NCBI GenBank assembly: GCA_005503065.1
Contig: SCOE01000003.1
Span: 186,001 to 250,000 of the forward strand
DNA: 64,000 nt
Direction: 5' to 3'
Source of the DNA: Comamonadaceae bacterium ALPHA2B
GTDB taxonomy: Bacteria; Pseudomonadota; Gammaproteobacteria; Burkholderiales; Burkholderiaceae_C
This document shows, piece by piece, positions 1-64,000 of this stretch (position 1 is the first letter of the stretch; the number at the start of each line of letters is the position of its first letter). Both the position numbers and the translations under genes were made by a program. A model generated the notes under the pieces. It saw nothing but the letters and a program-made list of their open reading frames with translations. It had not been told where the DNA came from and searched no databases.

Positions 1-475
1 CACGCTGGCCCAGGTGCATCAGCAGCGTTGCGTCGCCGCCGTCGTCCAGGATCATGTTCGGGCCTTCGCCCTTCGAGCCCTTGGGGCCGAAATCGAAGAT
101 GCGGTGCGTGTAATCCCAGTAGTCCTCGAGCGTCTCGCCCTTGATGGCGAACACGGGCGTGCCGCGTTCGGCGATCGCGGCGGCCGCGTGGTCCTGCGTC
201 GAGAAGATGTTGCACGAGGCCCAGCGCACTTCGGCACCCAGCGCCTGCAGCGTCTCGATCAGCACCGCCGTCTGGATCGTCATGTGCAGCGAGCCGGTGA
301 TGCGTGCGCCCTTCAGGGGTTGCGACTTCGCGAACTCGTCGCGGATGGCCATCAGGCCGGGCATTTCGGTCTCGGCGATCTTGATTTCCTTGCGGCCCCA
401 GGCGGCAAGGGAGATGTCGGCGATGGCCTGGTCGGCGGAAACGGAAGAAGACGGGGACTTGAGAACGGCGCTCAT
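1..475 (-). CDS. ahcY: Adenosylhomocysteinase (N-terminal part, cut by window edge)
   Basis: S-adenosyl-L-homocysteine hydrolase, which splits SAH into adenosine and homocysteine in the cytoplasmic methyl cycle. Only about the first 158 residues are in the window. The start is ATG at 475. Family hallmarks are visible: [12 protein letters not shown] near residue 20, an EMPGLMAIR stretch, [19 protein letters not shown] (substrate-binding region) and [17 protein letters not shown]. The SAH riboswitch in the leader supports the call independently. The reading frame is intact up to the edge. Confidence 0.97.
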
Positions 476-548
476 GCGGACTCCAAAACAGGTTTGAAAG
501 ATGCCACTGCGTTCGGGGGAGAGATGTGAAACTCACCGCGGGGACAGC

Positions 549-611
549 GGGTGAGCGTGGTTGCATGGAAATCCGAGCCTCACGCCTGATGGCGCTGCAA
601 CGCTCCTCGGA
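549..611 (-). promoter_or_regulatory. SAH riboswitch in the ahcY leader
   Basis: Read on the minus strand, the leader starts CCGAGGAGCGTTGCAGC and continues through AGGCTCGG to CACGCTCACC. CCGAG (610-606) pairs with CTCGG (577-573) as P1. GCGCC and GGCGT form P2. GAGCGT (605-600) pairs with ACGCTC (558-553) as the pseudoknot. This matches the SAH aptamer known upstream of ahcY in proteobacteria. It ends about 75 bases before the ahcY start, so it should raise ahcY expression when SAH accumulates. Confidence 0.93.
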
Positions 612-618
612 ACGCGGG

Positions 619-624
619 ATTTTA
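619..624 (-). promoter_or_regulatory. Candidate -10 box for ahcY (TAAAAT)
   Basis: On the minus strand TAAAAT lies 8 bases before the first base of the riboswitch P1 stem, which is where the -10 box of a transcript starting at the aptamer should be. No good -35 box is visible at the usual spacing, so this is a weak call. Confidence 0.35.
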
Positions 625-665
625 GTCGACTCACGCGCGGGCGTGGATCGGCGTACATTGGGGCC

Positions 666-1328
666 ATGACCTTCCCCCCCCTCGCCCGCATCGCCGCCGC
701 CCATCTGGGAGCCTGCGCGCTCGTCGGCGCCATGGCCCTGCCCATCGTCTCGGCCGCGCAGTCCACCGCCGCGTCAGCCGCCAGCCCGCCGGTCCGCGTG
801 CGCGGCACGGTGGTGTACGCAGATGCAGCCAGCCTGGTCGTGCGGGATCGCAGCGGTGAGGTCGTCAGCCTGGCGCGCCCCCAGGAGCTGCCGGTGTCCG
901 AGGTCTACCCCATCAAGCTCGCCGACATCAAGCGCGGCAGCTTCATCGGCACGGCGGCGATGCCGCAGCCGGACGGCACGCAGAAGGCGCTGGAGGTCCT
1001 CGTGTTCCCCGAGGCCGCGCGCGGCACGGGTGAAGGGCACTTTCCGTGGGACCTGCAGCCCGAGAGCACGATGACCAACGCCACCGTGGCCGACCTGGCG
1101 GCGGCGCCGTCGTCGGTACGCGGCGGCCAGCAGATGCGCCTGACCTACAAGGGCGGGGAGAAAACCGTCGTCGTGCCCCCGGGCACGCCGGTGGTCACCT
1201 TCGCACCGGGCACGCCGGGCCTGCTGGTGCCGGGCGCCAAGGTGCTGGTCAATGCACAGGCCCGCAATGGCACCCCGACCGCGCTGCGCGTGCTGGTCGG
1301 CCGCAACGGCTTCACTCCGCCGATGTGA
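666..1328 (+). CDS. Exported protein of unknown function, 220 aa
   Basis: The start is ATG at 666. The N-terminus (about residues 1-32) is a signal peptide with a hydrophobic run and an AxA-type end (VSAAQS), so the protein is probably periplasmic. After it comes a beta-rich stretch (VRVRGTVVYADAASLVVRD) resembling the small-barrel, DUF5666-like proteins, but I do not recognise a defined family. It is divergent from ahcY, and the 190-base gap holds the riboswitch and ahcY promoter. It precedes prfC on the same strand with an 82-base gap. Function unknown. Confidence 0.75.
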   Translation: MTFPPLARIAAAHLGACALVGAMALPIVSAAQSTAASAASPPVRVRGTVVYADAASLVVRDRSGEVVSLARPQELPVSEVYPIKLADIKRGSFIGTAAMPQPDGTQKALEVLVFPEAARGTGEGHFPWDLQPESTMTNATVADLAAAPSSVRGGQQMRLTYKGGEKTVVVPPGTPVVTFAPGTPGLLVPGAKVLVNAQARNGTPTALRVLVGRNGFTPPM

Positions 1329-1410
1329 GCATCCGCGGGGCGCATGCGGCCGGCACCCTGGCCGCCCGTGGCCCCCTCTGCGAAAATCCCGGGTTGCCTG
1401 GAGTAACCCC

Positions 1411-3044
<1,634 letters not shown>

Positions 3045-3045
<1 letters not shown>

Positions 3046-3878
3046 TGGGTGCGCGCAGCATGGCGCCCCTGGCCGCGTGGCCAGCCGAGGCACGCCGCGG
3101 CCTGGTGGGCCTGTTCACCGACATCGACGACACGCTCACCACCGACGGCGCGGTGCCGCCCGAAGTGGTGCAGGCGCTGGGTGCGCTGAAGGCGGCCGGC
3201 CTGCACGTGGTGCCGATCACCGGCCGGCCCGTGGGCTGGAGCGAGCCCTTTGCCGCCACCTGGCCGGTCGACGCGATCGTGCCGGAGAACGGCGCGCTGG
3301 CGCTGGTGCGTGAGGCCGACGGCACCCTCGCACGGCGCTACCAGCAGGACGCCGCCACGCGCGCCGCCAACTTCGCACGCATGCAGGCCGTGCTGGCGCA
3401 GATCGAGCGCGACATCCCGGGCGCGCGCCGCGCCACCGACTCGGCCGGGCGCGAATGCGACATCGCCATCGACCACAGCGAGTTCACGCAGCTGAGCGAC
3501 GCCCAGATCGACAAGGTGGTGCTGGCCATGCGGCAGGAAGGCATGCACGCCACCGTGAGCAGCATCCACGTCAACGGCTGGTACGGCGAGCACAACAAGC
3601 TCGAGGGCGCGCGCTGGATCGCGCGCGAGCTGTGGGGCCGCCGGCTCGACGACGAGATGGACCGCTGGGCCTACGTGGGCGACTCCACCAACGACCAGCT
3701 GATGTTCCAGGCCTTTGCGCACAGCGTCGGCGTGGCGAACATCGCTCGCTTCGTGCCGCACCTGTCGCAGCTTCCGCGCTACGTCACGCCGAGCGAGCGC
3801 GGGGCGGGCTTCGTCGAGGTCGCGCGCGCCATCCTCGAAGCGCGCGCCGCCGCTGAAATTCAAGCCAAAAAGGCCTGA
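3045..3878 (+). CDS. HAD-superfamily (IIB, Cof-like) phosphatase
   Basis: Cytoplasmic HAD hydrolase of 277 aa. The nucleophile motif FTDIDDTLT (DxD) is near residue 25. Motif II is VPITGRP, and the C-terminal GDSTNDQLMF is motif IV, typical of sugar-phosphate or mannosyl-phosphoglycerate phosphatases of subclass IIB. The ATG overlaps the prfC stop (TGATG), suggesting translational coupling. An alternative ATG lies at 3060. The last residues (EIQAKKA) and the stop are encoded by a dispersed repeat, so the C-terminal tail is probably not ancestral. The substrate cannot be read from sequence. Confidence 0.85.
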
Positions 3879-3922
3879 ATCGCCCGTCAGGTGGGCGCGA
3901 GCAGCTATTGTTTCTATAGCAT
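3855..3922. repeat. Dispersed palindromic repeat, family A (copy 1)
   Basis: Element of the form TTCAAGCC-AA-GGCCTG, then CGCCCGT-N-GGGCGCGAGCAGCTAT, then an ATAGC end. It occupies the gap between two convergent genes and supplies the last codons of the HAD gene. Related copies are at 14760-14826, 56119-56185 and 58120-58174, with partial ones at 25817 and 51251. The internal GCCCG/GGGCG palindrome could serve as a bidirectional terminator. Confidence 0.75.
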
Positions 3923-3923
3923 C

Positions 3924-5390
3924 TCAGCCCGCACCGGACGCACCACGCGGCGGCCAGTCCGCGGCCGGCATGGGCGCCGCATCGTCCAACACCGGCGACA
4001 CCGAGGTGCCGAAACCCGGCACCTCCAGCGAACCGACGGCGATACGCCCGTCGGCCACACGCAGCCGCACACGCCAATCCATGCGGTGGTAGAGGTCCGG
4101 GTGCGCGCGCAGGAAGGCCTCGGCCTCCTCCGCGGGGCGACGGTCGAAGCCGTCGATGAAGTGGTGGGCGTTGCGCTCCACATGGCCGATGCCCATCAGC
4201 GCCACCAGCGCCAGGTCCTGCTGCAGCGAGGTGCCGGGCTGCGTCGTCAGGTCCTCGGCCGACATGAAGTACGGCCGGCCGGGCGTCGCGTCGTTCCAGC
4301 GCCGGCAGCGCGCCAGGTTGACCAGCGATTTGTAGAAGCCCTTGCAAGCCTTGGTCGACACCCCGGCGTAGCCCAGCGAGCGCGCCAGCGGAAAGGCGTC
4401 GAGCGCGCCGTCCGATTCGTCGATGATGACGGGCCGGCCCAGCGCCGCATCGGCTATCGGCTGTGACAGCGCGCGCGCCCGCGCGACCGGCTGCTCGATG
4501 AACAGTGTCGCCGCGCACAGCCTGCGCAGCCGCGGCTCGCCCGCCATGCGCTGCCAGAAGACCGCAACGGCCTGCGCATCGGCGAACTGCTCGTTGCCGT
4601 CCAGCGTCACCTGCAGCCCGGGCACCGTGTCGAGCACGGCGGCGATGCGGCAGAGGCGGTGCATGTCCTCGTCGCCGCGGCCGGAGAGCTTGAGCTTGAA
4701 ATAACGGTTGCCGTACACGGCGACCACGTCCTCCAGCGTCTCCGGCAGGCCGTCGCCGACGCGCTCGCCCGCGGCCTGGTCGGTGGCGACGATCGGGTCG
4801 AGCAGCCCGACGGTGTGGCGCAGGTGAAGCCGTTGAAGCGGCTGCAGCGCCGCCAGGAAGGCACCGATGTCGAAGCCCTGCAGGTCCGGCACCACCGCAT
4901 GCGCGCCCATGCCTGCCAGGTTGGCCCGCATGGCCTGCGAAAAGCTCAGCCCGCGGTGGCGGCACAGGGCATCGAACACCGCCCGGTCGAGCAGTGCCGG
5001 CCCGTAGCCCGACACCAGCGGCTGCAGGCCCATCGCCAGGCCCGCCGCCTGCAGCGGGCGGTATTGGTCGGCGAAGAGCGAGAAAGGCGTGGCCGGCCCG
5101 GCGGCGAGATACGCCTCACGTGCATTGGCCAGCGCGGCGCGCAGCTGGTCGAGGTTCTGCGCATCGCTGAGCTCGGGCGACTTGTCGAACCACTTCGCGG
5201 CCAGCGCGTCGGCGGCGTAGCCTTGCGCCTCGCGCCCGTCCTCGAAGCGCACGCGCACCCGCACGATGGCCTGACGGCCCTCGGTGATCGTCACCGCGCC
5301 GAAGCGGAAGGGCAGGCGCAGCCGGTACGGCGACTCGAAGCAATCGACCGCTACCACGCGCACCCGCGGCGCCACGCTGTTGCTGCCCAT
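3924..5390 (-). CDS. Enolase-superfamily enzyme (muconate-lactonizing-like), 488 aa
   Basis: Probable Mg-dependent enzyme that abstracts the alpha proton of a carboxylate. The barrel carries YFKLKLSG (KxK base motif, strand 2), VTLDGNEQF (first metal Asp), FIEQPV (Glu ligand), IIDESDG (third ligand) and VSTKACKGFYKS (second Lys). This layout fits the muconate cycloisomerase subgroup. At 488 residues it is about 100 longer than typical members. It is the last gene of the operon that runs from 11185, only 15 bases after the ABC ATPase gene, so its substrate is probably what the transporter imports. Substrate unknown. Confidence 0.8.
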   Translation of the reverse strand: MGSNSVAPRVRVVAVDCFESPYRLRLPFRFGAVTITEGRQAIVRVRVRFEDGREAQGYAADALAAKWFDKSPELSDAQNLDQLRAALANAREAYLAAGPATPFSLFADQYRPLQAAGLAMGLQPLVSGYGPALLDRAVFDALCRHRGLSFSQAMRANLAGMGAHAVVPDLQGFDIGAFLAALQPLQRLHLRHTVGLLDPIVATDQAAGERVGDGLPETLEDVVAVYGNRYFKLKLSGRGDEDMHRLCRIAAVLDTVPGLQVTLDGNEQFADAQAVAVFWQRMAGEPRLRRLCAATLFIEQPVARARALSQPIADAALGRPVIIDESDGALDAFPLARSLGYAGVSTKACKGFYKSLVNLARCRRWNDATPGRPYFMSAEDLTTQPGTSLQQDLALVALMGIGHVERNAHHFIDGFDRRPAEEAEAFLRAHPDLYHRMDWRVRLRVADGRIAVGSLEVPGFGTSVSPVLDDAAPMPAADWPPRGASGAG

Positions 5391-5405
5391 CGCGTCCGCC
5401 CCGTG

Positions 5406-6251
5406 CTACCAGTGCGGGCCGGCGCGGCCTTCGTCGCCACGGCCCGCGCTGCCCGACAGCTCGGTGTAGATGTCGAAGGCCATGCGCCCGAGTTCCTGCG
5501 AGGCGCGGGTCTGTGCGGTGCGGGGCCGCTCGATGTGCACCTCGTGGATGTTGGCGACGCGGCCCGGCCGCGGCGACATGACGACCACGCGGTCGGCCAG
5601 GAAGACCGCCTCGGGAATCGAGTGCGTGACGAAGACGATGGTCTTGCGCCTGCCGCCGTGCGCCGCCTGGTCTTCGCCCCAGATCCGCAGCAGCTCGAGG
5701 TTCATGTCGTCGCGCGTCATCGCGTCGAGGGCCCCGAAGGGTTCATCCATGAGCAGGATCGGCGGGTCGAGCACCAGCGCGCGGCACAGCGACGCGCGCT
5801 GCTGCATGCCGCCCGACAGCTCGCCCGGCCGCTTGGACGCGAACTCGCCCAGGCCCACGAGCTTGAGGAGCTCCAGTGCGCGTTCGCGGTACTTCTCGCG
5901 GTCCAGCCCCGCCAGTTCGGCCGGCAGCAGCACGTTGTCCAGCACGCTGCGCCACTTCAGCAGCAGCGCGGCCTGGAACACCATGCCGACCTTGGGAATC
6001 GGCTTGACCACCGGCACGCCATCGACGCGCACCTCGCCTCTGGTCACAGGCCGCAGGCCTGCCATGGCGCGCATCAGCGTCGACTTGCCGCAGCCGCTGG
6101 GCCCCACGAGCGCGACGAACTCGCCTTCGTTCACGGTGAGTGAAATGTCGCGCAGCGCCTCCACCGGGCCGCTCTCGGCCTGGTAGACCATGCCGGCATG
6201 GTCGACTTCGATCAGCGCGCTCGGGGCGCTCGGCGCGGGCGTGGCGGGCAT
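5406..6251 (-). CDS. ABC transporter ATP-binding protein (nitrate/sulfonate/taurine type)
   Basis: 281 aa cytoplasmic ATPase. Walker A is GPSGCGKST, the Q-loop region is VFQAALLLKW, the signature is LSGGMQQR, Walker B is ILLMDEPFGALD, and the H-loop is VFVTHSIPEA. The pattern matches SsuB/TauB/NrtD-type ATPases. The ATG at 6251 is preceded by GAGGAAAG. It lies directly downstream of the binding protein and permease genes and works with them. Confidence 0.93.
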   Translation of the reverse strand: MPATPAPSAPSALIEVDHAGMVYQAESGPVEALRDISLTVNEGEFVALVGPSGCGKSTLMRAMAGLRPVTRGEVRVDGVPVVKPIPKVGMVFQAALLLKWRSVLDNVLLPAELAGLDREKYRERALELLKLVGLGEFASKRPGELSGGMQQRASLCRALVLDPPILLMDEPFGALDAMTRDDMNLELLRIWGEDQAAHGGRRKTIVFVTHSIPEAVFLADRVVVMSPRPGRVANIHEVHIERPRTAQTRASQELGRMAFDIYTELSGSAGRGDEGRAGPHW

Positions 6252-6277
6252 GCCGGGTCTTTCCTCGGGCGGTGTTC

Positions 6278-7300
6278 TCACTTCAGGGGCAGGGGCATCG
6301 CCACCTTGGTGAAGAAGTCCTTGGCGTAGACGTCCTTGCATTCCACCTTCTTCGGCAGGCCCATGTAGGTGTTGACGATGTCGACCGAGCCGCACATCTT
6401 CTTGTCTTCGATGAAGCCGATGCCATGGTCGGCGTAGTTCTTCGTGCGCATCAGCTCGAAGCCCAGGAGCATGTTGGCCTTGATGATGGCGACGTCGATC
6501 TCCGGCACGCGCTTCTTGTAGATCGCCAGCGCCTCGTCGGGGTTGGCCATCACGTCGCGCCAGCCCATGTAGGAGGCCTCGAGGAAGTCCTTGAGCTGCC
6601 TGGGCTTGTCCTTCATGGTCTTGTCGCTGGCCATGATCGACATGGCGTACAGGTCGAAGCCGTAGTCGGCCCAGGCCAGGCGCACGGCCTTGCCCTCGCC
6701 CATGGCCTTGTCGTAGAAGGGCTGCCCGGTGGTGTAGTCGGCCACGCCGTCCATGCGCTTCTCGGCGATCGAGGCCACCTTGGCCGTGGGCTCGATGTTG
6801 ACCCACGTGACCTTCTGCGGATCGATCTTGTTGATGCGCGCGAAGGCCGGGAAGGCCAGGCGCTGGCTGTCGCCGGCCGGTGCGCCCACGGTCTTGCCTT
6901 CGAGGTCGGCGGGCTTGAGCAGCGGCGCATCGGCGCGGCTGAAGAAGGTCATCGGCGTCTTGTCGAACACCATGCCGACGATCTTCACGCGCGCGCCGCG
7001 CGAGGTGGCCGAGATGATGGGCACCGCATCGGCCAGTCCGACGTCGGCACGGCCGGTGTCGACCTTGGCGATCGAATCGCCCGAGCCCTTGGAGGCCTCG
7101 ATGCTCACGTCCAGGCCCTTCTGCGCGTAGTAGCCCTTGTCCAGCGCCACCCAGTAGGCGGCATGGTCGCCCACCGCGAACCAGTTCAGGGCCAGCGTGA
7201 ACTTCTCGCGCGGCTGCTGGGCCGAGGCGGGCGCGGCGGCGAGGGCGAGCGCCATCGCACCGGCGGCGAGGGCGGACAGGGTCAGGGGGCGCAGGCTCAT
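6278..7300 (-). CDS. ABC transporter substrate-binding protein, NMT1/THI5-like
   Basis: 340 aa periplasmic solute-binding protein. A signal peptide ends near residue 28 (APASAQQ). The mature part opens with FTLALNWFAVGDHAAYWVALDKGYY, the typical start of SsuA/ThiY/NMT1 proteins, followed by KGSGDSIAKVDTGRADVGLAD. This family feeds aromatic, pyrimidine, sulfonate or nitrile-type compounds to SsuBC-like transporters; the ligand here is unknown. It sits between the permease and ATPase genes of the same operon. Confidence 0.92.
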   Translation of the reverse strand: MSLRPLTLSALAAGAMALALAAAPASAQQPREKFTLALNWFAVGDHAAYWVALDKGYYAQKGLDVSIEASKGSGDSIAKVDTGRADVGLADAVPIISATSRGARVKIVGMVFDKTPMTFFSRADAPLLKPADLEGKTVGAPAGDSQRLAFPAFARINKIDPQKVTWVNIEPTAKVASIAEKRMDGVADYTTGQPFYDKAMGEGKAVRLAWADYGFDLYAMSIMASDKTMKDKPRQLKDFLEASYMGWRDVMANPDEALAIYKKRVPEIDVAIIKANMLLGFELMRTKNYADHGIGFIEDKKMCGSVDIVNTYMGLPKKVECKDVYAKDFFTKVAMPLPLK

Positions 7301-7365
7301 GGGAACGTCCTTTCGGCTGGAGGGGGCGGGAGCGGGAAACGGAGAGGAACGGGAACTCGGTGCGT

Positions 7366-8136
7366 TCACGAGGCCTTGTCCTCGGCCCAGGGCGCGAGCA
7401 GGCGCGACAGGCCCGCGACGGCGCCGTAGAGCAGCAGGCCCAGCAGCGAGATCCACACCAGCGCCGCAAAGGCGGCCGGCGTGTTCATGCTGCTCTGCGT
7501 GGTGATGATCACGTAGCCCAGGCCCTTCTGCGAGGCGACGAACTCGCCCACGATGGCGCCCACCACGGCCGAGGTGGCCGTGACCTTCAGGGCGCTGAGG
7601 ATGTACGGGTAGGCGTTGGGGATGCGGATCTTGAGGAAGACCTTCCACTTCGGTGCGCTGAACACGCGCCCCAGGTCCACCAGATCCTGGTCGATCTGCG
7701 TGAGGCCCACCGCGGTGTTGATCACCACCGGGAAGAAGCCGATCAGCGCGCCGATCAGCATGTTGGGCAGGATGCCGTAGCCCAGCCACATGAGGAACAG
7801 CGGCGCGATCGCGACCTTGGGCAGCGTGTTGACGAAGACGAGGAAAGGCGTGAGCGCGCGCGACAGCCCCGGCGACCAGGCGATCACCATGCCGAGGAAG
7901 ACGCCGGCCGCGCCCGCGAGCACGAAGGCACCGACGATCTCCACCGCCGTGATCCACGCATGGCTGAGCCACGGGATCTCGTGGCTGCCCATCGCCTGCA
8001 CCACCGCCCACGGCCCGGGCAGCAGGTATTCGCGGATGTCGAACACCGTCACGGCCAGTTGCCACAGCGCGATGAAGGCGACGAAGATGCCCACCGCGGG
8101 GAGGTAGTGCGCCAGGGTCTTGCGGAACATGCTCAT
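7366..8136 (-). CDS. ABC transporter permease (SsuC/TauC type)
   Basis: 256 aa inner-membrane protein with about six hydrophobic segments. The BPD permease EAA-like loop is visible as LVDLGRVFSAPKWKVFLKIRIPNAYPYI near the middle. The start is ATG at 8136; the next codon pair gives a second Met two residues on. The gene lies between the DapA-like gene upstream (19-base gap) and the binding-protein gene downstream, and supplies the membrane channel of this importer. Confidence 0.92.
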   Translation of the reverse strand: MSMFRKTLAHYLPAVGIFVAFIALWQLAVTVFDIREYLLPGPWAVVQAMGSHEIPWLSHAWITAVEIVGAFVLAGAAGVFLGMVIAWSPGLSRALTPFLVFVNTLPKVAIAPLFLMWLGYGILPNMLIGALIGFFPVVINTAVGLTQIDQDLVDLGRVFSAPKWKVFLKIRIPNAYPYILSALKVTATSAVVGAIVGEFVASQKGLGYVIITTQSSMNTPAAFAALVWISLLGLLLYGAVAGLSRLLAPWAEDKAS

Positions 8137-8155
8137 GGACCTCGGTGTGCAGGTT

Positions 8156-9220
8156 TCACGCCAGCCAGCGCGCCAGATGAGCCGCCACGAAGCCGTCGTC
8201 TGCCAGGTCGGCATGCTCGGCGTACACGCGGTCGATCGCCTCGGCCTGGCCGGGGCTCAGGCCCTCCTGCGGGTCGAGGCACCAGATGCCTTCGAGCAGG
8301 CCCTGCCGGCGCAGCACCTCGTGGCAGCCGGCGATGCAGCCGTGGAAATCGTTGGCCACGTCGAAGAAGGCGCTGTTGCAGTCGGTGACGCGGCTGTCCA
8401 GCGCGAGCAGTTCGGCCGGCACCTGCGCGCCGTGGGCCTGCTGGCAGCGCGCCAGCAGTTGCACCGCCTTGGACGTCCACACCGACCAATGCCCCAGCAG
8501 GCCGCCGCGAAAGCGCACCGAGACCGGCGCGCCGTCGCGCATCACCGCGAAGGGCGTGGCCAGGTCGAGCACGATGTGGTCGTCGTTGCCGGTGTAGAGC
8601 GTCACGCGCTCCTCGGCACGCGCGGCGACGACGCCGCGCACCACGTCGAGCGTGCGGTAGCGGTGGAAGGGCGCCACCTTGATCGCCACCACGTTCGGGA
8701 TGGCCGCGAAGCGGGTCCAGAAGCCGGAACTCAGGTCCATGCCGCCGACGGCGGGCTGCAGGTAGAAGCCGATCAGCGGCATCACCTCGGCCACCGCTTC
8801 GCAATGCGCGATCAGCGCGTCGTCGGTCTCGCCCTTCATCGCCGCCAGGCTCAGGAGCACGGCGCCGTAGCCCAGGCGGCGTGCCGTCTGCGCCTCGGCC
8901 ACGGCCTGCGCGGTACGGCCGCAGGCGCCGGCCACCAACGCCAGCTCGCGGCCCGGCGCCCAGTCGCGTGCGGTCTCTGCGGCAAGCGACAGCACGCGCT
9001 CGTACAGGCCCGCTTCGCGAATCGCGAACTGGGTGGTGTGCACGCCCACGGCGAGGCCGCCGGAGCCGGCGTCGAGGTAGTAGCGCGTCAGGGCACGCTG
9101 GCGCCGCTCGTCGAGCTGGCGTTGCGCGTCGAGCGCCAGCGGATGCGCAGGAATGGCCAGACCGCGCTGCAGCAGCGCGCGCGTCTTCGCGACCAGGGAA
9201 GGCAAGGTGTCGGAGGTCAT
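8156..9220 (-). CDS. Dihydrodipicolinate synthase (DapA)-family lyase or aldolase
   Basis: 354 aa TIM-barrel enzyme. The Schiff-base lysine is likely Lys181 in VVAIKVAPF, and Tyr153 in GFYLQP sits where DapA-family enzymes carry their catalytic tyrosine. The usual GTTGE substrate loop is replaced by GVHTTQF (residues 59-65), so it is not biosynthetic DapA. Family relatives include 5-keto-4-deoxyglucarate dehydratase, N-acetylneuraminate lyase and trans-o-hydroxybenzylidenepyruvate hydratase-aldolase. Its place between the oxidoreductase/GNAT genes and an importer points to a catabolic step. Exact reaction unknown. Confidence 0.8.
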   Translation of the reverse strand: MTSDTLPSLVAKTRALLQRGLAIPAHPLALDAQRQLDERRQRALTRYYLDAGSGGLAVGVHTTQFAIREAGLYERVLSLAAETARDWAPGRELALVAGACGRTAQAVAEAQTARRLGYGAVLLSLAAMKGETDDALIAHCEAVAEVMPLIGFYLQPAVGGMDLSSGFWTRFAAIPNVVAIKVAPFHRYRTLDVVRGVVAARAEERVTLYTGNDDHIVLDLATPFAVMRDGAPVSVRFRGGLLGHWSVWTSKAVQLLARCQQAHGAQVPAELLALDSRVTDCNSAFFDVANDFHGCIAGCHEVLRRQGLLEGIWCLDPQEGLSPGQAEAIDRVYAEHADLADDGFVAAHLARWLA

Positions 9221-9228
9221 GGAAGCAC

Positions 9229-10119
9229 TCAACCGAATTCGGGGCCGGCAACGGCGAAAAGCGAGGACGGCGCATCGGCCAGGCCGGGCGGCAGCCGAGG
9301 GCACAACGCCATGCGCACGAAGGAGCGCTGCAGGCGGAAGCCGTGTGCGATCAACCAGCCCGAGAGCGCCTCGCGCGCGTCGGGCACGTCGATGAAGACC
9401 GGCCCGGGCGTGGCGGTCAGGGCCGCACGCAACAGACCGATCGCCTGCGCATCGCTGGCCGCGACCAGCGGGCCGAGCTGCGTGGCACGACGGCCTTCGC
9501 GTGCGAGGACGAAGCCGGTGGCGCGGCCGCCGGCATCGTCGATGCGCCAGGCGCGGCTGCCCTGCCGGCCCGCCAGGCTGGCCAGCAGCGACGCACGGCC
9601 CAGGCCGCAGGCCTGCGTGTCGAGGGCGATGCAGTCCGGCAGGTCGTCCGGCGTCGCCTCGCGGACACGCGAATCGCCGGCCTCGCGCGGCGCGGGCGCG
9701 GCGGCTTCGCACTCCCAGCGCGAGAAGCCGAAACCCCGCACGAAGCCGAGCTTGCGGTACACCGCCTCGCCGGCCGGCGTGGCGTCCAGCGTGGGCACCA
9801 GCGCGCGTGCGCGCAGCGACGCGATGCACTGTGCGAGCAGCCGGGTCGCCAGCCCGCGGTGCCGCCACGCCGGATCGACCAGCACCATCGAGATCCAGGC
9901 ATGGCCGCCCTGGTAGGGCAGCGTCGCCGCCGTGGCCACGAGTTCGCTGCGCGCGGTGCGCAGGCCGATCGCCTCGCCCTGGGCGACGAAGAGCGCCCAG
10001 TCGTCGGCGGTCTGGTTCCAGCCCACCGCGGAGGACAGGCCCACGCCCGCGAAGACGTCGGCCGCCGCCAGGTGCACCGTTTGCAGCGCCTCGGCCTCCA
10101 CGGCCTCAGAAGGCGCCAT
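9229..10119 (-). CDS. GNAT-family N-acetyltransferase, double domain
   Basis: 296 aa. The N-terminal half is a recognisable GNAT fold with the acetyl-CoA motif VDPAWRHRGLATRLL near residue 85 and AVYRKLGF at the end of the domain. The C-terminal half (from about residue 150) looks like a second, degenerate GNAT domain that ends with HGFRLQRSFVRMAL. Its start overlaps the end of the upstream oxidoreductase gene by 14 bases, and its stop is 8 bases from the DapA-like start, so all three are co-translated. The acyl acceptor is unknown. Confidence 0.8.
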   Translation of the reverse strand: MAPSEAVEAEALQTVHLAAADVFAGVGLSSAVGWNQTADDWALFVAQGEAIGLRTARSELVATAATLPYQGGHAWISMVLVDPAWRHRGLATRLLAQCIASLRARALVPTLDATPAGEAVYRKLGFVRGFGFSRWECEAAAPAPREAGDSRVREATPDDLPDCIALDTQACGLGRASLLASLAGRQGSRAWRIDDAGGRATGFVLAREGRRATQLGPLVAASDAQAIGLLRAALTATPGPVFIDVPDAREALSGWLIAHGFRLQRSFVRMALCPRLPPGLADAPSSLFAVAGPEFG

Positions 10120-11185
10120 CGCGCACCTCGAACTTGGTGGGCTTGTTGAAGCTCTCGCGTTCGTTCCTCACCCAGTCGGCCACCCAGTCGAGCATCGCGC
10201 CCAGGGGCACGACGGGGTAGCCGAAGAGCCGGTTGGCCAGCGTCGTGTCCGACAGCAGCGCAGTGGGCGCTTCCTGGCCCGCCACCTTCGGCTCGACGCC
10301 GAGGCGGCGCGCGAATTCGGCCACCAGCCAGCGCACCGAGATCGTCTCCGGGCCGGTGCAGTTGATCGGCGTGGGCGGCACGGTGCAATGGCGCAGGCTG
10401 CGCAGCACCTGCGCGTTGGCGTCGCCCTGCCAGATCACGTTGACATGCCCCATGGTGAGGTCGACCGCCTCGCCGCGGTGCACCTTGGAGCAGATGTCGA
10501 AGAGCACGCCGTAGCGCATGTCGATCGCGTAGTTCAGGCGGAACAGCCGCCCCGGCGTGCCGTGCCTGGCGCCGAAGTACTCGAACATGCGCTCGCGGCC
10601 GATGCACGACTGCGCGTATTCGCCGATGGGCGCCGGCGTGCCGAGCTCACTCGCGCCCTGCCGGCCCACCGGCGTGAGCGCATACACGTTGCCGGTGGAG
10701 AAGGCCACGATGCGCGCATCGCGAAAGGTGTCGGCCACCAGCGCCGGCACGTGCGTGTTCATGGCCCAGGTGAGGGCCTGGTTGCCGCTGGCGCCGAACT
10801 TGTGGCCGGCGGCGAAGATGATGTTGGGCACGCGCGGCAGCGCCTCGAGCGCGGCCCGGTCGAGCAGGTCGCAGGCGATGGTCTCGATGCCCCAGCCCTC
10901 GAGCCGCTCGCGCACCGCCGGGTCGCTGAAGCGGGCAACGCCGATCACGCGCTTGTGCGGCGCCGCGTTCTTGGCCAGGCGCGCCAGCGTGGGGCCCATC
11001 TTGCCGGCCACGCCGAGGATCATCAGGTCGCCCTCGACCTGCGCCAGGTCGTCGACCAGGGCCTGCGTGGGCCGCGCGAGGAAGTCGTCGAGCGCCTCGA
11101 CCGACGCGAAGGCCGCCGGGAGCTGCGCCGGATCCAGCAGGGGAACAGGCGCGTTCTGCGGACGCTGCGCGGTGGCGATCGACAT
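10106..11185 (-). CDS. NAD(P)-binding epimerase/dehydratase-like oxidoreductase
   Basis: 359 aa extended-SDR (Rossmann) protein. The nucleotide loop is ILGVAGKMGPTLARL (residues 57-70), and later FSTGNVY (Ser164) and GEYAQSC match the catalytic Ser and Tyr (Tyr190). The usual YxxxK lysine is replaced by Cys194, which is odd for this family. ATG at 11185 is preferred over an upstream start because the promoter -10 box lies at 11221-11226. First gene of the operon. Could act on a sugar or sugar acid (uronate-dehydrogenase-like); not proven. Confidence 0.8.
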   Translation of the reverse strand: MSIATAQRPQNAPVPLLDPAQLPAAFASVEALDDFLARPTQALVDDLAQVEGDLMILGVAGKMGPTLARLAKNAAPHKRVIGVARFSDPAVRERLEGWGIETIACDLLDRAALEALPRVPNIIFAAGHKFGASGNQALTWAMNTHVPALVADTFRDARIVAFSTGNVYALTPVGRQGASELGTPAPIGEYAQSCIGRERMFEYFGARHGTPGRLFRLNYAIDMRYGVLFDICSKVHRGEAVDLTMGHVNVIWQGDANAQVLRSLRHCTVPPTPINCTGPETISVRWLVAEFARRLGVEPKVAGQEAPTALLSDTTLANRLFGYPVVPLGAMLDWVADWVRNERESFNKPTKFEVRDGAF

Positions 11186-11220
11186 GGCTCGGGACTCCGG
11201 AAATCGTGTGCGTTGGACCA

Positions 11221-11249
11221 AGCTTAGGCGGCGCCTGCGTGCGTGTCAA
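11221..11249 (-). promoter_or_regulatory. Sigma70 promoter of the 11185-3924 operon
   Basis: On the minus strand there is a perfect -35 box TTGACA (11249-11244), a 17-base spacer, and the -10 box TAAGCT (11226-11221). The transcript would begin about 30 bases before the ATG at 11185. The -35 box overlaps the inverted repeat at 11246-11261. Confidence 0.8.
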
Positions 11250-11261
11250 CCGTTTGGTTGA
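11246..11261. promoter_or_regulatory. TetR-type operator overlapping the -35 box
   Basis: Perfect inverted repeat TCAACC-GTTT-GGTTGA with 6-base arms. It covers four bases of the TTGACA -35 box of the downstream operon, so a bound repressor would block RNA polymerase. The nearest regulator gene is the TetR gene starting at 11979 and ending at 11332, just upstream on the same strand. Confidence 0.7.
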
Positions 11262-11331
11262 AAAAGAGCAGACGCTCGGCTTGCCGCTTCCACGCGCGGC
11301 CGAAAGCCTCAGGAATGGAGCGGCCGCGCGC

Positions 11332-11979
11332 TCAGGGCCGCAGGCCGGCCATGGCGAACTCGACCACGTGCCGCCGGTACGACTCGACCGCGCGGCCCTC
11401 GGTCAGGTCACGTCCGAAGATGGACGAGAGCGTGAGCCGGTTCGAGAAGAAGAAGTACGACATGCCCGCCACCGACACGTACAGCTCGACCGGGTCGATG
11501 CCCTTGCGGAAGAGCTTGGCCGCGATGCCGCGCTTGAGCGTGCGGGCGATGAGCTCGATCAGCGGCGAGTTGGTCTCGCGGATGGCGCGCGAGTCGCGCA
11601 CGTGCACCGCGCCGTGCGCGTTCTCGTGGTTCAGCAGGCCGATGAAATCGGGGTGCCGCGCCAGGTAGTCGAAGGAGAAGCCGATCAGCGCCGCCATGGC
11701 CTCGGCGGGCGCCATGTCGCCGAGGTGCAGGTCGCGCTCTAGCGAGCGGATCTCGCTGTAGACCACCTCGAGCGCGGTGCGGTAGAGGTCTTCCTTGCTG
11801 CCGTAGTAGTAGTAGATCAGCTGCTTGTTGACGCCCGCGCGCGCCGCGATCTCGTTCACGCGCGCACCGGCCAGTCCCTTGGCGGCGAACTCGGCGCGGG
11901 CCGCCTCCAGGATGGCGGCACGTGCGGCGCCCTGCTCCGGATCGTTGGGCGAGGGGGCGGCTGCGCGGCGGGACGGCAT
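11332..11979 (-). CDS. TetR-family transcriptional regulator
   Basis: 215 aa DNA-binding protein. The N-terminal HTH (about residues 35-65) shows [27 protein letters not shown], typical of the TetR family. The C-terminal ligand domain contains the [15 protein letters not shown] segment seen in RutR/NemR-like members with a TetR_C_6-type fold. It lies 146 bases upstream of the oxidoreductase-led operon on the same strand and is the probable ligand-responsive repressor acting at 11246-11261. Inducer unknown. The start is ATG at 11979. Confidence 0.92.
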
Positions 11980-12166
11980 GAAAGCGGCGGGACGAAACGG
12001 TCGGGGGAGCGCGATTATCCGCGCGCACCCCGGGCACGGCGGGGGCGGCGCCATCGGAGTAGGATCACGAGTTCTGCCCGCCGGCCCGCGCCGCGCGGCC
12101 CACGCCCCCGGGGCAGTCCCGCTTTCGCTTCTCCCTGACATCCACGGACCCAAGGAACGACGCTTC

Positions 12167-13603
12167 ATGACCTACCCCAACACGCAACTGCTGATCGCCA
12201 ACGAATGGGTCGATGCCCAGGGCGGCAAGACCCTCGACGTGCTCAACCCCGCCACCGGCAAGACGATCGGCACCGTGGCCCATGCGGCCATCGCCGACCT
12301 GGACCGCGCGCTGGCCGCGGCGCAGAAGGGCTTCGAGGTGTGGCGCGACACCACGGTCTACGAGCGCGCGGCCGTCATGCGCCGTGCCGCCGCGCTGCTG
12401 CGCGAGCGTGCCGAGGAGATCGCGCGGCTGCTCACGCAGGAACAGGGCAAGCCGCTGGGCGAGGCCAAGGTCGAGGTGAACGCCGGCGCCGAAATCATCG
12501 AGTGGTTCGCCGACGAGGGCCGCCGCGTGTACGGCCGCATCGTCCCGGGCCGCAACCTGGCCGCGACGCAGATGGTGCTCAAGGAGCCCGTGGGCCCAGT
12601 GGCCGCCTTCACGCCCTGGAACTTCCCGATCAACCAGATCGTTCGCAAGATCGGCGCCGCGCTGGCCACCGGCTGCTCCTTCCTGTGCAAGGCGCCGGAA
12701 GAAACGCCCGCCTCGCCCGCCGCCCTGCTCAAGTGCTTCGTCGATGCCGGCATCCCGGCCGGCGTGGTCGGCCTGGTGTTCGGCAACCCGGCCGAGATCT
12801 CCAACTACCTGATCCCGCACCCGATCATCCGCAAGGTCACCTTCACCGGCTCCACCGCCGTGGGCAAGCAGCTGGCCGCCCTGGCAGGCCAGCACATGAA
12901 GCGCGTGACGATGGAACTGGGCGGCCACGCCCCGGTCATCGTGGCCGAAGACGCCGACGTGTCGCTGGCCGTGAAGGCGGCCGGCGCCGCCAAGTTCCGC
13001 AATGCGGGCCAGGTGTGCATCTCGCCGACGCGCTTCCTGGTGCATTCGAGCATCCAGGAGGAATTCACCAAGGCCTTCGTCGCCTACACGCAGAAGCTCA
13101 AGCTGGGCGACGGCCTGGCCGAAGGCACCACGCTGGGCCCGCTGGCCAACGCCCGCCGCGTGACGGCCATGGCCGGCGTGGTGGAAGACGCCCGCAAGCG
13201 CGGCGCCGAGGTGCTGACCGGCGGCGAGCGCGTGGGCGACACGGGCAACTTCTTCGCGCCGACCATCATCAGCAACCTGCCGTTGGAGTCGGACCTGTTC
13301 AACAACGAGCCCTTCGGCCCGATCGCCGGCATCCGCGGCTTCGACCGGCTGGAGGACGCGATCGCCGAGGCCAACCGCCTGCCCTATGGCCTGGCCTCGT
13401 ACGCGTACACCCGCTCGTTCAAGAACGTGCAGCTGCTGGCCAACAAGGTCGAGGCTGGCATGGTCTGGATCAACCAGCCCGCCCTGCCCTCGGCCGAACT
13501 GCCCTTCGGCGGCATCAAGGACTCGGGCTACGGCACCGAGGGCGGCCCGGAGGCGATGGAGGCGTATCTCAACACCAAGTCGGTGGCGGTGGTCGGGGTC
13601 TGA
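12167..13603 (+). CDS. NAD(P)-dependent aldehyde dehydrogenase (succinate-/ketoglutarate-semialdehyde type)
   Basis: 478 aa. It shows [21 protein letters not shown] (cofactor loop), MELGGHAP (general-base Glu near 249) and [14 protein letters not shown] (catalytic Cys near 284). This is the SSADH-like branch, which also includes alpha-ketoglutarate semialdehyde dehydrogenase. It diverges from the TetR gene (187-base gap) and is followed by a strong terminator. If the DapA-like enzyme releases a semialdehyde, this would be the next step, but that link is inference. Confidence 0.93.
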
Positions 13604-13631
13604 CCGGCCGCGCGGCACACGCCCCACGCAA

Positions 13632-13659
13632 AACGCCGGCCTTCAGGGCCGGCGTTTTT
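13632..13659 (+). terminator. Rho-independent terminator after the aldehyde dehydrogenase gene
   Basis: Perfect 10-base stem AACGCCGGCC / GGCCGGCGTT around the loop TTCAG, followed by a T run on the plus strand; A bases on the 5' side would also serve minus-strand transcripts. It lies between convergent genes ending at 13603 (+) and 13685 (-), so it probably stops both. Confidence 0.9.
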
Positions 13660-13684
13660 CATTGGAGCGTTGGGAAGACGCGCC

Positions 13685-14659
13685 TCACTGCGGCTTGGCC
13701 AGCCCCAGCTTGTCGATGACGGCCTTCTCGCGCTGCACGGTGTTCTGCGCGAACTTCGCGTAGTCGGCGCTGTTCATGTAGATGGGCTGCATGTCGTACT
13801 TGGCCAGCGTGGCGACGTAGCTGGGGTCTTCCATCGCCTTCTTGAACGCGTCGTGCAGGCGCTTGACGACCTCGGGCGGCGTGCCCTTGGGCGCGCCGAT
13901 GCCGAAGGGCGAGTTCTGCACGATGTCGTAGCCCAGCTCCTTGAGCGTGGGCGCGTCGGGGAACTTGGCCAAGCGCTTGTCGCCCCAGGTGTTGAGCACG
14001 CGCAGCTTGCCGGCTTCGACCTGCGGCGCGAAGCCGGTGGAGTCGGCCGCGGCCATCACATGGCCTGCGAGCACCGACTGCATCAGCTCGGCGCTGCCTT
14101 TGTACGGGATGTGCTGCAGCTCGATGCCGGCCTGCTGCGCCACGATCTCGGTCGTCAGGTGCGGGCTGGTCAGCGTGCCGGTGGAGCCGTAGGTGAGCTT
14201 GCCCGGGTTGGCCTTGGCGTACGCGACGAAGTCGGACCAGGTCTTGAGCGGGCTGTCGGTGGGCACCACGATGCCGAAGGCGTAGCCGGTCACGTTGATG
14301 ACGTAGCTGATGTCCTTGATCGGATCCCAGTTGATCTTGGTCGTGTAGCCCAGGCGGAACACGCCCAGCGGGATCTGCGCGATGGTGTAGCCGTCGGCCG
14401 CCGCCGTCTGCAGCTGCTGCGCCGGCAGCGTGCCGCCCGCGCCGGGCTTGTTCTCGATGATGACCGGATGGCCCAGCACGCGCGCGGCGTTGTCGGCCAG
14501 CGAGCGCATCGTGATGTCGGTGGGCCCGCCCGCGGGGAAGGCGATCACCAGCTTGATCGGCTTCTCGGGAAAGGTCTTCCAGGCCTGGGCGTGGGCATGG
14601 GGTGCGGCGAGGCAGACGGCGGCCATCGCGGCGGCGCCCAGCAGGGAACGACGGAACAT
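13685..14659 (-). CDS. Bug-family (tripartite tricarboxylate) solute-binding protein
   Basis: 324 aa periplasmic protein. The signal peptide ends near residue 25 (HAHAQAWK). The family signature follows: YPDKPI-like FPEKPIKLVIAFPAGGPTDI, then VIIENKPGAGG and the beta-hairpin region. Bug proteins bind carboxylic acids and are greatly expanded in Burkholderiales. No TctA/TctB membrane genes lie beside it, as is common for orphan Bug proteins. The start is ATG at 14659. Confidence 0.93.
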   Translation of the reverse strand: MFRRSLLGAAAMAAVCLAAPHAHAQAWKTFPEKPIKLVIAFPAGGPTDITMRSLADNAARVLGHPVIIENKPGAGGTLPAQQLQTAAADGYTIAQIPLGVFRLGYTTKINWDPIKDISYVINVTGYAFGIVVPTDSPLKTWSDFVAYAKANPGKLTYGSTGTLTSPHLTTEIVAQQAGIELQHIPYKGSAELMQSVLAGHVMAAADSTGFAPQVEAGKLRVLNTWGDKRLAKFPDAPTLKELGYDIVQNSPFGIGAPKGTPPEVVKRLHDAFKKAMEDPSYVATLAKYDMQPIYMNSADYAKFAQNTVQREKAVIDKLGLAKPQ

Positions 14660-14995
14660 GGGGGTGGGGTCTCCCGATATGGATTGGAACGAAGGCGCCA
14701 TTGGGCCGGCCCGGCTCCGATGCGGCAATCGGTGAAGTCCCGGCCCGTGTCGCCTTGGCGATGCTCTTGTTTCGATAGCTGCTCGCGCCCGCCGGACGGG
14801 CGCTGTAGGCCGATTGGGCTTGAAGATCCGGCGCTGTGCGACGCTGAGGCCGCCCCGCGTCAGGCCGCCTGCGCGACGGCCGCGCCATGGCGCGCCACGT
14901 CCCGGCTGCCGGGTATCGGCGGCTCCAACCGGCCCTGGTGGAGGGCGTGCCGGTCGTCGAGGATCGTGCGCCTGCAGGTGTCGCTCGAAGCGCGC
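14660..14995. other. Intergenic stretch with a family A repeat, no gene seen
   Basis: 336 bases between the start of the Bug gene and the end of the VF530 gene, both on the minus strand. It must hold the Bug promoter and leader. The only clear structure is the family A repeat at 14760-14826. I see no convincing coding frame or RNA gene in the rest. Confidence 0.6.
14760..14826. repeat. Dispersed palindromic repeat, family A (copy 2)
   Basis: Reverse orientation to copy 1: GATAGCTGCTCGCGCCC, then GGACGGGCGCTGTAGGCC, ending GGGCTTGAA. The central GCGCCCG/CGGGCGC palindrome is intact, and the flanks match the copies at 3855 and 56119. Confidence 0.75.
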
Positions 14996-15286
14996 TCAGG
15001 CCGGATCGTTGCCCGCCGCCCGCGCACGTCGGTCGTCGCGCAGCATGAACAGGTACAGGCTCTCGACCTTCTCGCGCGCCCAGGGCGTCTTGCGCAGGAA
15101 CTTGAGGCTCGAGGCGATGCTCGGGTCGGCGGTGAAGCAGCGGATGGGAATGCGCGCGCCCAGGTCGTCCCAGCCGTAGCGCGCCACCAGCGCCGTGACG
15201 ATGGCCTCCAGCGTCAGCCCATGCAGCGGGTTGCGGGGCTGCGCGGGCGGCGGTGCAGGCGGGGACGTGTCGGTCATCGGCGGCAT
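14996..15286 (-). CDS. VF530 (DUF2132) family small DNA-binding-like protein
   Basis: 96 aa. The core [16 protein letters not shown], then [14 protein letters not shown], then [17 protein letters not shown] is the invariant VF530 pattern, a small family with a SAP-like/DNA-binding fold of uncertain role. The start is at 15286 or at an internal Met codon at 15277 (MTDTS). It stands alone downstream of uvrA on the same strand with a repeat between them. Confidence 0.88.
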
Positions 15287-15347
15287 TCTCGCGTGTGTGC
15301 GGGCGCGCCATGCCTTGATGGCGCAACGATCCGGACGCCCGAAAGAC

Positions 15348-15416
15348 GAAAGTGCAATCGGCCGCCAGCGCCCGTCCCGCGGGCGCTGGCGCCAAACTCG
15401 TCACGAACGTGACGAT
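15348..15416. repeat. Dispersed repeat, family A2 (copy 1)
   Basis: Contains TGCAATCGG, the palindrome GCCAGCGCCCG/GCGGGCGCTGGC, and an AACTCGTCACGAACGTGACGAT tail split across the element. A second copy with the same order is at 32327-32397. It lies just downstream of the uvrA stop and may act as its terminator. Confidence 0.65.
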
Positions 15417-15430
15417 CTCGAAAGGCCGCT

Positions 15431-18400
15431 TCAGCGCGCCAGCACCGGCGCCAGCGCCACCCCCGTGTGCGTGCCCAGGCGCACCACCTCTTCAGGCGGC
15501 GCCGAGGCGACGACACGCCCGCCCTGGCCGCCACCTTCCGGTCCCAGGTCCACGATCCAGTCGGCTTCGGCGATGAGGTCGAGGTCGTGCTCGATCACGA
15601 CCACGCTGTGGCCGCCATTGACCAGGCGGTGCAGCACGTGGATGAGCTTCTCCACGTCGGCCATGTGCAGGCCCACGGTCGGCTCGTCGAGCACGTAGAG
15701 CGTGTGCGGCGCCTTGTTGCCGCGGCGCGTGACGTCGTCGCGCACCTTCGAGAGCTCCGTGACCAGCTTGATGCGCTGCGCCTCGCCGCCCGACAGCGTG
15801 GGCGAGGGCTGGCCGAGCGTGAGGTAGCCCAGCCCCACGTCCTTGAGCAGCTGCAGCGGATGGCTGATGACGGGCATGCTGGCGAAGAACTCGACGGCCT
15901 CGTCGACCTCCATCTGCAGCACGTCGCCGATGCTCTTGCCGCGCCAGGTGACGGCCAGCGTCTCGGGGTTGAAGCGCGCGCCATGGCAGCTCTCGCAAGG
16001 CACCTTCACGTCGGGCAGGAAGCTCATCTCGATGGTGCGCACGCCCGCGCCTTCGCAGGTCGGGCAGCGGCCCTCGCCGGTGTTGAAGCTGAAGCGCCCC
16101 GGGCCGTAGCCGCGGGCCTTGGCCTCCAGCGTGTCGGCGAAGAGCTTGCGGATCGTGTCCCAGAAGCCGATGTAGGTGGCGGGGCAGCTGCGCGGCGTCT
16201 TGCCGATCGGGGTCTGGTCGACCTCGAGCACGCGGTCGATCTCCTCGTAGCCGGCCACGCCGGTGCAGCCGGCCCACCGGGGGCGCTTGCCCGCCGCATC
16301 CGCGTCGCGCCCGGCCTTGGTCGAGCGCTGCTGCACGATGGCCTGCACGTTGTCCAGCAGCACGTCGCGCGCCAGCGTGGACTTGCCCGACCCGCTGACG
16401 CCGGTGACGACCACCAGGCGGTTGAGCGGGATGCTGACGTCGACCGACTGCAGGTTGTGCAGGTTCGCGCCGGCCACCGCGAGCCAGGACACCGCGCCCT
16501 CGCCGTCCTCGGCGGTTTCCGACACCAGGCGCCGCGCATGCAGCGGGTGCCGGATCGCGTCGCGCAGGTAGCGGCCGGTCAGCGACTCCTCGGACCGCTG
16601 GACCTCGTCCACCGTGCCCTGCGCAACCACGCGGCCGCCGCGCTTGCCGGCGCTGGGCCCAATGTCGATCACATGGTCGGCGCGGCGGATGGTGTCCTCG
16701 TCGTGCTCGACCACCACCAGCGTGTTGCCCTTGTCGCCCAGCTTGTGCAGGGCGTCGAGCAGGATCTGGTTGTCGCGCGCATGCAGGCCGATGGTCGGCT
16801 CGTCGAGCACGTAGCACACGCCCTGCAGGTTGCTGCCCAGCTGGGCAGCCAGGCGGATGCGCTGTGCCTCGCCGCCCGAGAGCGTGGGCGCACCGCGGTC
16901 CAGCGTGAGGTAGCCCAGGCCCACTTCCTCGAGGAACTCGAGCCGGCTCTTGATCTCGGGGATCAGGTCGCGGGCGATGTCGGCCTCGCGGCCGCTCATG
17001 GCCAGGGTCTCGACCCATTTCCGGATGTCGGTGACCGACAGGTGCGCGATGTCGGCGATGCCCACGCCCGCGAAACGCACGGCGCGCGCCGTGGCATTGA
17101 GGCGCGTGCCCTCGCAGGTCGGGCAGGCGACGTCGGCCACGTCCTCGACGTCCGGCTCGGCGAAGGTCTGCTCGCGGCCGCGGTTGTCCTCGGCCATTGT
17201 CGAATCGTCCAGCGCCTTGCGCTGCTCCTTCGTCAGCTTCACGCCCGTGCCCACGCAGTCGGGGCACCAGCCGTGCTTGCTGTTGTACGAGAACAGGCGC
17301 GGGTCCAGCTCGGCGTACGAGGTGGCGCACACCGGGCAGGCCCGCAGGGTCGAGAAGACCTGCACGCGGCCGATGCCGGCGGTGGAGCTGCCGGCCAGCA
17401 TGGCGGCCTTGAGGCCCGTGAGGCCGTGCAGCACATGCACCACGCCCTTGCCGTGCTCCAGCGCCGTGGCCAGCACCGCGCGCAGTTCGGCCTCGCGCGC
17501 AGGTTCGATGTCGAGGCTGGCCACCGGCAGTTCGATGGTGTGCTCCTTGAAGCGGTCGAGGCGCGGGAAGCCCGTGGTGGGCAGGAACTCGCCGTCCACC
17601 CGCAGGTGCGTGTAGCCGCGCGGCCGCGCCCAGTCGGCCAGTTCGGTGTAGACGCCCTTGCGGTTGACCACCAGCGGCGCGAGCAGGCCGATGTGCTGCC
17701 CCTTGAAGGTGCGGATCAGCTGCGCCGCGATGCTGTCGGGCGTCTGCGGCTGCACCGCCGCGCCGTCGAAGATGCAGTGCTGCACGCCGAGCTTGACGTA
17801 GAGCAGGCGCAGGAAGTGCCACACCTCGGTCGTGGTGCCCACCGTGCTCTTGCGCCCGCCGCGCGACAGGCGCTGCTCGATCGCCACCGTGGGCGGGATG
17901 CCGTACACCGCATCCACCTCGGGCCGGCCCGCCGGCTGCACGATGCTGCGCGCGTACGCGTTGAGCGACTCGAGATACCGGCGCTGCCCTTCGTTGAAGA
18001 GGATGTCGAAGGCCAGCGTGGACTTGCCCGAGCCGCTGACGCCCGTGACGACCGTGAAGCGTCCGCGCGGGATGTTGACCGACAGGTGCTTGAGGTTGTG
18101 CTCGCGCGCATTGACGATCTCGATCGCGTCGCGACCGGGTGCTGCGGCCGCCACGTAGCGTGGTGTCTTCTCGCGCACGGCCAGCGCGGCCGGGCCGAGC
18201 GCAGCTTCATAAGCCGCCAGCGCCGCCCCCGTGTGCGTGCCCGTGAGCGTGCGCACGTGCTCGGGCGTGCCCACGGCCACCACCTGCCCGCCGCCCTCGC
18301 CGCCCTCGGGGCCGAGGTCGATCACCCAGTCGCTGGCGCGGATGACGTCGAGGTTGTGCTCGATCACCACGATGGAATGGCCCGCGTCGAGCAGCTTGCG

Positions 18401-21268
18401 CAGCGCGCGCATGAGGCGCGCGATGTCGTCGAAGTGCAGGCCGGTGGTCGGCTCGTCGAAGAGGAAGAGCTGGCCCTTCTTCGCCAGCGGCTGGCGCGAC
18501 TTGCTGCCGCCGTTGGCTGCCTCGGCCAGGAAGCCCGCGAGCTTCAGCCGCTGCGCCTCGCCGCCCGAGAGCGTGGGCACCGGCTGGCCCAGCTTCACAT
18601 AGTCGAGGCCCACGTCGACGATGGGCTGCAGAACGCGCTGCACCTCGCGGTCGTTGGCGAATACGGCCAGCGCCTCGGCGACGGTCAGTTCGAGGATGTC
18701 GGCGACGTTGTAAGTCGCCATTCCCGTCGAGGCCGAAAGACCCATCCCCGTTCGGGCTGAGCCTGTCGAAGCCGGGACCCGCCCTTCGACAGGCTCAGGG
18801 CGAACGGCGGTGACCGCATCGACCTGCGCGATGGTTCGCGGTCGTTCGATGGTGACCTCGAGGATCTCGGGCCGGTAGCGCTTGCCGTCGCAGTCGGGGC
18901 AACGCAGGTACACGTCCGACAGGAACTGCATCTCCACATGCTCGAAGCCCGAGCCGCCGCAGGTCGGGCAGCGGCCGTCGCCGGAGTTGAAGCTGAACTT
19001 GGCGGCCGTGTAGCCGCGCTGCTTCGACAAGGGCGCGACGGCGAAGATCTCGCGCACAGCATCCCAGGCCCCCACGTAGCTGGCGGGGTTGGAGCGCGCG
19101 GTCTTGCCGATGGGCGACTGGTCGACGAACACCACGTCGCTCAGGTGGTCTGCGCCGAGCAGCCGGTCGTGCACGCCGGCGCCCTCGGTGGGCTTGCCGA
19201 AGTGGCGCATCAGCGCGGGCGCCAGCACGTCCTGGATCAGCGTGGACTTGCCCGAGCCGCTGACGCCGGTGACGGACACCAGGCGCTGCAGCGGGATCTC
19301 GACGGTCACGTCCTTCAGGTTGTGCTCGCGCGCGCCTTCGAGGATGAGGCGCGGCGTGCTGTCGGCCACCGGCCGCCTGAAGCCCATGCCGATCTGCTTG
19401 CGCCCGCCGAGGTAGTCGCCGGTGAGCGTGTGGGCGCCGCGCAGCTCGTCCACGGTGCCGTCGAACACCACCTGCCCGCCGCGCGCGCCGGGGCCCGGGC
19501 CCATGTCGATCACGCGGTCGGCCGCGATCATCACCGCCGGGTCGTGCTCCACCACCACCAGCGTGTTGCCCGCATCGCGCAGGCGCTGCATGGCCTCGGT
19601 GATGCGGTCCATGTCGCGCGGGTGCAGGCCGATGCTGGGCTCGTCGAGCACGAACAGCGTGTTGACCAGCGAGGTGCCCAGCGCGGTCGTGAGGTTGATG
19701 CGCTGCACCTCGCCGCCCGAGAGCGTGCGGCTCTGCCGGTCGAGCGTGAGGTAGCCGATGCCGACGTCGTGCAGGTAGCGCAGGCGGGTGGTGATCTCCT
19801 CGAAGAGCAGCTTCAGCGCCTGTGCCTCGCCCTCGCCGCCGGAGCCGGCGTTGTCCGTGTGCTCCATGCGGTCGAAGAAGCTGCGCAGCCGCTCGATGGG
19901 CATCAGCATCAGGTCGTGCAGGCTCAGCCCCGGCAGCGCCTCGAGCTGCTCGCGCGACCAGTCCACGCCCACCGGCATGAAGCGCTTGCCCGGCGCGAGC
20001 ACCGCGTCCGCGTCGGCCTTGCTGCCCAGGCGCCACAGCAGGCTCTCGAGCTTGAGGCGCGCACCGCCGCAGGTGGGGCACGGCGTGTAGCTGCGGTACT
20101 TGGACAGCAGCACGCGGATGTGCATCTTGTACGCCTTGCTCTCCAGGTAGGCGAAGAAGCGGCGGATGCCGTACCACTGCTTGTTCCAGTTGCCTTCCTT
20201 GTAGTTGGGCGTGCCCTCGATCACCCAGTGCTTCTGCGCGTCGGTGAGCTTGTTCCAGGGCGTGTCGCGCGGGATGCCGGCGCTCTCGGCATGGCGCATG
20301 AGGTCGTCCTGCGCCTCCTTCCAGGCGGGCGTCTGGATGGTCTTGATGGCGCCGGCACGCAGCGTGAGCTTGTCGTTGGGCACCACCAGGTTGAAGTCCA
20401 CCCCGATCACGCGGCCGAAGCCCCGGCAGGCCTCGCAGGCGCCCACGGCGGAGTTGAAGCTGAACATCGACGGGATGGGGTCGGCGTAGCGGATGTCGCT
20501 CTCGGGGCAGTGCAGGCCGGTCGAGAACTTCCATTGCTGGACGTCATCGCCCTCTTCCGCCGGCACGGCATAGACGGTGACGCGCCCGGTGCCCCGCTTG
20601 AGCGCCACCTCGATCGCCTCGACCACGCGCGCGCGCTCGGTGGTGGAAAAGCGGAAGCGGTCGGCCACCACGTCGAGCACCCGGCGCGGCCCGGTGGGCG
20701 TCGCCACCTCGCGCTGCGCCTGCACCCGGGTGAAGCCGCTGGCCGAGAGCCATTGCTCGATCTCGGCCTCGGTGGTGCTGCCCGGCAGTTCGACCGGGAA
20801 GGTGACGACCAGCCGTGGATCCCCCGCGGCGGCCGAGCGCGCCTGCAGCTCGGCGCAGATGGTGTCGGGCGTGTCGTGCCGCACCGGCAGCGCCGTCTTG
20901 CGGTCGAAGAGCTGCGCGGCCCGCGCGAAGAGCAGCTTCAGGTGGTCGTTGAGCTCCGTCATCGTGCCGACCGTGGAGCGCGAGCTGCGCACCGGGTTGG
21001 TCTGGTCGATGGCGATGGCCGGCGGCACCCCTTCCACCTTGTCGACCGCGGGCTTGTCCATGCGGTCGAGGAACTGGCGCGCATAGGCCGAGAAGGTCTC
21101 CACGTAGCGGCGCTGCCCCTCGGCGTAGAGCGTGTCGAACACCAGGCTGGACTTGCCGGACCCGCTGGGGCCGGTCACCACCGTCAGTTCACCGGTGCGG
21201 ATGTCGAGGTCGAGGTTGCGGAGGTTGTGCTGGCGAGCACCGCGGATGCGGATGGAGCCCTGGGTCAT
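15431..21268 (-). CDS. uvrA: Tandem double-length excinuclease UvrA
   Basis: 1945 aa, about twice the length of a normal UvrA (about 940), with two full UvrA units in one chain and so four ABC ATPase sites. Unit 1 (about 1-1000) starts [34 protein letters not shown] and carries zinc motifs CEAC/CPTCGG and CPTCGG/CPDCDG. Unit 2 repeats the pattern ([37 protein letters not shown]). LSGGE signatures occur four times. Damage recognition in nucleotide excision repair is the expected role. ATG at 21268 gives a start right at the conserved ATPase N-terminus. An in-frame palindromic repeat interrupts unit 1 near residues 821-840. Confidence 0.93.
18750..18806. repeat. REP-like palindrome inserted in frame inside uvrA
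   Basis: Arms of about 23 bases: CGTTCGGGCTGAGCCTGTCG... and its near-complement ...CGACAGGCTCAGGGCGAACG, around a short spacer. This TTCGACAGGCTCAGGGCGAAC motif is a widespread extragenic palindrome in bacteria. Here it is translated as RPEPVEGR...TGSARTG within an extra segment between LEVTIE and NVADILELT, without breaking the frame. Confidence 0.9.
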
Positions 21269-21397
21269 GCGTGCCTTGTGGGTGCCGGAAGGGGTGGGGG
21301 CAAGCATTCTCCAGGAGCATCCGGCCGGCTGTCGGCCCGCGCGCCGATGCGCCGCCGCCACGCAGGGGTTTGTCCGGATCGCGCAAATGACACTTTA

Positions 21398-21424
21398 AGT
21401 AACAAATACGCAGTCTTTGTTACT
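21398..21424. promoter_or_regulatory. Inverted repeat, candidate operator upstream of the binding-protein gene
   Basis: Perfect 9-base arms AGTAACAAA and TTTGTTACT separated by 9 bases. It lies 38 bases before the ATG at 21463 in an A+T-richer island between the divergent uvrA and binding-protein genes. No regulator gene adjoins it, so the protein that binds is unknown. Confidence 0.5.
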
Positions 21425-21462
21425 CGCCCGCCTCGTGCGCGGCCCACCTGGAGACCTTGACC

Positions 21463-22578
21463 ATGCGCCGACCCTTCCGCTTGGCCGCCATCGCGCTCGG
21501 CCTCGCCATCGCCACGCAGACCGCCGTGCAGGCGCAGGTCCTGATCGGACAGACCGCGGGCATGAGCGGCCCCGTCGCGGCCAGCGTCAACGAGACCATC
21601 GCCGGCGCGCAGTTGGTCATCGACGCGGCCAACGCGCAGGGCGGCATCCATGGCGAGCCGATCGAGATGGTGCGGCTGGACGACGGCTTCGACGTCAAGC
21701 GCGCGGCGGAGAACGGCCGCGTGCTCATCGAGGAGCGCAAGGTCGTGGCGCTGTTCATGACGCGCGGGACGCCGCATTCGCAATCCCTCATCCCGCTGCT
21801 GGACAAGCACGGCGTGGCGCTGATCGGCCCGTCGACGGGCGCGATGGCACTGCACAAGCCGGTGCAACGGCACGTGTTCAACGTGCGCGCCACCTACCAG
21901 CGCGAAGCCGAGAAGGCCGTGCAGCACCTGAGCACCGTGGGCATGAGCCGCATCGCGGTGGTCTACGTGACGGACTCCTTCGGGCAGGATGCGCTCGAAG
22001 GCGCGATGAACGGCTTCAAGGCCGCCAAGGGGCAGCCGGCCGCGACCATCCAGGCCGATCGCGAGAAGCCAGACTACGCGGCCATCGTGCCGAAGATCGT
22101 CGAATCCAATGCGCAGGCCGTGCTCTGGATCGGCTCGGGCACGGCCGTGGTCGAGGGCGTGAAGGCGCTGCGCGCAGCCGGTTCGGCGGCGCAGGTCGTG
22201 ACGCTGTCGAACAACGCGTCCTCGGGCTTCATCAAGCAGTTGGGCGAAGCCAGCCGCGGCGTCATCGTGACGCAGGTGTTTCCGAGCGAGCGCGCCGTGG
22301 GCCAGCCGATGGTGAAGGAGGCCGTCACGCTGGCCAAGGCCAGGGGGCAGGCGGAGTTGTCGCCTGCGGCGCTGGAAGGTTTCGCCTCGGCCAAGGTGAT
22401 GGTGGAGGCGCTGCGCCGCGCCGGGCCCAAGCCCACGCGGGCGAAGGTGCTGGCCGCGCTGGACGGCCTGAAGAACTACGACGTCGGCGGCCTGGAGGTG
22501 AGCTACTCGCCGCAGGACCACTCGGGCATCGACTTCGCCGACCTGTCGATCATCAGCGAAGGCCGCTTCAAGCGCTGA
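21463..22578 (+). CDS. ABC transporter substrate-binding protein, Leu/Ile/Val (peripla_BP_6) type
   Basis: 371 aa periplasmic protein. The signal peptide ends near VQAQV (about residue 23). Mature features are IGQTAGMSGPVAASVNETIAGAQL and INAANAQGG-like VIDAANAQGGIHG, then LIPLLDKHGVALIGPSTG. ATG at 21463 is chosen because GGAG lies 9 bases upstream; an in-frame TTG at 21457 would be too close to it. No permease or ATPase genes adjoin, so it is an orphan binding protein. Confidence 0.9.
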   Translation: MRRPFRLAAIALGLAIATQTAVQAQVLIGQTAGMSGPVAASVNETIAGAQLVIDAANAQGGIHGEPIEMVRLDDGFDVKRAAENGRVLIEERKVVALFMTRGTPHSQSLIPLLDKHGVALIGPSTGAMALHKPVQRHVFNVRATYQREAEKAVQHLSTVGMSRIAVVYVTDSFGQDALEGAMNGFKAAKGQPAATIQADREKPDYAAIVPKIVESNAQAVLWIGSGTAVVEGVKALRAAGSAAQVVTLSNNASSGFIKQLGEASRGVIVTQVFPSERAVGQPMVKEAVTLAKARGQAELSPAALEGFASAKVMVEALRRAGPKPTRAKVLAALDGLKNYDVGGLEVSYSPQDHSGIDFADLSIISEGRFKR

Positions 22579-22612
22579 CGCGCCGCATGGCCCGGCCCGG
22601 CTGTTGCGCGGG

Positions 22613-22762
22613 CTACTTGCCCGTGCCGGTCGCGGGCGCCGCCGGCGCGTGCACGTCCCCGCCGTGCTTCTCGCCGCTCATGTCGACCTTGTCGCCGGCC
22701 TTAAGGATGACGAACAGGGCGATGGCAGCGAACACGGCGAAGCCGATGGCGATCTTCCACAT
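22613..22762 (-). CDS. Small single-pass membrane protein, 49 aa
   Basis: Short reading frame from ATG 22762 to TAG 22613. The peptide begins MWKIAIGFAVFAAIALFVIL, a clear transmembrane helix, followed by a charged Gly/His-containing tail (GEKHGGDVHAP) that ends in GTGK. No homologue is named with confidence. It lies downstream of the MHS transporter gene on the same strand, beyond a terminator hairpin, and converges with the binding-protein gene. Codon use resembles its neighbours, and the hydrophobic helix argues for a real product. Confidence 0.65.
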   Translation of the reverse strand: MWKIAIGFAVFAAIALFVILKAGDKVDMSGEKHGGDVHAPAAPATGTGK

Positions 22763-22796
22763 GGGGGCAATCCTTGGTCTGGGGGAAACAACGGGT

Positions 22797-22828
22797 TGAA
22801 AAAAATCAAGCCGGGCGCGCCCGGCTTG
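22797..22828 (-). terminator. Rho-independent terminator between the MHS transporter and the small protein
   Basis: Stem CAAGCCGGGCG/CGCCCGGCTTG at 22807-22828. On the minus strand it is followed by a run of T (the plus strand shows TTGAAAAAAAT just before the stem). It would end transcripts of the transporter gene, leaving only 34 bases before the 49-aa gene. Confidence 0.8.
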
Positions 22829-22829
22829 G

Positions 22830-23010
22830 CGAGCGCAGCGAAGCGCTCAGGGCACCCACGGAACGGGCTTGGCCCGGCCGTCGGGGAGGTCCTGCAGCCC
22901 GCGCGAGGCCAGTGGCCTCGCTCTTCGCCAGTCTCGAAAGGTCCACCGGACCTTTCGAGTACGGGCTCAGCCCCCCTTCGCGAAGCAGAAGGGGGAGCCG
23001 CGAAGCGGCT
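22830..23010. other. Cluster of hairpins downstream of the MHS transporter gene
   Basis: Several palindromes in a row: GAGCGcagcgaaGCGCTC; GAGGCCagtGGCCTC; a perfect 12-base stem CTCGAAAGGTCC/GGACCTTTCGAG at 22933-22959; and a CCCCCTTCgcgaagcaGAAGGGGG hairpin near 22975. No gene is seen here. It resembles clustered extragenic palindromes. Confidence 0.6.
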
Positions 23011-23023
23011 TGGGGGTTGCTAT

Positions 23024-24718
23024 CTAATCATTCGCGTAGATGTCCACGTCCTTGGTTTCGCGGATGAACAGCGTGCCGACCACCAGCGTGATGCCGGCGA
23101 TGACGATCGGATACCACAGGCCGTTGTACATGTTGCCGGTCGAGGCCACGATGGCGAACGAGGTGGTGGGCAGCAGGCCGCCGAACCAGCCGTTGCCGAT
23201 GTGGTACGGCAGGCTCATCGAGGTGTAGCGGATGCGGGTGGGGAACAGTTCCACCAGCATGGCGGCGATGGGGCCGTAGACCATGGTCACCAGCAGCACC
23301 AGGTACGCCAGGATCACGACCATCATCAGCTTGTTCATCTTGGCCGGGTCCGCCTTGGCCGGGTAGCCGGCGGCCTTGAAGTCGTCGCCGATCTCCTTCT
23401 TGAAGGCGGCGATGGCCTTGGCCGAGGCCTCGTCGAACTTCAGGTTGACGACGTTGCCTTCAGGCGCGGTGACGGCCTTCTCGCCGATCTTCACCACGGC
23501 GGGCGAACCGGCCGGCCCGGCGATGTTCTCGTAGCTCACCGAGTTCTGCACCAGGTAGCGCTTGGCGATGTCGCAGGAGCTCTTGAAGTCGATCTCGCGT
23601 GCCACCGGGTTGCCCTGGAAGGAGCAGGTGGCGGGGTCGGCCGTGACCGTCACCTGCGCCTTGGCCTGCGCCGCGGCGAGGTCGGGGTTGGCGGCCTCGG
23701 TCAGCATCTTGAAGACCGGGAAGTAGGTCAGCACGGCCAGCAGGCAGCCCGCCATGATGATCGGCTTGCGGCCGATCCTGTCCGACAGCGTGCCGAAGAC
23801 GACGAAGAAGGGCGTGCCGATGAGCAGCGCGGCGGCGATCAGCAGGTTGGCGGTGTTGGCATCGACCTTGAGCTGTGCCGTCAGGAAGAACAGCGCGTAG
23901 AACTGGCCCGTGTACCAGACCACGGCCTGGCCGGCCGTCAGGCCCACCAGCGCCAGGATCACGATCTTGAGGTTCTTCCACTCGCCGAAGGACTCGGCCA
24001 GGGGCGCCTTGGAGGTCTTGCCCTCGGCCTTCATCTTCTGGAAGGCGGGCGACTCGTTCAGCGACAGGCGGATCCACACCGAGATGCCCAGCAGCAGGAT
24101 GGACACCAGGAAGGGAATGCGCCATCCCCAGTCCTGGAAAGCCGTTTCGCCGAGGCCGACGCGCACGCCCAGGATGACCAGCAGCGACAGGAACAGGCCC
24201 AGCGTCGCCGTGGTCTGGATCCACGAGGTGTAGGCGCCGCGCTTGCCGTGTGGCGCGTGCTCGGCCACGTAGGTGGCGGCACCGCCGTACTCGCCGCCGA
24301 GGGCCAGGCCCTGCAGCATGCGCAGCGCGATCAGGATCACCGGCGCGGCGACGCCGATGGTGGCGTAGCTGGGCAGCAGGCCGACGATGAAGGTCGACAG
24401 GCCCATGATCAGGATGGTGACCAGGAAGGTGTACTTGCGGCCGATCATGTCGCCCAGGCGGCCGAACACGATGGCGCCGAAGGGCCGCACGAGGAAGCCG
24501 GCCGCGAAGGCCAGCAGCGCGAAGATGAAGGCCGCGCCCGCATCCAGGCCGCTGAAGAACTGCTTGGCGATGATCGCTGCAAGCGAGCCGTACAGATAGA
24601 AGTCGTACCACTCGAACACGGTGCCGAGGGAGGACGCGAAGATGACTTTCTTCTCCTCCGACGACATGGGGCGCGGAGCGACCGAGGGCCCCCCGCGTGA
24701 ATCCAGTGTGGCTGCCAT
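23024..24718 (-). CDS. MHS-family MFS transporter with an enlarged extracytoplasmic loop
   Basis: 564 aa inner-membrane proton symporter. The N-terminus shows SSLGTVFEWYDFYLYGSLA and the loop GRLGDMIGRKYTF, both typical of the metabolite:H+ symporter family (ShiA/ProP/KgtP). RLLQG-like RMLQGLALGGEYGGAATYVAEHAP follows. Typical members have about 440 residues. Here about 120 extra residues lie between MLTEAANPDL and KMNKLMMVVI and contain Cys residues in ATCSF and KSSCD that could form a disulfide. The substrate is probably a carboxylate or betaine. The start is ATG at 24718. Confidence 0.93.
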   Translation of the reverse strand: MAATLDSRGGPSVAPRPMSSEEKKVIFASSLGTVFEWYDFYLYGSLAAIIAKQFFSGLDAGAAFIFALLAFAAGFLVRPFGAIVFGRLGDMIGRKYTFLVTILIMGLSTFIVGLLPSYATIGVAAPVILIALRMLQGLALGGEYGGAATYVAEHAPHGKRGAYTSWIQTTATLGLFLSLLVILGVRVGLGETAFQDWGWRIPFLVSILLLGISVWIRLSLNESPAFQKMKAEGKTSKAPLAESFGEWKNLKIVILALVGLTAGQAVVWYTGQFYALFFLTAQLKVDANTANLLIAAALLIGTPFFVVFGTLSDRIGRKPIIMAGCLLAVLTYFPVFKMLTEAANPDLAAAQAKAQVTVTADPATCSFQGNPVAREIDFKSSCDIAKRYLVQNSVSYENIAGPAGSPAVVKIGEKAVTAPEGNVVNLKFDEASAKAIAAFKKEIGDDFKAAGYPAKADPAKMNKLMMVVILAYLVLLVTMVYGPIAAMLVELFPTRIRYTSMSLPYHIGNGWFGGLLPTTSFAIVASTGNMYNGLWYPIVIAGITLVVGTLFIRETKDVDIYAND

Positions 24719-24959
24719 TGCTGTCTCCTCGTGAATTGATTGGCCGGCCCTTCGCGGGCCGTGCGGGATTCTTGGAGGAGCGACTGACCACAGCCTTTCG
24801 CCAAACTGACGGCTCGCTGTCGATTTAAGGACTAACCCCATCGCCCGTTTTCAGGATGCAGAAACCTCCCGATACAGGCTCAGGGATCACCCGTAGAGCA
24901 AGGCGCGCCGGCGCGGCCGGCGACGCAGATCCGTCAGGGAAAGCCGAGGCGCGGCGCGC

Positions 24960-25601
24960 TCAGGGGCGCGGGCGCGTCATCCCCGGGCGCTGGTCGGCCT
25001 GCAGGTACGCGGGGCTGTCGAACCACGTGTCGCCGGCCAGGTAGGCGCGCAGCATGGCCAACCCGTCGAAGCCCCAGAAAAGGCGGCCGTCGACGACGTA
25101 GCTGGGTGTGCCGAACACGCCCGCGGCCACGGCCGCATCGGTGCCGGTGCGCAGCTGCGCCTTGACCGCGTCGCCGTTCAGGTCGCGCACCAGCGGCAGG
25201 CACTGCGCCAGCGCCTCGTAGCGCACCGGGTCGCCCGCCTCGGCGCCGCCGCGCCAGACCTCGTGCAGGATGGTCTCTGCCACGTAGCGGTTGATCTCGC
25301 CGCCCTCGGTGGTCGCCAGGGCCAGGCGCAGGTGCGGCAGCGGGTTGTAGGGGTGGGTGGCCGGCATCTCGATGGGGATGCCGTGCGCGTGGCCCAGCCA
25401 CAGCACGTGCTGGTAGGTCCAGGTGCGCTTGGCGGGGATCTCGGCCGGGCCGAGCTGACCATGGTGCTTCAGCAGCGCGCCCAGGAGAATCGGCTTGTAG
25501 GCCACGCTGTAGCTGAGCCCTTCCAGCGCCTGCGGCATGTGCTCGAAGGCGAGGTACGCGTAGGGCGAGATGAAATCCAGGTAGAAGTCGATGTGCTTCA
25601 T
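24960..25601 (-). CDS. DsbA-family 2-hydroxychromene-2-carboxylate isomerase-like protein
   Basis: 213 aa thioredoxin-fold protein. The start IDFYLDFISPYAYLAFE shows the F-x-D-x-x-S-P-Y-x-Y active-site Ser pattern of kappa-class GST/HCCA isomerases in place of CxxC. GVFGTPSYVVDGRLFWGFD near residue 170 is the cis-Pro region. It may catalyse glutathione-dependent isomerisation in aromatic degradation, though no naphthalene pathway genes adjoin. Its ATG overlaps the stop of the DUF1289 gene by 4 bases (ATGA). Confidence 0.88.
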   Translation of the reverse strand: MKHIDFYLDFISPYAYLAFEHMPQALEGLSYSVAYKPILLGALLKHHGQLGPAEIPAKRTWTYQHVLWLGHAHGIPIEMPATHPYNPLPHLRLALATTEGGEINRYVAETILHEVWRGGAEAGDPVRYEALAQCLPLVRDLNGDAVKAQLRTGTDAAVAAGVFGTPSYVVDGRLFWGFDGLAMLRAYLAGDTWFDSPAYLQADQRPGMTRPRP

Positions 25602-25837
25602 GGGCGATGTGTCTCCGTGTCGTGGATGCGTTGCTCGACCCGCGCCCACACCACGAGGCGCTGCGGGTCGTCCATGCTGCTCCAGTGCGCGATCTCGTCC
25701 AGCGTGCGCCAGCAGCCCTCACACCAGCCGGTGGCCGCGTCCATGCGGCAGACCGAGATGCAGGGCGAGGGCACCGGCTCCAGGCCTTTTTCGACCGCAG
25801 CGCGCACCAGTCCTGCGCGGGCAGCTATCGAATTCAT
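25598..25837 (-). CDS. DUF1289 (Fe-S-like Cys) small protein
   Basis: 79 aa. The core PSPCISVCRMDAATGWCEGCWRTLDEIAHWS contains the four spaced Cys of DUF1289 (split here: CISVC and CEGC). Such proteins are often next to redox or isomerase genes. The start codon and first residues (MNSIAA) fall inside a partial family A repeat, so the N-terminus may be repeat-derived. Translationally coupled to the DsbA-like gene (4-base overlap). Confidence 0.85.
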   Translation of the reverse strand: MNSIAARAGLVRAAVEKGLEPVPSPCISVCRMDAATGWCEGCWRTLDEIAHWSSMDDPQRLVVWARVEQRIHDTETHRP

Positions 25838-25844
25838 AGCATCA
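25817..25844. repeat. Partial family A repeat at the start of the DUF1289 gene
   Basis: GCGGGCAGCTATCGAATTCATAGC-like end of family A. The TATNGAATTCATA palindrome end is present, but the GCGCCCG core is eroded. It supplies the ATG of the DUF1289 gene. Confidence 0.5.
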
Positions 25845-26348
25845 ACCGGCCGACACCTGCACCACGTCGGCCACGGGTGCGCCGCCGGTCAGGGCCTCGA
25901 GGTCGGCGGGGCGCAGCTTGAACACCGCATGCGGGTGGCCGGCCGCGGCCCAGATCTCGTCGAAGCGGAACAGTTCGCGGTCGATCAGCACCACCGGCGG
26001 CGTCGCATGCGCCACCGGCGACACGCCCCCGATCGAGAAGCCGGTGCGGGCCTTGACGAAGTCGGCGTCGGCGCGGCCGGTCTTGCCGACCAGCGCGTCG
26101 ACCTTCTTCTCGTCCACCCGCCGGTCGCCCGAGGTGACGACCAGCACGGCGACCTCGTCGGCCTTGCGGCGGAAGATGATGCTCTTGGCGATCTGCCCGA
26201 CCGCAATGCCCAGGGCGTCGGCCGCCTGCTGGGCGGTGCGCGCCGCGTCGTCGAGCATGACCGGCGCATGGGGATGGCCGCTGGCCTGCAAGTGGCGGGC
26301 GACGCGCTGGACGCCCTCGGGCAGGGAATGGAGTTCGGAACCGCACAT
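25842..26348 (-). CDS. YbaK/EbsC-family aminoacyl-tRNA deacylase
   Basis: 168 aa. The family pattern is IAKSIIFRRKADEVAVLVVTSGDRRVDEKKV, then GFSIGGVSPVAH and DRELFRFDEIWAAAGHPHAVFKL. The conserved lysine of the INS/YbaK fold is in AKSIIF. These proteins hydrolyse mischarged tRNA (Cys-tRNA-Pro and relatives). The start is ATG at 26348. It ends 4 bases before the DUF1289 start and diverges from nirB. Confidence 0.92.
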   Translation of the reverse strand: MCGSELHSLPEGVQRVARHLQASGHPHAPVMLDDAARTAQQAADALGIAVGQIAKSIIFRRKADEVAVLVVTSGDRRVDEKKVDALVGKTGRADADFVKARTGFSIGGVSPVAHATPPVVLIDRELFRFDEIWAAAGHPHAVFKLRPADLEALTGGAPVADVVQVSAG

Positions 26349-26757
26349 GGCCCGAGCTTACGCAAAAGCCCGGCATGCCGCCGCACCACGGCGGACCGTC
26401 GCTGCGCCATCGGCGGGCACCGGCCGGGCCCGATACGGCCTGCGGTGCACCCGATCGCAGCAAAAGCGGGCTCCAGCCCCCCGAAAAGCCGGGCACGCAA
26501 CTTGCGTGACCTTGGGCGCTGATCCGCGGGCATCGTTGCCCCGGTCCTGACTCAGCACCTCCGCTAACGAAGGCGGAACCCCGAGCGAGCTGACGCCCAT
26601 CCCGGCCTGAGGGTCGAGGGCAGCCAGCCCGGTTGTTCCAACACGAATCGCGTTCGTGTGCCTGCGGGGGTGCCCATCCGCACCCACCCCGAGCTTCCCG
26701 GCCGCCGCCCTGCGGCCGGACGCCCGCCGGCCCGTGCGCGAGCAGGAGATCCGACAC
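26349..26757 (+). promoter_or_regulatory. Long structured leader/promoter region of nirB
   Basis: 409 bases between the divergent ybaK-like and nirB genes. Near nirB three hairpins follow each other: ACACGAA/TTCGTGT (26641-26659); GGGTGC-CCATCC-GCACCC (26668-26685, six-base loop); and CCGGCCGC-CGCCCT-GCGGCCGG (26698-26719, six-base loop). The ribosome-binding site AGGAGA is at about 26744-26749. Two successive six-base-loop hairpins recall ANTAR-type (NasR/NasT) nitrate leaders, but the loop bases do not match the reported A1/G4 consensus and no U run follows. Antitermination control is therefore only a possibility. Confidence 0.5.
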
Positions 26758-29283
26758 ATGAAGATCGTTGTCATCGGCCACGGCATGGTGGGCCACAAAT
26801 TCCTCGAGCAGTTGCACGCCCTCGGCCTGCCCGGCGCGCAAGTCACGGTGCTGTGCGAAGAGCCGCGGCCCGCCTACGACCGCGTGCACCTGTCCGAATT
26901 CTTCGCCGGCAAGAGCGCGCAGGACCTGTCGCTGGTCGAGCCCGGCTTCTTCGAGGCGAGCGGCTTCTCGCTGCGCCTGGCCGCGCGCGCGGTGGCCATC
27001 GAGCGGCGCGACAACACCGTCACCACCGCCGACGGCGAGGTGCTGCCCTACGACAAGCTGGTGCTGGCCACGGGCTCGGTGCCCTTCGTGCCGGCGGTGC
27101 CGGGCCGCGACCGGCCCAACTGCTTCGTCTACCGCACCATCGAGGACCTGGAGGCCATGCAGGAATGCGGCGCGCGCAGCAAGACCGGCGTGGTGGTCGG
27201 CGGCGGCCTGCTGGGCCTGGAATGCGCCAAGGCCCTGCGCGACCTGGGCCTGGAAACGCACGTGGTCGAGTTCGCGCCGCGCCTGATGGCGGTGCAGGTG
27301 GACGAAGGCGGCGGGCGCACCCTGCGCCACAAGATCGAGCAGCTCGGCGTGCAGGTGCACACCAGCCGCAACACGGTGGAGATCACCGACGGCGCCACGG
27401 CGCGCCACCGCATGGTGTTCGCGGACGGCACCTGGCTGGAGACCGACATGATCGTGTTCTCGGCCGGCATCCGCCCGCAGGACGCGCTGGCCCGCCAGGC
27501 CCAGCTCGCCGTCGGCCCGCGCGGCGGCATCGCCATCGACAGCCACTGCCGCACCAGCGACCCCGACGTGTACGCCATCGGCGAATGCGCGGCGTGGAAC
27601 GAGCAGGTCTTCGGCCTGGTCGCGCCGGGCTACGACATGGCGCGCGTGGCGGCACGCCACATCGCCGGCGAGGCCGACGCGGCCTTCACCGGCGCCGACA
27701 TGAGCACCAAGCTCAAGCTGATGGGCGTGGACGTGGCCAGCATCGGCGACGCCCACGGCAGGACGCCGCACTCGCGCGCCTTCCAGTACATCGACGAGCG
27801 CAAGCAGGTCTACAAGAAGATCGTGGTGAGCGAGGACGGCAGCAAGCTCCTGGGCGCGGTGCTGGTGGGCAATGCCGACGAATACGGCACGCTGCTGCAG
27901 ATGGCGCTCAACGGCATCGCTTTGCCCGAGGAGCCCGAGTTCCTGATCCTGCCGTCCAGCGACGGCAAGGCCAAGCCGGGCCTGGGCGTCGAGGCGCTGC
28001 CGGACAGCGCGCAGATCTGCTCGTGCAACAGCGTGAGCAAGGGCCAGATCTGCGCCGCCGTCGGCGAGGGCGCGTGCACCGTGGCCGACCTGAAGGCCTG
28101 CACCAAGGCCGGCGCCACCTGCGGCGGCTGCGTGCCGCTGGTCACGCAGGTGATGAAGTTCGAGATGGCGCGCCGCGGCATGGCCGTGAACAACCACCTG
28201 TGCGAGCACTTCGCCTACTCGCGCCAGGAGCTGTACCACCTGGTGCGCGTCGGCCAGATCAGGACCTTCGACGAACTGCTGGCCAAGCACGGCCAGGGCC
28301 TGGGCTGCGACATCTGCAAGCCGGCGGCCGCGAGCGTCCTGGCCTCGTGCTGGAACGACTTCGTGCTCAAGCCGCAGCTCGCCAAGCTGCAGGACAGCAA
28401 CGACTACTTCCTGGGCAACATCCAGAAGGACGGCACCTACTCGGTGGTGCCACGCATGCCCGGCGGCGAGGTCACGCCCGACGGCCTGATCGCCGTCGGC
28501 ACCGTGGCCAAGAAGTACGGCCTCTACACCAAGGTGACGGGCGGCGCGCGGGTCGACATGTTCGGCGCGCGGCTGGAGCAGCTGCCGCTGATCTGGGAAG
28601 AGCTGATCGCGGCCGGCTTCGAGTCGGGCCATGCCTACGGCAAGTCGTTGCGCACGGTGAAGAGCTGCGTGGGCAGCACCTGGTGCCGCTACGGCGTGGA
28701 CGACTCGGTCGGCCTCGCGGTGGAGCTGGAGAACCGCTACAAGGGCCTGCGCGCGCCGCACAAGATCAAGTTCGGCGTCTCGGGCTGCACGCGCGAATGC
28801 GCCGAGGCCCAGGGCAAGGACGTGGGCATCATCGCCACCGACAAGGGCTGGAACCTGTATGTCTGCGGCAACGGCGGCATGAAGCCGCGCCACGCCGAGC
28901 TCATCGCCTCGGACCTGTCGAAGGCCGAGCTGATCCGACTCATCGACCGCTTCCTGATGTTCTACGTGCGCACCGCCGACCGGCTGCAGCGCACCAGCAC
29001 CTGGCGCGAATCGCTCGAGGGCGGCCTGGACTACCTCAAGGACGTGCTGATCGGCGACAGCCTGGGCCTGGGCGCCGAGCTCGAGGCGCAGATGCAGCAC
29101 GTGGTCGACACCTACCAGTGCGAATGGAAGACCGCCGTGACCACGCCCGAGGTGCGCCAGCGCTTCCGCAGCTTCGTCAACAGCGACAGGCCGGACGAGC
29201 ACATCGTGTTCGTCAACGAGCGCGGGCAGATCCGGCCCGCACGCGCCGAGGAGCGCGCCGCCGGCGAAGCCACGCCGGCCTGA
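26758..29283 (+). CDS. nirB: Assimilatory nitrite reductase, large subunit
   Basis: 841 aa cytoplasmic NAD(P)H-dependent nitrite reductase making ammonium. FAD domain: VVIGHGMVGHKFLEQ at the N-terminus. NAD domain: GVVVGGGLLGLECAKAL near 145. BFD-like [2Fe-2S] domain: CSCNS (421) to CTKAGATCGGC. Siroheme-[4Fe-4S] ligands: CVGSTWC (from 637) and SGCTRECAE. The length is normal. ATG at 26758 follows AGGAGA. First gene of nirB-nirD-nirC-kinase. Confidence 0.97.
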   Translation: MKIVVIGHGMVGHKFLEQLHALGLPGAQVTVLCEEPRPAYDRVHLSEFFAGKSAQDLSLVEPGFFEASGFSLRLAARAVAIERRDNTVTTADGEVLPYDKLVLATGSVPFVPAVPGRDRPNCFVYRTIEDLEAMQECGARSKTGVVVGGGLLGLECAKALRDLGLETHVVEFAPRLMAVQVDEGGGRTLRHKIEQLGVQVHTSRNTVEITDGATARHRMVFADGTWLETDMIVFSAGIRPQDALARQAQLAVGPRGGIAIDSHCRTSDPDVYAIGECAAWNEQVFGLVAPGYDMARVAARHIAGEADAAFTGADMSTKLKLMGVDVASIGDAHGRTPHSRAFQYIDERKQVYKKIVVSEDGSKLLGAVLVGNADEYGTLLQMALNGIALPEEPEFLILPSSDGKAKPGLGVEALPDSAQICSCNSVSKGQICAAVGEGACTVADLKACTKAGATCGGCVPLVTQVMKFEMARRGMAVNNHLCEHFAYSRQELYHLVRVGQIRTFDELLAKHGQGLGCDICKPAAASVLASCWNDFVLKPQLAKLQDSNDYFLGNIQKDGTYSVVPRMPGGEVTPDGLIAVGTVAKKYGLYTKVTGGARVDMFGARLEQLPLIWEELIAAGFESGHAYGKSLRTVKSCVGSTWCRYGVDDSVGLAVELENRYKGLRAPHKIKFGVSGCTRECAEAQGKDVGIIATDKGWNLYVCGNGGMKPRHAELIASDLSKAELIRLIDRFLMFYVRTADRLQRTSTWRESLEGGLDYLKDVLIGDSLGLGAELEAQMQHVVDTYQCEWKTAVTTPEVRQRFRSFVNSDRPDEHIVFVNERGQIRPARAEERAAGEATPA

Positions 29284-29310
29284 GCCCCCCGCCCCCGAAA
29301 GGACCCCACC

Positions 29311-29682
29311 ATGAACATGCCTGCCCCCGAATGGGCCCTCGATGCCGCCACGGACTGGACGCCCGTGTGCCGCCTCGACGAGATCCTGCCCGACACCGGC
29401 GTCTGCGCCCGCGTGCAGGGCCGCCACGTCGCGGTCTTCCGCGTCGGTGCCGACCGGCTCTACGCCATCGACAACGTCGACCCCAAGTCCGGCGCCAGCG
29501 TGCTGTCGCGCGGCCTGGTCGGCAACCTGGGCGAACGCATCGTCGTCGCCTCGCCGCTCTACAAGAACCACTTCGACCTCGCCACCGGCGAGTGCGTGGA
29601 AGCCGCCGAGCACTCGGTGCGCGCCCATGCCGTGCGTGCCGACGACGGCCGCGTCTTCGTCTCCCTCGCGCCGTCCGCCTGA
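29311..29682 (+). CDS. nirD: Nitrite reductase small subunit
   Basis: 123 aa Rieske-fold protein that lacks the Rieske Cys/His ligands, as expected for NirD. It carries VCRLDEILPDTGVCARVQGRHVAVFRV and YAIDNVDPKSGASVLSRGLVG. It pairs with NirB. It begins 27 bases after nirB with GAAAGGA upstream, and 28 bases separate it from the channel gene. Confidence 0.95.
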   Translation: MNMPAPEWALDAATDWTPVCRLDEILPDTGVCARVQGRHVAVFRVGADRLYAIDNVDPKSGASVLSRGLVGNLGERIVVASPLYKNHFDLATGECVEAAEHSVRAHAVRADDGRVFVSLAPSA

Positions 29683-29710
29683 ACGCCGCCCCACCCTTCA
29701 AGGAAAAACC

Positions 29711-30574
29711 ATGGCCTATCTCGCCCCTGCCGAATTCGTGACCAAGATGGTCGACGCCGGCGAATCCAAGCTGCTCATGTCCACCCGCGACACGCTGATC
29801 CGCGCCTACATGGCCGGCGCCATCCTCGCGCTCGCGGCCGCCTTCGCGGTCACCGTCACCGTCAACACCGGCAACGCGCTGGTCGGCGCGATGCTGTTCC
29901 CGGTCGGCTTCATCATGCTGTACCTGATGGGCTTCGACCTGCTCACCGGCGTGTTCACGCTGGCGCCGCTCGCGGTGATCGACAAGCGCCCCGGCGCCAC
30001 CTGGCGCGGCGTGTGGCGCAACTGGGGCCTGGTGTTCGTGGGCAACTTCGCCGGCGCGCTCACCGTGGCCGTGTTCATGGCCATCATCTTCACCTTCGGC
30101 TTCTCCGAGGCACCCAACGCCATCGGCCAGAAACTGGGCCACATCGGCGAAGGCCGCACGCTCGGCTACTCGGCCCATGGCGCGGCCGGCATGCTCACGC
30201 TGTTCATCCGTGCCGTGATGTGCAACTGGATGGTGTCCACCGGCGTGGTCGCGGCCATGATGTCCACCAGCGTGTCGGGCAAGGCCATCGCGATGTGGAT
30301 GCCGATCATGGTGTTCTTCTACATGGGCTTCGAACACTCGATCGTCAACATGTTCCTGTTCCCCACCGGCCTGATGCTGGGCGGCAACTTCACGCTGATG
30401 GACTACTTCATCTGGAACGAAGTGCCCACGGTGCTGGGCAACCTGGTCGGCGGCCTCACCTTCGTCGGCGCCACGCTGTACTCCACGCACTACAAGACGG
30501 CGCCCAAGCGCGTGGTGACGACCACCGCGCCGTCGGCAGCCCGCACCGGCGCCGCGCCGCGCGCCACCGTCTGA
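29711..30574 (+). CDS. nirC: Formate/nitrite channel (FNT family, NirC-like)
   Basis: 287 aa with six hydrophobic segments. It shows AYMAGAILALAAAFAVTV, then FPVGFIMLYLMGFDLLTG and, near 160-180, the RAVMCNWMVSTGV segment that in FNT channels carries the conserved NW pore motif, then GFEHSIVNMF with the central His. The context next to nirBD says it imports nitrite. The start is ATG at 29711 with AAGGAAAA upstream. The C-terminal tail (TTTAPSAARTG) is low complexity. Confidence 0.92.
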   Translation: MAYLAPAEFVTKMVDAGESKLLMSTRDTLIRAYMAGAILALAAAFAVTVTVNTGNALVGAMLFPVGFIMLYLMGFDLLTGVFTLAPLAVIDKRPGATWRGVWRNWGLVFVGNFAGALTVAVFMAIIFTFGFSEAPNAIGQKLGHIGEGRTLGYSAHGAAGMLTLFIRAVMCNWMVSTGVVAAMMSTSVSGKAIAMWMPIMVFFYMGFEHSIVNMFLFPTGLMLGGNFTLMDYFIWNEVPTVLGNLVGGLTFVGATLYSTHYKTAPKRVVTTTAPSAARTGAAPRATV

Positions 30575-30585
30575 GCCCGGCCACG

Positions 30586-32322
30586 ATGGCGGACAGCCTG
30601 CGCGTCGCCATCGGCCAGCACTCGGCCCCGGCGCACCCGGGGCCGAACCAGGACTTCCACGGCGCGGTGCTGCCCGAGGGCCACCTGCTGGCCACCAAGG
30701 GCGTGGCGCTGGCGCTGGCCGACGGCATCGGCTCCAGCGCCGTGAGCCAGATCGCGAGCGCCGCGGCGGTGCGCTGCTTCCTCGACGACTACTACGTGAC
30801 CCCCGAGGCCTGGTCCACGCGCCGTTCGGCGCAGCAGGTGCTCGATGCCACCAACGCCTGGCTGCACGCGCAGAATCAGCGCGGCGACGCCCGCTTCGAC
30901 CGGGACCGCGGCCAGGTCTGCACCTTCAGCGCGCTGGTCCTCAAGGGCCGGCGGCTGCACCTGCTGCACGTGGGCGATGCACGGGTGTACCGGGTCCACG
31001 CGCAGGCGCTCGAGCAGCTCACGCAGGACCACCGCGTCCACCTCTCGTCCGCCGAGTCGTACCTGGCCCGCGCGCTCGGCACCGGGCCGCACGTGGAGAT
31101 CGACTACGACTGCTGGGAGGCCGAGGCCGGCGAGCTGTACCTGCTGGCCACCGACGGCGCGCATGCCGGCCTCGACGCCGCGGCCGTGCAGGCGGCGCTG
31201 GCGGGCTGCGGCGGTGCGCTCGATGCGGCGGCGCAGGCGCTGGTCGCGCAGGCCCGCGCGCGTGGCAGCGAGGACGACGCCACCGTGCAGCTGCTGCGGG
31301 TGGACGCGCTGCCGCCGCCCGACGCCACGCTGCACATCGCCGCGCGCGAGGGGCTGGCGTGGCCGCCCGCGCTGTCGGCCGGCCAGTCCTTCGAGGGCTT
31401 CACGCTCGTGCGCGAGCTGCACCAGAGCGCGCGCAGCCAGGTCTGGCTGGCCACCGACGACACCACGGGCCAGGCCGCAGCCCTGAAGGTGCCGGCGTCG
31501 GACCTGCGCGAGCAGCCGGCGCAGCTCGACCGCTTCGCGCTGGAGGAGTGGGTGGCGCGGCGCATCGACAGCCCGCACGTGGTGCGCGCCGCAGCGGCCG
31601 AACGCCCGCGCCGCCATCTGTGCGTGGCGCTGGACTACATCGAGGGCATCACGCTGGCGCAGTGGCGGATCGACCATCCGCGGCCGGCGCTCGAGGCCGT
31701 GCGCGGCCTCGTCGCTCAGGTCGCCCAGGGCCTCCAGGCCCTGCACCGGCGCGAGATGCTGCACCAGGACCTGCGCCCGGAGAACGTGATGATCGACCTC
31801 AGCGGCACCGTCCGTCTGATCGACCTCGGCGGCGTGCATGTCGCAGGACTGGCGGAGGCCGGCAGCAGCACGAGGGACGGCGAGGTCGTGGGCACGCTCC
31901 AGTACACCGCGCCCGAGTACTTCATCGGCCCCGGCGGCAGCGAGCGCTCGGACCTGTTCGCGCTGGCCGTGCTCACCTACCACCTGCTCTGCGGCCAGCT
32001 GCCCTACGGCCTGGACGCCGCGCGCGTGCGCACGCCGGCCGACGTGCGCCGGCTGCGCTACGTGCCCGTGCGGCAGTTCCGGCCCGAGCTGCCGCCGTGG
32101 CTGGATGCGGTGCTGCACAAGGCCCTGCAGCCGGACCCGCTGCGGCGGCAGGAGACGGTGTCCGAATTCGTGTTCGACCTGCACCAGCCGGGGCCCGCCC
32201 TCCTGCGCACCGGCACGCTGCCGCTGGTGGAACGGCACCCGGTTCGCTTCTGGCAATGGAGCACGCTGCTGCTCGCCGTGGCGGTCGTCGTGCTGCTCGG
32301 CCTGCGCGCCTTTGGGCGCTGA
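30586..32322 (+). CDS. PP2C phosphatase-Ser/Thr kinase fusion with C-terminal membrane anchor
   Basis: 578 aa. Residues 1-245 are a PP2C phosphatase: metal Asp in ALADGIGSS (about 46), LHVGDARVYR and LLATDGAH. Residues 265-530 are a protein kinase: ALKVP with Lys301, catalytic HQDLRPENV with Asp395, and DLGG (Asp413) in place of DFG. A single helix WSTLLLAVAVVVLLGL near 555-572 anchors it. It starts 11 bases after the channel gene, so it belongs to the nir operon and probably controls nitrite or nitrate uptake by phosphorylation. The target is unknown. Confidence 0.92.
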   Translation: MADSLRVAIGQHSAPAHPGPNQDFHGAVLPEGHLLATKGVALALADGIGSSAVSQIASAAAVRCFLDDYYVTPEAWSTRRSAQQVLDATNAWLHAQNQRGDARFDRDRGQVCTFSALVLKGRRLHLLHVGDARVYRVHAQALEQLTQDHRVHLSSAESYLARALGTGPHVEIDYDCWEAEAGELYLLATDGAHAGLDAAAVQAALAGCGGALDAAAQALVAQARARGSEDDATVQLLRVDALPPPDATLHIAAREGLAWPPALSAGQSFEGFTLVRELHQSARSQVWLATDDTTGQAAALKVPASDLREQPAQLDRFALEEWVARRIDSPHVVRAAAAERPRRHLCVALDYIEGITLAQWRIDHPRPALEAVRGLVAQVAQGLQALHRREMLHQDLRPENVMIDLSGTVRLIDLGGVHVAGLAEAGSSTRDGEVVGTLQYTAPEYFIGPGGSERSDLFALAVLTYHLLCGQLPYGLDAARVRTPADVRRLRYVPVRQFRPELPPWLDAVLHKALQPDPLRRQETVSEFVFDLHQPGPALLRTGTLPLVERHPVRFWQWSTLLLAVAVVVLLGLRAFGR

Positions 32323-32326
32323 CCGC

Positions 32327-32397
32327 GAAAATGCAATCGGGCTGCAGCGCCCGCCGGATGGGCGTTGCGGCCGAATTCGTCACGTTCGTTACGATCG
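32327..32397. repeat. Dispersed repeat, family A2 (copy 2)
   Basis: GAAAATGCAATCGG, then GCAGCGCCCG...ATGGGCGTTGC palindrome, then AATTCGTCACG and TTCGTTACGAT. It has the same order of blocks as 15348-15416. It begins four bases after the kinase stop and lies between convergent genes, so it may terminate the nir operon. Confidence 0.65.
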
Positions 32398-32429
32398 CGC
32401 GCCGAAGGTCGCGGCTCAGGCTCCGCCCC

Positions 32430-33356
32430 TCAACCCGCCCGCTTGGTGCGGATCGCCTTCGAGGCGCGCGAGTTGGGTTCGCGGCCCAGGGCCTGGCTGA
32501 TGAACACCCCCGTGTCGATCAGCGCATCGAGGTCGATGCCGGTGTCGATGCCCATGCCGTGCAGCATGTAGACCACGTCCTCGGTCGCGACGTTGCCGGT
32601 GGCGCCCTTGGCGTAGGGGCAGCCGCCCAGGCCGGCGACCGAGGACTGGTGGTTCCACACGCCCAGCTCGAGCGCTGCCAGCGTGTTCGACAGCGCCTGG
32701 CCGTAGGTGTCGTGGAAGTGGCCCGAAACCTCGTCGACGGCGAAGTGCGCCAGCGTGGCCTCCAGCGCCGCCTGCACCTTGCGCGGCGTGCCGACGCCGA
32801 TGGTGTCCGCCACGTCCACGCGCGCGACGCCGATGCCCCTCATGAGCCCGGCCAGGTACTTCACCTTCTCCGGCGCGATGTCGCCCTCGTACGGGCAGCC
32901 GACGGTACAGCTCATGGCGCCGCGCACGGCGATGCCCTTGGCGCGCGCGGCCTCGACCACGGGCGCGAAGCGCTCGATGCTCTCGGCGATCGAGCAGTTG
33001 ATGTTCTTCTGGCTGAAGGCCTCGCTGGCGGCGCCGAAGACGACGATCTCGTCGGGCCACTCGGCGCGCGGCGCGGCGATGGCGGCCTCGAAGCCCTTCA
33101 TGTTGGGCGTGAGCACCGAGTAGCGCACACCCTCGCGGCGGCGGATGCCGTGCATGACCTCGGCGTTGTCGCCCATCTGCGGCACCCACTTGGGGCTGAC
33201 GAAGCTGGTGACCTCGATCTCGCGCAGGCCGGCGTCCTGCAGGCGGTGCACGAGTTCGATCTTGATGGCTGCGGGCACCGGCTGCTTCTCGTTCTGCAGG
33301 CCGTCGCGCGGGCCGACGTCGATGAGGCGGACGCGGGTGGGAAGGGGCATGGGCAT
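32430..33356 (-). CDS. liuE: Hydroxymethylglutaryl-CoA lyase
   Basis: 308 aa TIM-barrel enzyme splitting HMG-CoA into acetyl-CoA and acetoacetate, the last step of leucine breakdown. It shows DVGPRDGLQNE (metal and catalytic residues), SFVSPKWVPQMGD, CTVGCPYEG, SGHFHDTYGQAL (His ligands) and the lid Cys loop VAGLGGCPYAKGATGN. Start ATG at 33356 or 33350, two codons apart. It sits apart from liuDCBA by four unrelated genes but on the same strand. Confidence 0.95.
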   Translation of the reverse strand: MPMPLPTRVRLIDVGPRDGLQNEKQPVPAAIKIELVHRLQDAGLREIEVTSFVSPKWVPQMGDNAEVMHGIRRREGVRYSVLTPNMKGFEAAIAAPRAEWPDEIVVFGAASEAFSQKNINCSIAESIERFAPVVEAARAKGIAVRGAMSCTVGCPYEGDIAPEKVKYLAGLMRGIGVARVDVADTIGVGTPRKVQAALEATLAHFAVDEVSGHFHDTYGQALSNTLAALELGVWNHQSSVAGLGGCPYAKGATGNVATEDVVYMLHGMGIDTGIDLDALIDTGVFISQALGREPNSRASKAIRTKRAG

Positions 33357-33479
33357 GTCTCGCAGGTCGTTGGGACGTCGCCTGCACGGCCACGGCCGCC
33401 GGCGCATGGGGAGCGAGCCTACGCCAAATGCCTTGCCATTGCCTGCCAAGTGGGTTGCAAATGCTGCCAGCGCGCCGCC

Positions 33480-33965
33480 TCAGAGGAAGCCGATCCAGCG
33501 CCCCGCCAGCAGCACCGAGATCCACAGCACGCACGAGGCCAGGGCCCGCAGCCGCGTGCCGGTCGGCACCCGCCCCGACGCCGCCACCGCCGCGAGCGCG
33601 CCGCCACGGTGCTGCCACACCACGTTCAGCAGCGCCATCGCGAGCAGCAGCACCTTGATGCGGAAGGCCGTGTTGACCCAGTAGTCCCCGGGCTTGACGG
33701 TGAAGAGCCAGACACCCGTGGTCAGGGCCAGCACGACGCCGACCGCCGCCGCACGCGCCAGGAATTCCACCAGCGGTGCCAGCGGCACGCGGCGAAAGAA
33801 GCCCGCCAGCCGCAGGTCCAGCGGCAGGATCGCGCCGACCAGCAGCCCGATGCCCAGGATGTGCAGCGCATTGACGATCAGGTAGGCCGTGCCCGAGCCC
33901 TGCAGCCACTGTGCGCCCGGCCAGCGGCCGAGGGCGTTGAGGACGGGCAGCACCGCCTCGGGCAT
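33480..33965 (-). CDS. DUF6644-like four-helix membrane protein
   Basis: 161 aa inner-membrane protein with about four hydrophobic segments (HILGIGLLVGAILPLDL; AAAVGVVLALTTGVWLF; FRIKVLLLAMALLNVVW; SCVLWISVLLAGRWIGF). Similar proteins pair with small exported DUF6152 proteins like the one encoded 10 bases upstream (33976-34377). Role unknown; transport or copper/heme-linked redox is conceivable but not shown. Confidence 0.75.
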   Translation of the reverse strand: MPEAVLPVLNALGRWPGAQWLQGSGTAYLIVNALHILGIGLLVGAILPLDLRLAGFFRRVPLAPLVEFLARAAAVGVVLALTTGVWLFTVKPGDYWVNTAFRIKVLLLAMALLNVVWQHRGGALAAVAASGRVPTGTRLRALASCVLWISVLLAGRWIGFL

Positions 33966-33975
33966 GGCGCCAGCG

Positions 33976-34377
33976 CTAATCCTTGATCCTTTCGGGATAC
34001 ATGTCGTAGTTCTTGCCTGCCAGAGTGATGCGCACCGCCTTCATGTGGCGCTGCTGGCGGTCCTTGTCGCGGTTGCCCAGCACCACGATCGCATCGCCGA
34101 CCTTGCCGGTGGCGCCGGTGAAGCCGGAGCGCTCGGTCTGGGACGGATTGCCCAGGTCGACCTGCCACACGCCATCGGCGGCCTTCACGTGCAGCGTGGG
34201 ATGCGGCGGGGCCATCGAGATGCGCTCGATATGGCCGTCGAGCGTCATCTGCTCGCTGTCGGCCCAGGACCAGCCGTGGTGGGCCTGCGCCAGCGGCGCG
34301 ACCGCCAGGCAGACGGCGGCGGCGCAGGCGATGCCCACCCGGCGGCGCGACAGTTCGGGCATGGAAAGATCGTTCAT
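33976..34377 (-). CDS. DUF6152-like exported protein
   Basis: 133 aa. It has a twin-Arg-like RRR start and a signal peptide ending in AQAHHGW (about residue 32). The mature N-terminus HHGWSWAD and later GHIERISMAPPHPTLHV are the DUF6152 pattern. It is periplasmic and of unknown role. It is co-transcribed with the membrane protein gene downstream (10-base gap). The start is ATG at 34377. Confidence 0.78.
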   Translation of the reverse strand: MNDLSMPELSRRRVGIACAAAVCLAVAPLAQAHHGWSWADSEQMTLDGHIERISMAPPHPTLHVKAADGVWQVDLGNPSQTERSGFTGATGKVGDAIVVLGNRDKDRQQRHMKAVRITLAGKNYDMYPERIKD

Positions 34378-34486
34378 GCGGTGGCTCCTCGTGTCAGCGG
34401 AGCCGCCAGTGTGTGCGCGCCGGGGCCGCTTGCCCAGCCCATCGCGGGCGACCCCGGACAAGCCAAGGGCTTTTGCTGCGCCCGCG

Positions 34487-35416
34487 TCAGTACCCGCGCA
34501 CGAGGTCCACCACGCCCGCGATGGGCTCACCGCGCATAAGGGCTCCGATCTTGCCGGCGATCTGCGCGATGGTTTCGCGGCGCAGCGTGCGTGCCGAGGC
34601 GTGCGGCGTCACGGTGATCCTCGGATGCCGCCAGAACGGGTGCTCCGCCGGCAGCGGCTCCTGCTGGAAGACGTCGAGCGTGGCGCCGGCCAGATGGCCG
34701 CTGTCGATCAGCGGGATCAGGTCCTCCTCGACCAGGTGGCCGCCGCGCGCGATGTGGATCAGGTAGCCGCCCGGCCGCAGCGCCGACAGGGTCTGCCGGT
34801 TGAGGATGCCGCGCGTGGCGTCGGTCAGCGGCAGCAGGTTGACCAGCACGCGCGTGCCGACCAGGAAGTCGCCCAGCCGCGCCTCGCCCGCGAAGGTGCG
34901 CACGCCCTCGATGGCCTTGGGCGTGCGGCTCCAGCCCAGCACGGGGAACTCGAACTGCTGCACGGCCTTCGCGACGCGCTCGCCCAGCACGCCCAGCCCC
35001 AGGATGCCGACCGGGAAGTCGGCCCGCTCCAGCGGCTTGCGATACACCCAGCGGCCCTCGCGCGCCTCGGCCTCGTACACGTCGAACTCGCGGAAGTGGC
35101 GGATCAGCGCATGGCACACGTACTCGGCCATCTGCACCGACATGCCGGCATCGTCCAGCCGCACCACCTTCAGGTCGGGCGGCAGTTGCCGCGCCAGGAT
35201 GGCGTCGACGCCGGCGCCAATGTTGAACATGGCCTTCAGCCCACCGGCCTGTTCGTCGATGAATGGCTGCGGCGGCGCCCACACGATGGCGAAATCGGCC
35301 TGTGGAGCGCCGGGCTGCCAGTCGGCGATGTCGGCATCGGGCAGCGCCGCGCGCAGGCCCTCGATCCAGGGAGCGGCCTTGATGTCGGCAAGGCAGAGGA
35401 TGATCTTGGTCGTCAT
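34487..35416 (-). CDS. ghrA: Glyoxylate/hydroxypyruvate reductase A-like D-2-hydroxyacid dehydrogenase
   Basis: 309 aa NAD(P)H-dependent reductase. The nucleotide loop is VGILGLGVLGERVAKAV, and catalytic residues are in HIARGGHLVEEDL (Arg), LDVFQQEPLPAEHPFW (Glu) and VTPHASA (His), in the order typical of GhrA. It reduces glyoxylate and hydroxypyruvate. The start is ATG at 35416. It is transcribed with the surrounding minus-strand genes, with no obvious link to leucine catabolism. Confidence 0.9.
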   Translation of the reverse strand: MTTKIILCLADIKAAPWIEGLRAALPDADIADWQPGAPQADFAIVWAPPQPFIDEQAGGLKAMFNIGAGVDAILARQLPPDLKVVRLDDAGMSVQMAEYVCHALIRHFREFDVYEAEAREGRWVYRKPLERADFPVGILGLGVLGERVAKAVQQFEFPVLGWSRTPKAIEGVRTFAGEARLGDFLVGTRVLVNLLPLTDATRGILNRQTLSALRPGGYLIHIARGGHLVEEDLIPLIDSGHLAGATLDVFQQEPLPAEHPFWRHPRITVTPHASARTLRRETIAQIAGKIGALMRGEPIAGVVDLVRGY

Positions 35417-35528
35417 GCCCCGATTCTGCGGGCATGGCAGTGCCACCGGCCGGCGGTGGCGGGCGCCGCCATGCCGCCGGCGGACGCGTCGGCGAAACGC
35501 CGATCCGCACGCGCTGCGTGAGCGCGGG

Positions 35529-36446
35529 TCAAGGCGGCAAGCCGCCGCCGACCGCGGCCGGAAAGCGTTCGACCAACCAGTCAATGAACACGCGCAGCCG
35601 GTGGGTCACATGCCGGTGGTGCGGATAGACGACGTGGAAGGGGTACGGCGATGGCCGCCAGCGGCGCAGGATCTCCACCAGCGCGCCGGCCCGCAGCGCG
35701 GGCCCGGCGGCGTAGGCGAAGGTCTGGATGATGCCCAGCCCCGCAAGGCCGGCGGCCAGGTGCGCGTTGCTTTCGTTGACGCCGAAACGGTGCTCGAGCT
35801 TGAGTTCGGACTTCTCGCCGCGGTGCAGGAAGCGAAAGGGCACGGCCCGCCCGTTGAGTGTCGAGACATAGCTGACGAGCCGGTGGCCGTTCTTGAGTTC
35901 CTCGGGGTAGGCCGGGACGCCGTACTGCTTCAGGTATCGCGGGGTGGCGCAGGTGAGCATCACCGCCTCGCCCAGCGAGCGCGCCACGAGCGAGGAGCTG
36001 TCGAGCGGGCCGCCGCGGATCACGCAGTCGACGTTGTCGCCGACCAGGTCGACGGCACGGTCGGACACACCCAGGTCGATGCGGATGTCCGGATAGCGCG
36101 CCACGAAATCGGGCAGCAGCGGGATGAGCACGTCGCGCGCGGTCGAGCCGCCCACATCGATGCGCAGCTGTCCGCGTGGCTTGCCGCGGGCGAGGTTGAA
36201 CGAGGCGTCGATGTCGTCCAGGTCGCGCAGCACGCGCACTGCCTTGGCGTAGTAGTCGTGCCCCTCGCGCGTGACGGTGAGCTTGCGCGTGGTCCGCTGC
36301 AGCAGCCGTGCGCCCAGGTGCGCCTCGAGGTCCTGGACCAGCTTGCTCACCGTCGCATTGGGCATGTCCAGCGAGTCGGCGGCGCGCGTGAAGCTGCCCG
36401 CCTCGACGACGCGGGTGAAGGCGCGCATGGCCTGCAGTTGATCCAT
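35529..36446 (-). CDS. LysR-family transcriptional regulator
   Basis: 305 aa. The N-terminal winged HTH is MDQLQAMRAFTRVVEAGSFTRAADSL, then PNATVSKLVQDLEAHLGARLLQRTTR. The substrate-binding domain follows from about residue 90 (RGQLRIDVGGSTARDVLIPLLPDF). It diverges from the SDR gene at 36623, the standard arrangement for a LysR controlling its neighbour. An inverted repeat lies in the gap. Confidence 0.95.
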   Translation of the reverse strand: MDQLQAMRAFTRVVEAGSFTRAADSLDMPNATVSKLVQDLEAHLGARLLQRTTRKLTVTREGHDYYAKAVRVLRDLDDIDASFNLARGKPRGQLRIDVGGSTARDVLIPLLPDFVARYPDIRIDLGVSDRAVDLVGDNVDCVIRGGPLDSSSLVARSLGEAVMLTCATPRYLKQYGVPAYPEELKNGHRLVSYVSTLNGRAVPFRFLHRGEKSELKLEHRFGVNESNAHLAAGLAGLGIIQTFAYAAGPALRAGALVEILRRWRPSPYPFHVVYPHHRHVTHRLRVFIDWLVERFPAAVGGGLPP

Positions 36447-36474
36447 CGGTGTCCCTTCCTGGCGTCGAGCGGAT

Positions 36475-36492
36475 TATCCATGGACATGGATA
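36475..36492. promoter_or_regulatory. Inverted repeat, candidate LysR operator
   Basis: TATCCATG-GA-CATGGATA, perfect 8-base arms, in the 176-base gap between the LysR gene and the SDR gene. Another TATCCA half lies about 30 bases toward the SDR gene (36506-36511). The surrounding A+T-rich bases could hold the SDR promoter. LysR sites usually show T-N11-A, which this contains. Confidence 0.55.
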
Positions 36493-36622
36493 GTCATTTC
36501 ATTTTTATCCATTTTTCCTCGAATGATGGATGCCTACATTCATGGCCATGCGTTGCACGCAGCCCCGCACCGAACCGGCGGGCCGTGCACGCGGCACCTC
36601 ATATCGACGAAAGGAACGGACC

Positions 36623-37372
36623 ATGAACAAGCCCCTCGACGGGAAGATCGCCCTGGTCACGGGCGGCAGCACCGGCATCGGCCTCGGCGCCGCACTGGAG
36701 CTGGTGGCGCAGGGCGCCCGCGTCTTCATCACCGGCCGCCGGCAGGCCGAGCTCGACGCCGCGGTGGGGGCGCTCGGCCCCGCCGCAACGGCCATCCGCG
36801 CGGATGCCTCGGTGCTGGCCGACCTCGACGCCGTCTATGCGCAGATCGCGAAGAACGCGGGCCGGCTCGACATCCTCCTCGCGAATGCGGGCGGCGGCGA
36901 CATGCTGCCGCTGGGGGCAATCACCGAAGAGCACTTCGACCGCATCTTCGGCACCAACGTGCGCGGCGTGCTGTTCACCGTGCAGAAGGCGCTGCCCCTG
37001 CTGAGCGACGGGGCCTCTGTCATCCTGACCTCGTCCACCGCGGGCATCCAGGGCACGGCCGCCTTCAGCGTCTACAGCGCCAGCAAGGCGGCGGTGCGCA
37101 ACTTCGCGCGCTCGTGGGCGCTGGACCTCAAGGACCGCCGCATCCGGGTCAACGCCGTGAGCCCCGGCCCGATTCGCACGCCCGGCCTGGGTGGCCTGGT
37201 GCCCGACGAGGCGCGCCAGGGCCTGTTCGACGCCCTGGCCTCGCAGATCCCGCTCGGGCGCCTGGGCGATCCGCAGGAGGTGGGCAAGGCCGTCGCCTTC
37301 CTCGCCTCCGACGCCGCCAGCTTCGTCAACGGGATCGAGCTCTTCGTCGACGGCGGAATGGCGCAGGTCTGA
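36623..37372 (+). CDS. SDR-family oxidoreductase
   Basis: 249 aa classical short-chain dehydrogenase. Cofactor loop VTGGSTGIGLGAA, NAG motif as LANAGGGD, catalytic Ser in ILTSSTAGIQG, and YSASKAA (YxxxK). The C-terminus FVNGIELFVDGGMAQV is typical. It is under the likely control of the divergent LysR regulator. Substrate unknown; an NADP-type cofactor pocket is plausible from TGRRQAELD. ATG at 36623 follows AAGGAACGGA. Confidence 0.92.
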   Translation: MNKPLDGKIALVTGGSTGIGLGAALELVAQGARVFITGRRQAELDAAVGALGPAATAIRADASVLADLDAVYAQIAKNAGRLDILLANAGGGDMLPLGAITEEHFDRIFGTNVRGVLFTVQKALPLLSDGASVILTSSTAGIQGTAAFSVYSASKAAVRNFARSWALDLKDRRIRVNAVSPGPIRTPGLGGLVPDEARQGLFDALASQIPLGRLGDPQEVGKAVAFLASDAASFVNGIELFVDGGMAQV

Positions 37373-37396
37373 AGCGCACCCGCAGCGTGCAGGCGA

Positions 37397-39407
<2,011 letters not shown>

Positions 39408-39415
<8 letters not shown>

Positions 39416-40079
39416 TCGGGGTGTCTCCCGTGGAGGACTTCTTGAGTCGGAAGGCGGGCTCGACACCCGGGTCGGGTTGGCCGCTGAAGATGCGCGTGAG
39501 CCGTGTGACCAGGCCCCGCAGGAAGCGCCAGCTCTTGCGGATCAGCCACACGCTGAACACCAGCAGCAGCACGAACAGCGCGAGGAAGACCAGCGGATGC
39601 GCCACCGCCAGCCACAGCCCGGTGGGCACGGCGGCGTCTTCCACCAGCGAGGTGCCGATGTTGGAGAACGGCTCGGGCGAGGTGTTGATGGCTGCCCGCG
39701 TGGTGGCCTTGGCCGCGTGCGCCGTGGCCGCGAAGCCGCCTCCCAGCAGGGCCGCGACCACTGCCATCACGGCATGGTCGGCGCCGAACACCGAGGCCGC
39801 GAGTGCGGCACCGGCCGGGATGCGGATGGCCGTGTGGACCATGTCCCACAGCGAATCGAGGCCCGGGATCTTGTCGGCGAAGAATTCGACGAACACCAGG
39901 AAGCCGCTCACCGCCAGCACGATCGGGTGCGCGAGCACATGCAGCCCGCCGGGCAGCGGCACCCAGCCCAGGTAGCCGGCCAGCCCCACGAGCAGCACCA
40001 CCAGATACAGCCGCACGCCGCTCGCCCAGCCGAGGGCAGCGGCCAAGGCGATGAGCTGGGACATGTCGAAGCTGTTCAT
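39408..40079 (-). CDS. DUF4126 membrane protein
   Basis: 223 aa with about five hydrophobic segments. The N-terminal LIALAAALGWASGVRLYLVVLLVGLAG, then PIVLAVSGFLVFVEFFADKIPGLDSLWD, are the DUF4126 hallmarks. Role unknown. It is inserted between liuC and liuD and overlaps the liuD start by 8 bases, so it is translated in step with the carboxylase subunit. Confidence 0.88.
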
Positions 40080-40094
40080 CGCTCGGACTCCGGA

Positions 40095-40223
40095 TTCGGA
40101 CGTCCGGACGCGGAAGGAAAACCAAAGTGCCGCAGAGGGCGCAGAAAAAACCCAGTCATGTTCTGGATGTCCTTTTGCGGCCTCTGCGAAACCTTCGCGC
40201 CCTCTGCGTCCGGATGGCCGTCT
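40095..40223. repeat. Long inverted repeat, family B (copy 1), liuC-DUF4126 gap
   Basis: Left arm: GTCCGGACGC...GCCGCAGAGGGCGCAG. Right arm: CTGCGAAACCTTCGCGCCC, then TCTGCGTCCGGATGGCC, with a variable centre. This copy has GGACG/CGTCC termini where the other four have GCCGAACG/CGTTCGGC. It ends next to the stop codon of liuC (40225). Confidence 0.85.
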
Positions 40224-40224
40224 C

Positions 40225-41019
40225 TCATGACTGCGTCAACCAGCTCGGCTTGCGCTTTTCGAGAAAGGACCGCAGCCCCTCGCGCGCCTCGTCGGTCGCA
40301 CGTATCGTGGCGATGCGGCGCACCGTCTCCTGCGTCAACTCGTCGGTGATGGGCTGGCCGGTCACGTCGCGCAGCAGGCGCTTGCATTCGCCCAGCGCGG
40401 CGGGCGCAGCGCCCGAAAGCGACTTGACGATCTCGTCCACCTTCGCATCGAGCGCCTCGGCCGCAACCACCTCGTGAACGAGGCCGATTCGATGCGCCTC
40501 GGCCGCCGGGAAACGCTCGGCGGTGAGGAAGTAGCGCTGCGCCGCCCGTGCACCCATCGCCCGGATCACGTACGGGCTGATCGTGGCGGGGATGAGCCCG
40601 ATCTTGACTTCGCTGAGGCAGAAGTTCGCCGTGTCGACCGAGATGGCGATGTCGCAGGCCGAGACGATGCCCATGCCGCCCGCATACACGTCGCCCTGGA
40701 TGCGCGCGACCACCGGCTTGCTGCTGTGGTGCAGGGTGCGCAGCATGGTCGCCAGGCCGGCGGCGTCCTGCAGGTTCTGCGCCTGCGTGTACTCGGCGGC
40801 CTTCTTCATCCAGTTGAGGTTGGCACCCGCACAGAAGGCCGGCCCGCGGCCGCCGAGCACGACCACGCGCACCTCGGGCGCCGCCTCGGCCTGCGCGAAA
40901 GCGGCCGAGAGTTCGCGGATGAACACGTCGTCGATGGCGTTGCGCATCTCCGGCCGGTTGAGCCAGATGCGCGCCACGGCGCCGTCCAGGTGCAGTTCGA
41001 GGGTGGTGAAGTCGTTCAT
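40225..41019 (-). CDS. liuC: Enoyl-CoA hydratase/isomerase (methylglutaconyl-CoA hydratase)
   Basis: 264 aa crotonase-fold enzyme. Oxyanion-hole segments ARIWLNRPEMRNAIDD and FCAGANLNWM, then GDVYAGGMGIVSACDIAI with catalytic residues in ISVDTANFCLSEVKIGLIPA. In the liu operon the expected step is 3-methylglutaconyl-CoA to HMG-CoA. Between it and liuB lies a DinB gene. The start is ATG at 41019. Confidence 0.9.
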   Translation of the reverse strand: MNDFTTLELHLDGAVARIWLNRPEMRNAIDDVFIRELSAAFAQAEAAPEVRVVVLGGRGPAFCAGANLNWMKKAAEYTQAQNLQDAAGLATMLRTLHHSSKPVVARIQGDVYAGGMGIVSACDIAISVDTANFCLSEVKIGLIPATISPYVIRAMGARAAQRYFLTAERFPAAEAHRIGLVHEVVAAEALDAKVDEIVKSLSGAAPAALGECKRLLRDVTGQPITDELTQETVRRIATIRATDEAREGLRSFLEKRKPSWLTQS

Positions 41020-41077
41020 GGGGTTCCTTCGGCTTCGCCTGCGGTGCGAGCCCCCTTCGGAGCGGCCGGACGGGGGC

Positions 41078-41593
41078 TCATGCCTTGGCTTTCGCGTCGA
41101 GTTGCAGGAAACGGGACCAGTCCAGCGACGGGCCTTCGTGGCCCAGCGCCGTCACGCCGGCCGTGATCTGCCCGCGGTGGTGGGTCGCGTGATTGAACAC
41201 ATGGCCCAGCGCAGGCGCGAAGGGGATGCGCGCCACCTGGCCATCGGTGCGTGTGTAGACCAGGTCGCCATCGAGCCGCGACGGGTCCATGGCCTCGGCC
41301 CAGGGCGCCCAACGGTCCGCGGCGGCGCCGAGGGCGGCGACGAGTTCGGCGCGGTCGCTGTGCAGTTCGGCATCCAGCGCGAACCGCAGCGAGGTGTTGT
41401 CCGCGAAGCGCGCGTACCAGAGGTGGTCGGCCACCAGCAGATGGTTGACGGTGCGATGCACCGAGCCGAAGAACAGGCGCAGGTCGCGGTGCCAGTCCTC
41501 GTCGCTGAGCCCTGCGAGGTCTTGTGTCAGCAGCTTGTGCGTGGCCCACGCGTGGTAGCGCGCAAGGGCGGCGAAGTAGGTTGCGAGTTGCAC
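41078..41593 (-). CDS. DinB-family protein
   Basis: 171 aa four-helix protein. Metal-type His pattern: ATYFAALARYHAWATHKLL, RTVNHLLVADHLWYARF and GHVFNHATHHRGQI. There is no suitable ATG; the GTG at 41593 starts the conserved part. DinB/YfiT-like proteins are thiol-dependent S-transferases or of unknown role. It lies between liuB (10-base gap) and liuC and is co-transcribed, although leucine catabolism does not need it. Confidence 0.85.
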   Translation of the reverse strand: MQLATYFAALARYHAWATHKLLTQDLAGLSDEDWHRDLRLFFGSVHRTVNHLLVADHLWYARFADNTSLRFALDAELHSDRAELVAALGAAADRWAPWAEAMDPSRLDGDLVYTRTDGQVARIPFAPALGHVFNHATHHRGQITAGVTALGHEGPSLDWSRFLQLDAKAKA

Positions 41594-41603
41594 CGGCCTG
41601 GCC

Positions 41604-43223
41604 TCACATGCGGAAGACGCCGAACTTCGGCTCGGGGATCGGCGCATGCCGCGCGGCGGCGAGGCCCAGCGCCAGCACGCGACGGGTGTCGGCCGGGTCG
41701 ATGATGCCGTCGTCCCACAGCCGCGCCGTGGCGTAGTAGGGGTGGCCCTGGTCCTCATACTGCTGGCGGATGGGTGCCTTGAACGCTTCTTCTTCCTCCG
41801 CGCTCCACTGTCCGCCCCTGGCCTCGATGCCGTCGCGCTTGACGGTGGCCAGCACGCTCGCGGCCTGCTCGCCGCCCATCACGCTGATGCGCGCGTTGGG
41901 CCACATCCAGAGGAAGCGCGGCGAGTAGGCGCGGCCGCACATGCCGTAGTTGCCGGCGCCGAAGCTGCCGCCGATGATGACGGTGAACTTGGGCACGTTC
42001 ACCGTGGCGACGGCCGTCACCATCTTGGCGCCGTGGCGCGCGATGCCCTCGTTCTCGTACTTGCGGCCGACCATGAAGCCGGTGATGTTCTGCAGGAACA
42101 CCAGCGGGATCTTGCGCTGGCCGCACAGCTCGATGAAATGCGCGCCCTTCTGCGCCGATTCGCTGAACAGGATGCCGTTGTTGGCCACGATGCCCACCGG
42201 CATGCCCTCGATGGAGGCGAAGCCGCAGACCAGCGTGGCGCCGAAGCGCGCCTTGAATTCGTGGAACTCGCTGCCGTCGACGATGCGGGCAATGATCTCA
42301 CGCACGTCGAAGGGCTTGCGGGTGTCGGTCGGGATCACGCCGTAGAGCTCCTCGCGGGGAAACGCCGGCTCGACCCCAGCCGTTCGGGCTGAGCTCGGCT
42401 CAGTGCGAACGGAGCGTGGTGCATTGAGGTTGGCCACGGCAGAACGCGCCAGCGCCAGCGCATGCAGGTCGTTCTGCGCCAGGTGGTCGGCCACGCCCGA
42501 CAGGCGCGTGTGCACGTCGCCACCGCCCAGGTCCTCGGCCGAAACCACCTCGCCCGTGGCGGCCTTCACCAGCGGCGGGCCGCCCAGGAAGATGGTGCCC
42601 TGGTTCTTCACGATGATGGATTCGTCGCTCATCGCCGGCACGTAGGCGCCGCCCGCCGTGCACGAGCCCATGACCACCGCGATCTGCGCGATGCCCCGGG
42701 CGCTCATGTTGGCCTGGTTGTAGAAGATGCGGCCGAAGTGCTCGCGATCGGGGAACACCTCGTCCTGGTTCGGCAGGTTGGCGCCGCCCGAATCGACCAG
42801 GTAGATGCAGGGCAGGCGGTTCTGCTCGGCGATCTCCTGCGCGCGCAGGTGCTTCTTCACCGTCATCGGGTAGTAGGTGCCTCCCTTGACGGTCGCGTCG
42901 TTGCACACGATCACGCAGTCGACACCGTTGACGCGGCCGATGCCGGTGATGACCCCGGCACCCGGCGCCGCCCCGTCGTACATGCCGTGAGCCGCCAGCG
43001 GCGAGAGTTCGAGGAAGGGCGTGCCCGGGTCGAGCAGCTGGTTCACGCGCTCGCGCGGGAGCAGCTTGCCGCGAGCCGTGTGCTTGGCCCGCGCGGCCTC
43101 GCCGCCGCCCTGCTCCACCTTCGCGAACTGCCCGCGCAAGTCGTCGACCAGCGCGCGCATGGCGGTGGCGTTGGCCTGGAACTCGGCGCTGCGGGGGTTG
43201 AGTTTGGATTCGAGTTTTGTCAT
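41604..43223 (-). CDS. liuB: Methylcrotonyl-CoA carboxylase, carboxyltransferase subunit
   Basis: 539 aa. Crotonase-like N half: [57 protein letters not shown] half: [25 protein letters not shown] and [35 protein letters not shown]. It transfers carboxyl from biotin to methylcrotonyl-CoA. Extra residues [19 protein letters not shown] near 268-286 come from an in-frame palindrome. The start is ATG at 43223. Confidence 0.95.
42380..42412. repeat. Palindrome inserted in frame in liuB
   Basis: CCGTTCGGGCTGAGC-TC-GGCTCAGTGCGAACGG (33 bases), with CCGTTCG/CGAACGG ends and CTGAG/CTCAG inside. It is a shortened relative of the REP-like palindrome in uvrA (18750-18806). It is translated as [12 protein letters not shown] between NLN and PREELYG, a place where relatives have a short linker. 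Confidence 0.8.
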
Positions 43224-43233
43224 GGGGTTACCG

Positions 43234-43379
43234 AATGCGGGAACGGGCAGCCGAACGCAGGGGGCGCAGAGATTTCGCAGAGAACGCAGAAAAGGCAAAT
43301 GAATGAAACCCAAAAATTTGGCTGTTTCTTCTGCGCCCTCTGCGCAACCTTTGCGCCCTCTGCGTTCGGCTGCCCGCAT

Positions 43380-43380
<1 letters not shown>
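43234..43380. repeat. Long inverted repeat, family B (copy 2), acyl-CoA synthetase-liuB gap
   Basis: GCAGCCGAACGCAGGGGGCG...CGCAGAAAAGG, a short A/T-rich centre, then TTCTGCGCCCTCTGCGCAACCTTTGCGCCCTCTGCG split in blocks, then TTCGGCTGC. Arms are about 50 bases. It fills the gap between liuB (starts 43223) and the upstream synthetase gene (stop 43380-43382). Confidence 0.9.
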
Positions 43381-45056
<1,676 letters not shown>

Positions 45057-45070
45057 GCTTGTCTCCAAAA

Positions 45071-45193
45071 AGCGGGATCGGACAGCCGAACGCAAAGGTC
45101 GCGAAGAGGTCGCAGAAAAAACCAAGAACTTTTTGAGTTCTTCTCTGCGCCCTTTGCGGAACCTCTGCGCCCTCTGCGTTCGGCTGTTCGTTC
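45071..45193. repeat. Long inverted repeat, family B (copy 3), liuA-synthetase gap
   Basis: GACAGCCGAACGCAAAGG...GTCGCAGAAAAAACC / TTCTCTGCGCCCTTTGCGG...CCCTCTGCGTTCGGCTGTTCG. The right arm ends at the stop of liuA (45194). Confidence 0.88.
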
Positions 45194-46366
45194 TCAGGAC
45201 GTCTCGGCGAACAGCTCGCGCCCGATCAGCATGCGCCGGATCTCCGAGGTGCCTGCGCCGATCTCGTACAGCTTGGCATCGCGCCACAGCCGCTCGACCG
45301 GGAATTCCTTCGTGTAGCCCACGCCGCCCAGCGCCTGGATTGCCTCGCCGGCCATCCAGGTCGCCTTCTCGGCCGAGTACAGGATGGCGCCGGCCGCGTC
45401 CTTGCGGAAGGTGCGCGCGTGGTCGTTGCGGTCGCAGGCCTTGCCCACGGCGTACACGTAGGCGCGCGTGGCCTGCCAGGTGGAGTACATGTCGGCGATC
45501 TTGCCCTGCATCAGCTGGAACTCGCCGATGCTCTGGCCGAACTGCTTGCGGTCGTGCACGTAGGGGATCACGGCATCCATGCACGCGGCCATGATGCCCA
45601 GCGGGCCGCCCGACAGCACGGCGCGCTCGTAGTCCAGGCCGCTCATCAGCACCTTGGCGCCGTTGCCTTCGCCGCCCAGGATGTTCTCTTCGGGCACCTC
45701 GCAGTTGTCGAAGAAGAGCGGGTAGGTGTTGCTGCCTCGCATGCCCAGCTTGTCGAGCTTGGTGCCGGCCGAGAAGCCCTTGAAGCCCTTCTCGACGATG
45801 AAGGCCGTCATGCCGCGCGCGCCCATCTCGGGCTCGGTCTTGGCGTAGATGACCAGCGTGTCGGCGTCGCCGCCGTTGGTGATCCACATCTTGCCGCCGT
45901 TGAGGACGTAATAGCCATCCTTCTTCTCGGCCCGCAGCTTCATGCTCACCACGTCGGAGCCGGCGTTGGGCTCGCTCATCGCCAGCGCGCCGACATGCTC
46001 GCCGCTCACGAGCTTGGGCAGGTACTTCTTCTTCTGCGTCTCGCTGCCGTTGCGGTGGATCTGGTTCACGCACAGGTTGGAGTGCGCGCCGTAGGAGAGG
46101 CCGACCGACGCCGACGCACGCGACACCTCTTCCATCGCCACGATGTGCGCGAGGTAGCCCAGTTCGGTGCCGCCGTATTCTTCTTTCACCGTCATGCCGT
46201 GCAGGCCCAGCGATCCGAGCTTGGCCCAGAGGTCGTGCGGAAACAGGTTGTCGCGGTCGATCTCGGCGGCGCGCGGCGCGATCTCGTGGGCACAGAAATC
46301 GGCCACCGCGTCGCGCAGCGAATCGATGGTCTCGCCCAGGTCGAAATTCAGGCCGATCTGGCTCAT
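45194..46366 (-). CDS. liuA: Isovaleryl-CoA dehydrogenase
   Basis: 390 aa flavoenzyme that oxidises isovaleryl-CoA to methylcrotonyl-CoA. [17 protein letters not shown] start; [16 protein letters not shown] (FAD/substrate); and [17 protein letters not shown] near residue 247 with the catalytic Glu in the GLDxER position that marks IVDs, unlike other acyl-CoA dehydrogenases. C-terminal [20 protein letters not shown]. First gene of the liuA-liuD operon. The start is ATG at 46366. Confidence 0.96.
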
Positions 46367-46390
46367 GCGTTGTCTCCTCGAAGGTTCAAG

Positions 46391-46528
46391 AACGCGGATA
46401 CGGGCAGCCGAACGCAGAAGGAATACAAAAACGACGCAAAGGGCGCAGCGCAGAAATTTCCATTTTTGGGATTTGCTTCTGCGCCCTTTGCGAAACCTTT
46501 GCGTCCTCTGCGTTCGGCTGTCCGTCTC
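46391..46528. repeat. Long inverted repeat, family B (copy 4), in the liuA leader
   Basis: GGGCAGCCGAACGCAGAAGG...GACGCAAAGGGCGCAG / TTCTGCGCCCTTTGCG, AAACCTTTGCGTCC, TCTGCGTTCGGCTGTCC. Lies 25 bases upstream of the liuA start in the gap shared with the divergent AraC gene, so it must lie in the liuA 5' leader or promoter. Confidence 0.88.
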
Positions 46529-46567
46529 CGGCTTGGCCGCAGCTTACGCCGCCCCTTCCCGCATTTG

Positions 46568-46596
46568 GCGCCACAATGGTTGCAAATTGCGCCACA
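46568..46596. promoter_or_regulatory. Direct repeats, candidate AraC operator
   Basis: GCGCCACA occurs at 46568-46575 and again at 46589-46596, exactly 21 bases (two helical turns) apart, with similar flanks (TTG-/ATT-). AraC-type regulators bind such direct repeats. It lies just before the AraC gene start and in the only repeat-free part of the liuA promoter region. Confidence 0.5.
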
Positions 46597-46611
46597 TCCA
46601 TCCGTTCCGCA

Positions 46612-47637
46612 ATGACTGCATCCACCCTCGTCAAGCCGCCCCGTGCAGCCACGCCGATGGCCTTCGTGCAGGCGATCGTGAAAGGGTATGCGCGCCATGG
46701 CGTCGATCCCGGCGCGGCCCTGCGGGCGGCACAGATCACGCCGCGTGAGCTGTGGCGGCCGGGCGCCCGCGTAACCGCGGCCCAGTTCGAGGCGCTGAAC
46801 GAACACGCGATGCAGGAGCTCGACGACGAGGCGCTGGGCTGGTTCGGCCGCAAGCTGCCCTGGGGCAGCTACGGCATGCTGTGCCGCGCCTCGCTCACCT
46901 CGCCGAACCTGGGCGTGGCGATCCGCCGCTGGTGCCGCCACCACCGGCTGCTGGTGGACGACATCGCGCTGTCGCTCACGGTGTCGAACGGCGAAGCCAC
47001 CGTCCACATCGAGGAGCGGCGCGACCTCGGGGCCTTCCGCGAGTTCTGCCTGGTGTCGAGCCTGCGCTTCCTGCACGGCTACGCGAGTTGGGCGATCGAT
47101 TCACGCGTGTCGTTGCGCAACGCCTGCTTTCCCTACCCGGCACCGGCGCATGCCGAGGCCTACCCGCTGATGTTCACCGGCCGCGTGCAATTCGATGCAC
47201 CGCGGGCGAGCTTCAGCTTCGACGAGCGCTACCTGGCGCTGCCGATGATGCGCGACGAACGCGCACTGCGAACCATGCTGCGACGCGCTCTCCCGTTGAC
47301 GGTTCTGCAGTACCGGCGCGACCGGCTGCTGGGACAGCGCGTGCGCGAACTGCTGCGCACGCACGGGACCGAACTCACGAATGCCGAGGCCATCGCCACC
47401 GCGCTTCACGTCTCCAGCCGCACGCTGCACCGCCAATTGCAGGCCGAAGGACTGTCGCTGCAGGCGCTCAAGGACGAGGTGCGGCACGAGACGGCCGTCG
47501 ACCAGTTGCGCCGAAGCGAACGGCCGATCAAGCAGATCGCGCTCGCGGTTGGCTTTCGCAACGAGAAAAGCTTCGCGCGGGCCTTTCGCCAATGGACCGG
47601 CATGACGCCCGGCGAGATGCGCCGGGGCGGCGCCTGA
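46612..47637 (+). CDS. AraC-family transcriptional regulator (OruR/ArgR type)
   Basis: 341 aa. N-terminal Arabinose_bd-like domain (MAFVQAIVKGYARHGVDPGAAL), then C-terminal HTH_18: EAIATALHVSSRTLHRQLQAEGLSLQALKDEVRHETAVDQL, then IKQIALAVGFRNEKSFARAFRQWTGMTPGEMR. ATG at 46612 is preferred to ATG 46576, because the direct repeats 46568-46596 would fall inside a longer reading frame. It is divergent from liuA and is the likely activator of that operon. Confidence 0.9.
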   Translation: MTASTLVKPPRAATPMAFVQAIVKGYARHGVDPGAALRAAQITPRELWRPGARVTAAQFEALNEHAMQELDDEALGWFGRKLPWGSYGMLCRASLTSPNLGVAIRRWCRHHRLLVDDIALSLTVSNGEATVHIEERRDLGAFREFCLVSSLRFLHGYASWAIDSRVSLRNACFPYPAPAHAEAYPLMFTGRVQFDAPRASFSFDERYLALPMMRDERALRTMLRRALPLTVLQYRRDRLLGQRVRELLRTHGTELTNAEAIATALHVSSRTLHRQLQAEGLSLQALKDEVRHETAVDQLRRSERPIKQIALAVGFRNEKSFARAFRQWTGMTPGEMRRGGA

Positions 47638-47649
47638 GCGGCAGGTGGC

Positions 47650-47865
47650 TCAGGCGCCGGCGTCCGTGTGCGGATGCAACTGCGCGTTGAGTGCGCGCGT
47701 GCCGGCCGCCAGAGCGGCCTCGTAGGACTCGAACGAGTCTTCCGCGCGGCGCGCGACCTGGGTCGGCGTGCCGTCGGCATCGGTTTCCATCAGGGTCCAC
47801 AGGAAGGCGCCGGGGCTGGCTTCCTGCACCTGGAGTCGAACGGATGGATGGGTCATGGCCGACAT
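47650..47865 (-). CDS. Small conserved-looking protein, 71 aa
   Basis: Begins at ATG 47865 or 47856 (MTHPSVRL). Sequence SVRLQVQEASPGAFLWTLME then EDSFESYEAALAAGTRALNAQ suggests a small alpha/beta fold; I do not recognise a family. It converges with the AraC gene (12-base gap to 47637). Confidence 0.5.
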   Translation of the reverse strand: MSAMTHPSVRLQVQEASPGAFLWTLMETDADGTPTQVARRAEDSFESYEAALAAGTRALNAQLHPHTDAGA

Positions 47866-47936
47866 CTTGAGCGCCGGCCCGGGGCCCTGCTGTCAGCCGA
47901 ATTCGCCGATGGCGTCGGCCGCGTTGGACACCAGGC

Positions 47937-48242
47937 TCAACGCAGCGAGGCCTGGAACGCAGGCTGGGCCGTGGGCAACGGCATCCCCGGTGCCCAGGCC
48001 GCCGCCGGATCGTGCACGGGCGGACCGAAGGCCTGAACGGCCATCATCCCCAGGCGGGTGATCTCGAACACCACCGCAGGCGCCTGCTCCTCGTGCCCAC
48101 CCAGTCCCTGCCGCGCCGGCGGGATCTGCGCACGCACCTGGCCCGCGGCCTGCAAGGCGCGCAGCTTGTCGATGTCGGCCGGGTCGTCGATGCGCATCGG
48201 CAGCGGTGCGCGGGCCAGTGCATGGAGCAATTCCAGAGGCAT
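47937..48242 (-). CDS. Small hypothetical protein, 101 aa
   Basis: Start ATG 48242 with AAGGAGA 7 bases upstream on the minus strand, which supports this start. MPLELLHALARAPLPMRIDDPADIDKLRALQAAGQVRAQIPP looks like a short winged-helix-type segment (DKLRALQAAGQV), followed by a Pro/Ala-rich tail. Function unknown. Confidence 0.6.
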   Translation of the reverse strand: MPLELLHALARAPLPMRIDDPADIDKLRALQAAGQVRAQIPPARQGLGGHEEQAPAVVFEITRLGMMAVQAFGPPVHDPAAAWAPGMPLPTAQPAFQASLR

Positions 48243-48449
48243 GCATGTTCTCCTTGCAGGAGCCACGATTCTTCTGCGCTTCATGCACCGAAGCAAGATA
48301 AGCCATAGGTGTTAGCGCTCGCTCCATGCCCCGCGCACCGCACATCGCTTCAGGCCTGTTTCCAGGTCTCGATGCCGCGTTGGATCACGCACATGCGCTG
48401 TCGAAGGCCACGCCTTCGATGTGCTTGCCCGCCATGCGCGGGTCGGGCA

Positions 48450-49145
48450 TCAGGCTCGCTGGGCGGGCCGAAAGGCGGCGAGTTCGGCCGGGAGCCGCGC
48501 CATGTCGGTGAACACACGCGCCACGCCGATGGCGCGCATCGCGTCTGCACCGCTGTGGCCGAGGCCGCCTGGGCTGTAGCCGAAGACCGTGGCGCCGGCG
48601 GCGATGCCGGCGCTCGCGCCGGTCACCGTGTCCTCGACCACGGCGCAGCGCACGGGATCGACGCCGAGCGCGCTCGCTGCGGCCAGATAGACGTCCGGGT
48701 AGGGCTTGCTGCGCGGCGTCTCGTGGCCGCTGAAGATCCGGCCCTGGAAGGCATCCAGCAGGCCGATCTTGGCCAGCTGCAGTTCGACCTTGCGGCGGTC
48801 GGCCCCCGAGGCACAGGCGATGCGGCCGTCCAGGCGCTCATGCAGCGCCCGCACCGCCTCGGCGGCTCCCGGAATGGGCACGAGCTCGCGCTCGAGCGCC
48901 TCGTTGCGCCGCGCCCAGAATGTCGAGAGCCAGTCCTGGGTGAGCCTGAAACCCGTCTTCGCCTCGATCAGCGCCATCTCGTCCTTCACGGCCTTGCCGA
49001 CGAAGATGCGCATGGTCTCCTCGACCGTCAGCTGCCACCCGAGCTCGCCGAGCATCTCGGTGAGCACGCGGTTGGTGATGGGCTCGGAGTCGACGAGCAC
49101 GCCGTCGCAGTCGAAGAGAACGGCATCGAATGAAAGCGCGGCCAT
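48450..49145 (-). CDS. HAD-superfamily phosphatase (beta-phosphoglucomutase/phosphoglycolate-like)
   Basis: 231 aa. Motif I LFDCDGVLVDSEPI (DxD nucleophile); cap from about residue 16-90; motif II CASGADRRK; motif III KPYPDVYLAAA; motif IV VEDTVTGASAGIAAGATVFGYSPGG. This fits subclass IA phosphatases acting on small sugar phosphates. The start is ATG at 49145. It stands alone between small genes. Confidence 0.92.
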   Translation of the reverse strand: MAALSFDAVLFDCDGVLVDSEPITNRVLTEMLGELGWQLTVEETMRIFVGKAVKDEMALIEAKTGFRLTQDWLSTFWARRNEALERELVPIPGAAEAVRALHERLDGRIACASGADRRKVELQLAKIGLLDAFQGRIFSGHETPRSKPYPDVYLAAASALGVDPVRCAVVEDTVTGASAGIAAGATVFGYSPGGLGHSGADAMRAIGVARVFTDMARLPAELAAFRPAQRA

Positions 49146-49240
49146 CGCGTGAGGGCTCCTTGCAGCACAACGGAATCGGGGGGCACCGGCATCGTACCCG
49201 CGCCGGACCCGCCCCGCGGGCTGCCAGGGTTCGGGCCGGT

Positions 49241-50212
49241 TCAGGCGGCGCCGGCAGGGTTCAGCGATGCAGGAACGACCGGTTCCACCTCGGCCGCGTC
49301 CGCGGCCGTCCAGGCCGAGAGCCCACCCGCCAGCACGCGCACCCGCGGCAGGCCCGCTGCCATCAGCATGCGTGCCGCGGCGACCGCGGAAGCATCGTCC
49401 GGGCAGTCGCAGAACAACACCAGCTCGCGGCCATCGGCCAGGGGCCCGAGTGCATGCGGGAGCTCCCGCAGTGCGAAACCGACCGCGCCCGGAATGGCTC
49501 GCGGATCGAGCGCCCGCACCTGCTCGCCCCGCACGTCGACCACCGTCGGCGCGCGCCCCTGCGCGAGCGCGCCGCGCAGTGCCTCGACACTGATGGTCAC
49601 GATGTCGTCGGCACGCCGGGCCAGCCGCCGCTGCCGGTAGCGCCAGACCAGGAAGGCCAGCAGCAGCGCTCCGCCCACTGCCGTCGCGGCCAGCCCGATG
49701 TCGGCCAGCACCGCCAGCACGTCGCGGATGGCGGCATGGAACACCGCGCCCAGCAGCAGGTAGCCCAGCGTCCAGATCAGCGCGCCGACCGTCTCGTAGG
49801 CGAGGAATCGGGCATTCGACATGCCCACCGCGCCGGCCATGGGCGGCGCCACCACCGACACGCCGGGCACGTACTTGGCCGCGATCAGCGACAGGCCGCC
49901 CCAGCGACCGAGGATCGCCTCGCTGCGCGACACGCAGGTGTCGGCCGAGAGCGAGACGCGGCACAGCAGCCGCATCACGCCGTAGCCCCAGCGCCGCCCG
50001 GCCAGGAACCAGGCGCCATCGCCCAGCAGGTTGCCCAGCAGCGAGGCGGCGATGACGGCCGCAGCGTTCAGCGCCGTGCCGCCCACCGCCAGCCCGCCGG
50101 CCACCACCAGGAAGGGCACCGCCGGCACCGGCGCGCCCAGCCGTGCGGCCAGCGTCACCAGGAAGACCACGGCGGGCCCCTGGGTGGCGAGCAGCGAGAC
50201 GAGATCGTTCAT
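49241..50212 (-). CDS. DedA/SNARE-like membrane protein fused to a rhodanese domain
   Basis: 323 aa. Residues 1-200 form a DedA (VTT) transmembrane domain: GAPVPAVPFLVVAGGLAVGG, GNLLGDGAWFLAGRRWG, KYVPGVSVVAPPMAGAVGM. Residues 205-310 are a rhodanese: VVDVRGEQVRALDPRAIPGAV, then VLFCDCPDDASAVAAARML with the active Cys. It combines a possible lipid/polyprenyl-phosphate transporter with sulfurtransferase or sulfur sensing. The start is ATG at 50212. Confidence 0.9.
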   Translation of the reverse strand: MNDLVSLLATQGPAVVFLVTLAARLGAPVPAVPFLVVAGGLAVGGTALNAAAVIAASLLGNLLGDGAWFLAGRRWGYGVMRLLCRVSLSADTCVSRSEAILGRWGGLSLIAAKYVPGVSVVAPPMAGAVGMSNARFLAYETVGALIWTLGYLLLGAVFHAAIRDVLAVLADIGLAATAVGGALLLAFLVWRYRQRRLARRADDIVTISVEALRGALAQGRAPTVVDVRGEQVRALDPRAIPGAVGFALRELPHALGPLADGRELVLFCDCPDDASAVAAARMLMAAGLPRVRVLAGGLSAWTAADAAEVEPVVPASLNPAGAA

Positions 50213-50222
50213 GGCGGCCTCG

Positions 50223-51059
50223 CTATTCGGCCGTGCCGTTGCCCGTCGGCCGCGCCTCGGCGCGCAGCGCGGTCGAGCCGACCAGACTCAGGTCGGAGAA
50301 GTAGGCCAGGCCGTGGCCGTGCGTGTTGTCGGCATCGGCCGAGACGACCACCGCCACCACGTCGGGCGTGGCGCCCTGCGCCTCGCCGCCGAAGGCGCGG
50401 CGGTAGTCGGCCAGCAGGTTGCGGCGCTCGCCCACCCAGGTGCCGGGCCGCGCAGCGGGGCCGGATTCCAGCACCACCATATGCATGCGGTTGGTGAAGG
50501 CATTGACCAGCATCTGGCCCTTGGCATCCTTGCCGTCCCACACGTAGCAGAGGGCCTCGCTGGGCACGTCCTCGCCCGAGACGCCGCGCGCCACCGCGAG
50601 GCGCGTGCGCTCGATCAGCGGCAGCCGGTCGGCCGGGAAGTCGAAGAACACGCACAGCTTGGCCGCGCCGTCGTCGCCCGCACGGGTGTGCAGGTCGGCC
50701 CCTTCGACGAATTGGTCCACGCGCCAGCGCCAGCTCAGCACCGTCGATTCGTTCAGCGGCATCTGCACGCGGTGCGCGAGCAGGCCGTAGGAATCGCTGG
50801 CCTCCACCTTGAGCACGCGGCGTCCGTCCTCGGACACGACGTCGAATCGCGTCGGCGTCTTGTTCGGCAGCGTGCTGAAGTGCCAGGGCGCCGGCGGCAC
50901 GGCGCCGGCCGCAGCCGAGAAGGGCGTCAGCGAATGCGGCTCCTCGGCCCGCGCATGGGGCGCAGCCAGGCCCAGAACCAGCAGCGCGCCCGCGAGCAGG
51001 CTCGCGCCGCGGCGGACGGCGGCGGCGCGGGCGGCAGCAAAAGCGGTGGTGCGGTGCAT
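50223..51059 (-). CDS. DUF3047 exported protein
   Basis: 278 aa. Signal peptide to about residue 42 (PHARAEE). The body has WRWRVDQFVEGADLHTRAGDDGAAKLCVFFDFP, then ALCYVWDG, the DUF3047 pattern. Periplasmic, role unknown. ATG at 51059 follows AGGGA. A (TGGCGA)n tract lies 11 bases upstream and could influence expression by length change. It ends 10 bases before the DedA-rhodanese gene and may share its operon. Confidence 0.85.
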   Translation of the reverse strand: MHRTTAFAAARAAAVRRGASLLAGALLVLGLAAPHARAEEPHSLTPFSAAAGAVPPAPWHFSTLPNKTPTRFDVVSEDGRRVLKVEASDSYGLLAHRVQMPLNESTVLSWRWRVDQFVEGADLHTRAGDDGAAKLCVFFDFPADRLPLIERTRLAVARGVSGEDVPSEALCYVWDGKDAKGQMLVNAFTNRMHMVVLESGPAARPGTWVGERRNLLADYRRAFGGEAQGATPDVVAVVVSADADNTHGHGLAYFSDLSLVGSTALRAEARPTGNGTAE

Positions 51060-51070
51060 GGTCGGATCCC

Positions 51071-51100
51071 TGGCGATGGCGATGGCGATGGCGATGGCGG
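51071..51100. repeat. Hexanucleotide tandem repeat (TGGCGA)x4 plus one imperfect unit
   Basis: Four exact TGGCGA units and a fifth TGGCGG, just upstream of the DUF3047 ribosome-binding site. Codon-neutral length changes of 6 bases would alter spacing in the leader. Confidence 0.9.
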
Positions 51101-51206
51101 TTGTCGGTGTTGTGGCCCTGACGCGGCCTGGAGGGGTGCCCGCGCGAGCATGGGAGAAAGTGTGCCGCAGCGCAGCAGGCGGATAAATCCCCCAAAAGGA
51201 ATCACT

Positions 51207-51227
51207 TTGTCTCCCTGGTGCAGACAA
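51207..51227. promoter_or_regulatory. Inverted repeat TTGTCT-N9-AGACAA upstream of DUF3047
   Basis: Six-base arms separated by nine bases, in an A+T-rich stretch about 150 bases upstream of the DUF3047 gene where its promoter is expected. Regulator unknown, so this is a weak operator candidate. Confidence 0.35.
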
Positions 51228-51250
51228 TCCGCATATAACGCTCTCCTTTT

Positions 51251-51297
51251 CATAGCACCCTGCGTCCGTCCCGCGGTCGTCGCAGGCCGATTCGCTT
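51251..51297. repeat. Degenerate family A repeat
   Basis: TTCATAGC at one end, a decayed GCGTCCGTCCC/GCGGTCGTCGC centre, and GGCCGATTCGCTT at the other end. It lies just beyond the stop end of the YchJ gene (51314). Recognisable only by comparison with the other copies. Confidence 0.4.
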
Positions 51298-51313
51298 CGG
51301 AAGCGATGGCGCT

Positions 51314-51790
51314 TCAGCCGCCGAGCCTCCCGTCGACGTAGTACCAGCGCCCGCCCTCGCGCACGAAGCGGCTGTGCTCGACCAGCCGCGAGGCCCGACC
51401 CGTCGCATCGCGCGAACGGGCGACGAACGCGACTTCGGCATGCGTGGCGTCAATGGGCAGGTGCGCCTTGACCTGCAGCCCCAGCCACTGCTGCGCCGGA
51501 TCGAGCGAGAGCGTGTCGGGGCGCGTGTCCGGATGCCAGGTGGCGAGCAGGTAGCCGGCATCGCCCAGCACGAAGGCGGCGTAGCGCGAGCGCATCAGTG
51601 CCTCGGCATCGGGCGCGGCCGGGCTGCCGTCCGCCATCGGGCCGACGAAGCGACCGCAGCAATCGCCGAAGGCCCGCACCTTCGCCTTGCCAGCGGCGGC
51701 CGTGCGACCACAGGGGCACGGGTCCGCGGCCGCGGGTCGCGGCCAACCTGCGCTGGAGAAGCGGGAAGAGGCGGCGCCTTGCTCAGCCAC
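51314..51790 (-). CDS. YchJ-family protein
   Basis: 158 aa. The N-terminal DPCPCGRTAAAG...FGDCCGRFVG carries the SEC-C-like zinc Cys residues; the core LMRSRYAAFVLGDAGYLLATWHPDTRP and SRFVREGGRWYYVDG are typical YchJ. Starts with GTG at 51790 and overlaps the end of the HtrA-like gene by 8 bases, implying coupled translation. Role unknown in this family. Confidence 0.88.
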   Translation of the reverse strand: MAEQGAASSRFSSAGWPRPAAADPCPCGRTAAAGKAKVRAFGDCCGRFVGPMADGSPAAPDAEALMRSRYAAFVLGDAGYLLATWHPDTRPDTLSLDPAQQWLGLQVKAHLPIDATHAEVAFVARSRDATGRASRLVEHSRFVREGGRWYYVDGRLGG

Positions 51791-52739
51791 CGGGAGTCAC
51801 CGTCAGAACCATGGCCGTGAGCGTACCCGCGACGGGCCGCAGCAGCTTGAGCAGCAGCGGCCGGCCATAGCCCTCGCCCGCCAGGCGCTTGAGCAGGTCC
51901 GACAGCTGTGCCAGCGGCACGCCGTCGCAGCCGACCAGGATGTCGCCCTCGCGCAGGCCGCCGCGCGCCGCCGCCGAGCCGGCCGCCACGCCCATCAACC
52001 GCACGCCGGTGGCCACCGGCCAGTCGTTCTCGCGCACCCAGCGCCGCGGCAGGGGCACCGCCGCGCACTGCACGCCCAGGCGGCCGCGCCGCACCGTGCC
52101 GTGCCGCATCAGTTCGCCGGCCACCCAGCGCGCGGTATCGACCGACACCGCGAAGCTCAGGCCCTGCGCGGAGGGAATCACGGCCGTGTTGACGCCGATG
52201 ACCTGCGCCGCCCCGTCGAGCAGCGGCCCGCCGGAATTGCCCGGGTTGAGGGCCACGTCGGTCTGGACCACGTCCTCGATCATCCGGCCGCCGCGCGCGT
52301 GCAGGCTGCGGCCCAGCGCGCTCACGATGCCGGCGGTGACGGTGAAGTCGAAGCCCAGGGGATTGCCCACCGCCACGGCGAGTTGCCCCGGCCGCAGTTG
52401 CGCCGAACTGCCCAGCGGCAGGAAGGCGGCCGGGTGGGATTCGAGGCGCAGCACGGCGATGTCGGTCGAGGCGTCCTGCCCCACCAGCCGCGCCATGCCT
52501 TCGCTGCCGTCGGCGAAGGCGGCGCGCAGCTCGCCGGCGCCCTCCACCACGTGCGCGTTGGTCAGCGCGAAGCCGTCGGGCGTGAACAGGAAGCCCGAGC
52601 CGCTGCCGCCCGCCGCGGCCGCGCCGTCGCCCGCCTTGCGGCGCACCTTGATGTGCGCCACCGCCGCGCTGGCGGTCTCGGCCACGCGGGTGACGGTGGC
52701 GGAGTAGGAATCGGGAAAGAAATCGTCGCGTGCGCCCAT
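51783..52739 (-). CDS. HtrA/DegP-type serine protease (S1C) without a signal peptide
   Basis: 318 aa. Trypsin-like domain: NAHVV with His63, STDIAVLRL with Asp93, GNSGGPLL with Ser169. One PDZ domain follows (VRLMGVAAGSAAARGGLREGDILVGCDGVPL). The N-terminus MGARDDFFPDSYSATVTRVAETA lacks any signal peptide or membrane helix, so the protein appears cytoplasmic, unlike DegP/DegQ. Its stop overlaps the start of the YchJ gene. Confidence 0.9.
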   Translation of the reverse strand: MGARDDFFPDSYSATVTRVAETASAAVAHIKVRRKAGDGAAAAGGSGSGFLFTPDGFALTNAHVVEGAGELRAAFADGSEGMARLVGQDASTDIAVLRLESHPAAFLPLGSSAQLRPGQLAVAVGNPLGFDFTVTAGIVSALGRSLHARGGRMIEDVVQTDVALNPGNSGGPLLDGAAQVIGVNTAVIPSAQGLSFAVSVDTARWVAGELMRHGTVRRGRLGVQCAAVPLPRRWVRENDWPVATGVRLMGVAAGSAAARGGLREGDILVGCDGVPLAQLSDLLKRLAGEGYGRPLLLKLLRPVAGTLTAMVLTVTPGG

Positions 52740-52801
52740 GGCCGTGTCCTGCTTGAAGCGGACAGTTGGAGGCGCACGCGCGCGCTTTCAACCGGGACGG
52801 T

Positions 52802-54886
<2,085 letters not shown>

Positions 54887-54955
54887 ATCGATTGTGCGGA
54901 GGCCGGCTGGGCCCGTCAACCGCGACCCTGCCGCCTCGCCGCCGCAGCGGCCGAG

Positions 54956-56089
54956 TCAGGCCAGCGCACGCTGGATCAACAGCTTCTGGATGTCCGAGGT
55001 GCCTTCGTAGATCTGGCACACGCGCACGTCGCGGTAGATGCGCTCCAGCGGGAAGTCGTTGACGTAGCCATACCCGCCGAGCGTCTGGATGGCGGCGCTG
55101 CACACGCGCTCGGCCATCTCGCTGGCGAAGAGCTTGGCCATGGCCGCTTCCTTGAGGCAGGGCCGGCCGGCATCGCGCAGCGCGGCGGCGTGCCAGATGA
55201 GCTGGCGCGCCGCCTCGATCTGCGTGGCGCAGTCGGCGAGACGAAAGCCCACGGCCTGCTGCTCGAAGATGGGACCGCCGAAGGCCGTGCGTTCCTTGGC
55301 GTAGTTCACCGCGAACTCGAAGGCGCTGCGGGCCATGCCCACGCTCTGCGCCGCGATGCCGATGCGCCCGCCTTCGAGCGCGCCCAGGGCGATCTTGTAG
55401 CCCTCGCCTTCCCGGCCGATGAGGTTCTCGGCCGGAATGCGGCAGTTGTCGAAGTTGATGAGTGCGGTGTCGCTCGAATGCTGGCCCAGCTTGTCTTCCA
55501 GACGCGCCACGGTGTAGCCCGACGCGTCGGTCGGCACGAGGAAGGCGCTCATGCCCTTCTTGCCCGCGGCCTTGTCGGTCATGGCGATGACGATGGCGAC
55601 CTGGCCGTTCTTGCCGCTGGTGATGAACTGCTTGGTGCCGTCGATGACGTAGCCGCCTTCTGCGTCCTTGCGCGCCGTCGTGCGCAGGCTCGATGCATCG
55701 CTGCCTGCCTGCGGTTCGGTGAGGCAGAAGGCGCCGAGCATCCGGCCCTGCGCCAGCGGCTCGAGCCACTGCTTCTTCTGCTGCGCGTTGCCGTAGCGCA
55801 TGAGGATGGCGTTGACGGGGCAGTTGGTGACGCTGATGGCGGTGCTGGTGCCGCCGTCGCCAGCCGCGATCTCCTCGAGCACGAGCGCGAGCGTCAGGTA
55901 GTCCAGCCCCGCGCCGCCGTGCTCCTCGGGCACGCAGATGCCGTAGGCGCCCAGCGCCGCCAGGCCCTGGTGCGCCTCCTTCGGGAAACGATGCTCGCGG
56001 TCCCACTGCGCGGCGTGGGGCCACAACTCGGCCCGGGCGAACTCGCGAACCGCGTCGCGGATGGCTTCCTGGTCGGGGGTCAGCAGCAT
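54956..56089 (-). CDS. Acyl-CoA dehydrogenase (short/branched-chain)
   Basis: 377 aa. TPDQEAIRDAVREFARAELWP start, FCLTEPQAGSDASSLRTTA, QFITSGKNGQVAIVIAMTD, and the C-terminal catalytic Glu motif QIYEGTSDIQKLLIQRALA (YEGT). The C-terminal Glu position fits butyryl-/short-chain members rather than IVD. The neighbouring thiolase (58175) and PPOX genes suggest fatty-acid or branched-chain oxidation. The start is ATG at 56089. Confidence 0.93.
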   Translation of the reverse strand: MLLTPDQEAIRDAVREFARAELWPHAAQWDREHRFPKEAHQGLAALGAYGICVPEEHGGAGLDYLTLALVLEEIAAGDGGTSTAISVTNCPVNAILMRYGNAQQKKQWLEPLAQGRMLGAFCLTEPQAGSDASSLRTTARKDAEGGYVIDGTKQFITSGKNGQVAIVIAMTDKAAGKKGMSAFLVPTDASGYTVARLEDKLGQHSSDTALINFDNCRIPAENLIGREGEGYKIALGALEGGRIGIAAQSVGMARSAFEFAVNYAKERTAFGGPIFEQQAVGFRLADCATQIEAARQLIWHAAALRDAGRPCLKEAAMAKLFASEMAERVCSAAIQTLGGYGYVNDFPLERIYRDVRVCQIYEGTSDIQKLLIQRALA

Positions 56090-56118
56090 GGGACAGTCTC
56101 CGGTGCGCCGTCGGCGCT

Positions 56119-56185
56119 ATGTTTTTGATAGCTGCTTACGCCCGTGGGATGGGCGCTGCAGGCACGTTTGGCTTGAAATCCGCAA
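56119..56185. repeat. Dispersed palindromic repeat, family A (copy 3)
   Basis: ATGTTTTTGATAGCTGC, then ACGCCCGTGGGATGGGCGCTGC, GGC and TTTGGCTTGAAA. Full-length, orientation as at 14760. It lies in the gap between the acyl-CoA dehydrogenase start and the PPOX stop. Confidence 0.8.
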
Positions 56186-56187
56186 CC

Positions 56188-56826
56188 TCAAGAGGCCGAC
56201 GGCGTCTGCTCCTCGACGAGCTGCGCCCGGTAACGCGCCATCGTCTGTACGTCGGTTTCGCCCGAGGAACCCACGGTGCCGATCTGCTCGCGGATCATCT
56301 GGTTCATGGTCGGCAACGCATCGCGCGGCCCCCAGCTGTCGGGTTGCCACAGCTGCGAACGCATGAAGGCCTTGGCGCAATGCAGGTAGGCCTCGCGCAC
56401 CGCGACCTCGATCACCAGCTTGGGCCGCTGGCGCTCCTGTGCGAAGGCGTCGACGAACTCGGCCTCGTCGCGCAGCCGCGCCGTGCCGTTGACGCGCAGC
56501 GTCTCGTCCACGCCCGGGACCATGAAGATCAAAGCCACGCGCGGATCGGCGATGAGGTTCTCCAGCGTGTCGAGCCGGTTGTTGCCGCCCGAGTCAGGCA
56601 GCAGCAGCGTGGCGCCGTCCTCCGATGCCTTGACGAAGCCCGGCGCACCGCCGCGCGGCGAGGCGTCGAGCAGTGCGGCGCCTTGCCCCGCGCTGGCGAT
56701 CACGCAGAAGGGTGCCAGCGCCACGAAGCGCCGGCCGTGCACGTCGAGCCGGTCGAGCTGCTTGCGCACGGCGCGTTCGCCAGGCTGGGCGTACAGCTTG
56801 CGCAATTGGGCGAGATCGGTGATCAC
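56188..56826 (-). CDS. Pyridoxamine 5'-phosphate oxidase-family flavoprotein
   Basis: 212 aa split-barrel FMN protein. RFVALAPFCVIASAG, DPRVALIFMVPGVDETLRVNGTARL and the C-terminal PKLVIEVAVREAYLHCAKAFMRSQLW fit the MSMEG_1061-type PPOX family. Starts at GTG 56826, after the M20 stop by 14 bases. The substrate is not inferable; possible deazaflavin or haem-related reductase activity. Confidence 0.85.
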   Translation of the reverse strand: MITDLAQLRKLYAQPGERAVRKQLDRLDVHGRRFVALAPFCVIASAGQGAALLDASPRGGAPGFVKASEDGATLLLPDSGGNNRLDTLENLIADPRVALIFMVPGVDETLRVNGTARLRDEAEFVDAFAQERQRPKLVIEVAVREAYLHCAKAFMRSQLWQPDSWGPRDALPTMNQMIREQIGTVGSSGETDVQTMARYRAQLVEEQTPSAS

Positions 56827-56840
56827 GTGCGCGCCGCCCC

Positions 56841-58091
56841 CTACTTGCCCTGGCCCAGGTCCATGATCAGGCGCGTGGCCATGTACAGGCGGCGCGGGAT
56901 GGCGTCGATCTGCACGTACTCGGCCTTGTCGCTGTGGTAGCCGAAGCCCGGCAGGCCCAGGCTCTCGATGGTGGGCTTGCCCGACAGCGCGGCGTAGGCG
57001 GCGTCGGTGCCGCCGCCGGTGCGCTCCTCGATGGCAAGCGTGCCGCCAGCCTCCTTGTAGTAGCCCACGGCCTTCTCGACCAGCAGCTTGCCCGCGGCGC
57101 CGGCATCGAAGGCCGGACGGCCGCGCGTGATCAGCAGCTTGACCTCGGCGTCGGGCAGCTTCTTCTTCTGCGCGCGCTCTTCCAGCGTCTTCATCGCGGC
57201 TTCGAAGTCTTCGTTGCGCGCATAGCGCACGTCGGCGTTGAGCGTGGCGCTGTCGGGAATGATGTTGCTCACCGCGCCGGCCTTGGCGATGGTCCAGTTG
57301 AAGCGCAGGCCACGGGCCTTGTCGTCGATGTCCAGCGTGCGCTGCACCAGGTCGGCGGCCTCGACCAGCGCGTTGACGCCCAGCTCGGGCGCGGCGCCCG
57401 CATGCGAGGCCTTGCCCTTGATGTTGGCCTGCACGTAGGCGATGCCCGAGGTGCCGAGCGTGAAGCTTTCCTTCAGCGCCGAGGTCGGCTCGAAGGACAG
57501 CACGTAGTCGGCCTTGGCGGCCTCTTCCTGGATCAGGTCGCGCGAGCCGAAGGAGCCCTTCTCCTCGTCGGTGTTGAACAGCACGGTGATCGTGCCGAAG
57601 CCCTGGAAACCGCGCGCCTTCAGCAGCTTCAGGCTGTGCAGCACCACGGCGTTGCCGCCCTTGTCGTCGGCGATGCCGGGCCCGTAGGCCTTGTCGCCTT
57701 CCACGCGGAAGGGCGCCTTGGCCAGGATGCCCTTGAGGTAGACGGTGTCCATGTGCGAGATCAGCAGCAGGTTCTTGCCGCCCTTGCCCTGCAGCTTGCC
57801 CACGATGTTGTCGCCCACCACCATGCCGGCCGACTTGCTGCGCGTGACGGTGAAGCCCAGCGCCTTGAGCTGGTCCTCGAAGTACTTGCCGGCCGCGGCC
57901 ATCCCCTCGGCGTCGCCGGTGCCGGTCTCGATGTTGACCAGCTGTTCCAGCGTCTTCACGACGGCGGGCTGCTCGTCGGTCGCGGCCTTGAACAGCGCCT
58001 CGTCGCGCTGCTGCGCGAAGGCCGCGGGCGCGACGAAGGCGGCGGCCAGCAGGCCGGCGAGGACGGAACGATGGAGGCGGGGTGCGGACAT
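56841..58091 (-). CDS. Exported M20-family metallopeptidase (carboxypeptidase G2-like)
   Basis: 416 aa. A signal peptide ends at AAFAQQ (about residue 26). Metal site: HMDTVY, GPGIADDKGGNAVVL, and NTDEEKGSFGSRD with the catalytic Glu. The dimerisation (lid) domain is present: ARGLRFNWTIAKAGAVSNIIP. It cleaves folate/glutamate-type or dipeptide substrates in the periplasm. The start is ATG at 58091. It shares a minus-strand run with the PPOX gene. Confidence 0.93.
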   Translation of the reverse strand: MSAPRLHRSVLAGLLAAAFVAPAAFAQQRDEALFKAATDEQPAVVKTLEQLVNIETGTGDAEGMAAAGKYFEDQLKALGFTVTRSKSAGMVVGDNIVGKLQGKGGKNLLLISHMDTVYLKGILAKAPFRVEGDKAYGPGIADDKGGNAVVLHSLKLLKARGFQGFGTITVLFNTDEEKGSFGSRDLIQEEAAKADYVLSFEPTSALKESFTLGTSGIAYVQANIKGKASHAGAAPELGVNALVEAADLVQRTLDIDDKARGLRFNWTIAKAGAVSNIIPDSATLNADVRYARNEDFEAAMKTLEERAQKKKLPDAEVKLLITRGRPAFDAGAAGKLLVEKAVGYYKEAGGTLAIEERTGGGTDAAYAALSGKPTIESLGLPGFGYHSDKAEYVQIDAIPRRLYMATRLIMDLGQGK

Positions 58092-58119
58092 GCGGTGTCT
58101 TTCTTGTCGGTCGCGGTTC

Positions 58120-58174
58120 TATGGATAAAAAGTGGCTGCAACGCCCGTCCAGCGGGCGCCACAAGCTATCAAAA
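58120..58174. repeat. Dispersed palindromic repeat, family A (copy 4)
   Basis: GTGGCTGCAACGCCCGTCC, then AGCGGGCGCCACAAGCTAT, ending CAAAATC. Orientation as at 3855. It lies between the M20 start and the thiolase stop and abuts the thiolase stop codon. Confidence 0.7.
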
Positions 58175-59359
58175 TCAGAGCAATTCGATGGCCACGGCCG
58201 TGCCTTCGCCACCGCCGATGCACAGCGTGGCGACGCCACGCTTCAGGCCCCTGGACTGCAGCGCGTGGATCAGCGTGACCATGATGCGCGCGCCGCTGGC
58301 ACCGATGGGGTGGCCCAGTGCGCAGGCGCCGCCGTGCACGTTGACGATGTCGTGCGACACGCCGAGCTCGGTCATCAGCGCCATCGGCACGACGGCGAAG
58401 GCCTCGTTCACCTCCCACAGGTCGACGTCCTTCACGCCCCAGCCGGTCTTGGCGAAGAGCTTCTGCACGGCGCCCACCGGCGCGGTGGAGAACCACTCGG
58501 GCTGCTGCGCGTGCGTGCTGTGCGCGACGATGCGCGCGATGGGCTTCCCGCCGATCTTCTGCGCGTGGGACGCGGTGCTCATCACCAGCGCGGCGGCACC
58601 GTCGTTGATGGACGAGCTGGAGGCCGCGGTGATGGTGCCGCCGTCCTTCTTGAAGGCCGGCTTGAGCGTGGGGATCTTGTCGAGCTTGACCTTGCCGGGG
58701 CCTTCGTCGATGGCGATCACCGTGTCGCCGCCGCGGCCCTTCACGGTCACCGGCGCGATCTCGGTCTTGAACAGGCCGTCCTTCGTCGCATGCTGCGCGC
58801 GCTGCACGCTGGCGATGGCGAATTCGTCCTGCTGCTCGCGCGTGAACTGGTACTTGGCGGCGCAGTCCTCGCCGAAGGTGCCCATGCTGCGGCCGGGCTG
58901 GTAGGCGTCTTCCAGGCCGTCGAGCATCATGTGGTCGAAGATGCGGTCGTGGCCCATGCGGTAGCCGCCACGGCCCTTGAGCATGAGGTAGGGCGCGTTG
59001 GTCATGCTTTCCATGCCGCCGGCGACCACGCAATCGTGCGTGCCGGCCAGCAGCAGGTCGTGCGCGAGCATCGCGGCCTTCATGGCCGAGCCGCACATCT
59101 TGCTGAGCGTGACCGCGCCCGCGCTGTCGGGCAGGCCGCCCTTGTAGGCCGCCTGGCGCGCGGGCGCCTGGCCCTGGCCGGCCATCAGGCAGTTGCCGAA
59201 CAGCACCTCGCCCACCGCGTCGGGCGCGATGCCGGCGCGCTCGACCGCCGCCTTGATCGCGACGCCGCCGAGGTCGTGCGCAGCCAGCGACGCGAAGTCG
59301 CCCTGGAAGCTGCCCATGGGGGTGCGCGCGGCACCGAGGATGACGATGGATTCGGACAT
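58175..59359 (-). CDS. Acetyl-CoA C-acetyltransferase (thiolase)
   Basis: 394 aa. Acyl Cys89 in LSKMCGSAMKA; SGMES-like VVAGGMESMTNAP; NEAFAVVPM; His in ACALGHPIGASGARI; second Cys region LCIGGGEGTA. A length of 394 is normal. It could finish leucine degradation (acetoacetate) or beta-oxidation. ATG at 59359 follows CAGGAGACCC. The gap toward the carbonic anhydrase gene is a family B repeat. Confidence 0.95.
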   Translation of the reverse strand: MSESIVILGAARTPMGSFQGDFASLAAHDLGGVAIKAAVERAGIAPDAVGEVLFGNCLMAGQGQAPARQAAYKGGLPDSAGAVTLSKMCGSAMKAAMLAHDLLLAGTHDCVVAGGMESMTNAPYLMLKGRGGYRMGHDRIFDHMMLDGLEDAYQPGRSMGTFGEDCAAKYQFTREQQDEFAIASVQRAQHATKDGLFKTEIAPVTVKGRGGDTVIAIDEGPGKVKLDKIPTLKPAFKKDGGTITAASSSSINDGAAALVMSTASHAQKIGGKPIARIVAHSTHAQQPEWFSTAPVGAVQKLFAKTGWGVKDVDLWEVNEAFAVVPMALMTELGVSHDIVNVHGGACALGHPIGASGARIMVTLIHALQSRGLKRGVATLCIGGGEGTAVAIELL

Positions 59360-59383
59360 GAGGGTCTCCTGGAGAGGTTCAAT

Positions 59384-59512
59384 AAGCCGGACAGCCGAAC
59401 GCGGAGGGCGCAAAGGCTTCGCAGAGGGCGCAGAAGAAGACATTGAATGACATTGCTTTCCTTCTGCGTTCTCTGCGTGATCTTTGCGACCTCTGCGTTC
59501 GGCTGCCCGCAT
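59384..59512. repeat. Long inverted repeat, family B (copy 5)
   Basis: GACAGCCGAACGCGGAGGGCG...GCAGAGGGCGCAGAAG / CTTCTGCGTTCTCTGCG...TGCGACCTCTGCGTTCGGCTGC. The right arm ends exactly at the carbonic anhydrase stop codon. Gives the same 50-base-arm architecture outside the liu operon. Confidence 0.9.
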
Positions 59513-60208
59513 TCACTTGGCGCTGCGCGGCGCCGGCGTCGGCTCCGAGGGGGCGCTCCACTTGTGGCGGATGCGCTGCACGGCGGCCTTGTAGATGGCG
59601 TCGAGCGGCTTGCTGCCGTCGACGGTGATGCCCAGGTCCTGCAGCAGGCCGTCGTGCACGCCGAAGGCCCAGCCGTGGATGGTGACCTTCTGGCCGCGGC
59701 TCCAGGCGTCGACCATGACGGTGCTCACGGCGACGTTGACGACCTGCTCGGCCACGTTGAGCTCGACCAGCGCATCGGCGCGCACCGCCTCGGGCAACGA
59801 CTCGAGCATGACGTGGTGGCGGTCGCGCACGTCCTGGATGTGCCGGATCCAGTTGTCGGCCAGGCCGACGCGGATGCCGTCGAGCGCCGCCTTCACGCCG
59901 CCGCAGCCGTAGTGGCCCACGACCATGATGTCCTCGACCTTGAGCATGTCGACCGCGAACTGGATGGCCGACAGGGCGTTCAGGTCGGAGTGCACCACGA
60001 CGTTGGCGACGTTGCGGTGCACGAACACCTCGCCCGGGTCCAGGCCGGTGATCTGGTTGGCCGGCACGCGGCTGTCGGAGCAGCCGATCCACATGTACTT
60101 GGGCGTCTGCTGCTTGACCAGGCTGGTGAAGAAGCCCGGGCGATCGCGTTCCATCTGGGCCGCCCAGGCACGGTTGTGGACGAAGAGGTCTTGGATGGAA
60201 GAGGTCAT
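59513..60208 (-). CDS. can: Beta-carbonic anhydrase
   Basis: 231 aa zinc enzyme. Zinc ligands Cys43 and Asp45 in GCSDSRVPA, His99 and Cys102 in GHYGCGGV. The DxR pair is present. It supplies bicarbonate, including for the biotin carboxylases upstream. The start is ATG at 60208. A Pro-rich C-terminal tail (SEPTPAPRSAK) follows the folded domain. Confidence 0.96.
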   Translation of the reverse strand: MTSSIQDLFVHNRAWAAQMERDRPGFFTSLVKQQTPKYMWIGCSDSRVPANQITGLDPGEVFVHRNVANVVVHSDLNALSAIQFAVDMLKVEDIMVVGHYGCGGVKAALDGIRVGLADNWIRHIQDVRDRHHVMLESLPEAVRADALVELNVAEQVVNVAVSTVMVDAWSRGQKVTIHGWAFGVHDGLLQDLGITVDGSKPLDAIYKAAVQRIRHKWSAPSEPTPAPRSAK

Positions 60209-60278
60209 GGCGTCGATTTTCTGTATTTGGATGCCGGATGGCGAACGGGGAGACGGGAAGAAGGGGACGGGGGCAGGG

Positions 60279-60752
60279 TCAGCGTGCGGCGACGCTTTCG
60301 GGCGGACTCCTTCGGCCCTTGCGGGCCGGCTTGGCGGCGGCGGCAACCTGGGCCGTGCGCGCCGGGGTGCCCTTGCGGGCCCGCGTCAGCACGGCGCGCG
60401 CCTGCGCCTCCTGCGCCCGCACCTCGATCAGGTTGGCCTGCAGCTCGGCCATCTGCGCCTCGAGCTGGGCGCGGTGCTCGCCGAGCACGCGCAGGAACTC
60501 CTCCAGCTGCGGCACGGTGTCGCGCGGGCTGTCGTACATGTCCAGGATGGCCTTGGCCTCGCTCAGGCTCAGCCCCAGCCGCTTGGCGCGCAGCGTGAGC
60601 AGCAGCCGCGCCCGGTCGCGCGCGCTGTACACCCGCTGCAGGCCGGCGCGCTCGGGCGTGATGAGCCCCATGTCCTCGTAGAAGCGGATGGCCCGCGTCG
60701 TGAGGTCGAACTCCTTGGCGAGCTCGCTGATGGTGAAGGTCTGGGCTGGCAT
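60279..60752 (-). CDS. liuR: LiuR-type MerR-family transcriptional regulator
   Basis: 157 aa. MerR HTH: FTISELAKEFDLTTRAIRFYEDMGLITPERAGLQRVYSARDRARLLL, then SLSEAKAILDMYDSPRDTVPQLEEFLRVLGEHRAQLE, the pattern of LiuR, which controls branched-chain amino acid breakdown. The C-terminal tail is basic and Ala-rich. ATG at 60752 gives a short N-terminus; a longer start at 60797 is possible. The 20-base palindrome at 60837 lies 84 bases upstream. Confidence 0.9.
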   Translation of the reverse strand: MPAQTFTISELAKEFDLTTRAIRFYEDMGLITPERAGLQRVYSARDRARLLLTLRAKRLGLSLSEAKAILDMYDSPRDTVPQLEEFLRVLGEHRAQLEAQMAELQANLIEVRAQEAQARAVLTRARKGTPARTAQVAAAAKPARKGRRSPPESVAAR

Positions 60753-60836
60753 CGAGGGATGGGGGGCGGACAGCGCGCCGGGTACCCGACGCGACAACGC
60801 GGACGCCGCCAGGTGCCTACAATGAAGCCGACCCGA

Positions 60837-60856
60837 TGACGTTTACGTAAACGTCA
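60837..60856. promoter_or_regulatory. LiuR operator (perfect 20-base palindrome)
   Basis: TGACGTTTACGTAAACGTCA, fully self-complementary, close to the known LiuR consensus (TTTACGTTWACGTNAA-type). It lies between liuR and the divergent MBL-fold gene and can serve both promoters. I found no second copy in front of liuA or the other liu genes of this window. Confidence 0.9.
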
Positions 60857-60936
60857 ATCCTACCCGAATCCGGCCGCCCGCGACATCGCCCCGTCGCTGC
60901 AGCGCGCGGCCCGCACCCACAGCGACCGGACCTCCG

Positions 60937-61998
60937 ATGAACCTCCTCGAACGCGAACTCCACTACCCGCTGGGCGACCGCCTGCCCGCCATCGGCGACA
61001 CCATCGAGGTGCTGCCCGGCGTGCGCTGGATCCGCATGGCGCTGCCCTTCGCGCTCGATCACATCAACCTCTGGCTGCTGCGCGACACCATCGACGGCGT
61101 CGAGGGCTGGACGGTGGTGGACTGCTGCATCGCCCGTCCCGAGGCGCAGGCGCAATGGGAGCAGATCTTCGAGACGCAGCTGCAGGGCCTGCCGATCCTG
61201 CGCGTGATCGTCACCCACATGCACCCCGACCACATCGGCCTGGCCGACTGGCTGTGCGCGCGCTGGAACGCGCCCTTGTGGATCAGCTCCACCGACTACC
61301 ACGTCGCACGCGTGCTCACGCAGGCCGGCGACACCCTGGCCGGCGGCGACGCGGCGGCCGACTTCTTCGCCATGCACGGCCTCACCGACCCCGATGCGGT
61401 CGCCAAGATCCGCGCCCGCACCAGCTACTACAAGAACATGGTGCCTGCCGTGCCCGAGCGCTTCGTGCGCCTGCTCGACGGCGACATCGTGCACATCGGC
61501 GGGCGCGAGTGGCGCTGCATCGTCGGCTACGGCCATGCACCGGAACACATCGCGCTCTACTGCGATGCGCTGAAGGCGCTCCTGGGCGGCGACATGATGC
61601 TGCCGCGCATCTCCACCAACGTGAGCGTGCACGCCGGCGAGCCGGAGGCGAATTCGCTCAAGCTCTTCCTCGACAGCATCGTGAAGTTCATGGACCTGCC
61701 GGGCGACACGCTGGGCCTGCCCTCGCACGGCAAGCCCTTCACCGGCATCCACCGCCGCGTCGAACAGCTGCAGGAGCACCACCGCGACCGCCTGGCCGAA
61801 CTGCTGGCCGCCTGCACGCAGAAGCCGCACACCGCGGCCGAGGCCCTGCCCATCCTCTTCAAGCGCGAGCTCGACCTGCACCAGATGACCTTCGCGCTGG
61901 GCGAGACCATCGCCCACCTGCACCTGCTGTGGTTCGGCGGGCAACTGCAGCGCCGCAAGGGCGAGGACGGCGTGTACCGCTTCAGCGCCGCCGCGTGA
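60937..61998 (+). CDS. Metallo-beta-lactamase-fold hydrolase
   Basis: 353 aa. Zinc-site motif THMHPDHIG with His94, His96, Asp98 and His99. Later DGDIVHIGGREWRCIVGYGHAPEHIALYCDALKALLGGDMMLP (second metal His and Asp), and LPSHGKPF near the C-terminus. This is a cytoplasmic thioesterase/lactonase-type member whose genes in related bacteria often sit in LiuR regulons. Its stop overlaps the next start (GTGA). Confidence 0.92.
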   Translation: MNLLERELHYPLGDRLPAIGDTIEVLPGVRWIRMALPFALDHINLWLLRDTIDGVEGWTVVDCCIARPEAQAQWEQIFETQLQGLPILRVIVTHMHPDHIGLADWLCARWNAPLWISSTDYHVARVLTQAGDTLAGGDAAADFFAMHGLTDPDAVAKIRARTSYYKNMVPAVPERFVRLLDGDIVHIGGREWRCIVGYGHAPEHIALYCDALKALLGGDMMLPRISTNVSVHAGEPEANSLKLFLDSIVKFMDLPGDTLGLPSHGKPFTGIHRRVEQLQEHHRDRLAELLAACTQKPHTAAEALPILFKRELDLHQMTFALGETIAHLHLLWFGGQLQRRKGEDGVYRFSAAA

Positions 61999-63326
61999 GC
62001 GGGAAGGGGCCCGGCGTCGAGGCGCTGGCCGCGCTGCGGGCCGGCGGCCTGGGGGGCGCGCAGCGCCTCGACCTGCGCGGCGCCGGGCTCACCGCCCTGC
62101 CGCCCGAGGTCTTCGCGCTCGCCGACACGCTCGAGGTGCTCGACCTCTCGGGCAACCGGCTGGGCGCATTGCCGGACGACCTGCACCGGCTGCACCGCCT
62201 GCGCATCCTCTTTGCCTCCGACAACGCCTTCACCGAACTGCCTGCGGCGCTCGGTGCCTGCGCGCACCTGGAGATGGTGGGCTTCAAGGCCAACCGGATC
62301 GCGCAGGTACCGGCGGGGTGCTTCGCCGAAGGCCATGCGCTGCGCTGGCTGATCCTGACCGACAACGCCATCGAGACGCTGCCCGACACGCTGGGGTACT
62401 GCACGCGCATGCAGAAGCTGATGCTTGCCGGCAACCGTCTGAGCGCCTTGCCGGACTCGCTGGCCGGCTGCGAGCGGCTGGAGCTGCTGCGCCTGTCGGC
62501 GAACCGCTTCGCGGCCCTGCCCGACTGGCTGGACCGGCTGCCGCGCCTGGCCTGGCTGGCCTGCGCGGGCAATCCGTTCAATGCCGCCCTGGAGGCGGCT
62601 GCGCTGGCCGACACGCCCATCGCCGCGGTGCCCTGGGCCGAACTCACGGTGGGCGAGCGCCTCGGCGAAGGCGCATCGGGTGTCATCCACGCGGCGCAAC
62701 ACCGGGGCGCGGCCGGCGAATCGGCCGTCGCCCTGAAGCTCTTCAAGGGCGAGGTGACGAGCGACGGCTGGCCACTCAGCGAGATGGCCGCGAGCCTGGC
62801 CGCCGGCGCGGCCCCGCACACCGTGCGCGTGCGCGGCCGCCTGGCCGGCCACCCCGATGGCACGGACGGCCTGGTGCTCGAACGCATCGGCCCCGACTGG
62901 CGCAACCTCGCCGGGCCACCCAGCCTGGCGAGCTGCACGCGCGACGTGTACGCCGAGGGGCTGCGGCTGCCCCATGCCACCGCGCGCGCGATCGCCCGCG
63001 ACATCGCCGCCGCGGTGGCGCATCTGCATGCGCGCGGCATGGTGCATGGCGACCTCTACGCCCACAACATCCTGTGGCGCCCGGGCGAGGCGCTGCTGGG
63101 CGACTTCGGCGCCGCCGCGCTGCTGCCCCAGGCCCTGGCGCCCATTGTGCAGCGCACCGAGTCGCGCGCCTTCGGCTGCCTGCTGGAGGAACTCCTCGCG
63201 CACGCCGAGCTGCCGGACGGGCGGGCCGATCTGACCGATCTGGCCGCGCTGCGCGACGCCTGCCTGGCCGGCGACCCGGCCGCGCGGCCGACGATGGTGC
63301 AGGTGCACGCCCGTCTCGCATCCTGA
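61995..63326 (+). CDS. Leucine-rich-repeat protein with C-terminal protein kinase domain
   Basis: 443 aa, GTG start at 61995 overlapping the MBL stop by 4 bases (GTGA). Residues 20-200 are about seven LRRs of the ALPxxLxxLxxLxxLxLxxN type (LEVLDLSGNRLGALP; LRWLILTDNAIETLP). Residues 215-440 form a kinase: glycine loop GERLGEGASGVIHAA, VALKLF with Lys248, HGDLYAHNIL with Asp353 and Asn358, and GDFG (370-372). All catalytic residues are present. Cytoplasmic, target unknown. Confidence 0.92.
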   Translation: MSGKGPGVEALAALRAGGLGGAQRLDLRGAGLTALPPEVFALADTLEVLDLSGNRLGALPDDLHRLHRLRILFASDNAFTELPAALGACAHLEMVGFKANRIAQVPAGCFAEGHALRWLILTDNAIETLPDTLGYCTRMQKLMLAGNRLSALPDSLAGCERLELLRLSANRFAALPDWLDRLPRLAWLACAGNPFNAALEAAALADTPIAAVPWAELTVGERLGEGASGVIHAAQHRGAAGESAVALKLFKGEVTSDGWPLSEMAASLAAGAAPHTVRVRGRLAGHPDGTDGLVLERIGPDWRNLAGPPSLASCTRDVYAEGLRLPHATARAIARDIAAAVAHLHARGMVHGDLYAHNILWRPGEALLGDFGAAALLPQALAPIVQRTESRAFGCLLEELLAHAELPDGRADLTDLAALRDACLAGDPAARPTMVQVHARLAS

Positions 63327-63510
63327 GTGCCTCCGGGGCCGGGCTGCGCCCAGCCCGCCCCCGCGGGGGACAAGAAAACCTGGGGCGGCCCTGCGTTTTC
63401 TTCTTGAGAGCGGCCGGCTGGCGCCTGCGCGACGCCGGCCGGCCGGCACGCCGCTTAAGCTGCGCCGCGAACGCCGCCACCGGCGTGCATCCCACCTTCA
63501 GGAGACACCC

Positions 63511-64000
63511 ATGGACATGAATCAGCTGTTCTCGCTCAAGGGCCGCACCGCCCTCATCACCGGCGGCTCGCGCGGCATCGGCCGCATGATCGCCGAGGGT
63601 TATCTCGCGGCCGGCGCGCGCGTCTACATCTCGGCGCGCAAGGCCGCGGCCTGCGACCAGACGGCCAAGGAGCTGTCCGCGCTGGGCCATTGCGTCTCGC
63701 TGCCGGCGGACGTGTCGACGATGGAGGGCATCCGCGGCCTGGTCGAGGCCTACGGCAAGCACGAGGACTCGCTCGACATCCTGGTCAACAACGCCGGCGC
63801 CGCCTGGGGCGCGCCGTATGACGAGTTCCCGGAGAGCGGCTGGGACAAGGTGACCGACCTCAACATGAAGACGCCCTTCTTCCTGACGCAGGCGCTCACG
63901 CCGATGCTCAAGAAGGCGGCCACCGACCACTTGGCCAAGGTGATCCACATCGCGTCGATCGACGGCATCTCGGTCAACCCGTGGGAGACGTACTCCTACG
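63511..64000 (+). CDS. SDR-family oxidoreductase (3' end cut by window edge)
   Basis: First 163 residues. ATG at 63511 with AGGAGA 8 bases upstream. Cofactor loop ITGGSRGIGRMIAEGY, NNAGAAWGAP, then HIASIDGISVNPWETYSY, reaching the catalytic Ser region and Tyr. Resembles RhlG-type/3-oxoacyl reductase-like SDRs, which can act in lipid or polyketide metabolism. The 184-base gap to the kinase gene shows only a GC-rich CCCCCGCGGGGG hairpin. Confidence 0.9.
   Translation, partial: MDMNQLFSLKGRTALITGGSRGIGRMIAEGYLAAGARVYISARKAAACDQTAKELSALGHCVSLPADVSTMEGIRGLVEAYGKHEDSLDILVNNAGAAWGAPYDEFPESGWDKVTDLNMKTPFFLTQALTPMLKKAATDHLAKVIHIASIDGISVNPWETYSY

Follow-up and report, generated by a model that had tools for sequence, protein, structure and literature searches.

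The palindromic repeats designated here as family B are probably non-autonomous elements, the population of which is maintained by a GxxExxY protein, a PD-(D/E)XK nuclease-like protein whose gene is enclosed by such a palindrome on another contig of the same genome. The window, by which we mean the whole stretch of DNA that was analysed (64,000 nucleotides of Comamonadaceae bacterium ALPHA2B), contains five of these palindromes, each of 128-149 bp (Table 1). The first-pass annotation had listed five copies. A covariance model derived from 34 host-genome copies, four of the five in the window among them, returned exactly the same five, each on both strands and with E values of 8.5e-23 to 1.5e-35, and the starts given earlier were at most 6 bases off.

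Table 1. Family B palindromes of the window and the genes next to them
Feature	Coordinates	Strand	Remarks
Palindrome copy 1	40089-40228		Divergent; arm variant AAGGAAAACCAAAG, both ends CCGGACG; overlaps enoyl-CoA hydratase stop codon
Enoyl-CoA hydratase gene	40225-41019	minus	Upstream of copy 1
Carboxyl transferase gene	41604-43223		Copy 2 lies upstream of gene
Palindrome copy 2	43236-43384		Type I; overlaps AMP-binding enzyme stop codon; upstream of carboxyl transferase gene
AMP-binding enzyme gene	43380-45056	minus	Stop codon in copy 2
Palindrome copy 3	45071-45198		Type I; overlaps acyl-CoA dehydrogenase stop codon
Acyl-CoA dehydrogenase gene	45194-46366	minus	Stop codon in copy 3
Palindrome copy 4	46393-46532		Type I; exception: divergent spacer, acyl-CoA dehydrogenase / AraC-type regulator
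AraC-type regulator gene	46612-47637	plus	Beside copy 4
Thiolase gene	58175-59359		Copy 5 lies upstream of gene
Palindrome copy 5	59380-59517		Type I; overlaps carbonic anhydrase stop codon; upstream of thiolase gene
Carbonic anhydrase gene (ORF)	59513-60346	minus	Stop codon in copy 5

The family B arm is composed of CGCAGAGG-N units at 9, 11 and 9 bp spacing. Among the host genome copies the letters of the first unit are conserved at 0.93-1.00 and the CGC of every unit at 0.88-1.00, while the other letters of the inner units reach 0.54-0.96 and the spacer letters between units 0.50-0.64; the conserved stretch reaches about 12 bases past the CCG box. The two arms, which had been described as exact reverses of each other, proved to be strings of such units that match imperfectly. 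A left arm shared by all copies had also been described; copies 2 to 5 are of type I, while copy 1 lacks the CAGCCGAACGC box. The centres do differ between copies, as had been noticed, and some family B centres hold other sequence, including another repeat family. In the whole genome 142 arm sites were counted as compared to 2 for a reversed-pattern control, which excludes chance, and a dispersed family is supported. Of the elements classified, 139 of 151 are located in tandem gene pairs, and none of the five window copies matched Rfam at gathering scores. On both strands the five copies are predicted to form RNA hairpins of -63.7 to -99.0 kcal/mol, values that were taken without a shuffle control. 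Very long RNA hairpins or cruciforms had been expected to form, but the RNA hairpin as a selected form was rejected: sense-strand mismatches in tandem elements showed no excess of G.U over A.C (363 and 391), and in the three larger samples an element's own arms resembled each other no more than they did those of other elements, with p=0.03 in the smallest (G256, n=7).

The GxxExxY gene (TIGR04256; PF13366, PD-(D/E)XK superfamily) stands as a single gene inside a palindrome, between trpE-like and trpG-like genes. The protein encoded by this cassette scores 133.4 bits against the TIGR04256 profile, the curated cut-off being 35, and it is a plain member of the family with its RADF...ELK motif. 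The motif, which corresponds to the PD-(D/E)XK residues (Asp ... Glu-x-Lys), is present in all six cassettes. In all six a possible start of the reading frame is an ATGA overlapping the upstream stop, in which case the left arm would be translated as the N-terminus of the protein. The type I-rich Ramlibacter monticola shows this arrangement too; its arms are of type I, and the gene is cut by the end of the locus. GxxExxY was the only gene seen within palindromes, and its own arms match either the dominant repeat type of the genome (type I, type III) or about half of its repeats (type II). Counting two families, inverted arms surround 41 of 51 readable GxxExxY genes, and the catalytic Asp is retained in each of these 41 armed loci. 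In three armless genes of the host family the Asp is changed to Gly; in the other family 7 of 29 readable loci fell below the arm threshold, and all 7 retain the Asp. Five of eight plasmid loci were without a clear inverted arm pair, and in another family the gene is surrounded by arms of other sequence. No phage carrier of the gene was found at E 1e-5, no viral contig carried it in a scan whose reach is limited to close relatives, and a sequence search returned no solved structure of a relative.

To our knowledge, no function has been assigned to the TIGR04256 / PDDEXK_3 (PF13366) family. No passage linking it to palindromic repeats was found in the open-access literature searched. Searches of open-access full text with the unit strings gave no paper on such repeats among the matches listed; likewise, the open-access matches listed for repeats in Xenophilus, Ramlibacter and Variovorax, and for concerted evolution and REP, contained nothing on family B, and a combined search gave no paper.

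The repeats had been described as present in related genomes but without an assigned role. Their presence in relatives was borne out, and as to the role, the PD-(D/E)XK gene GxxExxY is now a strong candidate. In the host genus, which is that of Xenophilus aerolatus and was sampled with 15 genomes, repeats are present in 6, and the gene, enclosed by a palindrome, is found in exactly those 6 and in 0 of the 9 that are repeat-negative. Since the six positives form essentially one clade, this contrast counts only once. Across 250 genomes of the family, all nine genomes with at least 30 generic unit pairs carry PF13366, while the 233 PF13366-negative genomes have a maximum of 10 unit pairs (Fisher 2.7e-12, relatedness ignored). 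In genera g16 and g97 the positive species have both gene and repeats, and the sampled sisters (2 and 1, respectively) have neither. Eight of the 17 PF13366-positive genomes lack the generic pattern; three of these carry an armless gene with the Asp lost, three have other arm types, and two have few copies.

The type of the repeats was found to track the nuclease allele and not the species tree, at sites common to several species. The alleles of G071, G254 and G257 belong to type III and those of G250 and G256 to type II, a grouping that conflicts with the trees of two other loci, and between types the cassettes are 0.65-0.81 identical as opposed to mostly 0.87-0.99 for their flanks. Type I copies are still common in type II genomes and some are kept in type III genomes, and arms holding both unit types were counted in G000 (20/136), G250 (8/64) and G071 (5/108). 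In the near relatives G257 and G000, sites of the same type are 95-100% identical (n=3) and sites of differing type 56-71% (n=3), while the flanks show 95.9% identity at the differing-type and 95.7% at the same-type sites (three each). Of the 32 same-type pairs of orthologs, 24 have similar centres, as compared to 10 of the 77 differing-type pairs. Same-type orthologs thus occupy inherited sites, and independent insertion at hot spots was rejected. At differing-type sites usually neither arms nor centre are shared and only the location is unchanged; a conversion of the arms alone was dropped, since such sites usually have no common centre. Two long-centre pairs (L025/L111 and L043/L118) are suggestive only, and in L025/L111 the inserted repeat is in opposite orientation. 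No donor copy was found within the genome in the part of each population sampled; the nearest paralog reaches no more than 0.885 identity, so that there is no sign of one sampled site having simply been copied into another. One clear empty site was identified, where an element of G071 is compared with G250 and G000 (CACTGA/CATGGG) and TGA is present on both sides of the insert; other such comparisons were too divergent or gave deletion scars.

It could be argued that GxxExxY is a passenger captured into one palindrome, and that another enzyme moves the palindromes, a possibility that we consider unlikely. Inserts into palindromes do occur, as the other sequence found in some family B centres shows, and a Y1 (RAYT-type) gene, of the kind for which the first-pass annotation had suggested a search, does exist in these genomes. 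However, this single gene is carried by 14 of the 15 genomes sampled in the genus, 8 of the 9 repeat-negative ones among them, and at the RAYT loci of all six repeat-positive genomes neither a unit pair nor a box, whatever its type, was present in 3.3 kb, leading to the rejection of RAYT in this role (stray matches to a box occurred at four of eight loci from negative genomes, and a unit pair at none). A passenger would furthermore leave unexplained the 9/9 as opposed to 0/233 genomes of the family, the arms of different sequence that enclose the gene in another family, and the loss of the Asp where arms are lost.

The better conservation of unit letters than of spacers, the prevalence of tandem gene pairs and the existence of mixed-unit arms would all fit a sequence-specific DNA-binding regulator with about 100 operon sites, at which binding is selected and type changes by co-evolution through point mutation. 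Such a role for GxxExxY is improbable, as point mutation of units would not leave centres usually unshared at differing-type sites and shared at same-type ones. There is an equally small chance that a change of type reflects the import of an allele from another strain through homologous recombination, with selection for its fit with the resident nuclease allele and no rewriting in place. The want of a donor within the genome speaks for such import, as does the nuclease cassette, which itself seems to have changed hands, but the equal flank identity at both classes of site in G257 and G000 leaves room only for an imported tract that stops near the element.

In the explanation that we favour, maintenance by the nuclease-like protein, GxxExxY would recognise the CGCRRAGG units, or their hairpin or cruciform, and would cut there. 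Repair may then swap a non-matching element for a matching one, so that a newly acquired nuclease allele would rewrite the repeat population, and rare new insertions would arise beside stop codons in operons.

We propose that this nuclease-driven palindrome population follows a logic like that of REPIN/RAYT with an unrelated enzyme. In the sections consulted of two reports, REPINs are described as many extragenic inverted doublets with a variable spacer, copies of which adjoin an enzyme gene present once per genome, and enzyme-bearing genomes are richer in repeats (PMC3116915, PMC8049555). Like these, family B consists of many-copy extragenic inverted doublets with a variable spacer, and has a single-copy enzyme gene with its own repeats and more repeats where the enzyme is present. 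It differs in that the candidate enzyme is of the PD-(D/E)XK type and not a Y1 transposase, the palindrome encloses its gene, whose reading frame can extend across an arm, the arms comprise four purine-rich units of 9-11 nt, and the elements adjoin the stop codons of genes in tandem and have a type that tracks an exchangeable allele. Homing endonuclease genes are small nuclease genes nested in their target, with allele exchange at a fixed locus. GxxExxY likewise is nested in its own presumed target and exchanges alleles at a fixed locus, but no intron or intein was seen at the gene, the presumed targets are dispersed at about 100 sites, and cleavage is presumed as well. MITEs and ERIC-type elements are palindromic, intergenic, patchy and 100-150 bp in length, as is family B, for which, in contrast, no parent transposase was found (Y1 having been surveyed) and which is strongly associated with stop codons within tandem gene pairs.

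More tentatively, and with slightly less than even confidence, GxxExxY nucleases might be behind the widespread and unexplained purine-rich palindromes of bacteria (CGCAGAGG, CGCGAAGG, CACAGAGG, CACGAAG, CACAGATG and similar units), each allele imposing its own type by replacing non-matching copies in a sequence-matching drive at about 100 intra-operon sites, a generalisation that draws on two families in which arms were read in quantity. The proposal provides a testable function for a protein family named only by its motif, and offers a cause for palindromic repeats so far unassigned. Should the drive be real, a single small gene would set the sequence of about 100 non-coding sites and an allele change at one locus would rewrite them. 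Bacteria would then have a second repeat population that is kept by an enzyme, with no relation to RAYT.

The five palindromes that the first-pass annotation reported in the window (family B) are real, and its positions were right to within 6 bases. An element is about 140 bp long, with a centre of about 20 nt and an arm of about 57 nt on each side. Each arm consists of an outer box, which reads GRANNCGGACAGCCGAACG in elements of the main type, and four CGCAGAGG-like units spaced 9, 11 and 9 bp. Among the copies in G000, the window's own genome, per-letter conservation was 0.93-1.00 in the first unit of the arm, 0.88-1.00 in the CGC of all units, 0.54-0.96 in the other letters of the inner units and 0.50-0.64 in the spacers, and it stopped about 12 nt beyond the CCG box. 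The whole genome (6.0 Mb, 91 contigs) contained 142 arm sites versus 2 with the reversed pattern. No Rfam family covers the copies.

Another repeat family in the window, of GCGCCCGTCC / GATAGCTGC type, is probably family A of the same annotation. A copy of it apparently lies inside a family B centre at locus L025, and a similar motif was seen 3' of the gene for RAYT, the Y1 transposase of REPIN systems, at L031. At L031 and L052-L060 this Y1 (RAYT-type) gene is single-copy and lies upstream of a presumably gltB-like gene; conserved GTCCCC / GACCCC motifs stand downstream in the loci read, but no dispersed partner of the gene was found. Diverged direct repeats of several families, spaced roughly 1.1-1.7 kb, look as if derived from repeated domains of a very long gene or from tandem paralogs.

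Positions of repeats and riboswitches in the window
Feature	Position	Strand	Remark
Family B copy 1	40089-40228
Family B copy 2	43236-43384
Family B copy 3	45071-45198
Family B copy 4	46393-46532
Family B copy 5	59380-59517
Second repeat family	14747-14840, 15350-15386, 25798-25856
Diverged direct repeats	15498-21241
TPP riboswitch	54781-54889	minus	over Rfam gathering score
SAH riboswitch	546-614	minus	over Rfam gathering score

Across 15 genomes of the genus, the unit pattern was found 195 times in G000, 246 in G250, 184 in G256, 40 each in G071 and G254, and 33 in G257, and 4-9 times in the other nine, close to the reversed control. A second unit type, CGCGAAGG, was counted 172 times in G071, 174 in G254 and 147 in G257; G256 had 26, G000 had 11 and each of the other ten 5-14. 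A covariance model gave at least 147-150 matches in each of the same six repeat-positive genomes (both strands counted, among the best 150 candidates), one borderline match in G253 and zero in the other eight. Among the matches listed, exact type I matches occurred in Ramlibacter and Variovorax too.

On contig C62 of G000 a family B palindrome of about 490 bp encloses an open frame, the product of which is a GxxExxY protein (TIGR04256, PF13366, PD-(D/E)XK superfamily). PF13366 was found in exactly the six repeat-positive genomes of the genus and in 0/9 others, and in all six the gene sits inside a palindrome at a single common locus, neighboured in G000 by chorismate-binding (trpE-like) and class-I glutamine amidotransferase (trpG-like) genes. 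The candidate ORF of 149-152 codons in the six cassettes (gene plus enclosing arms) has a possible start at an ATGA overlapping the upstream stop, and from such a start the left arm would become the N-terminus. GxxExxY proteins often start with repeat-coded tags.

The same association was seen in 250 genomes of the family, 17 of which carry PF13366. A generic unit pattern (CGCRRARGNCGCRRARG, no mismatch allowed) reached at least 30 matches in nine of them (G000 177, G071 197, G015 159, G035 217, G064 124, G083 30, G097 305, G113 103, G207 181), all nine with PF13366, and the maximum among the 233 PF13366-negative genomes was 10 (G066; Fisher 2.7e-12, genomes not independent). Genomes with repeats and PF13366 contrast with congeners having neither in genera g1, g16 and g97. 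As for carriers with few matches, G012, G122 and G215 (1, 2 and 3) have an armless gene with Asp changed to Gly, and G013 and G224 (1 each) have gene arms of CACAGAGG and CCACAGATG type, to which the pattern is blind. G100 had 3 matches and CCAAGG-type arms, G019 had 7 and G164 had 5. Apart from the gene's own, one dispersed palindrome of its arm type was found in 240 kb of G013, and zero in 160 kb of a PF13366-negative sister. Reversed-control matches were unusually high in G098 and G171 (37 and 32), perhaps reflecting another repeat family.

In the phylum, 57/299 genomes carry PF13366; the 30 best-scoring loci examined all belong to one other family, f32 (seven genera), and are not a sample of the phylum. 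Inverted flank similarity exceeded the 99th percentile of 237 displaced windows at 6/6 genus, 13/16 family and 22/29 readable f32 loci, one of the 30 being without downstream flank. Asp was kept at 41/41 loci over this threshold; under it, Asp was lost at 3/3 family loci and kept at 7/7 f32 loci, some with short arms. Arm units were highly varied (CACGAAG, CACAGAGG, CACAGATG, CGCAGAGT, CACGGAA and others). The armless genes L302, L303 and L304, with Asp changed to Gly, lie 5' of a trpG-like gene and are possibly kept for a non-nuclease role. A plasmid collection gave eight matching records from several phyla, in which the gene was flanked by same-direction genes in 6/6 annotated cases; inverted repeats stood on both sides in three (Gemmatirosa, Bernardetia, Bacteroides finegoldii), one had a 5' arm only (by eye) and four were without clear arms. 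The plasmid genes L400 and L402, of Prevotella and a Fusobacterium, showed direct rather than inverted flanking repeats by eye. Phage records gave zero matches to the gene.

Family B elements lie mostly in tandem spacers. With flanking gene direction assigned from codon-position GC, a method checked on six window stretches, 139 of 154 elements (G000, G071, G250) lay between same-direction genes; convergent spacers accounted for 7 and divergent ones for 5, 2 were ambiguous and 1 had too little flank. The excess has p=1.4e-7 against an assumed baseline of 0.75. In 149/152 tandem cases (six genomes) the end of the upstream stop codon fell in the range from 20 nt ahead of the element edge to 6 nt past it, the stop being called as the first one in frame within the final ~160 nt. 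Window copies 1, 2, 3 and 5 overlap stop codons; copy 4, in a divergent spacer, is the exception. One clean empty site was found, a G071 element inserted directly 3' of the stop codon TGA by comparison with G250 and G000 (flanks 94-97%). At L091 (G257) and L105 (G000), where relatives have a full element, short scars retain the outer ends alone (e.g. CGGATGTCCG), pointing to deletion between the arms.

The repeats come in three types differing in arm sequence, and the cassette arms are of type I in G000, type II in G250 and G256 and type III in G071, G254 and G257. Dispersed repeats agree with the cassette type: types I and III dominate their own genomes by genome-wide unit counts, and type II makes up about half in its two. 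Elements of G071, drawn with a type III pattern, were III/III in 48/54 cases, I/I in 5/54 and mixed in 1/54. Contiguous stretches picked irrespective of type, counted without three matches called false by eye, gave 4 II/II, 3 I/I and 1 mixed element in 400 kb of G250 (its other elements were drawn with a type I model), 4 II/II, 2 I/I and 1 mixed in 200 kb of G256, on contigs already in earlier match lists and with 3/7 elements from a known cluster, and zero in 200 kb of G257. A small number of type II boxes are present in G000 as well, window copy 1 being an example.

From 173 distinct elements, 47 groups had both flanks common to different genomes, which is not a rate of site sharing since most stretches were picked for holding elements. 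In these ortholog groups, where type frequently differed, type III was found in 32/37 G071 elements and type I in 44/44 G000 elements. Centres of same-type orthologs had a mean similarity of 0.754 (24/32 pairs in the background top 5%) versus 0.519 (10/77) for differing types, with pairs not independent and G071-G254 pairs excluded. Between G257 and G000, three same-type sites were 95-100% identical (flanks 95.7%) and three differing-type sites 56-71% (flanks 95.9%). These identities suggest that switching replaces almost the entire element and leaves the flanks unchanged. No within-genome donor was found among sampled elements, the nearest paralog being at most 0.885 identical; the incoming sequence may stem from a copy outside the sample, from the DNA of a relative or from synthesis in which a new centre arises. 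In trees of two other loci G257 grouped with G000 (support 1.00 and 0.60). G250 and G256 were separated in the second tree (0.98) and left unresolved in the first. The GxxExxY protein tree placed G257 with G071/G254 (1.00) and G250 with G256 (0.999). At the trp locus, identity between types was 0.65-0.81 in the cassette and mostly 0.87-0.99 in the flanks, except in windows of broken alignment. Given this tree conflict and low cassette versus high flank identity, the cassette has probably been exchanged.

Selection of family B at the RNA level was not supported, and RAYT, the kind of mobiliser for which the first-pass annotation suggested a search, is excluded as a partner as far as tested. Compared with the REPIN/RAYT system (PMC3116915, PMC8049555), family B with GxxExxY is near in logic but differs in enzyme, gene nesting, arm design and placement, and it lacks the RAYT partner by which such systems are recognised. 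In the open-access literature, our scope here, we found no report linking GxxExxY to palindromic repeats. We propose that the GxxExxY protein would recognise its own units, or the cruciform formed by them, and cut there, and that repair would then favour matching copies. Recognition and cutting are suggested by the PD-(D/E)XK motif and by its loss where arms are lost, and we regard the mechanism as a whole as the most likely one, with reasonable though not strong confidence. As the 30 phylum loci all come from one further family, we put forward more tentatively, as a possibility somewhat short of probable, that GxxExxY nucleases may be the enzymes behind widespread purine-rich palindromic repeats in bacteria, each allele imposing its own repeat type.
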